Assembly: GCF_018598225.1 (NCBI RefSeq)
Contig: NZ_JAHESF010000048.1
Location: 1 to 51,374 of the forward strand
Length of the DNA stretch: 51,374 bases
Origin: Chryseosolibacter histidinae
GTDB taxonomy: Bacteria; Bacteroidota; Bacteroidia; Cytophagales; Cyclobacteriaceae
Direction: 5' to 3'
The notes under the pieces are model-generated. The model was not told the DNA's origin. It saw only the letters and a list, made by a program, of their open reading frames with translations, and did not search any database. Below are positions 1 to 51,374 of this stretch, one piece after another. Each line of letters begins with the position of its first letter. Position 1 is the first letter of the stretch. Position numbers and translations under genes: made by a program.

Positions 1-1358
1 GGGTTGGTGTGGCAGATGCCGGACCTCGAGGGGGGGGTGCGGATGGCGTCGAGCGGGGTTTTATCCAGCAGGAGGAGCTCGGCGGCTTTGCCGGTTTCGA
101 CGGTTCCCTTTCTGGTGGCGATGCCGAGGTAGGTGGCGGGATTGATGGTGGCAGTCTGCAGCGCTGCGAAGGGTGTGAGCCCGGCTTTCACAAAGGTTTC
201 GAGCTCGTCGTGCGTGGCAAAACCAGGTAGCAGGAACCACTCCGGCGAATCGGAGCCTGTCATCAGCTTCACCCCTGCCTTCCACAACTCAAAAGTCATG
301 CGGTTGCGCAGCTCCACATAGCGCAGCCGGCTCTTTTCCGAGGGAGCTGACTTCCAGTAATGCTCGCGGATCTCCCACCGCTCTTCTTTAATGACCGAAG
401 GGATGTAGGCGTAATCCAGCCTTGATTTGAACTGCTCTTCCGTAAGGGAATGACCGAAAGAAGAGAAAAAGAAGTAGTTAGTAGGCGTCACGTAGATATC
501 AGCTTTCTTTACCATGGCCACGAGCGCGGGGATCTTCGAAGCATCGAGGTGCTCAACGGTCTCCCATGCTTTTTTTCGCCACAGGTTCATGTCAGACACA
601 CTTTGTCCATGGTTGTAAGAAGTATCCGGCAGGAGCATGTCGATAAATTCATCCATGTGCTCTATCTGCTGATGTGCCGCCAGGGCAGCCGGTAACTTCA
701 CCCGCGGACCCACGTGACCGGTCACCTTGATACCTTCTTCTTTTGCTGTTTGAATAATCGCATCATAAACATTACGCTCTACCATGAATGTGATCTTGAT
801 CTCGTCATATCCCTCGCGTTTGAACTTTCGCACAGCAGCAACAGCTTCTTCCGGTGTAGTGCAGATAGCACCGAACACCCTGCCGGGCCATGGCCACTTG
901 CCCACAAACTGAGGACTGGCTACAAAAAGCTCGGGGCCTTCCAGCGTGCCCTGCTTCACAGAGTCTCTCACCTGCAGGTACACGGGATCTCCGTTGAGGA
1001 TGCGCGCCGTGGTGAGTCCGTTGGCCAGCATCACCTTCAATTCTGCGGCACAGGTATTCCTGTTCTCGCCCTGCTCATAAAAGAAATGGCTGTGCATGTC
1101 GAACAACCCGGGCATCAGAAATTTATTACGTCCGTCCACCACCTGGTAACCTTTTGGAACAGCGGTCTTCTTTGTGTCGCCGATGGCCGCGATCACACCA
1201 TCGCGGATGATCACCGTCTGGTGTGGCAACACCTGTTCCTGATTCATAGGGATCACGGTAACGTCGCGAACGACATAACCTTCCGGAGGCCGTGAGGAAA
1301 CAGTCTCGGGGATCAACACCAGTAAACAGAAGAGGAGCGTGACGGCAGCAGGTTTCAT
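1..1358 (-). CDS. Secreted amidohydrolase (metal-dependent hydrolase), 3' end outside window
   Basis: Reading the minus strand from the ATG at 1358 gives an uninterrupted frame to the left edge (about 452 codons), so the C-terminus lies outside the window. The first ~22 residues are a signal peptide (MKPAAVTLLFCLLVLIPETV). A beta-sandwich N-terminal part (VRDVTVIPMNQEQVLPHQTV) leads into LMPGLFDMHSHF, the HxH metal-binding motif of the amidohydrolase superfamily. Later KVTGHVG and QQIEHMDEF provide the further histidines, and LMTGSDSPEWF carries the catalytic Asp region. The C-terminal TYLGIATRKGTVETGKAAELLLLDKTPLDAIR is typical of imidazolonepropionase/prolidase-like members. It probably hydrolyses a C-N or peptide-like bond in the periplasm; the substrate cannot be read from the sequence. 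The family call is firm. Confidence 0.9.
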   Translation of the reverse strand, partial: MKPAAVTLLFCLLVLIPETVSSRPPEGYVVRDVTVIPMNQEQVLPHQTVIIRDGVIAAIGDTKKTAVPKGYQVVDGRNKFLMPGLFDMHSHFFYEQGENRNTCAAELKVMLANGLTTARILNGDPVYLQVRDSVKQGTLEGPELFVASPQFVGKWPWPGRVFGAICTTPEEAVAAVRKFKREGYDEIKITFMVERNVYDAIIQTAKEEGIKVTGHVGPRVKLPAALAAHQQIEHMDEFIDMLLPDTSYNHGQSVSDMNLWRKKAWETVEHLDASKIPALVAMVKKADIYVTPTNYFFFSSFGHSLTEEQFKSRLDYAYIPSVIKEERWEIREHYWKSAPSEKSRLRYVELRNRMTFELWKAGVKLMTGSDSPEWFLLPGFATHDELETFVKAGLTPFAALQTATINPATYLGIATRKGTVETGKAAELLLLDKTPLDAIRTPPSRSGICHTN

Positions 1359-1450
1359 AGATCTGGGGATTACCTGTAATAAAAATAACCAGGCAGGCGC
1401 TGAGAAACCATACCCCAAATGGGTTCAATTATGTGAACGGCAGAATCAGT

Positions 1451-1564
1451 AGACAGTTGACAATAGGGCAATTGACAACGACGCAGGCTCGATTGACATG
1501 TAACTGCTAATCATGACAATCCTTTGTCAATTGCTCCCGATAGGGATTGTCAATTGTCAACTGG
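1451..1564. repeat. Mirrored degenerate repeat, family AGTTGACAAT
   Basis: Left arm at 1451-1479 has units of GTTGACAAT and CAATTGACAA. Right arm at about 1524-1564 carries the reverse complement (GTCAATTG, ATTGTCAATTGTCAACT). The spacer between has no gene. It lies between the divergently transcribed amidohydrolase and the FAD/Fe-S dehydrogenase. A longer upstream reading of the dehydrogenase frame would start inside this repeat, which argues against that start. Confidence 0.75.
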
Positions 1565-1657
1565 ATTCACCCTAACGAAAGATCGGAAGCCTGCACTCCA
1601 TTTTATCTTGCTGGTAGTTCTTCATATTCATTGGCAAATCCGCTAGTTTTGAGGGTT

Positions 1658-4576
1658 ATGAATTTCGCCCGTTTAAAGAAGGATCTTGAAGGTGATCTCT
1701 TCACTGATGAAACCACCAGGAAATTATACGCTACTGACGCTTCTGCCTATCGTGAAATTCCTGTAGCCGTTGCTATTCCCAAAACTGAAGAAGACCTGGT
1801 GAAGCTGATCCGCTTTGCGCGCGAAAATAAAACGTCAATCATACCCCGTACAGCCGGCACCTCGCTGGCAGGACAGGTGGTGGGCGCCGGTATTGTGGTG
1901 GATGTCTCCAAACATTTCAACCGCATACTCGAGGTCAACGCCGAAGAAAAATGGGCGCGTGTGCAGCCGGGCATCGTACGCGACGACCTCAACCAACACC
2001 TGAAATCTTACGGTTACTATTTTGCGCCGGAGACCTCCACCGCCAACAGGGCCATGATCGGCGGCATGATCGGCAACAATTCATGCGGCTCCAACTCTGT
2101 GGTGTATGGCAGCACACGCGAGCACCTGCTCGAAGTAGACACCATTCTCGCCGACGGCAGCAAGGTGTGGTTTGGCCCGCTCACCGAACAGGAATTTTCC
2201 ACGCGCGTGAACAGCAACAACAGCACGCTGGAACAATCGCTCTATAAACACATTCACAACATGTTGTCGGATGCCGGCAACATACGCGAGATCGAAAAGG
2301 AATTTCCGAAGCATGCAGTACATCGGCGCAACACAGGTTATGCCATAGACATGCTCGCACGCATGCAGCCTTTCAACCGCGAAGGTCAACCTTTCAATTT
2401 CAGCAGCCTCATTGCAGGATCAGAAGGCACACTGGCATTTGTGACCTCGGCCAAGATCAGGCTCACGCCGCTTGAGCCCCCGCACAAAAAACTGGTGTGC
2501 ATCCATTGCCGCAGCATTGATGAGTCACTGCGCGCCAACCTCGTAGCCTTGCAGCATCGTCCCTCTGCCGTTGAGCTCATGGACCATTACGTGTTCGAAG
2601 CCACGAAACGTAACCTCGGCCAGGTGGAGAACCGGTTCTTTATTGAAGGCGACCCGCAGGCCATTCTCGTAGCCGAGCTCACCCGCGACTCCGTAGCCCG
2701 TGTGGATGCCGACGCAGCCGCCCTCATCGAAGACCTCAAACAGCAGGGACTGGGTTACTCCTACCCTGTTGTAGGTGGCGACGATATCAAAAAAGTATGG
2801 AACCTGCGGAAAGCTGGACTAGGACTTTTGTCGAATGTACCAGGCGATGAAAAACCGGTACCCGTGATAGAAGATACAGCGGTGGATGTGCAGGACCTGC
2901 CGGCTTACATTGCCGATGTGGGTGAGGTACTGAAGAAGCACGGGTTGTACAGTGTTCACTATGCGCATGCCGGCTCCGGCGAGCTGCACCTGCGGCCGAT
3001 CATCGACCTGAAAAAAACGGAAGGTGTAAAACTTTTCAGAACCATCGCCGAAGAGATCGCCACACTCGTAAAAAAATACAATGGCTCCCTTTCCGGAGAA
3101 CACGGTGACGGACGCCTGCGCGGAGAATTCATTCCGCAGATGATCGGTGAGCACAACTACAAGCTGATCAAAGACCTGAAACGTGTCTGGGATCCGGGCA
3201 ACATCTTCAACCCGGGCAAGATCGTGGACACGCCGCCCATGGACACATTCCTGCGTTTCGACAAAGGCCAGGTGACCAAAGAATTCGACACCATGCTCGA
3301 CTTCTCCGAAAACCTGGGCATCCTTCGCGCCGCAGAACAGTGCAACGGCTCAGGTGATTGCCGCAAGACCGAGATCAGCGGCGGCACCATGTGTCCGAGC
3401 TACATGGCTACACGCCACGAAAAAGATACCACCCGCGCCCGCGCCAACATCCTGCGCGAGATGATCACCCGTTCCGACAAGGCGAACTCGTTCGCCCATG
3501 AAGAGATCGCCGAAGTGATGGACCTGTGCCTGAGCTGCAAGGGTTGCAAATCCGAGTGCCCTTCGAACGTAGACATGGGCAAGCTGAAGCAGGAGTGGCA
3601 GTATCAATACTACAAGGAAAAGGGAGTGCCCTTCAGAAGCAGGATGATCGGCAATTTTGCGCTGGGCATGAAGCTGGCCTCCGCCATGCCGTGGGGTTAT
3701 CGCCTGGTGTTCGGCAACAAGGCCCTCGGTAATTTCGCGAAGTCGGTGATCGGTTTTGCGAAAGACAGGAGCATGCCGCACCTTTCGCCCGTAAGCTGGA
3801 AGAAATGGTTCACCACGCAATTCAAACCGGTAACGAAACAACCGCGTAAAACCGTTTATCTCTTCATCGACGAGCTGCTGAACTACAACGAAGCCGAGAT
3901 CGGCATCACCACGGTGAAGCTGCTGGACAAACTCGGTTATGGCATCAAAGTGCTGAATCATTACGACTCCGGCAGAAGTTTTCTCTCCAAGGGATTGCTC
4001 AAGGAGGCGCAGGCGCTGGCGCGCAAGAACGTAGCGCTGTACAAAGACCACATCACGCACGAAACACCGCTGGTAGGTGTGGAGCCCTCGGCCATTCTCA
4101 CGTTCAGGGATGAATATCCGGATCTGTTACGAGGTGCGGAGAAGGAAGCTGCGCTGAAAATAAGTCACCACACACTCATGATCGAAGAGTTCCTCTCCAA
4201 AGAGCTGGACGCGGGCAACATCGACCCGAAACTTTTCAAGGAGCAGCGCGCGCTGATCAAAGTACATGGCCATTGCCAGCAGAAGGCGCTTTCAACATTG
4301 ACACACGTGAAAAAGATCCTTACCCGGCTGGGCAACAACGAAGTGCACATGATCGCTTCCGGTTGTTGCGGCATGGCAGGTTCATTCGGATACGAGAAAG
4401 AACATTATGAGCTTTCGATGCAGATCGGCGAGCTCGTGCTTTTCCCCACCGTGCGCAAGCAACCTGAAAATGTGATCATCGCTGCTGCGGGCACCAGCTG
4501 CCGGCACCAGATCAAGGATGGCACGGGACGTAGGGCACAACATCCGGTGGAGATACTTTGGCAATCACTGCTTTGA
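1658..4576 (+). CDS. FAD-binding and Fe-S-binding 2-hydroxyacid dehydrogenase (GlcD/GlpC-type fusion, YdiJ-like)
   Basis: Protein of 972 residues from ATG 1658 (MNFARLKKDLEGDLFTD). The frame is open 37 codons further up, but that part runs through repeat DNA. Order of domains: FAD-binding type 4 (PRTAGTSLAGQ near residue 62, MIGGMIGNNSCGS near 133); FAD-linked oxidase C-terminal domain with the hallmark EHGDGRLRGEF near 481; a ferredoxin-like part with CNGSGDCRK and CLSCKGCKSECP near 623; and C-terminal CCG domains (HGHCQQKAL, SGCCGMAGS near 901). This is the single-chain architecture of E. coli YdiJ and bacterial D-lactate dehydrogenases. It should oxidise a D-2-hydroxyacid such as D-lactate or D-2-hydroxyglutarate and pass electrons through Fe-S clusters to the respiratory chain. 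The exact substrate is not decidable here. It appears monocistronic. Confidence 0.93.
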   Translation: MNFARLKKDLEGDLFTDETTRKLYATDASAYREIPVAVAIPKTEEDLVKLIRFARENKTSIIPRTAGTSLAGQVVGAGIVVDVSKHFNRILEVNAEEKWARVQPGIVRDDLNQHLKSYGYYFAPETSTANRAMIGGMIGNNSCGSNSVVYGSTREHLLEVDTILADGSKVWFGPLTEQEFSTRVNSNNSTLEQSLYKHIHNMLSDAGNIREIEKEFPKHAVHRRNTGYAIDMLARMQPFNREGQPFNFSSLIAGSEGTLAFVTSAKIRLTPLEPPHKKLVCIHCRSIDESLRANLVALQHRPSAVELMDHYVFEATKRNLGQVENRFFIEGDPQAILVAELTRDSVARVDADAAALIEDLKQQGLGYSYPVVGGDDIKKVWNLRKAGLGLLSNVPGDEKPVPVIEDTAVDVQDLPAYIADVGEVLKKHGLYSVHYAHAGSGELHLRPIIDLKKTEGVKLFRTIAEEIATLVKKYNGSLSGEHGDGRLRGEFIPQMIGEHNYKLIKDLKRVWDPGNIFNPGKIVDTPPMDTFLRFDKGQVTKEFDTMLDFSENLGILRAAEQCNGSGDCRKTEISGGTMCPSYMATRHEKDTTRARANILREMITRSDKANSFAHEEIAEVMDLCLSCKGCKSECPSNVDMGKLKQEWQYQYYKEKGVPFRSRMIGNFALGMKLASAMPWGYRLVFGNKALGNFAKSVIGFAKDRSMPHLSPVSWKKWFTTQFKPVTKQPRKTVYLFIDELLNYNEAEIGITTVKLLDKLGYGIKVLNHYDSGRSFLSKGLLKEAQALARKNVALYKDHITHETPLVGVEPSAILTFRDEYPDLLRGAEKEAALKISHHTLMIEEFLSKELDAGNIDPKLFKEQRALIKVHGHCQQKALSTLTHVKKILTRLGNNEVHMIASGCCGMAGSFGYEKEHYELSMQIGELVLFPTVRKQPENVIIAAAGTSCRHQIKDGTGRRAQHPVEILWQSLL

Positions 4577-4579
4577 AAT

Positions 4580-4706
4580 GTTGCCGGTTGCCAGTTGCCG
4601 GTTTCCGGTCTGGAGGGTGTTAACCTTCCTTGTCTGTGCTTCGATTCGAAACCAGCATGCTATGCCTGGACCTTACCAACCGGCAACTGGCAACTGGCAA
4701 CAAGAC
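4580..4706. repeat. Mirrored repeat element, family GGCAACTGGCAAC, with TGCTTCG core
   Basis: Left arm at 4580-4610 has units GTTGCCGGTTGCCAGTTGCC. Right arm at 4676-4706 is its reverse complement in style (CCGGCAACTGGCAACTGGC). GTGCTTCGAT lies at 4636-4645, 56 bp from the left arm start. The same plan recurs at 15040 and 23474. It lies directly after the dehydrogenase stop codon. Confidence 0.8.
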
Positions 4707-4837
4707 CCGTCGCTCCTTGCCAAGAACTACTTCTTCTCCAGCACCAGAATCACCTTATTGAAATCCGCCGCAGCATGGCGATCCGTATTCAGGGTATTGG
4801 TTGCGTGGAAAATCTTATCTTTACATAAACCCCAAGT

Positions 4838-5599
4838 GTGTTCACCATTCCTTTTCAACCCAAGATCTCCGGCCTGACCGTGAACGTTCACCTGATCCTG
4901 GAGTACCTCGCATTTTTTATTGCGTATCGTTATTATGCGCATCTGAGAAAACAGGTACAGGACCCGATAACGTCACCCAACAGGCTTTCGATCATTCTGG
5001 GTGCGGCGTTGGGTGCATTGCTGGGTTCACGTGTCATGGGATTCCTGGAAAACCCCGTGGCAGACTTCAGCGCCATGACCGTGCTGAATCTTTACAACGT
5101 TAAAACTATCATGGGTGGATTGTTTGGTGGTTTGATCGGTGTGGAGGTCACAAAAAAGGTCATCGGCGAATCGCAGTCTTCCGGGGACCTGTTCACGTTA
5201 CCTTTGATCGCAGGTATTTTCATTGGTCGCATCGGCTGTTTTCTTTCCGGAACAAATGAGTTCACTTATGGAACAACAACATCGTTCTTGATAGGGATGT
5301 ACCTGGGCGATGGACTTCAGCGTCACCCGATCGCATTATATGAGCTGGTATTCCTGGCAGTGCTCTTTTTCCTGCTTCGCCGCATCTATGATCGCCACGA
5401 CATTGAAAACGGGTTATTGTTCCGGATCTTCATGATAAGTTATTTCGGGTTCCGTTTTCTCATCGAGTTCATCAAGCCCAATGTTTTCTATTTTATAGGG
5501 CTGAGCAGTATTCAGTGGCTTTGTATCGTTTGTTTTTTATACTACAGAAAAACCATCGTAAAGTTCGTCTATGCCAACGCGAAAGTATACGTATTATGA
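4838..5599 (+). CDS. Divergent prolipoprotein diacylglyceryl transferase (Lgt)-fold membrane protein
   Basis: Protein of 253 residues from GTG 4838, with about seven hydrophobic segments. Lgt family marks are visible: FGGLIGVEV, GRIGCFLSG, HPIALYELVF and FRFLIEFIKP. Canonical Lgt carries HGGLIG with an essential His (E. coli H103) and GRIGNFING; here the His position is Phe and the Asn is Cys, while the GRIG arginine and HPxxLYE are kept. That makes ordinary lipoprotein acylation doubtful. The 3' end overlaps the radical SAM gene by 29 bp, so the two are co-translated. I infer an enzyme handling a phospholipid or glycerolipid headgroup in the inner membrane, working with the radical SAM partner. 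A plain Lgt paralogue remains possible. Confidence 0.82.
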   Translation: MFTIPFQPKISGLTVNVHLILEYLAFFIAYRYYAHLRKQVQDPITSPNRLSIILGAALGALLGSRVMGFLENPVADFSAMTVLNLYNVKTIMGGLFGGLIGVEVTKKVIGESQSSGDLFTLPLIAGIFIGRIGCFLSGTNEFTYGTTTSFLIGMYLGDGLQRHPIALYELVFLAVLFFLLRRIYDRHDIENGLLFRIFMISYFGFRFLIEFIKPNVFYFIGLSSIQWLCIVCFLYYRKTIVKFVYANAKVYVL

Positions 5600-6959
5600 T
5601 TTCACGCTCAGTCTTTGTCCGCAATGCCTGAAACGTATCGACGCCAAGATCGTTTTTGAAGACGACAAGGTGTACATGCTCAAGCGATGCCCTGAGCATG
5701 GCAATTCAAAGGTGCTGATCGCAGACGATGTGGCTTATTACAAGAACATCCGGAACTACAACAAACCCTCCGAAACGCCTTATCAATTCAACACAGCGAC
5801 GCACTATGGCTGTCCCTATGACTGCGGATTGTGTCCGGACCATGAACAGCACTCGTGCCTCACAGTGGTGGAGATCACGGACCAGTGCAACCTCACGTGC
5901 CCGACTTGTTATGCCGGCTCCTCTCCTTTTTATGGGAGACACCGCTCGCTTGATGAAGTGAAGAAGATGCTCGATGCTGTGGTAGCCAATGAACGTGAGC
6001 CCGATGTGGTGCAGATCAGCGGAGGCGAGCCCACCCTGCACCCGCAGCTCTTCGAGATCCTTGACTACGCCAAGTCATTGCCCATCAAACACCTGATGCT
6101 GAACACGAACGGCATTGTGATTGCGAAAGACAGGGAGTTCGCCAGACGTCTGGCCTCCTACACGCCCGACTTCGAGATCTACCTGCAGTTCGATTCGTTC
6201 CGGAAGGAGGTACTGCAATCCATGCGCGGCGCTAACCTCATCCCTATTCGCGAGCAGGCGCTGGCACACCTGAACGAGCTGAACCTTTCCACTACACTGG
6301 TGGTCACCATTCAGAAGAACCTGAACGACGACGAGATAGGCACCATCATCGACTACGCTCTCAAGCAACCCTGCGTACGGGGTGTAACGTTGCAACCAAC
6401 CCAGATCGCGGGGCGGCTGGAGAACTTCGATGCCCTGACCAACCGCATTACGCTTACGGAGGTGAGAAGAAAGATCCTGGAACAAACCGACATCTTCAAT
6501 ACCGACGACCTGATACCCGTACCCTGCAATCCCGATGCGCTGGCGATGGGTTACGCCTTGAAGATCAATGGACAGGTTTTTCCGCTCACACGGTACATCA
6601 ATCCTGCCGACCTGCTCGACAACGGCCGCAACACCATCGTTTATGAACAGGACGAACAGCTGCACGACCAGATGATCAGGCTATTCAGCACAGGTAATTC
6701 AGTGGAGGGGGCCACAGAGAAGCTGCATTCATTGCTGTGCTGCCTGCCGCAGATCCACGCGCCATCGCTTACCTACAACAACCTCTTCCGTGTGATCATC
6801 ATGCAGTTCATCGATGCTTACAACTTCGACGTGCGTTCGATCAAGAAATCATGCGTGCACATTGTGAACAAGGATTATAAGATCATCCCCTTCGAGACGA
6901 TGAACCTCTTGTACCGCGATCAAAAAAAGGAACTTCACAAACAACTTACACTTGCATAA
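5571..6959 (+). CDS. Radical SAM enzyme with extra Cys clusters, tetraether-synthase-like (COG1964/MJ0619 type)
   Basis: Protein of 462 residues. C16-P-Q-C19 and C40-P-E-H43 form a rubredoxin or zinc-ribbon-like knuckle. C81, C85, C88 and C96 in CPYDCGLCPDHEQHSC look like an auxiliary [4Fe-4S] site. C106, C110 and C113 (CNLTCPTC) are the radical SAM cluster, followed by QISGGEPTLHP, the glycine-rich SAM-binding motif. A C-terminal LLCCLPQ adds more cysteines. The N-terminal knuckle plus CPxDCGLCPxH layout is what I recall of MJ0619, the archaeal tetraether synthase (Tes), which joins lipid tails by C-C bond formation. It overlaps the Lgt-like gene upstream and is followed after 2 bp by a small membrane protein. 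A lipid-modifying role is inference; radical SAM chemistry is certain. Confidence 0.85.
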   Translation: MPTRKYTYYDFTLSLCPQCLKRIDAKIVFEDDKVYMLKRCPEHGNSKVLIADDVAYYKNIRNYNKPSETPYQFNTATHYGCPYDCGLCPDHEQHSCLTVVEITDQCNLTCPTCYAGSSPFYGRHRSLDEVKKMLDAVVANEREPDVVQISGGEPTLHPQLFEILDYAKSLPIKHLMLNTNGIVIAKDREFARRLASYTPDFEIYLQFDSFRKEVLQSMRGANLIPIREQALAHLNELNLSTTLVVTIQKNLNDDEIGTIIDYALKQPCVRGVTLQPTQIAGRLENFDALTNRITLTEVRRKILEQTDIFNTDDLIPVPCNPDALAMGYALKINGQVFPLTRYINPADLLDNGRNTIVYEQDEQLHDQMIRLFSTGNSVEGATEKLHSLLCCLPQIHAPSLTYNNLFRVIIMQFIDAYNFDVRSIKKSCVHIVNKDYKIIPFETMNLLYRDQKKELHKQLTLA

Positions 6960-6961
6960 CT

Positions 6962-7144
6962 ATGGAAGGAATTGGACTCCTGATCCTGATCTGTTTTCTG
7001 ATCACTTTTGCGCCTCCTGTAATATTTTTCATCGCAGGATTGGTGAAGCGCCGAAGCAACAAGCGAGCCTCCACCGTATTGTTCATCCTTGGTACTATCT
7101 GGCTGATTATCGGCGGTGGCATTTGCGCGTCGATCATGGCGTAA
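6962..7144 (+). CDS. Small 60-residue membrane protein, third gene of the radical SAM unit
   Basis: ATG 6962 follows the radical SAM stop codon by 2 bp. The protein has two hydrophobic helices (about residues 4-27 and 38-58) joined by a basic loop, VKRRSNKRAS, predicted to be cytoplasmic. I do not recognise the family. The tight spacing indicates co-expression with the Lgt-like and radical SAM genes, so it may be a membrane anchor or accessory subunit. No catalytic residues are evident. Confidence 0.75.
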   Translation: MEGIGLLILICFLITFAPPVIFFIAGLVKRRSNKRASTVLFILGTIWLIIGGGICASIMA

Positions 7145-7251
7145 CGAATCCTCATTCAACGCTGACCCATGCAACGAGGCCGCTCGTTATGGCCGCCAGT
7201 AAACGCTACCAGGTGGAATAAAAATTGAATGGTGAATCCTAAAACAAAACC

Positions 7252-7500
7252 ATGGCCCTGGGCGAGCACTTACAGCGGCAGCTCGGCAAACGATACGAGC
7301 CGTCGTCAACCATCAGTATGAAGTACAAAGGATACGACCTGTCGTTCAAAACCGATGCGGAAGGCAATCCGGTGATCCTGTTCATTGGTAAAGCCGATGC
7401 CGCCGGAATGATAAAAGGCGAACGTTATACCCGCACGCTAAAAGCCGACAGTCGTGGCGTGATTATCAAAGACCACTGGGATTTGAAAGGGAAAGCGTAA
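7252..7500 (+). CDS. Small conserved-looking cytoplasmic protein, 82 residues
   Basis: No signal peptide or membrane segment. The sequence is charged and beta-rich (ISMKYKGYDLSFKTDAEGN, VILFIGKADAAGMIKGERY) and ends RGVIIKDHWDLKGKA. I do not recognise a named domain. It lies 107 bp after the radical SAM unit, in the same direction, so it could be read through from it. The ATG at 7252 is the first in frame. The function is unknown. Confidence 0.65.
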   Translation: MALGEHLQRQLGKRYEPSSTISMKYKGYDLSFKTDAEGNPVILFIGKADAAGMIKGERYTRTLKADSRGVIIKDHWDLKGKA

Positions 7501-7539
7501 CTCACCCATCATCGTTTTTTGCGGCTCAACTTACCCCAG

Positions 7540-7594
7540 CCCTCTCCTTAAACTACGATTCGCGCGTTTATTAAAATTTGTAGTAAAGAGAGGG
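7540..7594. terminator. Inverted repeat between convergent genes
   Basis: CCCTCTC (7540-7546) pairs with GAGAGGG (7588-7594), and ACTAC pairs with GTAGT further in. The loop is long and AT-rich. The site lies between the 3' ends of two convergent genes, so it may end transcription in both directions, or be a repeat. There is no strong T tract. Confidence 0.45.
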
Positions 7595-7625
7595 GGAAGA
7601 ATTGTCAGGCCTTACCTACCAACGG

Positions 7626-7949
7626 TCACTTGCTCCATATTGTGGACGTGAGCTCGTAGTGTTTCATTTCCTGGATGTTGGAATAGAATGGTTTTACCAG
7701 GTTGAAGAACGAGCCGAACTCTTTGCTCTTTCGGAATCCGTTGAGGTGGTCTTCTGTTGAGGTCCAGTGGATGCGTACAATATAGTTCGATGGTTCATCC
7801 GTTCCATGGATGATCTCGTAGCCGAGACAAAAAGGTGAAGATTGCAGAAATTCGGCGGCGCTGTTGTAAGCTTTTTCAAAAGAAGCGCGCTGATCTGCGG
7901 GAACGGAATAACGGATAATTTCAACGGAATAGTTTTTATTTTTGTTCAT
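7626..7949 (-). CDS. Antibiotic biosynthesis monooxygenase (ABM) domain protein
   Basis: Protein of 107 residues with the ABM ferredoxin-like fold pattern: SVEIIRYSVP at the start, a helix (RASFEKAYNSAAEFL), SPFCLGYEIIHGTDEPSNYIVRIHW and a final helix around LNGFRKSKEFGSFF. Members are small dimeric proteins that act as quinol-type monooxygenases or haem-degrading enzymes, or have no known activity. The conserved W of IHWTS is present. It is transcribed alone on the minus strand. The substrate is unknown. Confidence 0.8.
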   Translation of the reverse strand: MNKNKNYSVEIIRYSVPADQRASFEKAYNSAAEFLQSSPFCLGYEIIHGTDEPSNYIVRIHWTSTEDHLNGFRKSKEFGSFFNLVKPFYSNIQEMKHYELTSTIWSK

Positions 7950-8064
7950 GGTAACAGTGTTTTGCTCGCTCTCGCCCCTCTATTCATTTCTCAGCAAGTG
8001 GGGGATCGAGTATCTCAAGCAGAACAATATCGATTATTTGAAGGATCAGCAGCTTTATAAATAA
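7948..8064 (+). pseudogene. Possible remnant of a gene 3' end (protein-like tail SKWGIEYLKQNNIDYLKD)
   Basis: The plus frame ending at TAA 8062-8064 encodes a strongly protein-like tail, LSKWGIEYLKQNNIDYLKD, then QQLYK. The only in-frame ATG (7948) overlaps the start codon of the opposite-strand ABM gene, so an intact start is unlikely. I read it as the surviving C-terminus of a lost gene. The alternative is a real 38-residue peptide. I do not recognise the parent protein. Confidence 0.4.
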
Positions 8065-8174
8065 GTTGCCGGTTGCCAGTTGCCTGTTACCTGTTGTAGG
8101 TTTCCAGGTCCCAGGTGGAGGCAAAGTTTAAGGTTTTTAGTTTAAAGTTGCCTTCGATGGCCGGTGGTCGATGC
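8065..8174. repeat. Degenerate tandem repeats, families GGCAACTGG and GTTTAAAG
   Basis: 8065-8118 holds TTGCCGGTTGCCAGTTGCC and related units; 8126-8152 holds GTTTAAGG/GTTTAAAG units; then GGTCGATGCC/GATGCCCAATGCC units run into the 3' end of the MocR gene. There is no clear right arm, unlike at other loci. Confidence 0.7.
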
Positions 8175-9656
8175 CTAATTCCTGATGCCCAATGCCTCCA
8201 CTGATTTTGTCAATATCTCCATTGCCCTTTCCTGCTCCTTGATGTTCAGCGAGGCAAAACCCATGCGCGTAGCATTGAAGTTAGTGTTTGTATTGTAAAA
8301 TGAAGGGTCGGGTATGATCAGTCCTTTTTCGGCGGCCTTTGCGGCGATGCGTTTCAGGTTGGCGTTGTTGAACTTTGTCCATACTGACATGCCGCCATCG
8401 GGAATCTTGAATGATACATGATCTCCGAGCGCTTGCTGCAGCAGCCTACAAAAATGATCGCGCCGCTCACGGTAAAGTTTCACCACTTTTTTGATATGCC
8501 TGCCGATGGTGCCATTCCTGTACAACTGTGCAATGGCGGCTTCCATGAGGCTATCGCCTTGCCAGTCGATGGTCTTGCGGATATTGGCAATGGCATTGAT
8601 AAAATTTTCAGGCGCCACCACAAAACCCAGCCTGAAAGTGGGCGCCAGTGTTTTGCTCAGCGTGCCGATATAAATAATGTTGCCGTGGTGATCGAGGCTC
8701 GCCATGGGCAACACGGGATTGCTGGTGTAATGAAAGTCGTAATCGTAGTCGTCTTCAATGATGGCAAACCTGTACCGGGCCGCGAGCTCGAGCAAACGTA
8801 CGCGCCGCTCGGGCGTAAGCGTAACCGTGGTAGGGTGATGATGGTGCGGAATGACATAGAGCAGCTTGATCTTCTTTTTGGCGGTCAGCTTCGCGATAGC
8901 ATCCACGTCGATACCGAAGTCGTCAACGGGTACGAAGTTGATGTTGGCACCCAGCTGACGGAAGGTAAGGGTAGCACCGAAGTATCCCGGATCGCCTACG
9001 ATCACATGGTCACCAGGTTGTAAGAGCAGGCTGCCGGCGAGGTAAATGCCCATTTGTGCGCCACGGGTGATCATCACGTGCTGCGCGGAGATCGGAAGCC
9101 CGCGTGTATCGCTGAGAAACGAGGCCAGCGTCTCACGCAAAACGTCTGGGCCTTTGGGGCTGCCATAACCAAAAAGTGTTTTCGAGCTGCGTTGCTTCGA
9201 CAGGCTTCTCATCTCCCGGATAAAAAGCTCTGTGGGCGCAAGCCGTATGTCGGGGAATCCATCATTGATCACCAGCGCATTGGCTGCGATTGCGGACCTG
9301 AGCGGAAAAGGTGGAACGCGTTTTTCATCGATCTGAAAAAGGGTTTTCTCAGGATAAGGCGCCGGTCCCTGTTCCTGCAGTTTTTTCGGTTTGATCTCCG
9401 GCAGGTCATTTACCACAAACGTGCCCTTGCGGGGGACCATTTCAATCCATCCCTGCGCCATCAGCTCATCCAGGGCCGCGAGCATGGTCTTGCGGTGGAT
9501 CTTCAATAATGCAGCCATCTCCCTCGATCCCGGCAGCTTCAAACCCCGTCGGAGCCTGCCGTGACGGATGTGATGGATCAAAGCGTTGGCAACCTGCAAG
9601 TAAACAGGTATTTCAGAGGTCTTGTCGATCGAAATCGATTCCTTTAACACGATCAT
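8175..9656 (-). CDS. MocR-type regulator: GntR winged helix fused to class I aminotransferase
   Basis: Protein of 493 residues. Residues ~10-80 are a GntR-type winged helix (VYLQVANALIHHIRHGRLRR, LPGSREMAALLKIHRKTM). The rest is a fold-type I aminotransferase with IEDDYDYDFHY and the PLP lysine K335 in GTLSKTLAPTFRLG. MocR proteins (PdxR, GabR) bind DNA and sense PLP or an amino compound. This one is divergent from the CMD/cupin/EamA genes at 9739-11538, which it presumably controls, and a repeat operator begins one base upstream of its start codon. The last residues (EALGIRN) and the stop codon are encoded in repeat-like DNA. The ligand is unknown. Confidence 0.93.
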   Translation of the reverse strand: MIVLKESISIDKTSEIPVYLQVANALIHHIRHGRLRRGLKLPGSREMAALLKIHRKTMLAALDELMAQGWIEMVPRKGTFVVNDLPEIKPKKLQEQGPAPYPEKTLFQIDEKRVPPFPLRSAIAANALVINDGFPDIRLAPTELFIREMRSLSKQRSSKTLFGYGSPKGPDVLRETLASFLSDTRGLPISAQHVMITRGAQMGIYLAGSLLLQPGDHVIVGDPGYFGATLTFRQLGANINFVPVDDFGIDVDAIAKLTAKKKIKLLYVIPHHHHPTTVTLTPERRVRLLELAARYRFAIIEDDYDYDFHYTSNPVLPMASLDHHGNIIYIGTLSKTLAPTFRLGFVVAPENFINAIANIRKTIDWQGDSLMEAAIAQLYRNGTIGRHIKKVVKLYRERRDHFCRLLQQALGDHVSFKIPDGGMSVWTKFNNANLKRIAAKAAEKGLIIPDPSFYNTNTNFNATRMGFASLNIKEQERAMEILTKSVEALGIRN

Positions 9657-9701
9657 ATCTGGACTATCTTATTTGTACAATCTGGACTATTCAAGTAGTC
9701 C
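9657..9701. promoter_or_regulatory. Likely MocR operator: two direct ATCTGGACTAT copies and an inverted half
   Basis: ATCTGGACTAT occurs at 9657-9667 and again at 9680-9690, 23 bp apart, about two helical turns. An inverted half TAGTCC at 9696-9701 pairs with GGACTA at 9684-9689. MocR regulators commonly use such direct repeats. The site touches the regulator's own start codon and precedes the divergent operon, which suggests autoregulation together with control of 9739-11538. Confidence 0.75.
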
Positions 9702-9738
9702 AATAAAGATAGACATTTACAAAAACAAATAGAGAATC

Positions 9739-10191
9739 ATGACACCAAGAATGAGTATCAAAAAGACCGAGCCGCGGATTTACGAGGGCATGGGCGCAGC
9801 GGATAAACAAATAAAATCCTTCGGGCTTGACGCGAAGCTGGTAGACCTGATCAAGATCAGGGCCTCGCAGATAAACGGCTGTGGTTACTGTATCAACATG
9901 CATACACTGGAAGCCAGAAAGGCCGGCGAAACAGAACAGCGGCTCTATGCCCTCTGCGCGTGGTGGGAAACTCCGTTCTTCACAGAAGAAGAGCAGGCCG
10001 TGCTGAAGCTCACCGAAGCGGTAACGCATATCAGCCACGGAGGCGTTCCGAACGACGTCTACGATCATGCGCTGAAGATGCTGGGTGAACAAAAGCTTGC
10101 GCAGGTGATCTTTGTCATCGTGGCCATCAACGGATGGAACCGCATCGCTATTTCAACGCACATGGTTGCCGAAAAAGAATGGGTTATCTAA
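9739..10191 (+). CDS. Carboxymuconolactone decarboxylase (AhpD-like) family protein
   Basis: Protein of 150 residues. The AhpD-type redox motif is complete: C48-G-Y-C51 with H55 in NGCGYCINMHTLEARKAG. It is followed by an all-helical region with EAVTHIS. Such proteins reduce peroxides or act as alkylhydroperoxidase-like thiol enzymes; true decarboxylases lack the CxxC pair. It is first in a three-gene operon with a cupin and an EamA transporter, divergent from the MocR gene. The start at 9739 or the ATG four codons in (9751) are both possible. Confidence 0.9.
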   Translation: MTPRMSIKKTEPRIYEGMGAADKQIKSFGLDAKLVDLIKIRASQINGCGYCINMHTLEARKAGETEQRLYALCAWWETPFFTEEEQAVLKLTEAVTHISHGGVPNDVYDHALKMLGEQKLAQVIFVIVAINGWNRIAISTHMVAEKEWVI

Positions 10192-10210
10192 AAAACTAAA
10201 TTCAACCGAT

Positions 10211-10630
10211 ATGAGATCGCTATTCTTCTCTTTAGTCATCCTATCGTTTGCAGCACAGGGTGAGCTTCATGCACAACATCACGCCCCCGCTGCCGGGTCA
10301 TCCACGGTGGTCACCAACATTCTGCAACAGGTCCTGAACGATCCTGGCCTCGCGGGAAGGGAAGTTAAAATGCTGATCGTCGATTATCCGCCCGGCAGCA
10401 CCACACCTGCGCACCGTCACCCCTGCCCTACGTTCGGCTATGTGCTGGAAGGTGAAATAGAATCGACCTTTGAGGGCAAGGCACGCCTCTACAAAAAGGG
10501 CGATTCGTTTTACGAGTTCACCAACGGCCTGCATAACTCCGCCCGCAACCCGCATCCTACGGAGCCGGCGAAGTTGCTGGTATTCTTCATTGCCGAAAAA
10601 GATAAACCCACTTACCTCCCTGAAAAATGA
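10211..10630 (+). CDS. Secreted cupin-domain protein
   Basis: The start is set at ATG 10211 because it begins a signal peptide (MRSLFFSLVILSFAAQGELHA); the frame is open further upstream but overlaps the preceding gene. The mature ~120 residues form one cupin: PAHRHPCPTFGYVLEGE contains the metal-binding H-x-H and Glu, and GLHNSARNP the last His. The product is a small periplasmic metal-binding barrel, perhaps an oxygenase, isomerase or sensor. Its 3' end overlaps the EamA start by 4 bp (ATGA), so the two are translationally coupled. Confidence 0.88.
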   Translation: MRSLFFSLVILSFAAQGELHAQHHAPAAGSSTVVTNILQQVLNDPGLAGREVKMLIVDYPPGSTTPAHRHPCPTFGYVLEGEIESTFEGKARLYKKGDSFYEFTNGLHNSARNPHPTEPAKLLVFFIAEKDKPTYLPEK

Positions 10631-11538
10631 TCTCCGAAAGCACACTGACGCGCCCTGCCTCAATGAAGGCATCAGCTTCGTTTCAAAAATGGTTTTACCT
10701 CGCCGCGCTCACGCTCATCTGGGGCAGCAGCTACATCCTCATCAAGGTCGGACTGCAGGGTTACGGCTACGTGGAGTCGGCAACGCTGCGGCTGATGGCG
10801 GCAGGGATTACTTTCCTTCCCCTTGGACTGCGTTACATCACCAGCATCCCCCGCAGAAAGATCCCGTTGGTTTTGCTCTCCGGAATGCTGGCCATGTTCA
10901 TCCCGTCTTACCTGTTCAGTCTATCGCAGCAGCATCTTCAGAGCTCGGTGGCCGGTATCCTGGTGGCGATGACGCCGGCGTTCACATTGATTTTTTCTGT
11001 TGTCTTTTTCAGGAAAACATATTCCTTCGTGCAGGTGGCGGGCCTGGTGCTGGGACTGCTCTGCTGCATTACGCTCAGTGTTATTTCTTCGGGCAGCATC
11101 ACTTTCTCCCTGAATGGTTATGTGTTCCTGATCGTGGCCGCCACTATGTGCTACGGGCTTAACATCAATGTGGTGAAACAATACCTGTCAGATATACCAC
11201 CCCTTCACCTCAGCGCCGTAGCCGTTTCCATCAATGGCATGATCGCTTTCGTCGCGGTATTCATTCCCAACTTTGATCGGTTTGAATTTGCCACCGGTAC
11301 ACTTCCTTCACTGGCGGCATTGCTGACGTTGGGCATCCTTGCCACGGCCCTGGCGCAGCTGATTCATAACAAGCTTATCTCGGTATCGTCACCCCTTTTC
11401 GCCAGCACCATGACTTATCTGATTCCCGTAGTGGCGGTGATGTGGGGGTTCCTCGATCACGAACCGCTTGTGGTTCTGCACTTCATTGCGATAGCTGGGA
11501 TTCTTGTGTCAGTGTATATGATTAGGAGGGAGCGCTGA
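10627..11538 (+). CDS. EamA/DMT family transporter, ten membrane helices
   Basis: Protein of 303 residues made of two EamA repeats of five helices each. Typical marks are LTLIWGSSYILIKVGL at the first helix, ESATLRLMAAG, and the second-half LASTMTYLIPVVAVMWG-type segment (here FASTMTYLIPVVAVMWG) before the last helices. DMT proteins mostly export metabolites or amino acids. Given the AhpD-like and cupin partners and the MocR regulator, export of a toxic or oxidised small compound is plausible but not shown. The start overlaps the cupin stop. Confidence 0.92.
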   Translation: MISESTLTRPASMKASASFQKWFYLAALTLIWGSSYILIKVGLQGYGYVESATLRLMAAGITFLPLGLRYITSIPRRKIPLVLLSGMLAMFIPSYLFSLSQQHLQSSVAGILVAMTPAFTLIFSVVFFRKTYSFVQVAGLVLGLLCCITLSVISSGSITFSLNGYVFLIVAATMCYGLNINVVKQYLSDIPPLHLSAVAVSINGMIAFVAVFIPNFDRFEFATGTLPSLAALLTLGILATALAQLIHNKLISVSSPLFASTMTYLIPVVAVMWGFLDHEPLVVLHFIAIAGILVSVYMIRRER

Positions 11539-11650
11539 AAGTACGAGGTACGAAGGGTTTAGTCGTCGGACCACCACCCTGGCGCATTCCAGCGTAGTGG
11601 TCTGACGACGTTCATACTGCACGGCCGTGGACTGTCGACTGTGGACAACC
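11538..11650. repeat. Repeat patch with a 13-bp inverted repeat
   Basis: GTACGAGGTACGA at about 11541-11553 is followed by an inverted repeat, GTCGTCGGACCAC (11562-11574) against GTGGTCTGACGAC (11597-11609), with one mismatch. Then GGCCGTGGACTGTCGACTGT (about 11621-11640), of the GTGGACTGTCGAC family, follows. The hairpin lies just after the EamA stop and may end its transcript. Confidence 0.65.
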
Positions 11651-11714
11651 CACTTATTGCATGCGATTACTGTGCCTCATATGCACGTTGTGATCCCGGG
11701 ATTCTTCGCTTCGC

Positions 11715-12839
11715 TCAGAACCTCATCTGCACACCAGCAGTGTAACCAATATACAGTCCGTTGAGGCGATTGTCTTTGTTGGTGTCGGTCCACATGTAGT
11801 GCCCGATCAGCTTTCTGCCTTCGGCGGTATCGGTATTCACGTGGTTGAATGAAGGGCCGGCAAAGATCTCCAGCGGACCGAGCTGTACGGCGGGCAGAAT
11901 GCTCAGGGAGAATTTGTTGAACTCACCTCTTTTGAAGTTCTCGAGACTTATGGCCGTGGCCTCAGCATTCAGGCGGAAGTTACCGGTGCCGACCAGGTGA
12001 GCGCCCAGACCATATTGCATCGCGAAGACGTCTTTGGTATTTTCGAAATTATAACCGACGCCAATGATGCCGTACAACTTTCTGCCTCCGGAGCGGAAGG
12101 TGAGCAACGTAGTCAGGTTATCATCTGTAGTGACGCCAAGCCATTTTTCACCATTCTTAATGATGTTGACGATACCGATCGGGTAGTCGCTGCTGTCGGC
12201 GATGTTGATAAAGCCCGCGAGCTGTACACCCTTGACTTTTTTAGCGATGTTGATGAAGCCCGCAAACTGACTGCCCTTCACGTCACCCGCGATGTTGATA
12301 TAACCAGCTGCCTGCGTACCGTGGATGTTGCCTCCAGCGATATTGATAAAACCTGCCGCCTGAAAACCGTTAAGATCACGCACGGTGTTGATAAAACCTG
12401 CGGCCTGCATGCCGGTGATGTCGCGTTTGGCCAGGTTGGCAAAGCCGGCAACCTGAAAGCCCCTGCCACTCTGATACATGTTGAGGAAACCAGCCCCTTT
12501 AAATCCATCGGCAAAACCACCAATGAAGTTTGAAAATCCTGCTACCTGAAATCCCGTCGCGTCTTCACGAATAAAATTGGCAAAACCGGCCATCGTAAAT
12601 GCTTTCTCTTCGCGCGATACACCGGCAATGACATTCAGCGAAAAGATATTGGAATACGAGCCAGCATGTTTGCCGTGCGTGCTGAGGGGATATACCAGTC
12701 CAACGTTCACGCCATGCGCACTCTCCTGCGCGAACGCTGCCACTGAACACAATATCAAAAGCATCGCGGAGGCAGCAAAAGCGCGGGAATACAAGGAGCG
12801 AAGCGCCTTGAACAGAAGTATGTAAAGTTTCATTGTCAT
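11715..12839 (-). CDS. Outer-membrane or surface protein with AGFxNI repeats (LA_2272-like)
   Basis: Protein of 374 residues. After a signal peptide ending near AAFAQ it carries nine copies of a 15-16 residue repeat with the core G-x-Q-x-A-G-F-x-N (AGFANF, AGFSNF, AGFLNM, AGFANL, AGFINT, AGFINI twice more, AGYINI). A C-terminal ~150 residues of amphipathic strands follow, ending in Phe (GVQMRF), typical of an outer-membrane beta barrel. The repeats resemble those of Leptospira LA_2272-type surface proteins. The role is unknown; it may be structural, possibly with solenoid repeats stacked before the barrel. It is transcribed alone. Confidence 0.78.
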   Translation of the reverse strand: MTMKLYILLFKALRSLYSRAFAASAMLLILCSVAAFAQESAHGVNVGLVYPLSTHGKHAGSYSNIFSLNVIAGVSREEKAFTMAGFANFIREDATGFQVAGFSNFIGGFADGFKGAGFLNMYQSGRGFQVAGFANLAKRDITGMQAAGFINTVRDLNGFQAAGFINIAGGNIHGTQAAGYINIAGDVKGSQFAGFINIAKKVKGVQLAGFINIADSSDYPIGIVNIIKNGEKWLGVTTDDNLTTLLTFRSGGRKLYGIIGVGYNFENTKDVFAMQYGLGAHLVGTGNFRLNAEATAISLENFKRGEFNKFSLSILPAVQLGPLEIFAGPSFNHVNTDTAEGRKLIGHYMWTDTNKDNRLNGLYIGYTAGVQMRF

Positions 12840-13032
12840 TTTGTTTGGAGCTATGACAAGCGATGAAACAATTACCCCTATCGCATTTGAAATAAAAATA
12901 GAGATCAGTCGGTGATCGATGGCCCCATGATTAACCCTATAGACGGTTATCCTACTTTATCCAGGCAGAATACTGCAGTGGTGATAAGTAGAACGTGTGC
13001 GTTTTTTTAGACTGGCTTTTCAGATTACGAAT

Positions 13033-13186
13033 TCAGGAGGCTCCTACGGAGCCGGGCGGTGACACGAATCTGCTTTCTATAGACAGAACACGCTTACAGA
13101 GTGAAGTGCATTTCAGCTCCGGATGGAGCTCCCTGTCTATAGAATGAAGAAGCCGGTTCATATTCGGCTCCGTAGGAGCCTCCTGA
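13033..13186. repeat. Nested palindromic element (three concentric inverted repeats)
   Basis: Outer arms of 22 bp at 13033-13054 and 13165-13186 match perfectly (core GGCTCCGTAGGAGCC). Middle arms of 12 bp match perfectly: TTCTATAGACAG (13075-13086) and CTGTCTATAGAA (13133-13144). The centre is AGCTCC-GGAT-GGAGCT (13115-13130). The whole could fold into one long hairpin. It lies in the 551-bp gap 12840-13390, in which I otherwise see no gene. It resembles REP/BIME elements mobilised by RAYT transposases, but no transposase is in the window. Confidence 0.8.
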
Positions 13187-13390
13187 GAACGCGTCGGTAG
13201 TGATAGCGAGGGAGTTCACAACCTAACATCTGTATGGAAGCGACAGAACTTGGCTACCCTCTGGAGGGTATTTTCACCTCCGTTACCTGAGCAATGCTTG
13301 GAATATCCTCGCGGGAACCGCATATTTGAGTTTATTTAAAATCATTCTAAATAAAATAACTAGGTTCTACCGCCAAACGCTGACTGAAAC

Positions 13391-14677
13391 GTGAAAAGCA
13401 ACCGATATACCCTCAAATACTGGATAGGAAAAATTCACCTTTGGCTTGGGCTCATCTCCGGGCTGATCGTGTTCGTCATTGCCGTCACCGGATGCATTTA
13501 CGCTTTTCAGGCGGAGATCCAGGACCTCATACAACCTTACCGTTTTGTTACCGCAAGAGACCAGGCGCTGATGCCTCCCTCTGCGCTGAAAGCCATTGCG
13601 GAAGAAGTGCTGCCCGGAAAAAAGATCCACGCCATATTATACGCCGGCGAGGGAAAAGCAGCACAGGTGATCTTCTTCAGCTTCGAGCCCGAATATTATG
13701 ATGTGGTCTACCTCGATCCCTACACAGGAAAAATTCTGAAAGTGAAAGACATGGAGGCCGATTTCTTCAACTTCATTCTCGACGGTCATTTCTATCTCTG
13801 GCTCCCTCCCACCATTGGTCAACCCGTAGTCGCAACGGCTACCCTGGTGTTTGTGGCCATGCTTGTAACAGGGATCGTTCTCTGGTGGCCGAAAAACAAA
13901 AGCGGCGCAAAACAACGGTTCACCATCAAATGGAATGCACGCTGGCGCCGCAAGAACTATGACCTTCACAATGTGCTAGGCTTCTACGCTTCGTGGATCG
14001 CCATCATCCTGGCTACCACGGGACTGGTATGGGGCTTTGAATGGTTCGCGAATGGCCTGCACGCCGCTGCCGGAGGAGAAAAATCACTGCTTTATGTCGA
14101 TCCTGTTTCTGACACTACAAACACCTACACCGGCAATATACCCGCCATCGACAAAGTGTGGCACCTCATGAGAAAGGAATACCCCGCTGCCAAGGTCATT
14201 GAGGTGCACGTGCCTGAATCAGACTCCACTTCCATCGCGGCCAACGCCAATCCCGATGACGGTACCTACTACCAGACAGACTACCGTTACTTCGATCAGT
14301 ACACTTTAAAAGAGCTACCAGTAGATCATATTTACAGTCGCTATGCCGAGGCCAGCGCTGCTGATAAGCTGCTGCGCATGAATTACGATATTCACACCGG
14401 CGCCGTGCTGGGACTACCGGGAAAGATCCTCGCCTTTTTTGCAAGCCTCATCTGCGCCAGCCTGCCGGTCACGGGAGTTAATATTTATTGGGGAAGGAGG
14501 AATAAGAAGGAAGCTAAGTTGAAACGGAAGGCGGAGAAGCGATCTAAAAAGAAGTCAGGAGCCAGAAGTCAGGAGTCAGAAGGGGCGATTCAAAGAAGTA
14601 AGGAGCAACCCTCCTTCGCCAAGGCTACGGCGGGCGAGGGAAGTAAGGAGACAATCCACGTAAAAATCGAAGAGTAA
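13391..14677 (+). CDS. PepSY-associated membrane protein (siderophore/iron reductase type)
   Basis: Protein of 428 residues from GTG 13391. The N-terminus (KYWIGKIHLWLGLISGLIVF) is the PepSY_TM signature with the first helix and its His. Further helices lie near residues 140-165 (PVVATATLVFVAMLVTGIVLWWPKN, shown in part), 195-215 (DLHNVLGFYASWIAIILATTG, shown in part) and 340-365. Periplasmic PepSY segments lie between them. Bacteroidota relatives act as inner-membrane ferric or siderophore reductases. The last ~40 residues (from about KKSGARSQESEG) are low-complexity and encoded by intergenic-type repeat DNA plus a palindrome, so they are probably a recent addition without function. Confidence 0.87.
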   Translation: MKSNRYTLKYWIGKIHLWLGLISGLIVFVIAVTGCIYAFQAEIQDLIQPYRFVTARDQALMPPSALKAIAEEVLPGKKIHAILYAGEGKAAQVIFFSFEPEYYDVVYLDPYTGKILKVKDMEADFFNFILDGHFYLWLPPTIGQPVVATATLVFVAMLVTGIVLWWPKNKSGAKQRFTIKWNARWRRKNYDLHNVLGFYASWIAIILATTGLVWGFEWFANGLHAAAGGEKSLLYVDPVSDTTNTYTGNIPAIDKVWHLMRKEYPAAKVIEVHVPESDSTSIAANANPDDGTYYQTDYRYFDQYTLKELPVDHIYSRYAEASAADKLLRMNYDIHTGAVLGLPGKILAFFASLICASLPVTGVNIYWGRRNKKEAKLKRKAEKRSKKKSGARSQESEGAIQRSKEQPSFAKATAGEGSKETIHVKIEE

Positions 14678-14730
14678 TGAGAAGCGAGGAGCCAACCGCT
14701 GCACCCAACTGGTAACCGGCAACTGGCAAC
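14556..14730. repeat. Repeat cluster invading a coding 3' end
   Basis: AGTCAGGAGCCAGAAGTCAGG (about 14563-14579, extended by like units), AAGTAAGGAG copies and a palindrome at 14609-14640 lie inside the PepSY gene's final codons. GAAGCGAGGAGCC and GGTAACCGGCAACTGGCAAC follow to 14730. The string AAAAAGAAGTCAGGAGCCAG recurs at 21873 with no coding function. In the palindrome, CCCTC...CGCC pairs with GGCG...GAGGG. Confidence 0.75.
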
Positions 14731-14790
14731 ATGCTACCGTTGCTTTGGCATAGTATTTATCCCTTTTGTGGTTAATCAACTGCAAATTTT

Positions 14791-15036
14791 ATGGGCGCTG
14801 TTAATATTTCACAAAACGATTCGGCCAACTTTAAAGACCTGGATGAAGGTAACTCGATACAGGTAAGGGTGACCATTGCTGAAGATCAGAAGAAAGATTA
14901 CGAAAAAGGCAAAACCGTAAAGGTCAAACACATGAACAAAGAGGTCTCTGGAAAAATTGTTTCGGAGCCCATTCTGATCGACGACAAGAAGGAGAAAGGC
15001 AAAGTTGTGCTGTCACTGATCATCGAAAAAGTCTGA
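14791..15036 (+). CDS. Small soluble protein of unknown function, 81 residues
   Basis: Charged, beta-rich sequence (SIQVRVTIAEDQKKDYEKGK, VKVKHMNKEVSGKIVSEPIL) with no signal peptide or membrane segment. The start at ATG 14791 gives MGAVNISQNDSANF. The pattern of alternating strands suggests a small barrel, but I cannot assign a family. It lies alone between two repeat patches and is convergent with the M1 peptidase. Confidence 0.65.
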   Translation: MGAVNISQNDSANFKDLDEGNSIQVRVTIAEDQKKDYEKGKTVKVKHMNKEVSGKIVSEPILIDDKKEKGKVVLSLIIEKV

Positions 15037-15039
15037 ATT

Positions 15040-15183
15040 GGTTGCCGGTTACCAGTTGCCGGGTGGCCAGTTGGAGCGGTGTTTAAAATCAAGTTCTATG
15101 CTTCGTATTACTTGAGGATAAGTCCGAAACGTGAAAGTCTGCCCCGTGCGAACCGGCAACTGGCAACCGGTAACTGGCAACCA
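15040..15183. repeat. Mirrored repeat element, family GGCAACTGGCAAC, with TGCTTCG core
   Basis: Left arm at 15040-15073 (GGTTGCCGGTTACCAGTTGCC and like units); TGCTTCG at 15099-15105, 59 bp in; right arm at 15151-15181 (AACCGGCAACTGGCAACCGG). It fills the gap between two convergent genes. Confidence 0.8.
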
Positions 15184-15200
15184 TTGACTCATCTTCTTAC

Positions 15201-16844
15201 TCACTCCACCATCTTCGCTGTTACATAAAAGTTTTCGTCTACTACAATCGAGTCCCCCTTGATCTTTTCGGTTTTCCAGGTGGTGGCGGGATAGATGAAT
15301 TTGAAATTGTTCCGGCCGGCGGAGATCTTCACGGGCATGTCGAAACCTTCAACACAATTGGCCCAGCGGTACGTAAGCTTACCCTTAATGATCTTGTATT
15401 CCAGCTCGGGGATGCGGATGTCGCGCAGGTATTGATCGAAAACCTTGCTAAGGTTCTTTCCGGTTTTCTGGCTGATGAAATTCTCGATCTGCTTTCCTTC
15501 AACGGTCTGGTGATAAAAGGTCTTGTTCATGTCGCGCAGCACCTGGCGCCACTTCTCATCATTGTCCACGATCTGCCGGATGGTGTGCAGCATGTTGCCA
15601 CCCTTGGGATACATGTCGCCAGAACCACTTCTGTTCACATTGTAGGTGCCCACAATAGGCCTGTCATTACGGATACCTTTGCGCGTTCCGATCACATATT
15701 CCGCGCCCGCCTTCTTTCCGAAATAATACTCCGTGTACAAATTCTCCGAATAGTTGGTAAAGCTCTCGTGAACCCACATGTCGGCCATATCTTTATAGGT
15801 GATATTGTTGGCGTACCACTCATGACCCGACTCATGGATGATGATAAAATCCCATTTCAGTCCCCAGCCTGATCCCGAAAGATCTCTCCCGCGATAACCA
15901 TTTGTGTAACCATTGCCATAGGTGACCGAGCTCTGGTGCTCCATGCCGAGATAAGGTGTCTCCACCAGCTTGTAACCGTCTTCATAAAACGGATAAGGTC
16001 CGAACCAGTGCTCGAAGGCGCGCAGCATCAGCTTGGCTTGTTTGAATTGTTCTTTTGCTTTTTCAAGATTGGCGGGCAGCACATAAAAGTCGAGGTCCAG
16101 CACACCCTTTTCGCCGTGCAGGGTATCTGAAAAATGTGTGTATTTGGCGATGTTCACATTCACGCCATAATTGTTGATCGGATTGCTCACGAACCAGTCG
16201 AAGGTTTTGGTACCATCGTTGTTCACGGTCTCCCGGCGAAGGCGACCATTCGATACGTCGGTGAGGTTTTCCGGCACCGTGACGCTGATGAGCATGCTGT
16301 CAGGTTCGTCATACATATGATCTTTGCACGGCCACCACGCGCTGGCACCCAGTCCCTGGCATGAGGTTGCGATAAAATCATTTCCTTCGTTGTCTTTCGT
16401 CCACTGAAAGCCGCCCTGCCATGGCGGATTTTTCGCCACGATGGGATTACCGGAATAATAAACCACCACAGAACCGGTTTGATCTTTCTGCTGCGCTTTT
16501 TTCAATGCGATGAAGTAGGCGTTCGTTCCCGCTTTTTCGAAAGTAAGTGTCTCTCCATCCTGCGTTACCTTTTCGATCACCAGCGGCGGCTGAAGATCGA
16601 GCTGAAGGGTCTGGTAAGGCTTCAGCACCTTGTAATGAACAGCAACACTTCCTGAGAGCGCCTTCGATGCAGGATCAACCTTTACATTAAGGTGATAGTA
16701 GCGCAGGTCCCACCATTCACGCTCAGGTGTCACGGTCCCGCGCAAGGTATCATCTTTTGTAAGTGTACGCTGCTGCGCAAGAGAAGGCAACAAAAGACTG
16801 ATTGACAGTGCGGATGCCAGGAGGAAGGTGCGGAGGTATTTCAT
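15201..16844 (-). CDS. Secreted M1-family metallopeptidase (aminopeptidase N-like)
   Basis: Protein of 547 residues. The signal peptide is MKYLRTFLLASALSISLLLP, followed by SLAQQ. The N-terminal saddle domain includes YYHLNVKVDPASKALSGSVA. The GxMEN-type exopeptidase motif is present as GMEHQSS. The zinc site is complete: H337-E338-x-x-H341 in IHESGHEWYANN with the third ligand E360 (WVHESF). It lacks the long helical C-terminal domain of full-size aminopeptidase N, as is usual for shorter Bacteroidota M1 enzymes. It should trim peptides in the periplasm or outside the cell. Confidence 0.95.
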   Translation of the reverse strand: MKYLRTFLLASALSISLLLPSLAQQRTLTKDDTLRGTVTPEREWWDLRYYHLNVKVDPASKALSGSVAVHYKVLKPYQTLQLDLQPPLVIEKVTQDGETLTFEKAGTNAYFIALKKAQQKDQTGSVVVYYSGNPIVAKNPPWQGGFQWTKDNEGNDFIATSCQGLGASAWWPCKDHMYDEPDSMLISVTVPENLTDVSNGRLRRETVNNDGTKTFDWFVSNPINNYGVNVNIAKYTHFSDTLHGEKGVLDLDFYVLPANLEKAKEQFKQAKLMLRAFEHWFGPYPFYEDGYKLVETPYLGMEHQSSVTYGNGYTNGYRGRDLSGSGWGLKWDFIIIHESGHEWYANNITYKDMADMWVHESFTNYSENLYTEYYFGKKAGAEYVIGTRKGIRNDRPIVGTYNVNRSGSGDMYPKGGNMLHTIRQIVDNDEKWRQVLRDMNKTFYHQTVEGKQIENFISQKTGKNLSKVFDQYLRDIRIPELEYKIIKGKLTYRWANCVEGFDMPVKISAGRNNFKFIYPATTWKTEKIKGDSIVVDENFYVTAKMVE

Positions 16845-16889
16845 GGGTATATAGGTTCGGCATTAAGGTAGGAAAAAAAGCCAAGAGAA

Positions 16890-16993
16890 GGTACGAGGTA
16901 CGTCGCCCGCTGTAGCTTCGGTGTAGGCGTGAGGTACGATTAGATGACACCCGGTATGGCCATGGACTATGGACCATCGACTATCGACTCCTG
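16890..16993. repeat. Repeat patch: GTACGAGGTACG and CCATGGACTATGGACC units
   Basis: GTACGAGGTACG at about 16891-16902, then a CGCC...GTAGCTTCGGTGTA...GGCG palindrome-like core (16904-16929), GAGGTACGAT, and GCCATGGACTATGGACCATC from about 16958 with ATCGACTATCGACT to 16990. The end of the repeat supplies the last codons and stop of the DUF983 gene. Confidence 0.65.
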
Positions 16994-17346
16994 TATCTCA
17001 CAAACAAATTGATCCATCCTGCCCTGGAGATCCTGAAGTTGACCGGAAGTATCACTATTGCGCCGATGATCATCCACGTTACATAGGTCCAGGTGCCTGG
17101 GTTGATGGTATAGCGCAGCACAAAGTACACGGCGACGAAAACCGCTACCTGGATGGCGTAGCTTACGTACATGGCGCCGAAATAAAAGGATGGCTCCTGG
17201 ATGAGGTCAAAATTGCAGACGGGGCAGCGGGCGTGCATTTCGGCGAACTTCGGACTGAAAGCTGAATATTTGAACATGCTGTGTTCCTGGCAGCTGGGGC
17301 ATTGCTGGTAAAGGATGCTGTATAGTTTTGTTCCCTTGGTGATCAT
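16981..17346 (-). CDS. DUF983 family membrane protein
   Basis: Protein of 121 residues. Two CPxC knuckles, QQCPSCQEHSMFKYSAF and ARCPVCNFDL, form a probable zinc ribbon. FYFGAMYVSYAIQVAVFVAV and TWMIIGAIVILPVNFRISRA are two membrane helices. This is the DUF983 pattern, common in Bacteroidota and Alphaproteobacteria; the function is unknown. The final residues YRSR and the TAG stop fall in repeat DNA, so the native C-terminus may differ. Confidence 0.88.
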   Translation of the reverse strand: MITKGTKLYSILYQQCPSCQEHSMFKYSAFSPKFAEMHARCPVCNFDLIQEPSFYFGAMYVSYAIQVAVFVAVYFVLRYTINPGTWTYVTWMIIGAIVILPVNFRISRAGWINLFVRYRSR

Positions 17347-17732
17347 AGCGATTGTTATTTATACTGATAAACGCAGAAGGAGGAGCCGGGGAATAGGACA
17401 GTTTATGGATTATCCTGGACAGATTAGTTTTTCTGCAACATAGGTTTGTGTAGCTTATTAAGGTTTGGTCCGCTCCCAGGCCCCGCCTTTGCTATCGCTA
17501 CTGCGGGCACAGCGCTGGGCCTCGTCATACGCTGTTCGGACTCAACCCAACCCCCGCATGCCTATGCCAGGCCAAAGGTTGGCTTATGTCCTCACATCGT
17601 ATGACTGGGAGAGGCTCGTTCGTTGGGCGCGCTTCGATTGATTGCAGTAGCGTTCCAAAACCTTTCAATAAAGGGTGTGACCGCTGAACAAATTCGTCAG
17701 GGAATTCGCTTAGGTTCACGTCTTTCATTCTG
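17347..17732. other. 386-bp gap with a REP-like palindrome
   Basis: CCCGC (17482-17486) and GCGGG (17503-17507) flank TTTGCTATCGCTACT, the same palindrome type as at 14609 and 48149. The rest shows no convincing gene. A weak minus-strand frame (17525-17728) exists but is discounted. The last ~60 bp must hold the alpha-galactosidase promoter; I cannot place it with confidence. Confidence 0.5.
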
Positions 17733-19916
17733 ATGACAACTATGCTTAAACTATACACTTCTGTTTTCCTGGTTTTGGCTCTTACGCTTTCATTTGCGGC
17801 CACTGCACAGACCCCGGAGAAACCCATTTCCAAAGAGCAGCTTATTACTGTACGAACTTCCGGATCATCGCTGGTATTGAAGGCGGCGAAAGATGGGCGT
17901 TTATACCAGCAGTCTTATGGTCGTGTGAGAGCGGCCACGTCCGATCGCTCGCCGGCACGTGAAGATGAATGTTATCCACCGGCGGGCAACGGCTTTATGG
18001 CTGAGCCCGCGTTACAAGTGGTTCATGCGGATGGTAATATTTCTACCGACCTTATCTTCGTCAGCGCTGACACGGCGGCCGTCGATGCCAATACAACCCT
18101 TACACGCATCCGGCTGAAGGACTCATTCTATCCGTTTTTTGTAACGCTGCACTTCAAGGCCTACCGTGCAGAAGATGTGGTCGAGCAGTGGGCCGAGATC
18201 CGCCATGAAGAGAACAAACCCGTGACCCTCTCGCGGTTTGCATCTTCAGCTATGGTGATGAAGGCCAATAGTTACTGGCTCACCCAGTTTCAGGGCAACT
18301 ATATGCGCGAGGCCGAGCTCACGGAAGAGAAGCTCACGCCGGGTATCAAGATCCTCGACACCAAGATCGGTATCAGGGCACACCAGATGCGGAACCCTTC
18401 GTTCCTCATCAGCCTTGACAATGCTGCGCACGAAGAAACAGGAGAAGTATACGGGGCAACGCTGGCGTGGTCTGGCAACTTCCAGTTTGCCTTCGAGGTC
18501 GACCACAACAACCGCCTTCGCGCTTTGTGTGGCATCAATCCTTTCGGATCAGAATACAGGCTGGAGAAAGGCAAAGCGTTCATAACACCGGCCATGCTCT
18601 GGTCATGGAGCAGCCAGGGCAAAGGCCAGGTAAGCCGCAACTTTCATCGCTGGGCCCGGAAGTACGGCATCCGCGATGGCGCCAAACCCCGGCCTGTGTT
18701 ACTGAACAACTGGGAGGCTACGCACATGGACTTTGATGAGAACAAGATCGTCTCGCTCTTCGACGGGGCCAAAGAGCTCGGTGTGGATCTCTTTCTGCTC
18801 GACGACGGGTGGTTCGGCAACAAACATCCCCGCGACAACGACAAAGCCGGACTCGGCGATTGGGACGTGAACAAAAAGAAACTTCCGCAGGGCTTGCCTT
18901 ACCTCGCGGCAGAAGCCAACAAACGCGGCATCGGCTTCGGCATCTGGATCGAACCTGAAATGGTGAATCCTGCCAGCGAGCTGTATGAAAAACATCCGGA
19001 CTGGGTGATCGCTCAGCCACACCGTGAGCTTCTCTATGGTAGAAACCAGCTCATCCTCGACCTCACCCGACCAGAGACAAAAGCATTCGCCTCGCAGGTT
19101 GTAGGCAACACACTTTCAAACAAGGGTGTGGCCTACGTGAAGTGGGACTGCAACCGTTATGTAACGCAGGCGGGCTCGTTTTACCTGAAGCCCGAGCAGC
19201 AACAGCACCTGCTCATCGATTACCAGTGGGCGCTGTATGATGTAATGAAACGCATGGCCGAAAAACATCCCGATGTAATGGCGATGGTGTGTGCCGGTGG
19301 CTCGGGCCGTGTGGATTACGGAGCGTTGCGTTACTTCCATTCTTTCTGGCCCAGCGATAACACTGATCCGCTGCAGCGCATCTACATTCAATGGGGCTTC
19401 AGTCATTTCTTTCCCGCCAATACCATATCTGCCCACGTGACGGATATGGGCAAACGCCCTGTTAAATTCGCCACCGACGTTGCCCTCAGCGGCGCATTTG
19501 GCGTTGACCGCGATGTGCAGAAAATGACAGAAGAAGAAAGGAAGACCGCAGCCCGGGCAACTGCTTTGTACAAAGAGCGCCTGCGCGAGATCGTGCTGCA
19601 GGGCGACCTCTACCGCCTTGAATCGCCGTATGAAAAAACAAGGGCATCGCTTAATTACGTATCGGCCGACCGTTCACGCGCCGTGCTGTTCATGTATCAG
19701 CTGGGTGAAAGTGCGATGGGTCCTGTAAAACCGCGTGGCCTCGACCCCAGAAAAAATTACCGGATCACCGAAGTGAATTTACCCGAAGGCAGGAACTCAC
19801 GGCTCTCGCTCAACAATCAGGTAGTAAGCGGCGCCCTGATCATGGAAGAGGGCATCTCCTCTCCTTTGCGCAGAGCCCTCGACAGTGCCGTGATCGAGCT
19901 CACAGCGGAAAATTGA
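17733..19916 (+). CDS. GH36 alpha-galactosidase, secreted
   Basis: Protein of 727 residues. The signal peptide ends near FAATAQ. An N-terminal beta-supersandwich precedes the TIM barrel, which starts around RPVLLNNWEATHMDFDENKI. The catalytic nucleophile is D472 in YVKWDCNR and the acid/base is D542 in FWPSDNTDPLQR, with CAGGSGRVDYG between them, as in clan GH-D family GH36. The length fits the family. It should remove terminal alpha-galactose from raffinose-type or galactomannan oligosaccharides in the periplasm. It is monocistronic and ends 4 bp before a convergent gene. Confidence 0.94.
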   Translation: MTTMLKLYTSVFLVLALTLSFAATAQTPEKPISKEQLITVRTSGSSLVLKAAKDGRLYQQSYGRVRAATSDRSPAREDECYPPAGNGFMAEPALQVVHADGNISTDLIFVSADTAAVDANTTLTRIRLKDSFYPFFVTLHFKAYRAEDVVEQWAEIRHEENKPVTLSRFASSAMVMKANSYWLTQFQGNYMREAELTEEKLTPGIKILDTKIGIRAHQMRNPSFLISLDNAAHEETGEVYGATLAWSGNFQFAFEVDHNNRLRALCGINPFGSEYRLEKGKAFITPAMLWSWSSQGKGQVSRNFHRWARKYGIRDGAKPRPVLLNNWEATHMDFDENKIVSLFDGAKELGVDLFLLDDGWFGNKHPRDNDKAGLGDWDVNKKKLPQGLPYLAAEANKRGIGFGIWIEPEMVNPASELYEKHPDWVIAQPHRELLYGRNQLILDLTRPETKAFASQVVGNTLSNKGVAYVKWDCNRYVTQAGSFYLKPEQQQHLLIDYQWALYDVMKRMAEKHPDVMAMVCAGGSGRVDYGALRYFHSFWPSDNTDPLQRIYIQWGFSHFFPANTISAHVTDMGKRPVKFATDVALSGAFGVDRDVQKMTEEERKTAARATALYKERLREIVLQGDLYRLESPYEKTRASLNYVSADRSRAVLFMYQLGESAMGPVKPRGLDPRKNYRITEVNLPEGRNSRLSLNNQVVSGALIMEEGISSPLRRALDSAVIELTAEN

Positions 19917-19920
19917 AACA

Positions 19921-21045
19921 CTATCGCGATGCGAACAACGCATGCTGACTGGCGGTATGCAGGTCCCTCCATACCCTGTTGATCTCCTGCGATACATCGG
20001 CAGCTGCCAGTCCGCAGTATGGGTAGAGTTGGTCCACCAGCACACGCGAGCGTTGCGCCAGCCTGTGACTGGTGTTGCTCACCCGCCCGAGGATATGATT
20101 GGGAATTTCGCCTCCGGCAACGCAATGCTCCCACGATGCATCCGCGGCTTCATAAAACTTCCGGCGATGTTCATGCAGGTCTGCCCGCGCTTCTGACAAT
20201 AAATTCATGAGATCAGGCGATTGCGCTCCGATGCGATTGCTTTTGGCTTTCTCTGCCAGCAAACTTTCACACAGATCGAGAAAGCGTATGGCCATGCCCG
20301 CCAGGTTTACCGTGAGCGTGGTCTCTGCAAGCTGCAAAAAGGGATACTGATACAACGGATGTTTCAGCGTGGCCTGCCTCGCATCGATCACAAAAGAGCG
20401 GTTCGCAGGCACCCGTAACTTCTTTACTTCAAAAGTGTGGCTGCCAGTGGCGATCATGCCCATGCTGTTCCAGGTTCGATGCACAGTTACTTCGTCTTTC
20501 AGGAACAAAAACGAGCGGACCCGTGGTGTTCCATCGGGGTGATACAGTTGTTTACCACCTTCATAGATCAAACAGTTTGCCGTGAACACCGTGGCATGCA
20601 ACGATCCGCTGGCATATTTCCACCGGCCCTCAACTTCATAACCATCAGCAGTGATCTGCGCTGTTCCCGTGGCGGCACCACTTCCGGCGAAGCATGCATG
20701 ATCATCGGCAAACACCTGCGCCGAAAGCTCAGGTTGTAAAAAACCAACAAACCATGCTGCACCGCTGCAGAGGGTCACTACCCACGCGGTGCTTCCATCG
20801 GCCCAGGCGAGGCACTCTTCTGTTTGTAATATTTGAGGAATGGATAATTCGAGTCCTCCGTAAACGCGGGGCACGAACATCTTCAGCCATTTTTCACGAT
20901 GAATGATTTGAAGCTGGTCGTTGTGAAGGCGGCGTTGTGCTTCGGCTTCATGCGCCGTATCTCGGATCTTTTGAATCAATGCAGGATCGATGATCTCTGA
21001 TGGATGCCCAATGCGCGTTGTTAATGTTGTGGTCATGTCGTTCAT
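19921..21045 (-). CDS. Acyl-CoA-dehydrogenase-fold flavoprotein under TPP-riboswitch control
   Basis: Protein of 374 residues from ATG 21045, which overlaps the PnuC-type stop codon by 4 bp (ATGA); the frame is open further up but only inside the transporter gene. FVPRVYGGLELSIPQILQTE, DGSTAWVVTLCSGAAWFVG, GSGAATGTAQITADGYEVEG and KYASGSLHATVF match the group D flavin monooxygenase or acyl-CoA dehydrogenase C-terminal type 2 pattern (HpaB/DszC-like). Because it is co-transcribed with a TPP-regulated transporter it probably acts in thiamine salvage or on a thiamine-related substrate. That role is inference; the fold is well supported. Confidence 0.85.
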   Translation of the reverse strand: MNDMTTTLTTRIGHPSEIIDPALIQKIRDTAHEAEAQRRLHNDQLQIIHREKWLKMFVPRVYGGLELSIPQILQTEECLAWADGSTAWVVTLCSGAAWFVGFLQPELSAQVFADDHACFAGSGAATGTAQITADGYEVEGRWKYASGSLHATVFTANCLIYEGGKQLYHPDGTPRVRSFLFLKDEVTVHRTWNSMGMIATGSHTFEVKKLRVPANRSFVIDARQATLKHPLYQYPFLQLAETTLTVNLAGMAIRFLDLCESLLAEKAKSNRIGAQSPDLMNLLSEARADLHEHRRKFYEAADASWEHCVAGGEIPNHILGRVSNTSHRLAQRSRVLVDQLYPYCGLAAADVSQEINRVWRDLHTASQHALFASR

Positions 21046-21668
21046 ACTTTTGCCACACGTAATTGCCTTCTGGCGATCTTCACCCAGTCTACATAACCGA
21101 TACACGCCACGATAAACAGGAAGATGGTAAGCAGGGCAAACAACGGCAGGTCTTTGTGAAACAACAGGGGCACCGCGAAGGCGTTGGAGATGTTGAGCAG
21201 CACCCAGTTCTCCACCTTGCGCCTGGCCAGTAACCACATGCCGGCCCACGCGGTGGCGCTGATCCACGCATCCCACAGGGGCACATCTGAAGACGTGAAA
21301 GTTGCGAGCGCAAAATAAAGGGCACAACATCCGCCGAGCGCGATCGCCGCAGTGATGATCCACTCCCTGCGCGTGGTGAAGCTCACCTGCACGGGCACTT
21401 CATTCTTGCGTGTGGTCCAATACCACCAACCGTAGATGCTCATCACGAGGTAGTAAAGATTCAGCAGCGACTCGGCATAGAGCTGCGCTTTGAAAAGACT
21501 GTAGACAGACAAAGTGGTTGCGGCAATACCTGCGGGATACAGCCAGATCTTGTTGGCCCTCGCCAGCAGCACTTCTGTGACTCCCAGCACCAGCACGGCA
21601 CACTGGATCGCATCGATATGAACAACCTGGTCGCGAAGCAGGTTGAGCCATTCCTGAAAATTTAACAT
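21042..21668 (-). CDS. pnuT: PnuC-family vitamin transporter, probably thiamine (PnuT)
   Basis: Protein of 208 residues with about seven or eight helices. NKIWLYPAGIAATTLSVYSL, YYLVMSIYGWWYW (the PnuC WxxW-type segment) and VENWVLLNISNAFAVPLLF are family marks. PnuC proteins take up nicotinamide riboside, riboflavin or thiamine by facilitated diffusion, with trapping by a kinase. The TPP riboswitch in its leader (21731-21824) indicates thiamine, hence the name PnuT. It is first in an operon with the acyl-CoA-dehydrogenase-like gene. The usual thiamine pyrophosphokinase partner is not adjacent. Confidence 0.88.
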   Translation of the reverse strand: MLNFQEWLNLLRDQVVHIDAIQCAVLVLGVTEVLLARANKIWLYPAGIAATTLSVYSLFKAQLYAESLLNLYYLVMSIYGWWYWTTRKNEVPVQVSFTTRREWIITAAIALGGCCALYFALATFTSSDVPLWDAWISATAWAGMWLLARRKVENWVLLNISNAFAVPLLFHKDLPLFALLTIFLFIVACIGYVDWVKIARRQLRVAKV

Positions 21669-21730
21669 AGATCAATGGTTCTAGCCATTGCCCCGTGGTG
21701 CGAATGCACAAAATACATCCGGTATTATTC

Positions 21731-21824
21731 TCATTCCTACGCTGGTATTATCCAGATCAGGTGTATGGAAGTTTACTTCCAATGGGTATAATCTCAGCCT
21801 GTTTTTCAGCTGGCCAACGCCTGC
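21731..21824 (-). promoter_or_regulatory. TPP (thiamine pyrophosphate) riboswitch
   Basis: On the minus strand the leader reads GGCTGAGAtt, then ACCC, and later ACCTGATCTGGATAATACC followed by AGCGTAGGAA. These are the THI-box blocks CUGAGA, ACCC, ACCUGAUCUGGAUAAUACCAGCG-type (given in parts). The 5' block, normally GGGGUGCC, is degenerate here (GGCGTTGGCC). It lies about 60 bp before the PnuC-type start. TPP binding should lower expression of the two genes. Confidence 0.88.
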
Positions 21825-21872
21825 AGCGCGGCACAAACAAAGGCACCCCTTGAGCAAAGTCAGACAAATATA

Positions 21873-21960
21873 AGAAAAAGAAGTCAGGAGCCAGGAGTCA
21901 GTAGCCGGAAGGGAAGGTAGAATAGGAGTAAGGAGTAAGAATTAAGAAGTAAGGAGGTCA
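21873..21960. repeat. Tandem repeats AGTCAGGAGCCAGG and AGTAAGGAGTAAG
   Basis: AAAAAGAAGTCAGGAGCCAG starts at about 21875 and matches the string in the PepSY gene tail at 14556. GGAGTAAGGAGTAAGAATTA and AAGTAAGGAGG follow. No gene lies here. Confidence 0.7.
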
Positions 21961-21975
21961 GTTTGGGTGATAAGA

Positions 21976-22005
21976 ATAAAGCCGATCGTGGACGACCGGC
22001 TTTAT
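21976..22005 (-). terminator. Hairpin ATAAAGCCG/CGGCTTTAT
   Basis: Perfect 9-bp arms at 21976-21984 and 21997-22005 with a 12-bp loop. On the minus strand it is followed by TCTTATC. It may end transcripts from the 22202-22405 gene; the T tract is short. Between it and 22202 I see nothing else. Confidence 0.55.
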
Positions 22006-22201
22006 CAAACACCAGCACGCAGCTTTCGTGAGTCAACCCTTCAACTCCTGCGCCCTGAAAAAATAAGAATTACTATGCGCTAAGTAACATGCCCCGGATA
22101 AGCAGGGCATTAATGGGAAATTAAATTGGAATTAAAAGATTGCCCTGGAGTTACTGTATAACTGCCGGGATGTGGGAAAAGCCTCGATGGAGGCCACAAC
22201 C

Positions 22202-22405
22202 TTATTTTGTTACCACCTGATAGGCTTTTTCGCCATTCAGCTCTGTTTCTCTGAGCACACGGGTCTGTTTGAGCTCTGCAACAAAGGCATTGATCTGCTC
22301 CTCGTTGGTGACGCCCAGGTGTGACACAAGCTGTGTGTGGGTTTTAATATCGTTGGGCGATTTTCTGAAGTTAGTGATGAAATTCAGGATGTCTATCTTT
22401 TTCAT
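22202..22405 (-). CDS. Small winged-helix-like protein, 67 residues
   Basis: MKKIDILNFITNFRKSPNDI and QLVSHLGVTNEEQINAFVAE form helices, followed by a hairpin RETELNGEKAYQVVTK. This matches the size and pattern of a minimal winged helix, but no known regulator family is recognised. It is transcribed alone. The function is unknown. Confidence 0.65.
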   Translation of the reverse strand: MKKIDILNFITNFRKSPNDIKTHTQLVSHLGVTNEEQINAFVAELKQTRVLRETELNGEKAYQVVTK

Positions 22406-22548
22406 GAGCGCTCGATAGTGGTTAAAGTTATCGACGATATACGAAAAAGAAATCGTGAAAGTTTAAAGATTGACGGAGAAAATTGGAGAATATGTTTGAA
22501 TGGCAGTGCCCGGTGACTGCTGAAGTGTTCGGTTTTGGGAATTAAATA

Positions 22549-22711
22549 GTCGATGGTCCATGGTCGATAGTCCATGGTTGGTATAGTGCAATACTACCTG
22601 TTTTGCCTGCGATCTCCTGGACCGCCGTAGCTTTTACGCCTTTGATGCTAGAGGCACGATAGTTAAAGTTCACACTGCACTGCTATGGACCATGGACTAT
22701 GGACCATCGAC
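22549..22711. repeat. Mirrored repeat element, family GGTCCATGGTCGATAG, with GTAGCTT core
   Basis: Left arm at 22549-22577 (CGATGGTCCATGGTCGATAG); GCCGTAGCTTTTACGCC at about 22624-22640; right arm at 22684-22711 (ATGGACCATGGACTATGGAC). The arms are reverse complements. It sits between the small protein start and the DUF1080 stop. Confidence 0.78.
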
Positions 22712-22717
22712 TTTGAA

Positions 22718-23338
22718 CTACTCAGGAAGTGGTTTCACCATCACATTCCTGTAATACACTTTGCTTTTCGGGTCGTGTCCCTGCAGGGCGAAGGTGCCGG
22801 AAGAGAGTCGGCTATCGTCGCCGGTGGTGTACTCATTCACGATCTCATCGTTCACTTTTACGGTGATCTTCTTTCCGCGCACGATGATCGATTGTGTGAA
22901 CCACTCATTGTCTTTGTGCGCCGGGATCTTGACATCCTGAACAGCGTAAATACTGGAAGTTTTGCGCCAGTCGGTGTGCGTGGCGTTCACCTGGATCTCA
23001 TAACCTTTGGAAGGCCATCCTGTTTCCTGGTAAGCGGTGTGAATGAACATACCGGAGTTGGAACCGGGCGTGGTCATCACGTCGGCCTTGAACTCGAAGT
23101 TCTTGAAGTTGTGATCCTGCACATCGCCCATGTAGAACAAATGAGCCCTGGTGCCATTCACAACGATCTTTCCGTCTTCAATGGTGAACGTTGCCGGGTT
23201 CTCGCTTGCTTTCCAGCCGTTGAATGTTTTGCCATCGAACAGGGTGATCCAGCCGTCTTTCTGTGCCTGTGCTGTCAGGGCTACGGTGATCATGATCAAC
23301 AGCGATAATGTGCCGCGTTTCAAAAATGCATTCATCAT
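22718..23338 (-). CDS. Secreted DUF1080 (3-keto-disaccharide hydrolase-like) protein
   Basis: Protein of 206 residues. A signal peptide ends at about TAQAQ. WITLFDGKTFNGWKASE is the DUF1080 opening motif; NFEFKADVMTTPGSNSGMFI, GYEIQVNATHTDWRK and SIYAVQDV complete the jelly-roll pattern. The family is abundant in Bacteroidota and Planctomycetota; some members hydrolyse 3-keto-glycosides. No partner genes for that pathway are adjacent, so the substrate is open. Confidence 0.9.
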   Translation of the reverse strand: MMNAFLKRGTLSLLIMITVALTAQAQKDGWITLFDGKTFNGWKASENPATFTIEDGKIVVNGTRAHLFYMGDVQDHNFKNFEFKADVMTTPGSNSGMFIHTAYQETGWPSKGYEIQVNATHTDWRKTSSIYAVQDVKIPAHKDNEWFTQSIIVRGKKITVKVNDEIVNEYTTGDDSRLSSGTFALQGHDPKSKVYYRNVMVKPLPE

Positions 23339-23473
23339 AGTATTAAATGGCTTAAGGTTATCTGCCTTAATTTACTGGATATTCCATGATACTGCTTACT
23401 CATTTATGAATTAGGTAAATTCCGTATTTGAATAGCCGGAAAGCCAGGAGCCGGTTTCGTATCATTAATCCGT

Positions 23474-23618
23474 TTGGAACTGGTGGCCGGTTCCGGTGGC
23501 CGGTTTCGTTTCGGTATTAAAGTATCTTATAGTGCTTCGATCTTGGGATTGGAACTCTGCCGTGAAGACTGTGCACGTCTTAACCGGCTAGCTGGCAACT
23601 GGCAACCGGCGACCAGTT
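23474..23618. repeat. Mirrored repeat element, family GGCAACTGGCAAC, with GTGCTTCGAT core
   Basis: Left arm at 23474-23508 (GGTGGCCGGTTCCGGTGGCC), GTGCTTCGAT at 23532-23541 (58 bp in), right arm from 23582 (AACCGGCTAGCTGGCAACTG and like units) to about 23618. The 10-bp core is identical to that at 4636-4645. Confidence 0.78.
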
Positions 23619-23762
23619 GTAGAGCAGCCGTGATCTTACTTCTTATTTGGGTCAAATAACTCTACATCTGCACTTCCTGACCGATGAAATTTTCCGTAGA
23701 ACGATGATTCTCCCTTTAGGCATGAAGTTTTGAGCGATGGACGCAATTAAAAAGCTGATACG

Positions 23763-23858
23763 ATGAAAATGACAACACGCAAAGATACAACGCTACGGCT
23801 GGTCGTTCAATCGAATATTGTCAGCGACAGACAGTGTAATGGAAATGTAAAAGAATAG
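23763..23858 (+). CDS. Candidate 31-residue peptide gene ahead of a strong terminator
   Basis: ATG 23763 opens MKMTTRKDTTLRLVVQSNIV and runs to TAG 23858. The frame is basic at the start and contains one Cys. Nothing is recognised in it. It is the only frame in reach of the intrinsic terminator at 23902-23930. The transcript may instead be a non-coding RNA. The confidence is low because short frames arise by chance. Confidence 0.35.
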   Translation: MKMTTRKDTTLRLVVQSNIVSDRQCNGNVKE

Positions 23859-23901
23859 AAGGACCCTCTCTAAAAGTTCCCTCTCTCTTTCTCTTGATGA
23901 A

Positions 23902-23930
23902 GCGGCCTATTGTATAGGTCGCTTTTTTTT
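23902..23930 (+). terminator. Strong intrinsic terminator with no annotated gene upstream
   Basis: GCGGCCTAT (23902-23910), loop TGT, ATAGGTCGC (23914-23922) with one G-T wobble, then eight T (23923-23930). This is a textbook plus-strand terminator. The next plus-strand gene upstream ends about 4 kb away, so it must serve a short transcript within 23620-23900. Confidence 0.85.
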
Positions 23931-23976
23931 ATGTCGCTTGAGATCTTCGTTCTTCGCCACCAAGGTATGGTAAAAA

Positions 23977-24043
23977 TACGAAGTACGATTTACGAGGTAC
24001 GAAGTGAGCTAGCCCGGTCTGCAGTCATCGTACCTCGTACCTC
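23977..24043. repeat. Mirrored repeat, family TACGAGGTACGA
   Basis: Left arm at 23977-24007 (ACGATTTACGAGGTACGAAG) and right arm at 24026-24043 (ATCGTACCTCGTACCTC) around an 18-bp spacer. The right arm overlaps the Lrp stop codon. Confidence 0.75.
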
Positions 24044-24536
24044 AAATCAGCTGATGTGTCTCCTTGATCACATCCATTACAAAGATACTTTTGGTCTGGC
24101 CGATACCTTTCACCTCGCTGAGGTAGTTGATGAAGAAGTGGTGGTAGCTTTCCATACTTTCGGAGACGATCTTCAGCATAAAGTCAAAGTCGCCGGAGAT
24201 ATTATAACACTCGATCACTTCCTTGAACCTGGTGATACCGGTCACAAAAGCCTGTGCTGTTTTTTTGTCGTGATCTTTCAGCGACACCTGGCACAACACC
24301 ATGATGCGTTTGTTCACCTTCCGGTTGTCGAGCAGCGCAGCATACTGTTTGATGATCTTGTGTTTTTCAAGGCGTTTGATGCGCTCATGCGTGGGCGTGG
24401 CGCTCAGGTGGATCTTCGCAGAAACTTCCCGCACGGTGAGCTTGGCATTCTCCTGGAGCAACCGCAGGATCTCGTAATCTTTTTCATCCATGACGAATGA
24501 AGACTGATCTTGTTCTGTTCCGTTGTGATCTGCCAT
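24042..24536 (-). CDS. Lrp/AsnC family transcriptional regulator
   Basis: Protein of 164 residues. The N-terminal helix-turn-helix is clear: YEILRLLQENAKLTVREVSA, KIHLSATPTHERIKRLEK. The C-terminal RAM ligand domain includes VTGITRFKEVIECYNISGDF and DFMLKIVSESMESY, with the GDxD-type turn. It is divergent from the MFS pump at 24662, which it may regulate; amino-acid export is a common target of such pairs. The effector is unknown. Confidence 0.93.
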   Translation of the reverse strand: MADHNGTEQDQSSFVMDEKDYEILRLLQENAKLTVREVSAKIHLSATPTHERIKRLEKHKIIKQYAALLDNRKVNKRIMVLCQVSLKDHDKKTAQAFVTGITRFKEVIECYNISGDFDFMLKIVSESMESYHHFFINYLSEVKGIGQTKSIFVMDVIKETHQLI

Positions 24537-24661
24537 AGCCGAAAAGTATTTTGTTCTGATAACGATTCAAAAACAGGTAAGATGTTCTGAAATGAACCGG
24601 GTTCGTTTTAATCCGGAAACAAAGTTATAATCTTTGCGTGTATCTGCTATGCAATTTGCAC

Positions 24662-26032
24662 ATGATCTCGCGGAAGAATATCATACTCATCACAGCCTCG
24701 GTCAGCGTATTTTTTGAAGCGCTCGATATCGCCATTGTCAACCTTGCCATGCCCCTGATCCAGGAGCAATTCAAGCTCGCCAACGACCAGGTGCAGTGGC
24801 TGCAGACCTTATACGTATTGCTTTACGGAGGGTTCCTCATCATCGGCGGCAAGCTGGCCGATGTGATGGGCCGGAAAAAAGTGTTCATGGCCGGCGCAAT
24901 GCTTTTTCTGCTCACGTCTCTGGGTGCTGCACTTTCCGATCGGTTCGCCATGCTGGCGTTGTTCCGCGCCACGCAAGGCATTGCCGCGGCGCTGATCATG
25001 CCCTCCGCACTGTCCATCATCACCAACACCTTCACTGAACAAAGAGAAAGGAGCAAAGCCATCGGTATCTTCAGCTCTTTCGCGGCGATCGGTTCTGGCA
25101 GTGGCCTCTCCGTGGGCGGCCTCATTGCAACACAGTTCGGCTGGCAGGCAGTGTTCTATATCAACATCCCGGTTATCACCCTCGCCCTGCTGGCCGCAGC
25201 CCTGTACATCGATCGTGATGTTTCATCCTCGCAGCGACGTTTACCCGACGTCCTTTCAGGCGTGCTGATCTCGGCGATATTGGTAGCCTTGTCTTACATG
25301 ATCCACCTGGCTGGATCTTTCCGGCACCATGTCCTGCTGATCCTCACGCTCGCTGCCGGTACAACACTGGCCCTAAAGTGGCTGATCCACCGACTGAACA
25401 CACAACAGGAGCCATTCATTCAATTCTCCCTGTTCAGGGCGGGGCAGATCATCACGGGCAACGTTGCCATGGTGCTGCTGGGTGCTTTCTTCACCGGTTT
25501 CCTTTTTATCGCGTCGCTGCTGCTTCAAAACAACCTGCAATTCTCTGCCGCGCAGGCAGGCCTCATGCTTTTTCCATTCAGCATTCTTTCCGCTGTGGTG
25601 GGAAAAGTGATGCTGCCCGCCGTGCTAAAAAGATTTGATCCGTTCCAGACCGCCATTGCAGGTATGCTGTTGATGGTAATGGGAGCTTGTGCACTGCTCT
25701 GTGCCATGAGCTTCGGGTATAACCTGGTGCTGCTGCTGATCTCTTTTGCCTGTGTATCGGGTATCGGTATAGCTACCTGCTTTACCACGCTTACGGTGAT
25801 CTGTGTTCAACCGGTTCCTGAAAGCCAGCACGGGCTAGCCTCCAGCATCAGTGCCACAGCCTATTTTCTGGGTGCCGGCCTGGGATTAACGCTGCTTTCC
25901 GCCTGCATCGATGTACATGCCGTGAACAACAACGTCACCAAACTTCCCGTGGTCATGCTCATGCTGTATGCTTTTGCGGGCACGCTGGCATTGATGGTCT
26001 TTACCGTGAGAAGAAACAGAATTGTGGCGTAG
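24662..26032 (+). CDS. MFS drug-type efflux transporter, DHA2 (EmrB/QacA) family
   Basis: Start taken at ATG 24662 (MISRKNIILITASVSVFFEA); a GTG eight codons up is the alternative. The protein has about 14 hydrophobic segments. ALDIAIVNLAMPLIQEQFKL, the motif A region KLADVMGRKKVFMAGAMLF, and FRATQGIAAALIMPSALSII followed later by motif C-like GSGSGLSVGGLIATQFGWQA place it in DHA2. Proton-driven export of drugs or metabolites is expected. It is divergent from the Lrp gene and convergent with the czcA-like gene, whose stop is 2 bp away. Confidence 0.92.
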   Translation: MISRKNIILITASVSVFFEALDIAIVNLAMPLIQEQFKLANDQVQWLQTLYVLLYGGFLIIGGKLADVMGRKKVFMAGAMLFLLTSLGAALSDRFAMLALFRATQGIAAALIMPSALSIITNTFTEQRERSKAIGIFSSFAAIGSGSGLSVGGLIATQFGWQAVFYINIPVITLALLAAALYIDRDVSSSQRRLPDVLSGVLISAILVALSYMIHLAGSFRHHVLLILTLAAGTTLALKWLIHRLNTQQEPFIQFSLFRAGQIITGNVAMVLLGAFFTGFLFIASLLLQNNLQFSAAQAGLMLFPFSILSAVVGKVMLPAVLKRFDPFQTAIAGMLLMVMGACALLCAMSFGYNLVLLLISFACVSGIGIATCFTTLTVICVQPVPESQHGLASSISATAYFLGAGLGLTLLSACIDVHAVNNNVTKLPVVMLMLYAFAGTLALMVFTVRRNRIVA

Positions 26033-26034
26033 GA

Positions 26035-29000
26035 TCATGGTTTGACTTTCTTGCGGTTCACCAGCTCATAAAAGATCGGGAACACCAGCAGGATAAGGAT
26101 CGTGGCTGTGATCAACCCCCCGATAATCACAACCGCCAGTGGCTTCTGGCTTTCCGATCCTATTCCTGTTGAGATGGCCGCCGGCAACAAGCCAATGGAA
26201 GCCATCATGGCCGTCATCACCACCGGCCTTGTCCTGCTCCTGATGCCGGCGCTGATAGCCTCCGGAAGACTCATGTGCATCCTCAGGTTCTCATTGAACT
26301 CCGAGATCAGGATCACGCCGTTCTGCACACAGATGCCGAAGAGCGCAATGAACCCCACACCCGCCGAGATCCCGAAGTTGATACCCGTGATATGCAAAGC
26401 CAGTATACCACCGATGAGCGCAAACGGCACATTGATCAGCACAAGACCCGCATCCCTGGCGTTGCCAAACGTGATGAACAGAAGCACAAAGATGGCGATG
26501 AGACTCAGCGGCACCACCTGCGATAACCTGCCGGTAGCCCGCACCTGGTTCTCGAACTCACCCGTCCAGTGGATGGAGTATCCCTGCGGGATGTGCACTT
26601 TTGCGTTCACCCGCGCCTGTGCTTCGGCAATGGTACTTCCGAGGTCACGCTCGCGAACAGTGAACTTCACGCCGATGAACCTGCTGTTGTTATCGCGGTA
26701 AATGAATGCCGGCCCCGTGATGGATGTAATGGTGGCGATCTCGTTGAGGGCAACCTTGCTGCCGTTCAGCGTGGGCACCAGGATGTTCCTGATCTCATCT
26801 TCCGATTTCCGGTATTCGTAAGGGAAACGCAACCGGATGTCGAACTTGCGCTCACCTTCGTACATGACGGTGGCTGTTTTTCCACCGATGGCCATTTCAA
26901 TAACGGCCTGGGCATTGGCCGTGGTAACACCGTACAGCGCCATCTTATGATCATGCAGCCTGATCTGGATCTCGGGCTGACCCACATTGCGCAGGATGCC
27001 GGCATCTTTGATACCTTTCACATCTTTGATGTTCGCCAGCACCTCACCTGCCAGCTTATCGAGCACGTTCAGGTCAGGGCCGAAGATCTTCACCGCATTG
27101 TTGGCATTCATACCCGCTACCGCCTCGGCAACATTGTCGATAATGGGCTGCGAATAGTTATAATTGATGCCCTGGTATTTTTTCAATTCGTGATCCATTT
27201 CGCTGATCAGGCCATCCATGCTGATCTTTCTCCCCCACTCACTTTTAGGTTTGAGGTTCACCTGCATCTGCACATAATAGAATCCGCTGGGGTCCGTTCC
27301 ATCATTCGACCGACCCGTCTGTGACAGCACACCGTTCACTTCCTTGAACTGCCCGATCTCCTGCCGCAGCGTATGCACCATCTTCACCGTTTCGTTCAGC
27401 GACATGCTCATGGGCATCTTGGCTTCCACCCACAAAGCTCCTTCATTCAGTTGTGGAAGAAACTCAGTGCCCATCCAGCGCAGGGAAAACAAAGTACCTG
27501 CCACGATCAAAAAGGCAACCGCAAGACTTATTTTCTTATGAGAGAAGGTCCAGTTGAACCCCTTCGCCACGATGCGTTCGAAAAACCTGACAATGAACGT
27601 GTGCTTTTCTTTTACGTTCTTGTTCAGCAGCACGGCACTGAGCACCGGCACCAGGGTAAGCGTAAAGATGAGCGCCCCGAGCAATGCAAAACCCAGCGTA
27701 TAGGCCAGCGGTGAGAACATCTTGCCTTCCACTTTCTGGAATGAGAAGATGGGGAGCAACGCCGTAATAATGATCAGCTTCGAAAAGAAAACGGCTTTGC
27801 CGGTTCGCGACGCGGTCTTTTTGATGAGACCCAGCTTGCTCATCCGGTTGAAACGTTCCATACCATATTTTGCCGCGGTATGGTCAAGCGCCACGAACAG
27901 TCCCTCCACCATCACCACGGCGCCATCGATGATAATACCAAAGTCGATGGCACCCAGCGAAAGCAGGTTGGCGCTCATGCCCTTGAGCTTGAGACAGAAG
28001 AAGGCAAACAACAGTGATAATGGAATGATAATGGACACCACGAGGGTGGTGCGCCAGTCGGCCATGAAGATGAGCACGATGGCCGTCACGAAGACGATCC
28101 CTTCCACCAGGTTGTGCAGCACGGTATGCGTGGTGTAATCCATCAGCACATCGCGGTCATAAAATGTTTTCATACGCACGTCTCCGGGCAGGATGCGTTC
28201 GTTCAGCTCTTCGATCTTGCTTTTGACACGACCCAGCACCTCGCTGGGGTTCTCCCCTTTCCGCATCACCACTATGCCTTCCACAACGTCGTCATTTTTA
28301 TCGAGGCCCACCTGCCCTACACGGGGAAGGTCTGACTGGATCACCGTAGCCACATTTTTGACCAGTATCGGCACGCCTGCCCTGTCTTCGATGATGATGT
28401 TCTCGATATCTTCGATGGAGTTCAGCAGACCCATGCCCCGCACCACATAGGCTTGCCCGTTCTTCTCGATCACATCGCCGCCCACGTTGATATTGCTTTT
28501 GTTAACGGCCTCATACACATCCAGCGGTGTGATCTCGTACCGGTTCAGCAGGGCAGGATTGACCTGGATCTCGTAGATCTTTTCTCTTCCGCCGAAGGCT
28601 ACAACGTCTGCCACACCGGCCACGGCCCGCAGCTGGCGGTCGATCACCCAGTTCTGCACCGTCAGCAGCTCACGCGTGTCTTTCGTTTTGGAGGTGAGCA
28701 CATAGCGGAATATTTCCCCGGTAGGGCCATAGGGTGGTTGCACTTCAGGCTCCACTCCTTCCGGCAGCGCCACATTCACCAACTGATTGTTCACCTGCTG
28801 GCGCGCGAAAAAATCCTCCACATCGTCGTCGAAGATGATCTTGATCACCGACAGACCGAACATGGAGATAGACCGAACGTTGGTTTTCTTCTGCACGGCG
28901 TTCATGGCCACCTCTATCGGAATGGAAACGAACCGTTCTATTTCCTGCGCGCTCCTGCCCTGCCATTCGGTAACAATGATGATCTGTGTATTGGTAACAT

Positions 29001-29130
29001 CAGGGAATGCTTCGATGGGTGTATTCCGGTAGCTTACAATGCCGGCAATGATCATGACGCTCACCCAAAAAAAAGTGAAGAACCGGTTCTTCAGCGAGAA
29101 CGCCACGATGTTATTGATGATTCGGTTCAT
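26035..29130 (-). CDS. czcA: Heavy-metal RND efflux pump, CzcA type
   Basis: Protein of 1031 residues, the normal RND length. Family marks are NTPIEAFPDVTNTQIIIVTE near the start and the transmembrane charged motif D396-F-G-I-I-I-D402-G-A-V-V-M-V-E409. That motif has both Asp and the Glu of Co/Zn/Cd/Ni pumps (CzcA, CnrA); Cu/Ag pumps (CusA) carry a different AxGAMVDAAIVMIE-type motif, so divalent cations are the likely substrate. It is the inner-membrane engine of a tripartite system. It is last in the operon after the tolC-like and adaptor genes, 3 bp downstream of the adaptor stop. Confidence 0.93.
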   Translation of the reverse strand: MNRIINNIVAFSLKNRFFTFFWVSVMIIAGIVSYRNTPIEAFPDVTNTQIIIVTEWQGRSAQEIERFVSIPIEVAMNAVQKKTNVRSISMFGLSVIKIIFDDDVEDFFARQQVNNQLVNVALPEGVEPEVQPPYGPTGEIFRYVLTSKTKDTRELLTVQNWVIDRQLRAVAGVADVVAFGGREKIYEIQVNPALLNRYEITPLDVYEAVNKSNINVGGDVIEKNGQAYVVRGMGLLNSIEDIENIIIEDRAGVPILVKNVATVIQSDLPRVGQVGLDKNDDVVEGIVVMRKGENPSEVLGRVKSKIEELNERILPGDVRMKTFYDRDVLMDYTTHTVLHNLVEGIVFVTAIVLIFMADWRTTLVVSIIIPLSLLFAFFCLKLKGMSANLLSLGAIDFGIIIDGAVVMVEGLFVALDHTAAKYGMERFNRMSKLGLIKKTASRTGKAVFFSKLIIITALLPIFSFQKVEGKMFSPLAYTLGFALLGALIFTLTLVPVLSAVLLNKNVKEKHTFIVRFFERIVAKGFNWTFSHKKISLAVAFLIVAGTLFSLRWMGTEFLPQLNEGALWVEAKMPMSMSLNETVKMVHTLRQEIGQFKEVNGVLSQTGRSNDGTDPSGFYYVQMQVNLKPKSEWGRKISMDGLISEMDHELKKYQGINYNYSQPIIDNVAEAVAGMNANNAVKIFGPDLNVLDKLAGEVLANIKDVKGIKDAGILRNVGQPEIQIRLHDHKMALYGVTTANAQAVIEMAIGGKTATVMYEGERKFDIRLRFPYEYRKSEDEIRNILVPTLNGSKVALNEIATITSITGPAFIYRDNNSRFIGVKFTVRERDLGSTIAEAQARVNAKVHIPQGYSIHWTGEFENQVRATGRLSQVVPLSLIAIFVLLFITFGNARDAGLVLINVPFALIGGILALHITGINFGISAGVGFIALFGICVQNGVILISEFNENLRMHMSLPEAISAGIRSRTRPVVMTAMMASIGLLPAAISTGIGSESQKPLAVVIIGGLITATILILLVFPIFYELVNRKKVKP

Positions 29131-29133
29131 GGA

Positions 29134-30261
29134 TTAATCGTTCAGTGCATCGTAAATGAATAGCTGATTTTTACTGATCACCACTTCACCAGGCTCGACA
29201 CCCGCACTCAGCCAGGTGGTGCTGTCGGCGCTCTTGTACACATCTACTTCGCGGGTCTCGATATTGAAGCGGTCTTTAAAGATCATCACAAACTTGCGGC
29301 TGTTATCGAAGATGATGGCCGATGACGGAACCGACGGAAGCACACTCGACTCATTGTATTTGGCTTTGACCGTAGCCAGCATCTCGGGCTTGAGCTTGAA
29401 CTGCGGATTGGGGATGCGGATGCGCACCCGCATGGTCTTGGTCTGCGGATCGAGCACGTTAAAGATCTTGTCTATTTTTCCGGGGATCTGCTCGCCCTGG
29501 TAGCTCAGCGTGGTAACGGTCACATCCATACCTTCCCTGATGCGCGAGATATCGCTTTCATAAACGTTGGCAACAGCCCATACCTCATCCAGCTCGGCGA
29601 TGGTGAAAACACTTTCGCTTTGCCCCGACGGCAGGGTCATGTCGCGGTTGATGTTCTTGTAGATCACAAAACCGCTGATGGGTGTTTTCAGGTGATACTC
29701 CGATCGTTCGTTAAAATTATAAATGGAAAAAGTTTCTTTCACCTTTCGCAGGGCAGCTTCCGCTTTCTCCAGCTCTTTCTGGGCGGAGACAAGCTCCCGT
29801 TCAGACGACAGCTTCGATTCAAAAAGGTCCTGCTTCACGTGCAGGTTCTTTTCGGCCACCAGCACGTCTGACTGTGCATCGATCAGCTCTTTGTCGTATT
29901 CGGCCACCTCGCCACTTTTGATCACGGCCAGGGTCTGACCTTTTTTCACATAATCTCCGAGGTCTGCGTTCACGGCCAGCACATTGCCACCCACGATCGG
30001 GAAGACCTCCACCATACGGTTTTCATCTGCTACTATTTTGCCATTGAGGTCAAGCACACCATTCACCATGCTGCGCGTAACGGTATCCAGCTTTACGTTC
30101 TTCAGCATGGCATCGCTCAGCACAAAAGTCTTGTGGTCGTCGGCATTTTCGCCGTCGCTGGTGGTGCAGGCAACCAGTGCTGTTGCAGATAAAAGTGTAA
30201 GGAGGGCGATCTTACCGCAGCACATCCTCACCCACTGCATAATCGAGTTCTTCATAAGCAT
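29134..30261 (-). CDS. czcB: RND periplasmic adaptor (membrane fusion) lipoprotein, CzcB/CusB type
   Basis: Protein of 375 residues. A lipobox is visible in LLSATALVACTT (Cys near 32), so it is anchored to the membrane. VEVFPIVGGNVLAVNADLGD with YVKKGQTLAVIKSGEVAEYD is the lipoyl half-motif; a helical hairpin follows (VAEKNLHVKQDLFESKLSSE), then beta-barrel segments ending in PSVPSSAIIF. It links the CzcA pump to the outer-membrane channel. The start overlaps the end of the channel gene by about 50 bp; the ATG two codons in is equally possible. Confidence 0.92.
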   Translation of the reverse strand: MLMKNSIMQWVRMCCGKIALLTLLSATALVACTTSDGENADDHKTFVLSDAMLKNVKLDTVTRSMVNGVLDLNGKIVADENRMVEVFPIVGGNVLAVNADLGDYVKKGQTLAVIKSGEVAEYDKELIDAQSDVLVAEKNLHVKQDLFESKLSSERELVSAQKELEKAEAALRKVKETFSIYNFNERSEYHLKTPISGFVIYKNINRDMTLPSGQSESVFTIAELDEVWAVANVYESDISRIREGMDVTVTTLSYQGEQIPGKIDKIFNVLDPQTKTMRVRIRIPNPQFKLKPEMLATVKAKYNESSVLPSVPSSAIIFDNSRKFVMIFKDRFNIETREVDVYKSADSTTWLSAGVEPGEVVISKNQLFIYDALND

Positions 30262-31486
30262 TGTTCAGGTCAGCTTTCAGTTGATTATACCGGATAATAC
30301 CGGAGTTATAGGCTTCAAACAGGTCGGTGAATTCCAGCAGCGAGATATTGCCTTTGCTGTAGTTGCTTACCAGGCCACGGCTCAGCTGGCCCAGCAGGTC
30401 TTCGAACTCACTGCCGGTAGATTCGTATTGCGTGCGCAGCAGCTTCACAATATTCCAGGCGGTCTCCACTTCACGCACGATCTCTTGTTGCTGCGATTGC
30501 AGATTGATCTTTGCCTGGCCGATGTCCAGCCGCGCTTCTCTGATCCTTCCCTGGTTGCGATTGAACAGCGGGATCTGCAACCCTGCGCTCACGCCCGTGT
30601 AATTGTTCACATAACTACCAGCCTGATCATACACCGCGCCCGCCATCAGGTTGGGCACACGCTGCCGTTTTTCGAGACTGTACTGCAGCTCGCGCTGGGC
30701 CTGATAACTTTCCGCTGTTTTTATCTCAGGCCGGTTCACAAGGGCCTTATCCTGTAAAGCGGATAACACGAGCAGGGAATCTGTTTTTGGGAAAGTGTTT
30801 TCGCCCGCCGCTGGTGCAGGCCAGATGATGCGGTTGTCAGCCAGCAGGATCTGGAGGGTCTCCTGCAGTCGCAGCAGGTCGGCCTGCGTGTCGTTCACCT
30901 GGTCGTTGATGCCAAAATAGACCGAGTTGAGTCGCGTGAGCTCCTGGAGGGAAATATTGCCTTTCTGATACTGCGCCGTATAAACCTCGATGAGATTTTT
31001 GAGCAGTGCCAGCTGTGACCGGATGCCCCTGATGGCATGGTTCAGGAAAAAGACCCTGTAATAACGTGAGTGCAGCTCATACCTGAGGTTACGCGCCAGT
31101 GTATAGTATTGCCACTGCGTCATCTGCTTTTCTTCCTGCACTATACGGATGGAGGTCTTGCGTTGCCCGGCGATGCGGAACACCTGCTGCAACTGAATGA
31201 TCTTCTGACCCTGCGCGCCGGCATCAAGCCACTGTTTCTGCGTGGGGTTGTACAGGTTCCACTCGGTATACAGCTCAGGGTTACTGAACAGTTTTTGCTG
31301 AATGATCCGGGCTTCCGCCTTGTCTACTTCGTATTGTGAGGCGATCAGCGAAAGGTTGCGTGCCACGAGGAGGCTATCGGCCTGATGGAGCGAAATTCTG
31401 AGCGTGTCCTGCGCCCGGAGTCCGGCCGCGAGTAACAACAAAAGCATAAAAGGGATCGCGTGCTTCATTGGCTTTTTTGAACGCAC
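30212..31486 (-). CDS. czcC: TolC-family outer-membrane channel, CzcC type
   Basis: Protein of 424 residues. The signal peptide MKHAIPFMLLLLLAAGLRAQ may begin at the second Met (31468). Two OEP repeats follow, with long coiled helices (ISLHQADSLLVARNLSLIAS, EIVREVETAWNIVKLLRTQY and the closing NISLLEFTDLFEAYNSG). It forms the outer-membrane exit of the tripartite pump. It is the first structural gene after the two-component system; phased direct repeats lie in the 59-bp leader. Confidence 0.92.
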   Translation of the reverse strand: MRSKKPMKHAIPFMLLLLLAAGLRAQDTLRISLHQADSLLVARNLSLIASQYEVDKAEARIIQQKLFSNPELYTEWNLYNPTQKQWLDAGAQGQKIIQLQQVFRIAGQRKTSIRIVQEEKQMTQWQYYTLARNLRYELHSRYYRVFFLNHAIRGIRSQLALLKNLIEVYTAQYQKGNISLQELTRLNSVYFGINDQVNDTQADLLRLQETLQILLADNRIIWPAPAAGENTFPKTDSLLVLSALQDKALVNRPEIKTAESYQAQRELQYSLEKRQRVPNLMAGAVYDQAGSYVNNYTGVSAGLQIPLFNRNQGRIREARLDIGQAKINLQSQQQEIVREVETAWNIVKLLRTQYESTGSEFEDLLGQLSRGLVSNYSKGNISLLEFTDLFEAYNSGIIRYNQLKADLNNAYEELDYAVGEDVLR

Positions 31487-31503
31487 AAATGAAGACCCCT
31501 GTT

Positions 31504-31543
31504 CTTTAATCCCCCTTAAACCTCACCTTAAATAAAGCTTAAA
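31504..31543 (-). promoter_or_regulatory. Phased CTTAAA repeats, likely response-regulator binding site
   Basis: On the plus strand CTTTAA lies at 31504 and CTTAAA at 31515, 31527 and 31538. The spacings are 11, 12 and 11 bp, one helical turn each, as expected for OmpR-family dimers. The site is between the kinase stop and the channel gene start, so it probably lets the adjacent response regulator drive the efflux genes. Confidence 0.65.
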
Positions 31544-31545
31544 AT

Positions 31546-32898
31546 TCAGGCCTGCGGCAGCAGCAATCTGAATATGTGGCAGTTGTTCTCAAAACTGTAC
31601 GAAACCTGGCCGCCGTTGAGCTCCACGATCTGCTTCACAATGGATAAGCCCAGGCCATTGCCCGGTTTCTCCTGCTGGCTGGGCTGGCGGTAAAATGGCT
31701 CGAAGATGAGTCCTGCCGGCAAAGCCTCGTCACCACGGTTGATGAAAGATATTTCCACGTTATGTCCTGACGGAGCGATCGTGATGCTCAGGCCATCGCG
31801 TCCGTAGAGACCTGCGTTCTCGATCAGGTTTCTGAAGCAGGTCTTCAGCAGCATGGCGTTGGCTTTCAGTGTGAGCTCGTCGCCCGATTGAATGGCCTGC
31901 GCAATATCGATCTGGATCTTCTCTGGAAACAACTGGCCCAGCTCTTCGGCGCTTTCGTATAAAAGCTCGTCGATCCTGATGGCAGAAGTATTGACAGGCA
32001 CCTGTGACTGCAGGCGCTGGATCAGCAGCAATGAGTCGATGAGGTCGGCCTGGCCCTGGAGATCGTTCATCAGGTTGGTCATGATCTGTTTCGCCTCGGC
32101 CTGGCTTGGCTCCATTTCCGCCAGCAGCTCGAGCCGTCCCTGGATGAGGGCCAATGGAGTTTTCAGCTCATGCGATGCATTCCTGACAAAGGAACGCTGC
32201 GATTCAAAAGCCTTGTAGAGCCGTTCCAGCATCTGGTTGTAATTGATGGCAAGCCTATCGAGCTCATCCCTGTTCTTTTTTACTTTGATGAACGCATGAA
32301 GGTTCTTCTCACTGATCACCTGGATAGAGCGGTTCAGTGCATCGATGGGGCGGAACACCTGGCGGATGTAGAAATAACTTGACAATGCAATCAGTCCTGC
32401 GCCCAGCACCATGGCAAAGATCACAATGTTCTTCAGGTTCTCCAGCTTGCTGATGCCGTAGGTGTCGTAGGCGGAGGCAAGCACCACATAATCATGTCCC
32501 TGGTCTGTGTAGTGAACGCCCACCACTTCGTCGCCATCTTTATCGACATAAAATTTATCCTCCTTTTCGCGGATCTGGTTGATCAGCGTTTCTGAATACG
32601 GAATGGTCTCGTCATCGAGGCTGCTGTAGATCAGCTCGTTCTTTTCATTGAAGACGAGTACTTTTTCGTCGTACATCTTATTGATCGAGTTCTGGTCGAT
32701 AAGCTTGAGCAGGTCTTTGTCGATGCCCTTCACTTCGAGGAGCAGCCTTGCGGTTGTAAAACTTTTCTCGTGCAGGCGTTCAAAGAACTCGTCGCGCCGC
32801 ATGTCGGCATAGGAGAAATAGATGAAGGTAAGGATGGACGTGAGCACGATCAGGAACAACCCTACGAACAACAGTGTGAGCCTGGTCTTGTAGTTCAT
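31546..32898 (-). CDS. Sensor histidine kinase of the metal efflux system
   Basis: Protein of 450 residues from ATG 32898, which overlaps the response regulator stop by 4 bp. Two membrane helices (LTLLFVGLFLIVLTSILTFI near residue 10 and one near 165) frame a periplasmic sensor. A HAMP-like linker precedes HisKA with H243 in FVRNASHELKTPLALIQG. The ATPase has the N box NLIENAGLYGRDG and GNGLGLSIVKQIVELNGGQ. It should sense periplasmic metal and phosphorylate the adjacent regulator. Confidence 0.94.
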   Translation of the reverse strand: MNYKTRLTLLFVGLFLIVLTSILTFIYFSYADMRRDEFFERLHEKSFTTARLLLEVKGIDKDLLKLIDQNSINKMYDEKVLVFNEKNELIYSSLDDETIPYSETLINQIREKEDKFYVDKDGDEVVGVHYTDQGHDYVVLASAYDTYGISKLENLKNIVIFAMVLGAGLIALSSYFYIRQVFRPIDALNRSIQVISEKNLHAFIKVKKNRDELDRLAINYNQMLERLYKAFESQRSFVRNASHELKTPLALIQGRLELLAEMEPSQAEAKQIMTNLMNDLQGQADLIDSLLLIQRLQSQVPVNTSAIRIDELLYESAEELGQLFPEKIQIDIAQAIQSGDELTLKANAMLLKTCFRNLIENAGLYGRDGLSITIAPSGHNVEISFINRGDEALPAGLIFEPFYRQPSQQEKPGNGLGLSIVKQIVELNGGQVSYSFENNCHIFRLLLPQA

Positions 32899-33569
32899 TG
32901 TGCTTCTGTATTTAAGTAGTAACCGAACCCGGGTTTGGTAAGGATCAGCTTCTTGCCGATCTTGCTGCGCAGGAAATTGATATAAACCTCGATGGTGTTG
33001 TGTGTAACGCCGTATTTTTCGTCCCACAGGTTCACGGCCAGCTCATCCTTGGATATGATACGGTTCCGGTTCTTCACAAAGTACTCAAGCAGGCTGTATT
33101 CCTTGGGGGTCAGGCTGATCTCTTTTCCTTCATAGACCACGTTCTTTTTATTCGGATCAATCCGGATGTTCATCACCTCGTAAACGGGTTCCACGGGCAC
33201 TGACTGCTCCGCTCTTTTCAGGAACACCTTCACTTTGGCCGAAAGCTCTTTCAGGTGAAAAGGTTTTACGAGATAGTCATCGGCACCCAGGTTAAAGGCT
33301 TCCATTTTGCTGTCGATGTCGCCAAAGGCAGTGATAATGATGATCGGGATGGTTGGGTTGGCTTCCCTGAATGTTTTACAGAGATCGATGCCGTTCATTT
33401 TGGGCAGGTTGAGGTCGAGCAGCACCAGGTGGTAGTCGTTGTTCGAAAAGTATTTCATGGCCATCTGACCGTCAAAGGCTGGCTGGCAGATGTAACCTTC
33501 CTTTTGCAGGGATGACGATACGGATTCTGACAGGCGATGGTCATCTTCAACGATCAGGATTCTTTTCAT
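32895..33569 (-). CDS. OmpR-family response regulator (CusR/CzcR-like)
   Basis: Protein of 224 residues from ATG 33569 (MKRILIVEDDHRLSESVSSS); an upstream extension is open but lacks homology. The receiver has EDD, LVLLDLNLPKMNGIDL with the phosphoacceptor Asp, and LVKPFHLKEL with the Lys. The C-terminal winged helix includes LTPKEYSLLEYFVKNRNRII and THNTIEVYINFLRSKIGKK. It is the first gene of the minus-strand metal-resistance cluster. Confidence 0.94.
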   Translation of the reverse strand: MKRILIVEDDHRLSESVSSSLQKEGYICQPAFDGQMAMKYFSNNDYHLVLLDLNLPKMNGIDLCKTFREANPTIPIIIITAFGDIDSKMEAFNLGADDYLVKPFHLKELSAKVKVFLKRAEQSVPVEPVYEVMNIRIDPNKKNVVYEGKEISLTPKEYSLLEYFVKNRNRIISKDELAVNLWDEKYGVTHNTIEVYINFLRSKIGKKLILTKPGFGYYLNTEAQ

Positions 33570-33782
33570 GTGCGTATGCTTTAACATTCCTCCCCCGCGA
33601 AACCGCATTTGGTCTTTATCACAATCTCACAACAGACGGCTCCAGGAGCAAAATTGACGAACTTTATCCGTCAATTCAAGAGGCCACACCATTGCCACGG
33701 GTTTAAACCTGCGGCAATTTATCACATAAGATGTATGTTATATGGTGTACCGGGAATGTTATTTTGTTTGGACTTTGGTAGC

Positions 33783-34058
33783 GTGAAAGAAGAATCTTTA
33801 GAAGGTCTCCTCGATGTTATCGGGATCAAGCTCACCGAACTTCGCAAAAAAAAGGGGTACAAGAGTCATGAAACTTTTTCATACGATCATGAACTGCCAC
33901 GGATGCATTACTGGCGCATCGAGAACGGAAAAACCAATATTACACTGAAAAGCCTCCTGCGGATCCTCGCCATTCACAATATATCGTTTGAAGATTTTGT
34001 GGCGCAGTTGCCCAAAAGATCGGACAGAAAAATAAAGACGCTGAAAAAAAGCAACTAG
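33783..34058 (+). CDS. Small Xre-type helix-turn-helix protein
   Basis: Protein of 91 residues. GTG 33783 is chosen because VKEESLEGLLDVIGIKLTEL then lines up with the start of the paralogue at 34841. The core ELRKKKGYKSHETF, LPRMHYWRIENGKTNITLKS and LRILAIHNISFEDF is a lambda-repressor-like DNA-binding domain of a Bacteroidota-specific kind. The tail is basic (KRSDRKIKTLKKSN). Its target is unknown. It is convergent with a receiver-only gene. Confidence 0.82.
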   Translation: MKEESLEGLLDVIGIKLTELRKKKGYKSHETFSYDHELPRMHYWRIENGKTNITLKSLLRILAIHNISFEDFVAQLPKRSDRKIKTLKKSN

Positions 34059-34119
34059 GGTTATCGCAGGGATTGAACTGCTTCCTCCAGAGCTTGGTCA
34101 TCATGGGGCTTTGCCTAAT

Positions 34120-34217
34120 GCTAAAATACAAAAACACAAAGAACGCAGAGAAATGCAGGTAGTGCGCTGCGTAAAAAAACTTTGTGGGCTTTGCGCTTCT
34201 TAGCGGCTTTGCGTGAA
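34120..34217. repeat. Mirrored repeat, family ACGCAAAG/ACGCAGAGA
   Basis: Left part at 34124-34160 (ACAAAGAACGCAGAGAAATG), right part at 34178-34216 (TTGTGGGCTTTGCGCTTCTT, GGCTTTGCGTG). A second member is at 42507-42712. It lies between convergent genes. Confidence 0.7.
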
Positions 34218-34251
34218 CTGCATTCTAAAGGCCGACGTCAGACAAAAGCGA

Positions 34252-34629
34252 CTAAGAAACATTGAGGATATCTTTCAGGAAGCGGCGAAGCTCGGAGTAG
34301 TTGTAGTCTTTACTGAAGAAAGCAGCAATGTCAACGTCACGGGCATCTTCAAGCTCACCGTCGCCGCCATACACCACGGCCGGGATCCGCTTCAGATCAT
34401 CATCGCTTTTAAGTATCCTGAGAAAATCATAACCCCTGACTCCATGCATGGAAAGGTCCAGGAAAATATAGTCAGGGATAAACTTTTTTGATTTCAGTAA
34501 TTCTATGGCTTTTTCACTATCGGGAACAACCACCAGCACGATGCCTGGTGAAATTTCGGAAAGGGCTTCTGAAAACACCTGGTGATCATCGGGGTCATCC
34601 GTCACAAGCAAACACGTCTCTAAATTCAT
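34252..34629 (-). CDS. Stand-alone receiver-domain response regulator
   Basis: Protein of 125 residues, receiver domain only. LVTDDPDDHQVFSEALSEIS gives the acidic pair, DYIFLDLSMHGVRGYDFLRI the phosphoacceptor Asp, and AAFFSKDYN the Lys. There is no output domain, so it must act by protein contact (Rcp1/CheY-like). Such proteins are common in Bacteroidota. It is a distant relative of the one at 39502. Confidence 0.9.
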   Translation of the reverse strand: MNLETCLLVTDDPDDHQVFSEALSEISPGIVLVVVPDSEKAIELLKSKKFIPDYIFLDLSMHGVRGYDFLRILKSDDDLKRIPAVVYGGDGELEDARDVDIAAFFSKDYNYSELRRFLKDILNVS

Positions 34630-34649
34630 AATCAGGCTCAGGGTTTATT

Positions 34650-34712
34650 CACATCCGGCAGTAAACAAAGCTGCTCCCACTGCCGCATGTGATGGGTCTT
34701 TTCTTTTTTTTT
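34650..34712 (+). terminator. Hairpin followed by a T-rich tract, no gene upstream on this strand
   Basis: CACAT (34650-34654) and GGCAGT (34657-34662) pair with ACTGCC (34679-34684) and ATGTG (34687-34691). TCTTTTCTTTTTTTT follows to 34712. Read on the plus strand it is terminator-like; read on the minus strand it is a hairpin in the leader of the receiver gene. Its orientation suggests an unannotated or antisense transcript. Confidence 0.5.
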
Positions 34713-34840
34713 GACGCTCATGGCCGCGTACGGCATAAAGCATTCAGAATCGCATATAAAAAATCGTACCATCTCAGGAATGGGATAAGCCGCCTCGGCA
34801 CACGATTTATTTCTTTCCAGCTACAAGATTATGCTGAGCT

Positions 34841-35092
34841 ATGAAAACGAATAAAGCCTTTAAGAATACCTTGACTGTTATCGGCTCGAGGTTAGCTGAA
34901 TTGAGAATAAAAAAAGGTTATTCAACCATTAAGGAATTTACGCAAAAATACGATCTGCCGGAAATTCAGTACTGGAGGATAGAAAAGGGCAAGGCTAACG
35001 CAACACTGAAGTCACTGTTCAGGATCCTGAGCATTCACAAGCTTTCGCTTCAGGAGTTCTTTTGTCTCATCGAAGATGAGCACCTCGTGTAA
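34841..35092 (+). CDS. Small Xre-type helix-turn-helix protein, paralogue of 33783
   Basis: Protein of 83 residues. SRLAELRIKKGYSTIKEFTQ, LPEIQYWRIEKGKANATLKS and LFRILSIHKLSLQEF align along their length with the 33783 protein. It is a minimal DNA-binding domain with no ligand domain. The two genes flank a receiver-only gene, which hints at, but does not prove, a functional link. Confidence 0.82.
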   Translation: MKTNKAFKNTLTVIGSRLAELRIKKGYSTIKEFTQKYDLPEIQYWRIEKGKANATLKSLFRILSIHKLSLQEFFCLIEDEHLV

Positions 35093-35242
35093 TTCTGCAT
35101 CACACGCTCTCGTCAGTTTAAAAAATTCACAGACTACTTCATCCGTGTTCACCTGGATCGTGTGCTCACGTTGCTTATCATAAATGATAGTGTGTAGAAA
35201 TAATTTCTCGATTTCAGGGTGGTCCAGCAGCGGTTCCACCAA
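35012..35242 (-). pseudogene. Possible 5'-truncated gene remnant
   Basis: This frame has a natural composition (EIEKLFLHTIIYDKQREHTI, NTDEVVCEFFKL, AELHEVLIFDETKELL). Its only start is a GTG with no ribosome site, and upstream codons stay protein-like (NTVPGKLVEPLLD) to a nearby stop. The last 26 codons are antisense to a conserved part of the Xre gene, so the true C-terminus is probably lost. It may be a chance frame. Confidence 0.3.
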
Positions 35243-35313
35243 TTTGCCAGGAACTGTGTTATCAAATTTTTAAGTGGGTAACCATTCCTGTTACGCTGAT
35301 TGTAACAAAGATG

Positions 35314-35775
35314 CTACAGGTGATTATTCAGCAAGTCGCTGCAACGCTCCAGCACACCATCGCCTCCGATGGAGTAGTTCAGGATGATCGGCTTCCCGGT
35401 ATACCGTATGCTGGCACTGCCTTTCACGTTGGCCTGCTCTATGCGCGATGTGCGACCGATCAACACTTCTGAGTCGCCACTCACTTCCATACACCGCACG
35501 GCACTGCTGACCATTCCGCGAAGGTCGATCGTGCAGCTGCCTTTCGCGATCCTGACAACGAGGTGCTTGCAACACCCATGAAACCTGATCACACCATCGC
35601 CCAGGATCACGAATTCAGCTGTATGATTTTTAAGATAGATCATGCCGGAGAGATCAAACTTTCCACGGGCCGTGATGCGCACATCGCCATAGTTGCCGAT
35701 CATCAGCGCATTGTGGCGCTGATCTCCCTCGAACAGGATCTTCCGCAGCGCGGCTTTTCGTTTCAAACTGTTCAT
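35314..35775 (-). CDS. GIN-domain-like (DUF2807-like) beta-helix protein
   Basis: Protein of 153 residues from ATG 35775, two bases after the upstream stop; a longer start would overlap that gene. The body is a run of short strands (DVRITARGKFDLSGMIYLKN, AKGSCTIDLRGMVSSAV, ANVKGSASIRYTGKPIIL, GGDGVLERC) like the right-handed parallel beta-helix of putative auto-transporter adhesin head (GIN) domains. No signal peptide is seen. It is in an operon with the secreted protein at 35778-36341. Confidence 0.65.
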   Translation of the reverse strand: MNSLKRKAALRKILFEGDQRHNALMIGNYGDVRITARGKFDLSGMIYLKNHTAEFVILGDGVIRFHGCCKHLVVRIAKGSCTIDLRGMVSSAVRCMEVSGDSEVLIGRTSRIEQANVKGSASIRYTGKPIILNYSIGGDGVLERCSDLLNNHL

Positions 35776-35777
35776 GC

Positions 35778-36341
35778 CTACCGCCACACCGCCCTCTTTT
35801 TACCTGTAGCATCTGTAAGCTCGAAAACAAAAGGCCCCGTAAACTTTGCCAGGTTCAGCACCAGTGCGTTCTGCTTTCTCACGGTGCTGTGCTGCTGATG
35901 GAGCGTTTTTCCGTTGCAGTCATAGACACTCAGTGTTATGGAGGTATGAAAAGGTGTAATGACGCTGATCAGGTATTTTTTTGGGTCGCCCGCCAGGGGT
36001 GTTGCATGAAAGATAAAATCACCCGTTTCATGCACGTGGTCGATCTCCTGTTCGAAGAAATTCTTTCCGTCTCTGATGGAAACATAGTACTTGCCATCCT
36101 GAAGCTCCGAAAGATCGAGCGGAAGTTTGATACCGCGGGTTGCGTGATACACCGACTGGTAGAGTGTTTGCCGCCGATCGTTCATGATCTCAAGCTTGAT
36201 AACACCGGAGGCAGGATTGGCATAAATAACCCTGTACGCGTTGGCTTCAGAGATCTTGAAAACTTTAAACGTGGGCTCATCCGCGGCAGCGTGGAAATGC
36301 ACTGCCCATGACAACATCAATAATAACATCGTGCTTTTCAT
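35778..36341 (-). CDS. Secreted protein of unknown function with T9SS-sorting-like beta domains
   Basis: Protein of 187 residues. The signal peptide is MKSTMLLLMLSWAVHFHAAA. The rest shows two beta-sandwich-like units (VIKLEIMNDRRQTLYQSVYH and ITLSVYDCNGKTLHQQ) with KLPLDLSELQDGKYYVSIRD, a pattern shared with Bacteroidota C-terminal sorting (type A) domains, though it forms the whole protein here. The function is unknown. Confidence 0.72.
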   Translation of the reverse strand: MKSTMLLLMLSWAVHFHAAADEPTFKVFKISEANAYRVIYANPASGVIKLEIMNDRRQTLYQSVYHATRGIKLPLDLSELQDGKYYVSIRDGKNFFEQEIDHVHETGDFIFHATPLAGDPKKYLISVITPFHTSITLSVYDCNGKTLHQQHSTVRKQNALVLNLAKFTGPFVFELTDATGKKRAVWR

Positions 36342-36536
36342 AAGACCTGATTTTTTTGTTCACTCAGGTTTACGGAAGCAACGCCTCATGGATTTGATCC
36401 TTAGACGCAGGCAGTGAAAATCACGTCACAGGATTTGAAAATCAAAACCAATGGTTCTGGCAGGTAACTTGCCGTTGTTGGCCGGTGTAATGGTGTTGTT
36501 TGTCGAAAAGGGAAAGGTTTATCGCAGTTGGCAGTA

Positions 36537-36810
36537 AGATTCGAATGGTCCACGGTCGACAGTCCACAGTCCACGGCAGAACCACCCATGGAGCCGTCAT
36601 CCTGAACGGTGATGGGGCGCGGGCGGCTTGTGTGAGTGAAGGATCTCCCGATAAGCAATGTGCGCAGCATGAAACTGAGACACGAATTAAGTGCGCAGTT
36701 AATGATCGGGGGATCCTTCGTGCGCGAGCTTTCCGTTGAATGAGATTCAGCTCAGGATACCGGTTTCAGAAGGGAAGACTGTGGTCCGTGGTCCGTCGAC
36801 TGTGGACCTC
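36537..36810. repeat. Composite mirrored repeat with a nested palindrome
   Basis: Left arm at 36541-36580 (ATGGTCCACGGTCGACAGTC and like units), right arm at 36777-36810 (GACTGTGGTCCGTGGTCCGT and like units). Inside lies GAAGGATCTCCCGAT (36638-36652) against ATCGGGGGATCCTTC (36705-36719), 14 of 15 matching, plus GTCATCCTGAACGG. The 472-bp gap 36342-36813 has no gene otherwise. Confidence 0.78.
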
Positions 36811-36813
36811 TTT

Positions 36814-37638
36814 CTACCGCAATTGAAGGTATTCTCCAAAGACCCACTGATCATCACCGATCTTTTTCCATTCACCGGTGGATTGAAGGATGGTTACTTC
36901 TGTGCCACGGGAGAGCCTGCCTGTTTTGCCGAAGTTCAGGCCGGGGCCGCTCCTGATGTTGAGCGACTCGGTATTCACGATACCTTTTCTCGGCGCAGCT
37001 ACTGTTGCGGCAAGCGCCTGGTTGGCGTACATCGTGTATTCCCGCGCGATCAACGGAATAAAATTGGCTTCGGCATGCTCCACCTTATTGCCACCAAAGA
37101 AACCTGTTCCTGGGCAGGTCTTGTGGTCCATGAGCGTGGGATCATTCAGGCCATTGTCGCGGAAGCCATCGCTCAGCCTGAACCAATGATGGTATACCAC
37201 ACTTTTTGTATTCACCTCGAGCCTGAACTTGAGGCAGAGCAACGCCGTCATTTTCAGGATCGTGTTACGGTGCTCAGGTGTAAGGGCATCGTTGCCCGTA
37301 TCAAAATTGCCCAGGTGCTCGATGCAGATGCCTCCGGTATTGAAACCTTTGATGCAGGCCGGCAACTTGGTCAGGTCTCTGCACACAGCGATGGTTCCAT
37401 CAGGAAAAGTTGTAAAGTGCTGGCCGATCTCGCTGAAGTCTCTTTCTTCCACATGATACTTTTCCATGGCTTCGAGCCTTTCAAAATGATTGGTGCCATC
37501 AAAATGTTTATACGAAGGGCTATACGTATGGTGCGTTTGAATATGGGTGATCTTGCGCAGCCGCGTGGTATCAAGTGTGGCGAGGTATTCCTTGAATTCG
37601 GACAGGGTGAAAAGAACGAATTTACCTTTGGTTTTCAT
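36814..37638 (-). CDS. N-acetylmuramoyl-L-alanine amidase-like protein with SH3 domain, no signal peptide
   Basis: Protein of 274 residues. ITHIQTHHTYSPSYKHFDGT starts the Amidase_2 fold with its zinc-ligand His pair. TGGICIEHLGNFDTG and HRNTILKMTALL follow, and KTCPGTGFFGGN is the conserved CPG end motif. Residues ~205-274 are a bacterial SH3 domain (ESLNIRSGPGLNFGKTGRLS, WVFGEYLQLR). There is no export signal, so it is either released by lysis, as in phage endolysins, or acts in the cytoplasm. No phage genes are nearby. Confidence 0.87.
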   Translation of the reverse strand: MKTKGKFVLFTLSEFKEYLATLDTTRLRKITHIQTHHTYSPSYKHFDGTNHFERLEAMEKYHVEERDFSEIGQHFTTFPDGTIAVCRDLTKLPACIKGFNTGGICIEHLGNFDTGNDALTPEHRNTILKMTALLCLKFRLEVNTKSVVYHHWFRLSDGFRDNGLNDPTLMDHKTCPGTGFFGGNKVEHAEANFIPLIAREYTMYANQALAATVAAPRKGIVNTESLNIRSGPGLNFGKTGRLSRGTEVTILQSTGEWKKIGDDQWVFGEYLQLR

Positions 37639-37736
37639 ATGATAGATTGTTTAGGTTATCGCCTGTTACATCCACCCTTCGCTCACACGCAAACCGTTCG
37701 CCATTGTCAACCCTGAGCCTGCACGTAAAAACAACA

Positions 37737-37773
37737 AGCCCATCACTTTCCCGACGAAGGAATGTAATGGGCT
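37737..37773 (-). terminator. Hairpin terminator of the 37835-38329 gene
   Basis: AGCCCAT (37737-37743) pairs with ATGGGCT (37767-37773), extended inward with mismatches. On the minus strand it is followed by TGTTGTTTTTA. It lies 62 bp after the stop of the gene at 37835. Confidence 0.7.
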
Positions 37774-37834
37774 CGTATACCGAATTTAATAAAACTTGAT
37801 CAGCTAATAATATCCGGCATGTATTTTATTTTGT

Positions 37835-38329
37835 CTATTTGAGACTGGCCTTATCGTTGTTTCCGGTGGCGATCCTGGCCAGGAGTCTTCCGTCTGGCAG
37901 TTCCTTGGATGCGTAGACAAGATTCAACACCGCATTTTTGCCGGTTTTCTGAAGCGCAACGATCTCTTTTACCCGGCAGCTCATACCGGAGGAAGTGCCC
38001 GCCTCTGAATCCGGGAAGCTCCAGGTCTTCAGCGTTTTATTTTGCTCGTCCCTGATGGAGATACCCCTGCCGGTACCCACCTTGCCACAATGGCTGTAAT
38101 AGACCTTTAACATCTCGCCGCCTGAATTTTCGTTCAGCGCGATGGTCTTGGTTACCACGCCCTCCCGCGACACGTGCTGATCGAGCAGCAATGTATTGTC
38201 AAGATAAACACTAAAGGAATCACCACCGGGGTTCACCGAAAATGCAAACAACGTTGCGCAGAGGGCAATCAGCATCAGCGATCTTATCGCCAATGGTCTA
38301 CAGTTAATTTTTTGAAGCATAACTATCAT
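37835..38329 (-). CDS. Secreted protein of unknown function
   Basis: Protein of 164 residues. LMLIALCATLFAFSVNPGGD is a signal segment, beginning after a ~18-residue basic N-terminus. The mature part is beta-rich (SFSVYLDNTLLLDQHVSREG, MLKVYYSHCGKVGTGRGI, LKTWSFPDSEAG). VYLDNTLLLDQ and the paired cysteines recall small periplasmic Bacteroidota proteins, but I cannot name a family. It has its own terminator. Confidence 0.7.
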   Translation of the reverse strand: MIVMLQKINCRPLAIRSLMLIALCATLFAFSVNPGGDSFSVYLDNTLLLDQHVSREGVVTKTIALNENSGGEMLKVYYSHCGKVGTGRGISIRDEQNKTLKTWSFPDSEAGTSSGMSCRVKEIVALQKTGKNAVLNLVYASKELPDGRLLARIATGNNDKASLK

Positions 38330-38650
38330 GTTTTAGTTGGAAGAACAGATGAAAGACGCCATGCGACGTCTCTCATACAAAGTAACGGAGCCTGTAAGGA
38401 AGTGAATATTTCTTTTGACAACAGGGTGGGTTTTCTTCCTGAAGTGCGGATGGCAGCCATTATTTTCCAATTGCGGCATTGAATCCGCAATGCAAATCGC
38501 AGGTTTTAAAATTTCGGACCGGAAGTCGTTCAGAGAACTACAACAAAAAGATCCTGTTCTGATCTTTATTACGTTCACGCAACAAAACAAGGAGAACTTG
38601 AGCTATGCCGATGTATCTTTATTTGAAGTACCTGATAATAGCGCAGATTC
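38330..38650. other. 321-bp gap with one small inverted repeat
   Basis: ATTGCGG (38470-38476) and CCGCAAT (38485-38491) form a 7-bp stem with an 8-bp loop. Nothing else convincing is seen. It must contain the divergent promoters for 37835 and 38651. Confidence 0.4.
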
Positions 38651-39097
38651 GTGGACCTTCCCAAATACCCATTCTTTACCAGTGAAACATTTCTGGATTT
38701 TGAATTTGAAAGCAATGGCCCGAACGGGAAAATAAAAAAAGTAGTCAGATACAGTCCCCAAAATGCCAACGGTGTCACTTACTTTAATCTGGGATTTGGC
38801 GACTGGAACGAGACAATCGGCAAGATCGATGACTCAGCAATTTCCAACAATCAGGACCGGGAGCGAATACTCGCTACAGTAGCGGCCACAGTGCTGGAGT
38901 TTACAAGGCGTTTCCCAGACGCAATGGTCTATGCCACAGGCAGCACTCCAGCAAGAACAAGATTGTATCAAATGGCAATCGCTGCTAACTGTAATGAAAT
39001 TGAACTTTTTTTAACTGTTTATGGGTTTGCTGATAACAACTGGCACCCTTTCAAAAAGGGAGTAAACTATACGGCTTTTTTGGCTATGCGTAAATAA
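38651..39097 (+). CDS. DUF6934 family protein, possible toxin-antitoxin component
   Basis: Protein of 148 residues from GTG 38651 (MDLPKYPFFTSETFLDFEFE). ERILATVAATVLEFTRRFPD and VYATGSTPARTRLYQMAIAA are the DUF6934 signature, and the C-terminus has YTAFLAMRK. These proteins are frequent in Bacteroidota and are usually followed by a small basic partner, as here. The arrangement resembles a toxin-antitoxin pair, but no activity is known to me. AT-richer local DNA than the neighbours suggests transfer. Confidence 0.82.
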   Translation: MDLPKYPFFTSETFLDFEFESNGPNGKIKKVVRYSPQNANGVTYFNLGFGDWNETIGKIDDSAISNNQDRERILATVAATVLEFTRRFPDAMVYATGSTPARTRLYQMAIAANCNEIELFLTVYGFADNNWHPFKKGVNYTAFLAMRK

Positions 39098-39130
39098 AAA
39101 GGTAAATTGGTGTTCACAAGGGGAATCAGC

Positions 39131-39304
39131 ATGCCTACTAAAACAAAATCCGGGAGTGAGTCACAAGTTAAAAGAACTGCCGTAAGAGATTACGGAAACG
39201 ATCCTTTCTTTGTCAAGAAAGCAGAGAAGTCCAAAGCATTTCTTGAAAAAAATGGTTTCCCGGAAGCTTTGCTGAATCGAAAAAAAGCATTGAAAAAGGC
39301 TTAA
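39131..39304 (+). CDS. Small basic partner of the DUF6934 protein
   Basis: Protein of 57 residues from ATG 39131, preceded by an AAGGGGA ribosome-site-like stretch. The body is VRDYGNDPFFVKKAEKSKAF then LEKNGFPEALLNRKKALKKA, highly charged and probably helical. It lies 33 bp after the DUF6934 gene, so the two are co-transcribed. The size and charge fit an antitoxin or a regulator of the first protein; this is inference. Confidence 0.72.
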   Translation: MPTKTKSGSESQVKRTAVRDYGNDPFFVKKAEKSKAFLEKNGFPEALLNRKKALKKA

Positions 39305-39501
39305 CATCCGGAGCAGTTGCTATCTCTGAATGCAGAGCCTCTTAATTTTCAATAATTTATCACCATAGTTTTACCTCCCCGCAAACATCTTATAAGTAAC
39401 CTACCAAAACATCTTTTGTTTTTAATACAACAGCAAGAGCGATGTAAGTTTACAATATCGGTCGATTTTTTTCCCGGTTACTTTTTCAGCAGTTTTACGC
39501 C

Positions 39502-39897
39502 ATGGTTGTGCTATATGTTGACGACGATCCGGAAGACCAGGAGATCTTTGCGGAAGTGATAAGGCAGATCGATTCTTCTATCATCCTGCTTTCAGCCAAG
39601 GATGGTGACGAAGCGCTGAGCATTCTCCGCAGCGATTTTATCGACCTTCCCCACATTATTTTTCTGGATATCAATATGCCCAGGATGGACGGCTACACCT
39701 GCCTCGCCGGTATCCGTGAAGATCTTAAGCTGAAAGACACGATCGTCATCCTATATTCCACTTCGCCCAACCCTTCGCTACTGGAGAAACACAAACACCT
39801 GAACGCGGAAGTCGTGAGCAAACCCACCTCGTATGGCGATGCCCTGGCCACCATGAAGCGATATATTATCGGTAATCAGGTAACCGGTGAACAGTAA
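39502..39897 (+). CDS. Stand-alone receiver-domain response regulator
   Basis: Protein of 131 residues. VVLYVDDDPEDQEIFAEVIR, HIIFLDINMPRMDGYTCLAG (phosphoacceptor Asp) and VVSKPTSYGDAL (Lys) define a receiver with no output domain. The final residues GNQVTGEQ and the TAA stop are encoded by the GGTAAC-type repeat, so the original end was probably near RYII. The partner kinase is not in the window. Confidence 0.9.
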   Translation: MVVLYVDDDPEDQEIFAEVIRQIDSSIILLSAKDGDEALSILRSDFIDLPHIIFLDINMPRMDGYTCLAGIREDLKLKDTIVILYSTSPNPSLLEKHKHLNAEVVSKPTSYGDALATMKRYIIGNQVTGEQ

Positions 39898-39976
39898 CCG
39901 GTAATCGGGTAATCGGTAACCGGTCATCAGTACAGCGCAACGCTTAAACTGATTACCGAATACCGATTACCGATTT
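39878..39976. repeat. Mirrored repeat, family GGTAATCGGTAACCGG
   Basis: Left arm at 39878-39928 (GGTAATCGGGTAATCGGTAA and like units), right arm at 39950-39976 (GATTACCGAATACCGATTAC). It overlaps the receiver gene 3' end and stops at the convergent DUF1624 gene. Confidence 0.78.
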
Positions 39977-39977
39977 A

Positions 39978-41192
39978 CTAAAGATAACTGAGCCACCACT
40001 TCTCACGGTGATTCATCTTATACCGGTCGTACCACAGGCACAACGGGTACAGCGAAAGCACCACGCCGGCCCAAACCACATACGTGACTCCGAGACTGAA
40101 TCCGTATCCCTTCAGGTTGGGTGAATCTGTGACCCAGGTGGTAAATGTCATATCCGCAAGGCTGTAACCTGTTGCCAGCGCTGCCACCAGGGCAACAATG
40201 TGGATCAGGTACAGGTGCAGGATGTAATAGAACATCGGCACTCTTCCAAGCCCAACAAGGTACTGCGAAAGTTTTCCCCTGAATTTTTCTGCGGCCGCCA
40301 GAAACAGCATGGCCGGGCCCAGCGTCACCAGGATGTACGACAACGACGGCGGATACTTGGTTACATTGAGAAATGACAGGAACGTATACACCGGATTTGG
40401 TTGAATGGACCAACGCGCCGGGTCACCATACATATTGATACCCCTGATCACTACAAAAAGTGCGATCAACGTCCAGCCCAGGCGAAGCAGGATTTGCCTG
40501 CGCCATGCGGCATCAACGGAAGGCTGATACAACTGGCCGAAACAATACCCCAGCAGCATAATGCCAGTCCAGGGCAACAACGGATAGCCTACGAAAAGAA
40601 AGAAATGCCCGAGCTGAAATCCGTTAAAATCGTGCAGTATCGACCACAGGATAGCGTCAATGCCACTCCCCTGCACATGAACGGAGTCGAGCAGGTTGTG
40701 TCCTGCCACCAGTAAAACGCCCAGCCCCAGGATCGCCTTAAAAGGCAGGTGAACCGCTCCCGCCAGAATGATCATGCCCATACCGAGGGCCCAGATCACG
40801 GTGAGCGCGATCAGCGAGAATTGTATGCTGAAGAACCACGCAAAATTGATGATGGTGACCTCCAGCACAAGCAACCACAGGCCTCTTTTCAGAAGAAACG
40901 CCGACAATTCCTTTTTTCCTTTTCTGCTTCCCACCATGAACGCCGAGGTGCCTGCCAGGAATACGAACACCGGTGCGCAAAAATGTGTGATCCAGCGTGT
41001 AAAGAACAGCGCAACACTGGTTTTGCCGAGATCGAGCGGATTGTAGAGAAAAGCATCTGCGTGAAAATAGTCCCTGACGTGGTCGAGGGCCATAATGATC
41101 ATAACCACGCCGCGCAACAGGTCAATGGATTCGATGCGGGCTGTTTTGGTTGTTAATGATGGAGCTTGAATGGGGGTTGCTGGTGCTATCAT
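39978..41192 (-). CDS. DUF1624 / heparan-alpha-glucosaminide N-acetyltransferase-like membrane protein
   Basis: Protein of 404 residues from ATG 41192 (MIAPATPIQAPSLTT); a start 12 codons up is possible. RIESIDLLRGVVMIIMALDH is the conserved opening of DUF1624 proteins, with the D-H pair used by this acyltransferase group, followed by PVFVFLAGTSAFM. About ten further helices follow. The family may transfer acyl groups across the membrane to sugars or polymers. The substrate is unknown. Confidence 0.88.
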   Translation of the reverse strand: MIAPATPIQAPSLTTKTARIESIDLLRGVVMIIMALDHVRDYFHADAFLYNPLDLGKTSVALFFTRWITHFCAPVFVFLAGTSAFMVGSRKGKKELSAFLLKRGLWLLVLEVTIINFAWFFSIQFSLIALTVIWALGMGMIILAGAVHLPFKAILGLGVLLVAGHNLLDSVHVQGSGIDAILWSILHDFNGFQLGHFFLFVGYPLLPWTGIMLLGYCFGQLYQPSVDAAWRRQILLRLGWTLIALFVVIRGINMYGDPARWSIQPNPVYTFLSFLNVTKYPPSLSYILVTLGPAMLFLAAAEKFRGKLSQYLVGLGRVPMFYYILHLYLIHIVALVAALATGYSLADMTFTTWVTDSPNLKGYGFSLGVTYVVWAGVVLSLYPLCLWYDRYKMNHREKWWLSYL

Positions 41193-41300
41193 AGGGTGCG
41201 AAAGTAAAGAATAATACGGTGGCACCAATTACAGGGTTGTGCTAAATGAATTCAACCTGAAAATTGCTATTTTTCAATGGTCTGAGGATATCCTCGATGC

Positions 41301-41711
41301 ATGACAAAAAAACTCACTTCTTTGAATCTGATCTTCGGGATCGTTTATTTCGGCACGTTTCCACATTGGTATTCAGATCTTTCAGGCCAGATCCATGGAA
41401 TCGGGTGTCTGCTCACGATCTGGTATAACTGGGCCGCCTCGAAAAGAATGATGGGGCAAACTACCGATCTGAAGGTGGTTAATCTTATCGTTGGATCGCT
41501 GATCATGCTTTACGGCGTACTTTTGATAACTGACGGCATCTACAAAGTATGGGGCGCCCGGACAATTGGGGAATTGGCGAAAGCATTGATATTTCTTGCA
41601 TCGACCGAGATTCTTTTCGGAACTACTATACTTTTGCAAACTGTTAGAACCATGCGACTTTTCACGGGAAAAAAAACCGTCGCTGACAGCGCGAACCAAC
41701 CATACTTTTGA
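41301..41711 (+). CDS. Membrane protein of unknown function, four helices
   Basis: Protein of 136 residues with hydrophobic segments at about residues 5-20, 30-48, 60-80 and 92-112 (NLIVGSLIMLYGVLLITDGI, AKALIFLASTEILFGTTILL). No motif is recognised. It lies 13 bp before pgeF, so the two may form an operon. It starts at ATG 41301. Confidence 0.68.
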   Translation: MTKKLTSLNLIFGIVYFGTFPHWYSDLSGQIHGIGCLLTIWYNWAASKRMMGQTTDLKVVNLIVGSLIMLYGVLLITDGIYKVWGARTIGELAKALIFLASTEILFGTTILLQTVRTMRLFTGKKTVADSANQPYF

Positions 41712-41724
41712 AGCAGAAAACTAA

Positions 41725-42498
41725 ATGAGAAAAATACAACTCGGCGGCCTCGATCTCTGGCAATTTGAAAACCTGGAAAGAGAAACGTCTATCAACCATT
41801 TTGTCTCCGGAAGGAGCTCTAACCGTAACGGCAAGGAGTTCACGCTCAGCTACTCCAGCTCACCATACCGCGAAGAGGTGCAGCACAACAGGCGCCTGCT
41901 GGCAACCGCCATGGGTGTTGACGAGGCGCACCTTTATTTTCCATCGCAGGTTCACAAGACCCGGATCGTCAACGTAACCCGGAACACATCCAAAGACGAG
42001 CTGATGGAAACGGATGCCCTGATCACCCGCGAGAAGGGAATCTGCATCGCGGTAATGTCGGCCGACTGCGTGCCGATCCTTTTATACGATACCAAAAACA
42101 ACGTGGCCGGTGCTGTTCACTCCGGCTGGCGGGGTACTGTGGCCCGGATCCTGGAAAAAACACTCTTAGAGATGAAGCGCCGCTTCGGCACCGAAGGCAA
42201 AGATCTCGTGGCAGGCATCGGCCCGTCGGTAAGCCAGGAATCGTATGAGGTTGGCGAAGAGGTGGTAAATTCCGTAACAGAAGCTTTCGGAAAAGAAAAC
42301 AGGCTGATGATCCCCCAGGCTGATAACAAAGCCAGGCTCGATCTCTGGGAGGCCAACCGGATCCTGCTCCGCGAATTCGGTGTTGACGACTCGCGCATCG
42401 AAACATCAGACCTCTGCACCGTGAAGCACAACCAGCACTTCTTCTCCGCCAGGAAAGGCGATGCAGGAAGGTTCGCGGCTGGGATAGTGCTGGTGTAA
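41725..42498 (+). CDS. pgeF: Peptidoglycan editing factor PgeF (purine nucleoside phosphorylase-like, DUF152/YfiH)
   Basis: Protein of 257 residues. VMSADCVPILLYD and AGAVHSGWRGTVARILEKTL give the Cys and His ligands of the metal site; CTVKHNQHFFSARKGDAGRF gives the last part. This is the multicopper-polyphenol-oxidase-like fold. In E. coli PgeF removes wrongly incorporated L-Ser from peptidoglycan precursors; homologues also cleave purine nucleosides. The length is normal. Confidence 0.94.
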   Translation: MRKIQLGGLDLWQFENLERETSINHFVSGRSSNRNGKEFTLSYSSSPYREEVQHNRRLLATAMGVDEAHLYFPSQVHKTRIVNVTRNTSKDELMETDALITREKGICIAVMSADCVPILLYDTKNNVAGAVHSGWRGTVARILEKTLLEMKRRFGTEGKDLVAGIGPSVSQESYEVGEEVVNSVTEAFGKENRLMIPQADNKARLDLWEANRILLREFGVDDSRIETSDLCTVKHNQHFFSARKGDAGRFAAGIVLV

Positions 42499-42506
42499 AC
42501 ACCAAA

Positions 42507-42712
42507 ATACCGTTCACGCAAAGATCGCAAAGGAACCGCAGAGATCGCAGAGAATACTGGTAGTACTCATCTAATCTGTGCAGATCTGCTTAAATCACTT
42601 ATTCAATATTGCCGGAGAACGCAAAGCTTCGCTGACGCTCATTCACGGTAGCTCTAATGTCTCCGCGGCCCTCTGCAATTTCTTCGCGTCCTCCGCGGTT
42701 ATGCATTTCTGC
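42507..42712. repeat. Mirrored repeat, family ACGCAAAGATCGCAAAGG, with AAGCTTCGC core
   Basis: Left arm at about 42517-42553 (ACGCAAAGATCGCAAAGGAA, CGCAGAGATCGCAGAGA). AAGCTTCGCTGACGC is near 42624. Right arm at 42660-42705 (TCTCCGCGGCCCTCTGCAAT, CTTCGCGTCCTCCGCGG). It lies between the convergent pgeF and ABC genes. Confidence 0.75.
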
Positions 42713-42714
42713 AT

Positions 42715-44511
42715 TCATTCACTCTCGAGATAACGTTTGGCCTGCATGGTGTAGAGGTCGGCGTATTTCCCGGCGAGCTGCATCAACTGGCGGTGTGAGC
42801 CCTGCTCGATGATCTTGCCGTGCTCCAGCAGCAGGATCTTATCGGCATTTTTTACGGTGCTGAACCGGTGGGTGATGAGGATCACCGTTTTTCCCTGTGT
42901 ATTACTTTCAAGCGAGCTGAAGATCTTTTCTTCCGTTACAGCATCGATGGAGGCGGTGGGCTCGTCCATGATGGTGATGGAGGCATTGCGATAGAACATG
43001 CGGGCCACAGCCAGGCGCTGATGTTGCCCTTTGGAAAGATCGATGCCGCCCTTGAACTCCTTCCAGATAAGCTGGTCATAATCGGTAATGAACTCATCGG
43101 CACCCGAAAACCTGGCTGCCTGCCTGAGCCGGTCGTCGTCATAGTTGGCAGCGATACGTCCCACGCCGATCGACTCCCGTATGGTGAGGTTATAGATAGG
43201 AAAATCCTGAAAGAGAATGCCGATAGCGCTTTGCCAGTCTTCGAGGTTGAGATCACGCAGGTCGGTGCCGTTGATAAAGATGCCTCCCTCTGTGGGGTCA
43301 TAGATGCGGCAGAGCAGTTTGATGAGGGTGGTCTTACCTGAACCATTGACGCCCACGATGGCGATCTTCTCTCCCGGCTCGATGGTGAACGAGAGCTGCT
43401 GCAACACCAGCGGGCTCTCGCCAGACTCGTTCGGATAGCGGAACGAAACATTCCTGAATTCAATGCGCGGCGGCGTTGGGAACGACACGCGTTGTGCGTT
43501 GGCTTTGGAAGTGATCTTGGGCCGGAGCTCGAACAGCTCAAACCAACGGGCGGCATAACGCGCAGCTTCTTCTGTGAACGAAATGGACTCGACGTATCCG
43601 TTTACCGTCTGGTAGAACCGTGTATACGTATTGAACGCCAGCAGAAGCCCGCCTACGGCAATCGTTCCGGCCAGTGCTTCGGTGGTCATCAGTGCAATGG
43701 CCGCGAACAGGAACAGGAGGTACCACAAGCTCAGCACGCCATAAGAGATGGACTTTTTGCGTTCGGCCACCGTGATCTTTTTATTGAACGTAACTTTCTT
43801 ATCGCGGATCTGATCCTTCAGCCACGTTTTCAGCTTCAGCAGGATCACATCAACAGCCTTCTGCAGCTCTTCAAAATGCGATATGCGGTTGCCGATCACC
43901 CGGTGGTCGTCGATGGATAAATACCTGACACGAAAAACTTCCATGCTGTATTTCTTGTAGAAGAAGTAGACCGGCGCGGAGGCGAGCACGGCGAAGAGCA
44001 CCAGCCACGCATTCAGCGACCACAGGATGCCGATGGAAGTAATGATGCCCGCAAAGCTTGTGGCCGAGCTGAAGATAAAGTCCTGCAGGTTCAGCACCGC
44101 GCCACTGCCCCACTCCTGGGCGCCGCGTAACAAGGTCTGGTACGAGTTGCTTTCAATGGTGCCGATATCCAAGCCGCCCTGCTTGTCTATCTTATACAGC
44201 TCGAGCTGAACACTCTGCTGCATGCGGAATTTCATCCGGAAATATCCTACAACATTACCAACGATGGTGGGCACCAGGAACGAGAGCCCGAGGATGACAG
44301 AAGAGCGGATCAGGCCTGTTGTGTCACTGAGGCCCTGCTTGATCCTCACGATCTCGTCTACAATAGCCGAAAAGCTGGTGAACTGAAGGTATACGATAGC
44401 GCCCTGGAAAACATTCAAAAAGATCAGGAGCAACAGCAACCTCCTGTTCGTCTGCCATGCGAATGACAGTGACCGGATGGTCACCGAAAATATGTTTTTA
44501 CTGCTTTTCAT
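42715..44511 (-). CDS. ABC exporter, fused permease and ATPase
   Basis: Protein of 598 residues, a half-transporter that should dimerise. Six helices span about residues 1-300 (SLSFAWQTNRRLLLLLIFLN at the start). The ATPase has Walker A GVNGSGKTT with K393, a signature variant LSKGQHQRLAVAR in place of LSGGQ, Walker B SITIMDEPTASID and the switch His in ILITHR. Lipid or peptide export is typical. It is transcribed alone. Confidence 0.93.
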   Translation of the reverse strand: MKSSKNIFSVTIRSLSFAWQTNRRLLLLLIFLNVFQGAIVYLQFTSFSAIVDEIVRIKQGLSDTTGLIRSSVILGLSFLVPTIVGNVVGYFRMKFRMQQSVQLELYKIDKQGGLDIGTIESNSYQTLLRGAQEWGSGAVLNLQDFIFSSATSFAGIITSIGILWSLNAWLVLFAVLASAPVYFFYKKYSMEVFRVRYLSIDDHRVIGNRISHFEELQKAVDVILLKLKTWLKDQIRDKKVTFNKKITVAERKKSISYGVLSLWYLLFLFAAIALMTTEALAGTIAVGGLLLAFNTYTRFYQTVNGYVESISFTEEAARYAARWFELFELRPKITSKANAQRVSFPTPPRIEFRNVSFRYPNESGESPLVLQQLSFTIEPGEKIAIVGVNGSGKTTLIKLLCRIYDPTEGGIFINGTDLRDLNLEDWQSAIGILFQDFPIYNLTIRESIGVGRIAANYDDDRLRQAARFSGADEFITDYDQLIWKEFKGGIDLSKGQHQRLAVARMFYRNASITIMDEPTASIDAVTEEKIFSSLESNTQGKTVILITHRFSTVKNADKILLLEHGKIIEQGSHRQLMQLAGKYADLYTMQAKRYLESE

Positions 44512-44731
44512 AACGTTATTGACAAAAGGTCTTTTGAAGCGTTTAATGGATGCGAGAAACTAATGTACTTATTTGTTTCGTATTTGTCAAAATATCGTTT
44601 TCTCTGCCAGAAAGATTCGCCAACCAGGAGTTACTGGCATTTATCTTGCTCGTTTTACAGGTCTCACTCCGTTGGCCTGGTCTATTGTTTAACACCGCTG
44701 GCGATCCATTCGTTACATTAAATATTCTTTT

Positions 44732-45166
44732 ATGAGATCATTATACATCCTCATTTTAGCCCTGGCTGCCCTTGGGGTGAAAGGGCAATCAGCACAGCCT
44801 TTCAAAGGAGCAAACAAGATCGTCTTCGAGTGCAAAGATTCGGGAGAAGACCTGTACGTCAGGCTTGGCAAACACCTGATCTCGAAGGGATATATGATCG
44901 TGGCTGATAAGGACTTTCTGAACATCAGAACAAAGCGTCGAAGCTTTTCCGATTTCTCCAATTATGTCTACGCCATTAACAGCATCATTGAGAACAACAG
45001 GGTGAGCTTCACCATCGACATTGCCGATGGGTCAGCAAATTCTTCACGAACCATGGCCTGGCGCCACGCAACCTGGCCCGCGGGGATCAGCAAGGGTGCC
45101 TATGAGCATTTTCTGGAGTACATGATAGGGTTCGAAAAATTGAACGTCTATTACGAGGAGTATTGA
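44732..45166 (+). CDS. Secreted protein of unknown function
   Basis: Protein of 144 residues. The signal peptide is MRSLYILILALAALGVKGQ. QPFKGANKIVFECKDSGEDL, LGKHLISKGYMIVADKDFL and FTIDIADGS suggest a compact alpha/beta domain like those of small Bacteroidota secreted proteins. I cannot name a family. Codon use matches the neighbours. Confidence 0.72.
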   Translation: MRSLYILILALAALGVKGQSAQPFKGANKIVFECKDSGEDLYVRLGKHLISKGYMIVADKDFLNIRTKRRSFSDFSNYVYAINSIIENNRVSFTIDIADGSANSSRTMAWRHATWPAGISKGAYEHFLEYMIGFEKLNVYYEEY

Positions 45167-45581
45167 GCCTGCAGCGGCTTGCGTTAACCGGAATAAGACT
45201 TTTATCATTCCTTTACCCGGTGAAAGTTTACGTCCACCCGACCGGGCAAACAGAATTCCGGACGGCCTAATCGTGAGCTTCACAGAAATACCAATGACAT
45301 CGGGCATATTTAGCATGTAATTCGCCGTACACTTCACAAGGTTTTCGAAACTGCTTTTACAGGCGAGCTGAAACAAGCTGCAATTCCTGGTAATGATACG
45401 CCCGAATAACGTCCAAACTTTCCGATGCCAATGGCAAAATTTTTGACGGGATATTCAACAGGGTGTAGACTTTTTTCAACGCTTTTACCTTGTTAACAGG
45501 GTCCATGCAGAAACAATCAAACCTTTGAATTATGGCATAATAATAACGGCAGTAATCGTTATTTAACACAAAACAAGTAAA
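45167..45581. other. 415-bp gap, possible small minus-strand frame
   Basis: A 49-codon minus frame (45357-45506) has a protein-like sequence (VNKVKALKKVYTLLNIPSKI) but no evident start site or partner. No repeat of the kinds seen elsewhere is present. The promoter of the four-gene run at 45582 must be near its right end. Confidence 0.35.
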
Positions 45582-46112
45582 ATGATGAACTCTATTCGAA
45601 ATTCGTTCCGGGTACATGCCATCGTGCTGCTATTGGCAGTGATGGTTTCCGCATTCGGCTGCAAGAGTAAAAAGAAGGCCATGGAAGCCGCGGCGGCCGA
45701 AAAGGCGAGAATGGAACAGGAGGCTGCCCTGAAAAGACAGCAGGAAGAAGAAGCACAAAGGAAAAGGGATGCTGAAGAGCAGGCGCGAAGAGATGCCGAA
45801 GCAGCGAAAGAAGCCAAGGGCAGTGCACCTTACGCCAGGCTTGGTCAGTATTTCGAATCGATTGCCAGCTCAGGCAGCCTGACCTCCGCTAACAGCAGCA
45901 TCAGCGAAGCCCTCACCATGTTTGCATCGCCCGATACCCCGGTGCTCATTGTGATCAGCGAATCAGGTGGCCAGAAAGATTATGACCGGCCCACCACCAT
46001 CATCTCGTACCTCAATTACCTGAAAGATCAGAAAAAGAACATCAATAAGATCGAGAAGCTTCAGTTCGACAGCTCAGGCAAGATCACGGAAGTAGAGCTC
46101 AGGAAAAATTAG
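45582..46112 (+). CDS. Lipoprotein with a charged coiled coil
   Basis: Protein of 176 residues. A lipobox is visible in AVMVSAFGCKSKKK. Residues ~28-75 are a Lys/Glu/Ala-rich coiled coil (AAAEKARMEQEAALKRQQEE and on). The C-terminal ~95 residues are globular (SAPYARLGQYFESIASSGSL, VLIVISESGGQKDYDRPTTI). It is the first of four same-strand genes ending in the LRR protein. The function is unknown; a periplasmic tether is plausible. Confidence 0.76.
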   Translation: MMNSIRNSFRVHAIVLLLAVMVSAFGCKSKKKAMEAAAAEKARMEQEAALKRQQEEEAQRKRDAEEQARRDAEAAKEAKGSAPYARLGQYFESIASSGSLTSANSSISEALTMFASPDTPVLIVISESGGQKDYDRPTTIISYLNYLKDQKKNINKIEKLQFDSSGKITEVELRKN

Positions 46113-46173
46113 TTCAAAGTTTGAGGTTTCAAGTTTAAGATTTAAGGTTAAAAGTTTAAAGTTAAAATCAAGT
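46110..46173. repeat. Degenerate tandem repeat, family GTTTAAAGTTTAAG
   Basis: Units such as GTTCAAAGTTTGAGGTTTCA, AGTTTAAGATTTAAGG and AAGTTTAAAGTTAAAATC fill the short gap between two co-directional genes and touch the upstream stop codon. A related patch is at 8126-8152. Confidence 0.7.
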
Positions 46174-46174
46174 T

Positions 46175-46759
46175 ATGCGTATCATTCAATATAAATATAT
46201 GCTCACGGCGATGGTCTGTGTTTTGGTTGCAGGAAACCTCTCGGCGCAGACCGGTGATATCAGCCCGGAAAGAAAACAGGCCATCGATTCACTTGCACTG
46301 GAAAAAGTGCGGGACCTGAGCAAGTACATCAGCATCATCGGCAACAAAAAAACCGCGTTCTCAGAAGCCAGCCGGGTAATGGACAGGGCCGAAGAGCTTT
46401 TTGCTCCCGGCAGCGAGATGGGTGTTTCATCGCTCAACCGGAAAGAAGTGAACTATTACAAGGTGCGCCAGTATTTCGAACGACTGATGGCGCTGAACTA
46501 TGACCGCGTGTCGATCCAGTGGTACGACATCCACTACATCAGTGACCTGGAAAGACAACCCGACGGACGGTACGTTGGCGTGGTCACCATCTACCAGCGT
46601 TTTGAAGGTGTGTCTGACGATGGCATGAAATACAAAGACACCACGAAAAAAGATATCACCATTTATGTAGACCGGAAAAAGACCCAGATAGCAGGCCGCA
46701 CCGTAGAGTTCTGGGACGTGCTGCTGGGGGATATCCGGGTGACGGAGACGGGAGCGTAA
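46175..46759 (+). CDS. Secreted protein of unknown function
   Basis: Protein of 194 residues. A signal peptide ends near NLSAQ. KVRDLSKYISIIGNKKTAFS, SLNRKEVNYYKVRQYFERLM and YVGVVTIYQRFEGVSDDGM suggest a SnoaL/NTF2-like or similar cone fold with a C-terminal strand (FWDVLLGDIRVTETG). It is second in the four-gene run and shares general style with the 46810 protein. No family is recognised. Confidence 0.74.
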   Translation: MRIIQYKYMLTAMVCVLVAGNLSAQTGDISPERKQAIDSLALEKVRDLSKYISIIGNKKTAFSEASRVMDRAEELFAPGSEMGVSSLNRKEVNYYKVRQYFERLMALNYDRVSIQWYDIHYISDLERQPDGRYVGVVTIYQRFEGVSDDGMKYKDTTKKDITIYVDRKKTQIAGRTVEFWDVLLGDIRVTETGA

Positions 46760-46803
46760 GCAGTAGGCAATAGGCAAATGGGCAGTAGGCAAATAATGCA
46801 GGG
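46757..46803. repeat. Degenerate tandem repeat, family CAGTAGGCAATAGGCA
   Basis: GCAGTAGGCAATAGGCAAAT then GGGCAGTAGGCAAATAATGC lie just after the stop codon. There is one orientation only. Confidence 0.7.
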
Positions 46804-46809
46804 ATATTC

Positions 46810-47679
46810 ATGATCAATCCAAGATCTAAAATCATAAAGCTGAGATCGTACTTCGTAAATCTTCTTATTCTTTCATTCATCACGCTCTCGCTGCCACTCC
46901 GGGCGCAGCTGGTGGGAGACGATGATGATGAGAGCAAGCTTTATGCGGAATCGAAGCAGGTGAACCAGTTCTTCAGGAGGTTTAATGGGGAGGAAGACGA
47001 GAAGGGAAACCGGTATTATCCCCGTGATAAGCAGTACCGCAGTGACAAGCTCCGAAAAAAATATCTCGGCATCCTGTTCGACGAAAGTAATGCCGGTATC
47101 AGCAACGCGCTGAAAGTTGAGTTCAGCAAATACATCCTGGAAAAACCCGAATCGTCCATCCTGAAATTTCACGGGGGCAATTGGTTCTCGGAAGTGAACG
47201 CCACCTTTACTTCGGGTGGCAAGAACCAGACGGTAACACTGTTCATGGAGCTGGAGAAAGATCACCTCGGCAGCAAGTGGGTGATCAGCCGGGTACATGC
47301 CGATATGTTCGAGCCGTACTTCGTGAGGGATACCACCAAGGTAGGACGGTTCCTTCATCCGCTGAGTCACGAGCTCGATTTCATGAACCTGCGAAAAGCG
47401 CTTTCGAACAGCGATAGTGTAAGCCAGTTCACGGTGAAGCGGTTCAAACCAGATCACCTCTCCGTCTTTCTTTACGAGATCAAAAAAGGCAACCTGAAGT
47501 TCAGGTCCGTCGAGCAGGTGAAGTTCCACTTCTTCCAGATCGGCGGCTGGTATTTCGAGATCTCACAGTTCAACAGGCCAGGCTACAACACGGGCTGGCT
47601 GATCTCCAACCTCGTCAAGCTCAACAACGACGCTGAAAAAGATCTTTTAAGAAAGCATCTGTATTATGAATCGAAATAA
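46810..47679 (+). CDS. Secreted protein of unknown function
   Basis: Protein of 289 residues. The hydrophobic stretch LLILSFITLSLPLRAQ after a basic N-terminus is a signal peptide. The mature protein is acidic at first (LVGDDDDESKLY) and includes FFRRFNGEEDEKGNRYYPRD, GISNALKVEFSKYILEKPES and WVISRVHADMFEPYFV. The 3' end overlaps the LRR gene start by 14 bp, so they are coupled. No family is recognised; it may bind the LRR protein. Confidence 0.76.
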   Translation: MINPRSKIIKLRSYFVNLLILSFITLSLPLRAQLVGDDDDESKLYAESKQVNQFFRRFNGEEDEKGNRYYPRDKQYRSDKLRKKYLGILFDESNAGISNALKVEFSKYILEKPESSILKFHGGNWFSEVNATFTSGGKNQTVTLFMELEKDHLGSKWVISRVHADMFEPYFVRDTTKVGRFLHPLSHELDFMNLRKALSNSDSVSQFTVKRFKPDHLSVFLYEIKKGNLKFRSVEQVKFHFFQIGGWYFEISQFNRPGYNTGWLISNLVKLNNDAEKDLLRKHLYYESK

Positions 47680-50230
47680 GCTGTGGCTGATCACGGTCTC
47701 GTTGGTGCTGCTGCTGGCTTCGGGCGCAGAAGCGCAGAAAAGCAAGTCGCAGAAGCCTGCGAAAAAACCTGCCGTTCAGAAAACCAAAACCACGCAAAAG
47801 CCGGCCGCACCTGCCGGGAAGAAAACCGCTGAGGAAAAAACACCACCGGCCGATGCCACGGAAGACGAGAAAAAAGTGAGAGACATGGTGGCGTTCCTGG
47901 AGTATATGCTCAACACGCTCGGCAACAGCGCCACCTCCAACCGCGACAAGGATGTGCTCATTACGGAAAGCTTCTCGAAAGTTTTCCGCGACGCCAAAGT
48001 ACAGGTAGAAGATGACCTCGACGAGGAAAGGGATGTGATCACCAATAAAGATGTAGTGGCCTACCTGAAAGATGTGGACTTCTTCTTCAAGGATGTGAAG
48101 TTCGAGTTCACCATCGAAAGTATCAAAAGAGGCACCATGGCTGGCGCGCCCGCCGAAGCTTCAGCGAAGGCGGGAGGAAAACATTTCTATAAGGTCTCGC
48201 TGCGGCGGAATCTTTCCGGAACTACTTCTGAAGGCAAGCCGGTGAACAACACCATGCCCCGTTACATCGAGGTCAACTTCGATCCCGACAACCAGGATCT
48301 CAAGATCGTAAGCATCTACACCAACGAATTCGATCAGCGTGAGGCACTGACCAGCTGGTGGAAGGAGCTTTCGTACGAATGGCAGGCCATCTTCAGGCGA
48401 AAACTGAACCTGACCGACAGCGTTACCTTCAGCGACATCCAGGACATCACCGCCATCGAAGAGCTGGACCTCAGCGATAACAAATACATCCAGAACATCG
48501 AGCCGCTGGCGCAACTTCCCGCCCTGCAGCTGCTCAACCTCTCGCATACAGGCATCACCGACCTCACCCCCATCCGCAATCTCACAGAGCTGGTAGAGCT
48601 GAACGTGGCCCACACTCCTGTAAAAGATCTGGCTCCTCTGAAGTATTCCAGCAAGCTGGTGAGGCTCAACATCAGCCACACCCAGGTAAACGACATTACT
48701 GTGGTTGAAAAGATGCCCGGCCTTCAAAACCTCGAGGTCAGCGCAACACCCCTCTACGATCTTACACCCCTGGCTGGGCTCACCGGTCTGCTGAACCTCA
48801 ACCTGTCACTGACACCGTTGTACGATCTTTCTCCCCTGGCTAACCTTACACAATTGATGGAGCTGAATGTCTCCGGCACCGCAGTACGGGATCTCAATAC
48901 CCTGAAAGGATTTGCAAACCTCGCCGTGCTCAATATCGACAGCACCCGCATCGAGAACTTCAGCGCACTGGCAAGTCTTCAGAACCTGAAAGAGCTGCAC
49001 GCGAACCAAACGTTGATCGCAGACCTGCAGCCCCTTCAAAAGCTGACGCACCTTGAAAAGATCTACTGCGACCAGACTCCCATCACGCGCACCAGGGCCG
49101 ATGCTTTTATGGCGACCAACCCCAGGGTATTGGTGGTTTACGACTCCAAAGACCTGAAGCTGTGGTGGGACAGCCTCGCACCGGAATGGCAGAACATTCT
49201 AAGCAAAACAGCCAACATAGGGCTGATGCCCACGAAGGAAGAGCTGGCCAGGGTCACCAACCTCGACTCTGTCAACTTCAATGGAAACCGCTCCATCCAA
49301 AGCCTGGAACCACTGCGCAGGCTTCTCAAGCTTCGGGTGCTGCTGGCTGGTAAAACATCGGTGAAGGAGCTCTCGCCGCTGCACGAACACCGTGAGATCA
49401 GGCACCTCGACATTAGCGATACGGAAGTGAGCGATCTGTCTGTTGCCAGGCAATTCACCAGGCTAAAGGTATTACAGGCTGACAGGAGCAAGATCGAAAG
49501 CATTGAGCCCCTGTATGGCGTCAGCACACTCGAAAAGCTCTATGCCGACCAGACTGTGGTTCACGATATCACTGCCCGCGAGCTGCTGGAAAAGAATCCC
49601 CGTTGCCTCATCGTTCATAAGACCGTTCACCTGAACCGGTGGTGGAACAGTCTTTCACCCGACTGGAAGGAAGTGTTCAGGGCACAGATGGGAAGCGACA
49701 CCACCACAACACGCGAGAATCTTCATCGCCTTGCCGAACAGGAGAAGCTGCACTTTAAAGATGCACCGGTGAATGATCTTTCGGCGCTGAGCGAGTTTGT
49801 ACGGTTAAAAGAACTGCACTTCTCCGGAACGGCCATCCACTCCATTCCGCCACTGGAGAACATCCGGTCATTGCGATCGCTGCACGCCACCAGCAGCCCG
49901 CTTCAGCAGATCGGCGCTGTTGGGCTGCTTACTGAACTGGAAGACCTTGACATTTCCAACACACCGGTGGATGAGCTGAAACCTCTCGGCGCGCTGCAAC
50001 AGCTCAGGCGGTTCAACTGCGCCGGTACACAGATCAAAAAGCTCGATCCACTCGAGCGGATGGAAAACCTGGAATCCCTCGACTGCTCCAACACGCGGGT
50101 AACCAATCTCGACCCGGTGGCGCACCTCCCCCTGAAAACGCTGAAGTGCTACAACACCAAAGTATCCGGCAAGGAGGTAGAGAACTTCAAAAAGGGCAAT
50201 CCTGAATGTAATGTCGTGTATTATCGGTAA
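47666..50230 (+). CDS. Large secreted leucine-rich-repeat protein with three WW-headed LRR blocks
   Basis: Protein of 854 residues. A signal peptide ends near GAEAQ; residues ~18-70 are a Lys/Ala/Pro-rich linker; ~75-225 form a globular domain. Three blocks follow, each headed by a WW motif (W231-W232 in WWKELSYEWQAIF, W500-W501 in WWDSLAPEWQNIL, W659-W660 in WWNSLSPDWKEVF) and each holding SDS22-like repeats (LxxLNLSHTGITDLTPIRNL type). Blocks end in NPxxxVVY-like segments. It probably binds a surface or periplasmic partner. An in-frame palindrome at 48149-48174 encodes PAEASAKAGG. Confidence 0.88.
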   Translation: MNRNKLWLITVSLVLLLASGAEAQKSKSQKPAKKPAVQKTKTTQKPAAPAGKKTAEEKTPPADATEDEKKVRDMVAFLEYMLNTLGNSATSNRDKDVLITESFSKVFRDAKVQVEDDLDEERDVITNKDVVAYLKDVDFFFKDVKFEFTIESIKRGTMAGAPAEASAKAGGKHFYKVSLRRNLSGTTSEGKPVNNTMPRYIEVNFDPDNQDLKIVSIYTNEFDQREALTSWWKELSYEWQAIFRRKLNLTDSVTFSDIQDITAIEELDLSDNKYIQNIEPLAQLPALQLLNLSHTGITDLTPIRNLTELVELNVAHTPVKDLAPLKYSSKLVRLNISHTQVNDITVVEKMPGLQNLEVSATPLYDLTPLAGLTGLLNLNLSLTPLYDLSPLANLTQLMELNVSGTAVRDLNTLKGFANLAVLNIDSTRIENFSALASLQNLKELHANQTLIADLQPLQKLTHLEKIYCDQTPITRTRADAFMATNPRVLVVYDSKDLKLWWDSLAPEWQNILSKTANIGLMPTKEELARVTNLDSVNFNGNRSIQSLEPLRRLLKLRVLLAGKTSVKELSPLHEHREIRHLDISDTEVSDLSVARQFTRLKVLQADRSKIESIEPLYGVSTLEKLYADQTVVHDITARELLEKNPRCLIVHKTVHLNRWWNSLSPDWKEVFRAQMGSDTTTTRENLHRLAEQEKLHFKDAPVNDLSALSEFVRLKELHFSGTAIHSIPPLENIRSLRSLHATSSPLQQIGAVGLLTELEDLDISNTPVDELKPLGALQQLRRFNCAGTQIKKLDPLERMENLESLDCSNTRVTNLDPVAHLPLKTLKCYNTKVSGKEVENFKKGNPECNVVYYR
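48149..48174. repeat. In-frame REP-like palindrome inside the LRR gene
   Basis: CCCGCC (48149-48154) and GGCGGG (48169-48174) flank GAAGCTTCAGCGAA. It matches in type the palindromes at 14609-14640 and 17482-17507. It keeps the reading frame open and adds about nine residues (APAEASAKAG). Confidence 0.75.
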
Positions 50231-50268
50231 ACAGGGATGACATCCTTTTTGAAGGATGTCATCCCTGT
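50231..50268. terminator. Bidirectional terminator between convergent genes
   Basis: ACAGGGATGACATCCTT (50231-50247) pairs perfectly over 17 bp with AAGGATGTCATCCCTGT (50252-50268), with loop TTTG. It begins right after the LRR stop codon and overlaps the end of the globin gene. It should serve both genes, though T tracts are short. Confidence 0.85.
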
Positions 50269-50639
50269 TCGTCTCCCCTGTTCACCATGAACATGGCGGT
50301 GGGCACAAACCGTTTGAACAGCTCGTCTTTCAATGATTCATCAATGGCAAGGCTTGTGATGGCGGCTGACATACATGAGAGCCAGGCTACAGCATCGTCT
50401 TCACCAATGGGGTGTGGTATGTGGCGGGCGCGCAATCTCGGGTGACCATATTGCTCCGAATACAAAGGTGGCCCGCCCAGGAATTGGGTCAGGAATAATC
50501 GTTGCTTTTCCTTGATCACATTCTTATCTGTCTTGAACAAGGGAGCGATCTGCTCATTTGCAAAAACCAGGTCATAAAAACGGTCTACCAACAACCGCAG
50601 ATTCTCCTCGCCAAGCCGTTCAAAAATTGTAGGTTCCAT
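50259..50639 (-). CDS. Truncated haemoglobin, group II-like
   Basis: Protein of 126 residues from ATG 50639 (MEPTIFERLGEENLRLLVDR); upstream codons lie in repeat DNA. LFKTDKNVIKEKQRLFLTQF, GGPPLYSEQYGHPRLRARHI (proximal His region) and DAVAWLSCMSAAI, with Trp at G8, match the group II (GlbO/YjbI) type. It binds oxygen or nitric oxide in the cytoplasm. The small size is normal. Confidence 0.92.
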   Translation of the reverse strand: MEPTIFERLGEENLRLLVDRFYDLVFANEQIAPLFKTDKNVIKEKQRLFLTQFLGGPPLYSEQYGHPRLRARHIPHPIGEDDAVAWLSCMSAAITSLAIDESLKDELFKRFVPTAMFMVNRGDEQG

Positions 50640-50649
50640 GAGCGCAAAG

Positions 50650-50683
50650 GTAAGGCACGAGGTACGATTTACGAAGTGCGATC
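50650..50683. repeat. Repeat patch, family TACGAGGTACGA
   Basis: GGCACGAGGTACGATTTACG then AAGTGCGA, between the globin start and the SWIB terminator. It is related to 23977 and 16891. Confidence 0.65.
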
Positions 50684-50690
50684 TGGCCAC

Positions 50691-50720
50691 AAAAAAAACC
50701 TGAGCGTTTGCCCAGGTTTT
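50691..50720 (-). terminator. Intrinsic terminator of the SWIB gene
   Basis: On the minus strand AAAACCTG, a 10-base loop, then CAGGTTTT running into eight T in total. It is 33 bp after the SWIB stop codon. It is a strong example. Confidence 0.88.
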
Positions 50721-50752
50721 CCTGTTGTTTGGTATTCGAACAAAGACGCGAA

Positions 50753-51118
50753 TTACTTCACGTGCTTGCTCACTACTTTCGCCAGCTCGAACATAGAGAC
50801 CTGACTTTTGCCACCGAAAACTGTTTTCAGTTTTGCGTCGCCATTGATCATTCTCCTGTTCTTCTTGTCCTGGAGGCCATTCTTCTTGATGTAGTCCCAG
50901 ATCTTCTTGATGATCTCTGTTCTCGGGAGTGGTTTGCTGCCGATCACTTCTGAGAGTGCCGGGCTGGGCTGAAGCGGAGCCATGAAGGCTGCGTTAGGCT
51001 TCCTTGCGGATTTTTTAGCGGCCTTCTTTGCTGATTTTTTGGCGGCTTTCTTCGGCGCCTTCTTAGCTGTTTTTTTAGCTGCTTTCTTTGCAGTTTTTTT
51101 ACTTGCTTTTTTTGCCAT
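50753..51118 (-). CDS. SWIB-domain protein with histone H1-like Lys/Ala tail
   Basis: Protein of 121 residues from ATG 51118 (MAKKASKKTAKKAAKKTA). Residues 1-42 are a Lys/Ala repeat like bacterial histone H1-type tails and should bind DNA. Residues ~50-121 are a SWIB/MDM2 fold (LSEVIGSKPLPRTEIIKKIW, DYIKKNGLQDKKNRRMINGD, MFELAKVVSKHVK). Such fusions are typical of Bacteroidota and Chlamydiae and are thought to act in the nucleoid. It has its own terminator. Confidence 0.93.
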   Translation of the reverse strand: MAKKASKKTAKKAAKKTAKKAPKKAAKKSAKKAAKKSARKPNAAFMAPLQPSPALSEVIGSKPLPRTEIIKKIWDYIKKNGLQDKKNRRMINGDAKLKTVFGGKSQVSMFELAKVVSKHVK

Positions 51119-51313
51119 AGCGTTCAATTTAATTTGTGAGTAAGTAACTTATTTGAGTCTGAATATACAATATCCCGGTGTCGTTTATAGTGAAACATGT
51201 GCTTGAGCTTCCGATCTCATAGACATTTTCCCTCGAAAAATACAGCTAACTATTGAATATCACAAAATCCAACAACAAATCTCCGCGCTCTGCCATAGGA
51301 GAAAACGCCTTTG

Positions 51314-51374
51314 CTACCGGGCATCTCCGTCGTACAGCGCCCTAAAAAAGTGATACCAGCCTTCTGCTAAAAGC
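51314..51374 (-). CDS. Possible C-terminus of a gene cut by the right edge
   Basis: The minus frame from the edge to TAG at 51314-51316 reads LLAEGWYHFFRALYDGDAR, which looks protein-like. Only 19 codons are visible, so chance is possible. No family is assigned. The stretch 51119-51313 shows no gene and should hold the SWIB promoter. Confidence 0.3.
   Translation of the reverse strand, partial: LLAEGWYHFFRALYDGDAR

Follow-up and report, generated by a model that had tools for sequence, protein, structure and literature searches.

Intergenic regions of Chryseosolibacter histidinae carry short arrays of 7-bp units, which fall into nine families and share one design with the arms facing inward. 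The elements so formed measure about 80-260 bp and consist of a core between two imperfect inward arms, each with a few 7-bp units. Between a quarter and a third of the gene ends in the sample have arms immediately after the stop codon. That many unrelated units follow a single design points to a process that counts in steps of seven and takes hold at gene ends. We read the arrays as several families of small palindromic elements that have lodged behind stops, would spread as mobile palindromes and may serve as two-way gene ends, and we give this reading a probability of about 0.4. The window is the whole stretch of DNA analysed, 51,374 nucleotides long.

Heptamer units and inward arms

Period-7 arrays were counted in an 840-kb sample, where 139,894 intergenic bases held 218 of them against 3 after dinucleotide shuffling, which bore out the expected enrichment over shuffled intergenic DNA. 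The same sample gave 0-8 arrays at each of periods 5, 6 and 8-13, 153 at period 14 and 15 at period 15. Density per 100 kb was 1.0 in coding DNA versus 156 in intergenic DNA, and the 1.64 Mb sampled of the 8.04-Mb genome contained 478 period-7 arrays. An earlier note on the window had reported 18 places with short repeats, and repeats were visible in the sequence at all of them. Their unit length, given there as 8-14 bp, had to be corrected to 7 bp: period 7 was the best or second-best fit at 16 of the 18 places, weakly (11-12 of 21 positions) at 1451, 11538, 16890 and 23474. The exceptions were 34120 and 42507 (CGCAAAG type), where 8-9 bp fitted better than 7. Apparent 13-15 bp units were mostly two heptamers alternating at 1-2 positions. 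A degenerate repeat with a period of about 13 bp lies near 23477.

A family scan at threshold 18 gave 362 matches in real DNA and 202 in reversed DNA. Reversed DNA scores highly because reversed heptamer arrays remain heptamer arrays; it was unsuitable as a control and was replaced by a dinucleotide shuffle, against which a later scan gave 711 matches versus 10. With overlapping matches counted, family A had 172/171 and family C 247/246. Consensus units were GTTRCCR (A), GTTTRAR (B), GTACGAR (C), GTCSAYR (D), AGYCAGR (E), GGTAAYC (F) and GGCARTA (G). Genes were called with a simple in-house ORF script, and the place at 1451, upstream of the first gene called in the window, is outside the family scan.

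Neighbouring arms faced inward in 244 cases, outward in 9 and in the same direction in 93. Both arms belonged to the same family in 208 of 243 inward pairs (permuted mean 38), and shuffled gaps yielded no such pair. When families were disregarded, 129 of the genome's 199 arrays had an inverted partner within 260 bp, against 0 for shuffled arrays. The proposal of a common architecture with differing unit sequences is supported. Core length is typical of the family, with median spacers of 86 (A), 75 (D), 22 (C) and 17 (F).

Co-variation of the two arms, which the earlier note had also proposed, did not prove general. Relative to random same-family pairing, likeness of arms within an element was lower in A (z -4.0), B (z -3.8) and F (z -2.0), neutral in C and E, and higher only in D (z +3.2). 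The low value in A may be due to a conserved one-arm asymmetry: an 8-nt variant unit was found on one arm in 25 of 52 A elements (28 with a looser pattern) and never on both, although this absence is only suggestive, as 3-4 double cases would be expected by our arithmetic. The asymmetry showed no bias relative to transcription direction (10 stop-side, 7 far). Among 50 D elements, 14 had neither of two end types, 6 carried one type on each arm and none had the same type in both. The motif G[GA]TGT was weakly associated with inner ends of A (22/104 ends versus 17/329 background gaps).

Position at gene ends and in the window

An arm edge lay no more than 15 bp from the stop in 305 of the 904 gene 3' ends, compared with 35 of 968 5' ends, and a family-free recount gave 218/904 and 27/968. 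The placement at 3' ends suggested earlier is supported. The near arm begins a few bases behind the stop codon and has its GT-rich strand as the coding strand: arms in convergent gaps were 124 sense and 6 anti, and in codirectional gaps arms within 20 bp of the stop numbered 103/133 sense versus 6/145 anti. In 239 arrays selected because they adjoined a stop or, in convergent gaps, lay nearest to one, GT outnumbered AC (954 versus 393) on the strand towards the stop. Array density in the 1.64 Mb was highest in convergent gaps (3.22/kb) and lowest in divergent gaps (0.77/kb). Pairs filled 53 of the 70 convergent gaps that held one from stop to stop, meaning that both pair edges overlapped or lay within 10 bp of both gene ends; in codirectional gaps the median distance was 1 bp on the stop side and 77 on the start side.

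Intrinsic terminator sites (hairpin plus T-tract) were found in 13 of 69 convergent gaps with a pair versus 20 of 50 in the comparison set (p 0.013), a test that left out 34 single-arm convergent gaps, 12 of them positive. In convergent gaps, arms occupy the position where terminators otherwise occur, and through this deficit a 3'-end role, as the earlier note suggested, is supported as possible. The elements themselves do not show the hairpin plus T-tract of intrinsic terminators: the share of convergent gaps with a pair that hold such a site (13/69) was no higher than the 34/133 of divergent gaps without arms.

In the window, 14 intergenic regions carried arms in the family scan; Table 1 gives arms and elements by position. 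Mirrored second arms, which had been described for many of the places, were present in part: nine of the 14 regions held an inward neighbour pair, plus then minus, and the others held none. Three of the nine pairs mixed families (7950-8174, 11539-11714 and 16734-16980). An Rfam search of the window gave no match.

Table 1. Arms and elements located in the window, by position.
Position	Feature	Strand	Arms and core	Setting
4580..4701	A element		left arm 4580-4609, core 4610-4676, right arm 4677-4701	begins 3 bp past stop of gene 1658-4576
8064..8197	mixed arms		A arm 8064-8117, B arm 8123-8149, G-type minus arm 8172-8197	3' end of gene 8175-9656 (-)
11539..11646	mixed pair		C arm 11539-11555 (+), D arm 11622-11646 (-)	between convergent genes
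14550..14582	E array	+		inside last part of ORF 13391-14677
14706..14739	A arm	-		
15040..15182	A element		left arm 15040-15065, right arm 15151-15182	between convergent genes
16889..16989	mixed pair		C arm 16889-16902 (+), D arm 16960-16989 (-)	
21878..21956	two E arms	+		
22546..22720	D element		arms 22546-22578 and 22683-22720	
23589..23617	A arm	-		
23974..24043	C element		arms 23974-24005 and 24028-24043	reaches stop of gene 24042-24491 (-)
36545..36808	long D element		arms 36545-36576 and 36777-36808, 200-bp core between	
39879..39975	F element		arms 39879-39932 and 39948-39975	stop to stop, convergent genes
46111..46167	B array, single arm	+		follows a stop codon directly; both flanking co-directional genes are conserved in relatives
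46756..46792	G array, single arm	+		directly behind stop codon
50653..50681	C arm	+		

At several of these places the relatives differ. Three orthologs of gene 1658-4576 have nearly the same end point, with different DNA behind the stop. Orthologs of gene 8175-9656 in two relatives (G191 and G172) have E-type arrays at the 3' end, in a weak end alignment. Matches to five relatives end at 14493-14510, before the E array. The B array at 46111 is absent in four relatives, whose gap measures about 20-30 bp (the alignment is weak for two of them), and at the site of the G array five relatives have no array and the stop and next start appear to overlap (ATGA). Since relatives retain both neighbouring genes but no array at 46112 and 46759, these two sites speak for gain of the array. 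The single arms at 46111 and 46756 lie inside an apparent operon, an odd spot for a terminator. The left arm of the A element at 15040 runs into the 8-nt variant unit GGTGGCCA. The core of the long D element is a member of a dispersed repeat family with 37 matches in its own genome (27, itself included, extend past an arm) and 0 in 10 other genomes; it also matches places without a detected arm pair.

The elements were shown to be largely particular to this lineage. Among 245 genomes drawn from the family, the nearest was about 79% identical in one gene, and the sampled relatives were mostly without arms of the families found here. Array density was 51 per 200 kb here versus 5 per 200 kb in G172, and G186 and G146 had 0 arrays in 80 and 60 kb. 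Other period-7 units occur in G002 and G018, and two sampled relatives show such units in the same mirrored design. A further 52 arrays of period 7 turned up in 80 named loci, where seven other periods gave 1-10 each.

Cores, copying and origin

The earlier view that the repeats are not simple copies of one element held in that there are several families and that 140 of 182 cores had no match to any other core. It did not hold for family A, in which whole elements, arms included and flanks excluded, were shown to have been copied to neighbouring gene ends at two places. Elements at 120369, 123226 and 124360 of contig C34 have cores in common that match nothing else in the 1.64 Mb, and those at 218510 and 220044 of C11 have a common core. 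All 7 strongly related A pairs lay within 25 kb, versus 64 of 1596 pairs overall, in four neighbourhoods; two of these were dropped as copying evidence because the shared cores occur outside arm pairs too. Core sharing as proof of copying was rejected in the C32 group, in C34 137966/139811 and in long D elements, whose shared pieces also lie outside arm pairs. Four D cores had 12-21 matches outside detected arm pairs versus 4-7 inside. Since the cores of the long D type and of two A groups also occur without arms, elements nest, and some cores harbour REP-like palindromes. A structured RNA was not supported for the cores of A (-0.48), D (-0.72) or E (-0.14), whose folding scores were not clearly better than control intergenic DNA (-0.45), whereas H (-2.4) and G (-1.7) did fold better.

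Searches of the genome tied no enzyme to the elements. Three of the four Y1 transposase matches in this genome had no period-7 array nearby; the fourth had a single C pair at a distance of about 200 bp on one flank and other palindromes on the opposite flank. The elements flank none of the four, and a REP/RAYT link was not supported. No repeated transposase occurred among the 1198 ORFs in 1.64 of 8.04 Mb of this draft assembly. The 208 same-family pairs gave no target-site duplication (mean shared flank 3.47 versus 3.36 shuffled, with approximate element edges).

Under the mobile-palindrome reading, different unit sequences would represent different families, and each genome would amplify its own set. 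The 7-bp step and the one-sided variant unit could be recognition features for a putative copying enzyme, perhaps acting on a single-stranded hairpin. An element behind a stop would survive because a hairpin there is harmless and able to replace a terminator; once it had lodged, the rest of the old gap may have been lost, and it could take over a two-way terminator or mRNA 3'-end role. Against this reading count that stop-to-stop filling exceeds what plain insertion predicts and that most core similarity is not element copying, as do the many unmatched cores, the missing target-site duplications and enzyme, the folding scores of A, D and E cores, the lack of a transcriptional bias in the A asymmetry and the single arms inside an apparent operon. 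A further, unlikely reading, a process not described before, has an enzyme that steps 7 nt and writes inward arms at stop-anchored gap edges, or copies an element into the next gap. Arms would then be placed around whatever core is present, often another repeat, with the 7-nt step and inward design fixed and the unit sequence free and genome-specific; on this view a single kind of machinery would have produced heptamer repeats in several phyla.

Anchoring at stop codons, the terminator deficit and the rarity of arrays between divergent genes would also suit native, stationary 3'-end signals, long hairpins selected for termination or mRNA stability and homogenised by gene conversion. We consider this unlikely, as arms are missing behind the same genes in relatives and occur inside an apparent operon, arms within A, B and F elements do not co-vary, and the asymmetric arm has no stop-side bias. 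Slightly less probable is a mutational origin, in which the polymerase slips by 7 nt, hairpin-templated repair makes the inverted pairs and the position at stops reflects tolerance; the 7-nt slippage idea is Mrazek's, as reported in the available parts of PMC4679880 and PMC4692102. It agrees with the recurrence of period 7 with different units across many genomes and with mostly unrelated cores, but it does not predict that the same few families recur at hundreds of matches, that spacer length is typical of the family, that A has a one-sided variant unit or that whole A elements were copied at two places. The strict step with free sequence and the GT-rich strand towards the stop could reflect arrays bound by a protein in 7-nt steps (a cold-shock or S1-type RNA-binding protein or a nucleoid protein) on mRNA 3' ends or DNA, and Bacillus CspB heptamer binding is cited in the portion of PMC4679880 available. 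Inward pairing and family-typical spacers are left unexplained by binding, which makes this improbable. Very improbable are attC-like sites of site-specific single-stranded recombination, with genes gained alongside as cassettes. The imperfect palindrome adjoining a stop, the one-sided extra base and the variable centre recall such sites, and two elements on C26 adjoin genes missing from the corresponding place in G172 and G191; however, no integron integrase scored above the TIGR02249 cut-off in 8 genomes, this one included, and the elements are dispersed in every orientation.

Comparison with known systems

We found no prior description of the mirrored heptamer design in the literature searched, which covered few subscription papers. 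REP and BIME sequences are many imperfect palindromes outside genes. In the available parts of PMC3733652 and PMC1525189, REPs are described as 20-40 bp palindromes with tagged ends. The likeness to our elements lies in the many extragenic imperfect palindromes; REPs are not known to have heptamer arms. The present elements resemble MITEs, which are small and non-autonomous with inverted ends, in those ends, but they show no target-site duplication, no matching transposase was found in our searches, and whole-element copies were shown for two A groups only (5 elements). The available text of Subirana and Messeguer (2021, PMC8161180) describes bacterial tandem repeats of constant size (52 or 20-21 nt) and variable sequence. 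In both cases a genome holds several families whose unit length is fixed while the sequence is free; the unit size differs, and mirrored pairs behind stops are a feature here.

The TAACTGA repeats of Beggiatoaceae, cyanobacteria and some Bacteroidetes are, as far as the available text of MacGregor (2015, PMC4679880) goes, one sequence in direct repeats, which in the main genome mostly lie shortly before start codons. They too are mostly intergenic heptamer repeats, patchy across phyla, whereas here many units are mirrored behind stops. Closest are the G-rich heptamers of Xanthomonas (GGGAATC, mostly in sets of four units) and Nostoc (GGGGAYT), which in the available part of Rehm et al. (2015, PMC4692102) are intergenic, under-represented between divergent genes and mostly 0-50 bp from the stop with the G-rich strand coding, some being inverted. 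Our elements likewise have exactly 7-bp units, are intergenic, lie in sense close behind stops and are rare between divergent genes. In contrast to the one unit type per genome in that account, there are nine families with family-typical spacers here, mostly in inward pairs with stop-to-stop filling, and the nine consensus units have no GGG run, unlike the G-quadruplex-capable GGGANTN type.

The heptamer repeats of Xanthomonas, Nostoc and Beggiatoaceae have so far no agreed explanation. Because nine families follow one design in one genome, the rules can be separated from the sequence: a step of 7, inward pairs, orientation of the GT-rich strand to the stop, spacers typical of each family, a variant unit on one side and stop-to-stop filling. 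Slippage, mobile element or gene-end signal thereby becomes a testable question, which may uncover a copying enzyme and a non-classical two-way gene end.

Heptamer arrays and their mirrored pairing

Repeats were surveyed in 1.64 Mb of the 8.04-Mb draft genome (122 contigs), the window included, with genes called by our own ORF script. The intergenic DNA of the first 840 kb (139,894 bases) held 218 period-7 arrays, against 3 in a dinucleotide shuffle; periods 5, 6 and 8 to 13 gave 0–8 arrays each, period 15 gave 15, and period 14, the double unit, gave 153. Period-7 arrays were present at 156 per 100 kb of intergenic DNA versus 1.0 per 100 kb of coding DNA. The earlier note had reported units of 8–14 bp at 18 places in the window. 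The repeats were found but the unit length was revised, as they are mainly of a single class whose step is strictly 7 bp. Period 7 was the best or second-best fit at 16 of the 18 places, weakly at four of these; the exceptions, 34120 and 42507, showed no period-7 fit. A second mirrored kind of repeat, of CGCAAAG type with 8–9 bp spacing and also inward-facing, was seen at 34117–34215 and 42515–42700.

The arms (runs of 7-bp units) were sorted into nine families by unit sequence. Scanning 936 intergenic gaps for these families yielded 711 arms, compared with 10 in shuffled gaps, and 208 same-family inward pairs, compared with 0. Adjacent arms faced inward in 244 cases, in the same direction in 93 and outward in 9, and 208 of the 243 inward pairs no more than 220 bp apart joined arms of the same family, where permutation gave a mean of 38 and a maximum of 54. 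The expectation of inverted partners was borne out independently of families, with a partner within 260 bp for 129 of 199 arrays and for 0 shuffled arrays. Genome-wide, the A pattern occurred 172 times forward and 171 reverse, and the C pattern 247 and 246 times (overlapping matches counted apart). The length of the core between the arms was typical of each family, but with long tails.

Heptamer families, left-arm unit consensus and median core length
Family	Consensus	Median core (bp)
A	GTTRCCR	86
B	GTTTRAR	26
C	GTACGAR	22
D	GTCSAYR	75
E	AGYMAGR	88
F	GGTAAYC	17
G	GGCARTA	103
H	RTTGACR	91
I	AGAYRTG	29

The commonest form of family A has four heptamers on one arm and, on the other, three plus an 8-nt variant unit of type G[AG]T[AG]GCC[AG] before the core. 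This unit was found in 25 of 52 A elements (28 with a looser pattern), on one arm only, and gives the element a direction; the A element at 4580 in the window does not carry it. The direction showed no correspondence with transcription (variant unit stop-side in 10, far in 7). Within an A element the arms were less alike than arms taken from different A elements (z −4.0), for which the one-sided variant unit may be responsible.

Position and possible role at gene ends

In convergent gaps, 124 of 130 arrays were in sense orientation relative to the stop closest to them. In codirectional gaps, 103 of 133 sense arrays began within 20 bp after the upstream stop, versus 6 of 145 antisense arrays, and elements lay a median of 1 bp from the stop side and 77 bp from the start side. 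In each of the 70 convergent gaps with a pair, one or both edges overlapped a gene end or came within 10 bp of a stop, and in 53 both did. The proposed association with gene 3' ends was supported: of 904 3' ends with a gap of at least 30 bp, 305 had a sense arm no more than 15 bp from the stop, and of 968 5' ends, 35 had an arm of any kind no more than 15 bp from the start; family-free counts were 218/904 and 27/968. On the coding strand, GT occurred 954 times and AC 393 times in 239 arrays, namely those adjoining a stop and, in convergent gaps, those closest to one.

A simple search for a hairpin plus T-tract found terminator-like sites between convergent genes in 13 of 69 gaps containing a pair, in 12 of 34 containing one arm alone and in 20 of 50 containing no arm (pair versus no arm, Fisher p = 0.013), on a background of 34 in 133 divergent gaps without arms. 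No such difference was found in codirectional gaps (25/136 with a pair, 59/358 without). The elements of convergent gaps therefore occupy places expected of terminators and may act as transcription terminators there. The single arms at 46111 and 46756 lie inside an apparent operon, which argues that at least these do not terminate.

In the window, the ORF at 13391–14677 seems to read through the E array at 14550–14582, which may contribute to a new protein tail; matches to relatives end at 14493–14510. A 23-bp direct repeat in about two copies (9657–9704), which resembles an operator, lies just upstream of the GntR/aminotransferase gene 8175–9656, of MocR type, and of a divergent gene. The 24-bp repeats at 50999–51115 are coding and likely form a repetitive protein tail of gene 50753–51118.

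Comparison with other genomes

The nearest of 245 genomes drawn from the family were about 79% identical in an RND pump gene. At equal score, C. histidinae had 51 period-7 arrays per 200 kb, the relatives G172 and G191 had 5 in 200 kb and 3 in 60 kb, and none were found in 80 kb of G186 or 60 kb of G146. At 46112 the neighbouring genes were kept in four relatives, where the array was absent and the gaps were about 20–30 bp (two align weakly); a fifth piece did not extend over the site. At 46759 five relatives had the same neighbouring genes with an apparent ATGA stop/start overlap and no array; the choice of starts was inferred from sequence. At the 3' end of gene 8175–9656, C. histidinae had A and B arms and G191 and G172 had E arrays (end alignment weak). 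On contig C26, elements at 31069–31223 and 34827–34980 stand where C. histidinae has genes that G172 and G191 lack there, and may mark synteny breaks.

The long D element had at least 37 matches in its own genome among the 40 of 296 candidates that were scored, 10 of them covering only an arm, and no match in ten other genomes. Of 58 other genomes, 10 had the C pattern, with strong occurrence limited to G038 and G020; neither congener was among the 10. Other genera had different period-7 units in the same mirrored design, with inverted partners for 10/13 arrays in G002, 4/9 in G018, 2/2 in G191, 1/2 in G172 and 0/1 in both G003 and G011. The A pattern was matched in many phyla (at least 80 named loci among the matches listed). 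Ten of the 80 listed had an inward A-type pair; two of these were from Acidobacteriaceae, their spacers measuring 84 and 85 bp. Outside the A matches, the 80 loci held 52 further period-7 arrays versus 1–10 at each of seven other periods.

Copying, origin and nested palindromes

Of the 182 cores that were 30 bp or longer, 42 had a match to another core, making 54 pairs at E below 1e-3; some of these matches spanned fewer than 40 bases and some linked different families. The best 40 pairs showed no flank similarity. All seven strongly related A pairs, from four neighbourhoods, lay within 25 kb of each other, versus 64 of 1596 among all pairs. The cores shared within the groups C34 120369/123226/124360 and C11 218510/220044 were absent elsewhere in the 1.64 Mb, the C34 120369 and 123226 copies aligned arm to arm, and 14 flanking genes gave a single related pair (about 27% identity) linking two different neighbourhoods. 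Whole-element copying to nearby gene ends is therefore shown for these five A elements. No target-site duplications were detected. In the same comparison with the whole 1.64 Mb, the pieces shared within C32 49868/56307/60381, within C34 137966/139811 and among the long D cores also recurred outside detected arm pairs, and are thus separate dispersed repeats between arms.

The simplest account, to which we give a probability of about 0.42, is that small palindromic elements lodge behind stop codons and could supplant the former gene end, with some copying of whole elements and other repeats often nesting between the arms. An exact 7-bp step with freely varying sequence, arms around unrelated cores and stop-to-stop filling still lack an explanation; the core pieces recurring outside arm pairs lowered the probability of this account from 0.5. 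The same recurrence slightly raised the standing of a different reading, still doubtful, in which an enzyme with a 7-nt step writes inward arms at gap edges around any core, or copies a whole element to the next gap. It also slightly favoured slippage in 7-nt steps, an improbable origin; slippage alone does not account for the families, spacers and pairing. That the arrays are a native 3'-end signal staying in place is unlikely, since a purely native signal would not account for their absence in relatives.

In two Hymenobacter loci (L118 1590–1786 and L121 3862–4040), A arms surround a different long palindrome of GTCATTCAGAGC / GTCATCCTGAGC type, similar to part of the long D cores of C. histidinae. 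Further Y1 transposase genes (C45 122000–129000; L269 1201–1990) stand beside palindromes of GCAAGTCTTC and GCCCTTTCAGGGC types. The C32-group piece contains a CGGAAG..CTTCCG palindrome, a type that also adjoins a Y1 transposase gene on contig C63 (L301 2200–2530). Within the 1.64 Mb, 4 of 21 such palindromes lay inside paired heptamer elements; these palindromes form a REP-like system distinct from the heptamer elements, in which some of them nest.
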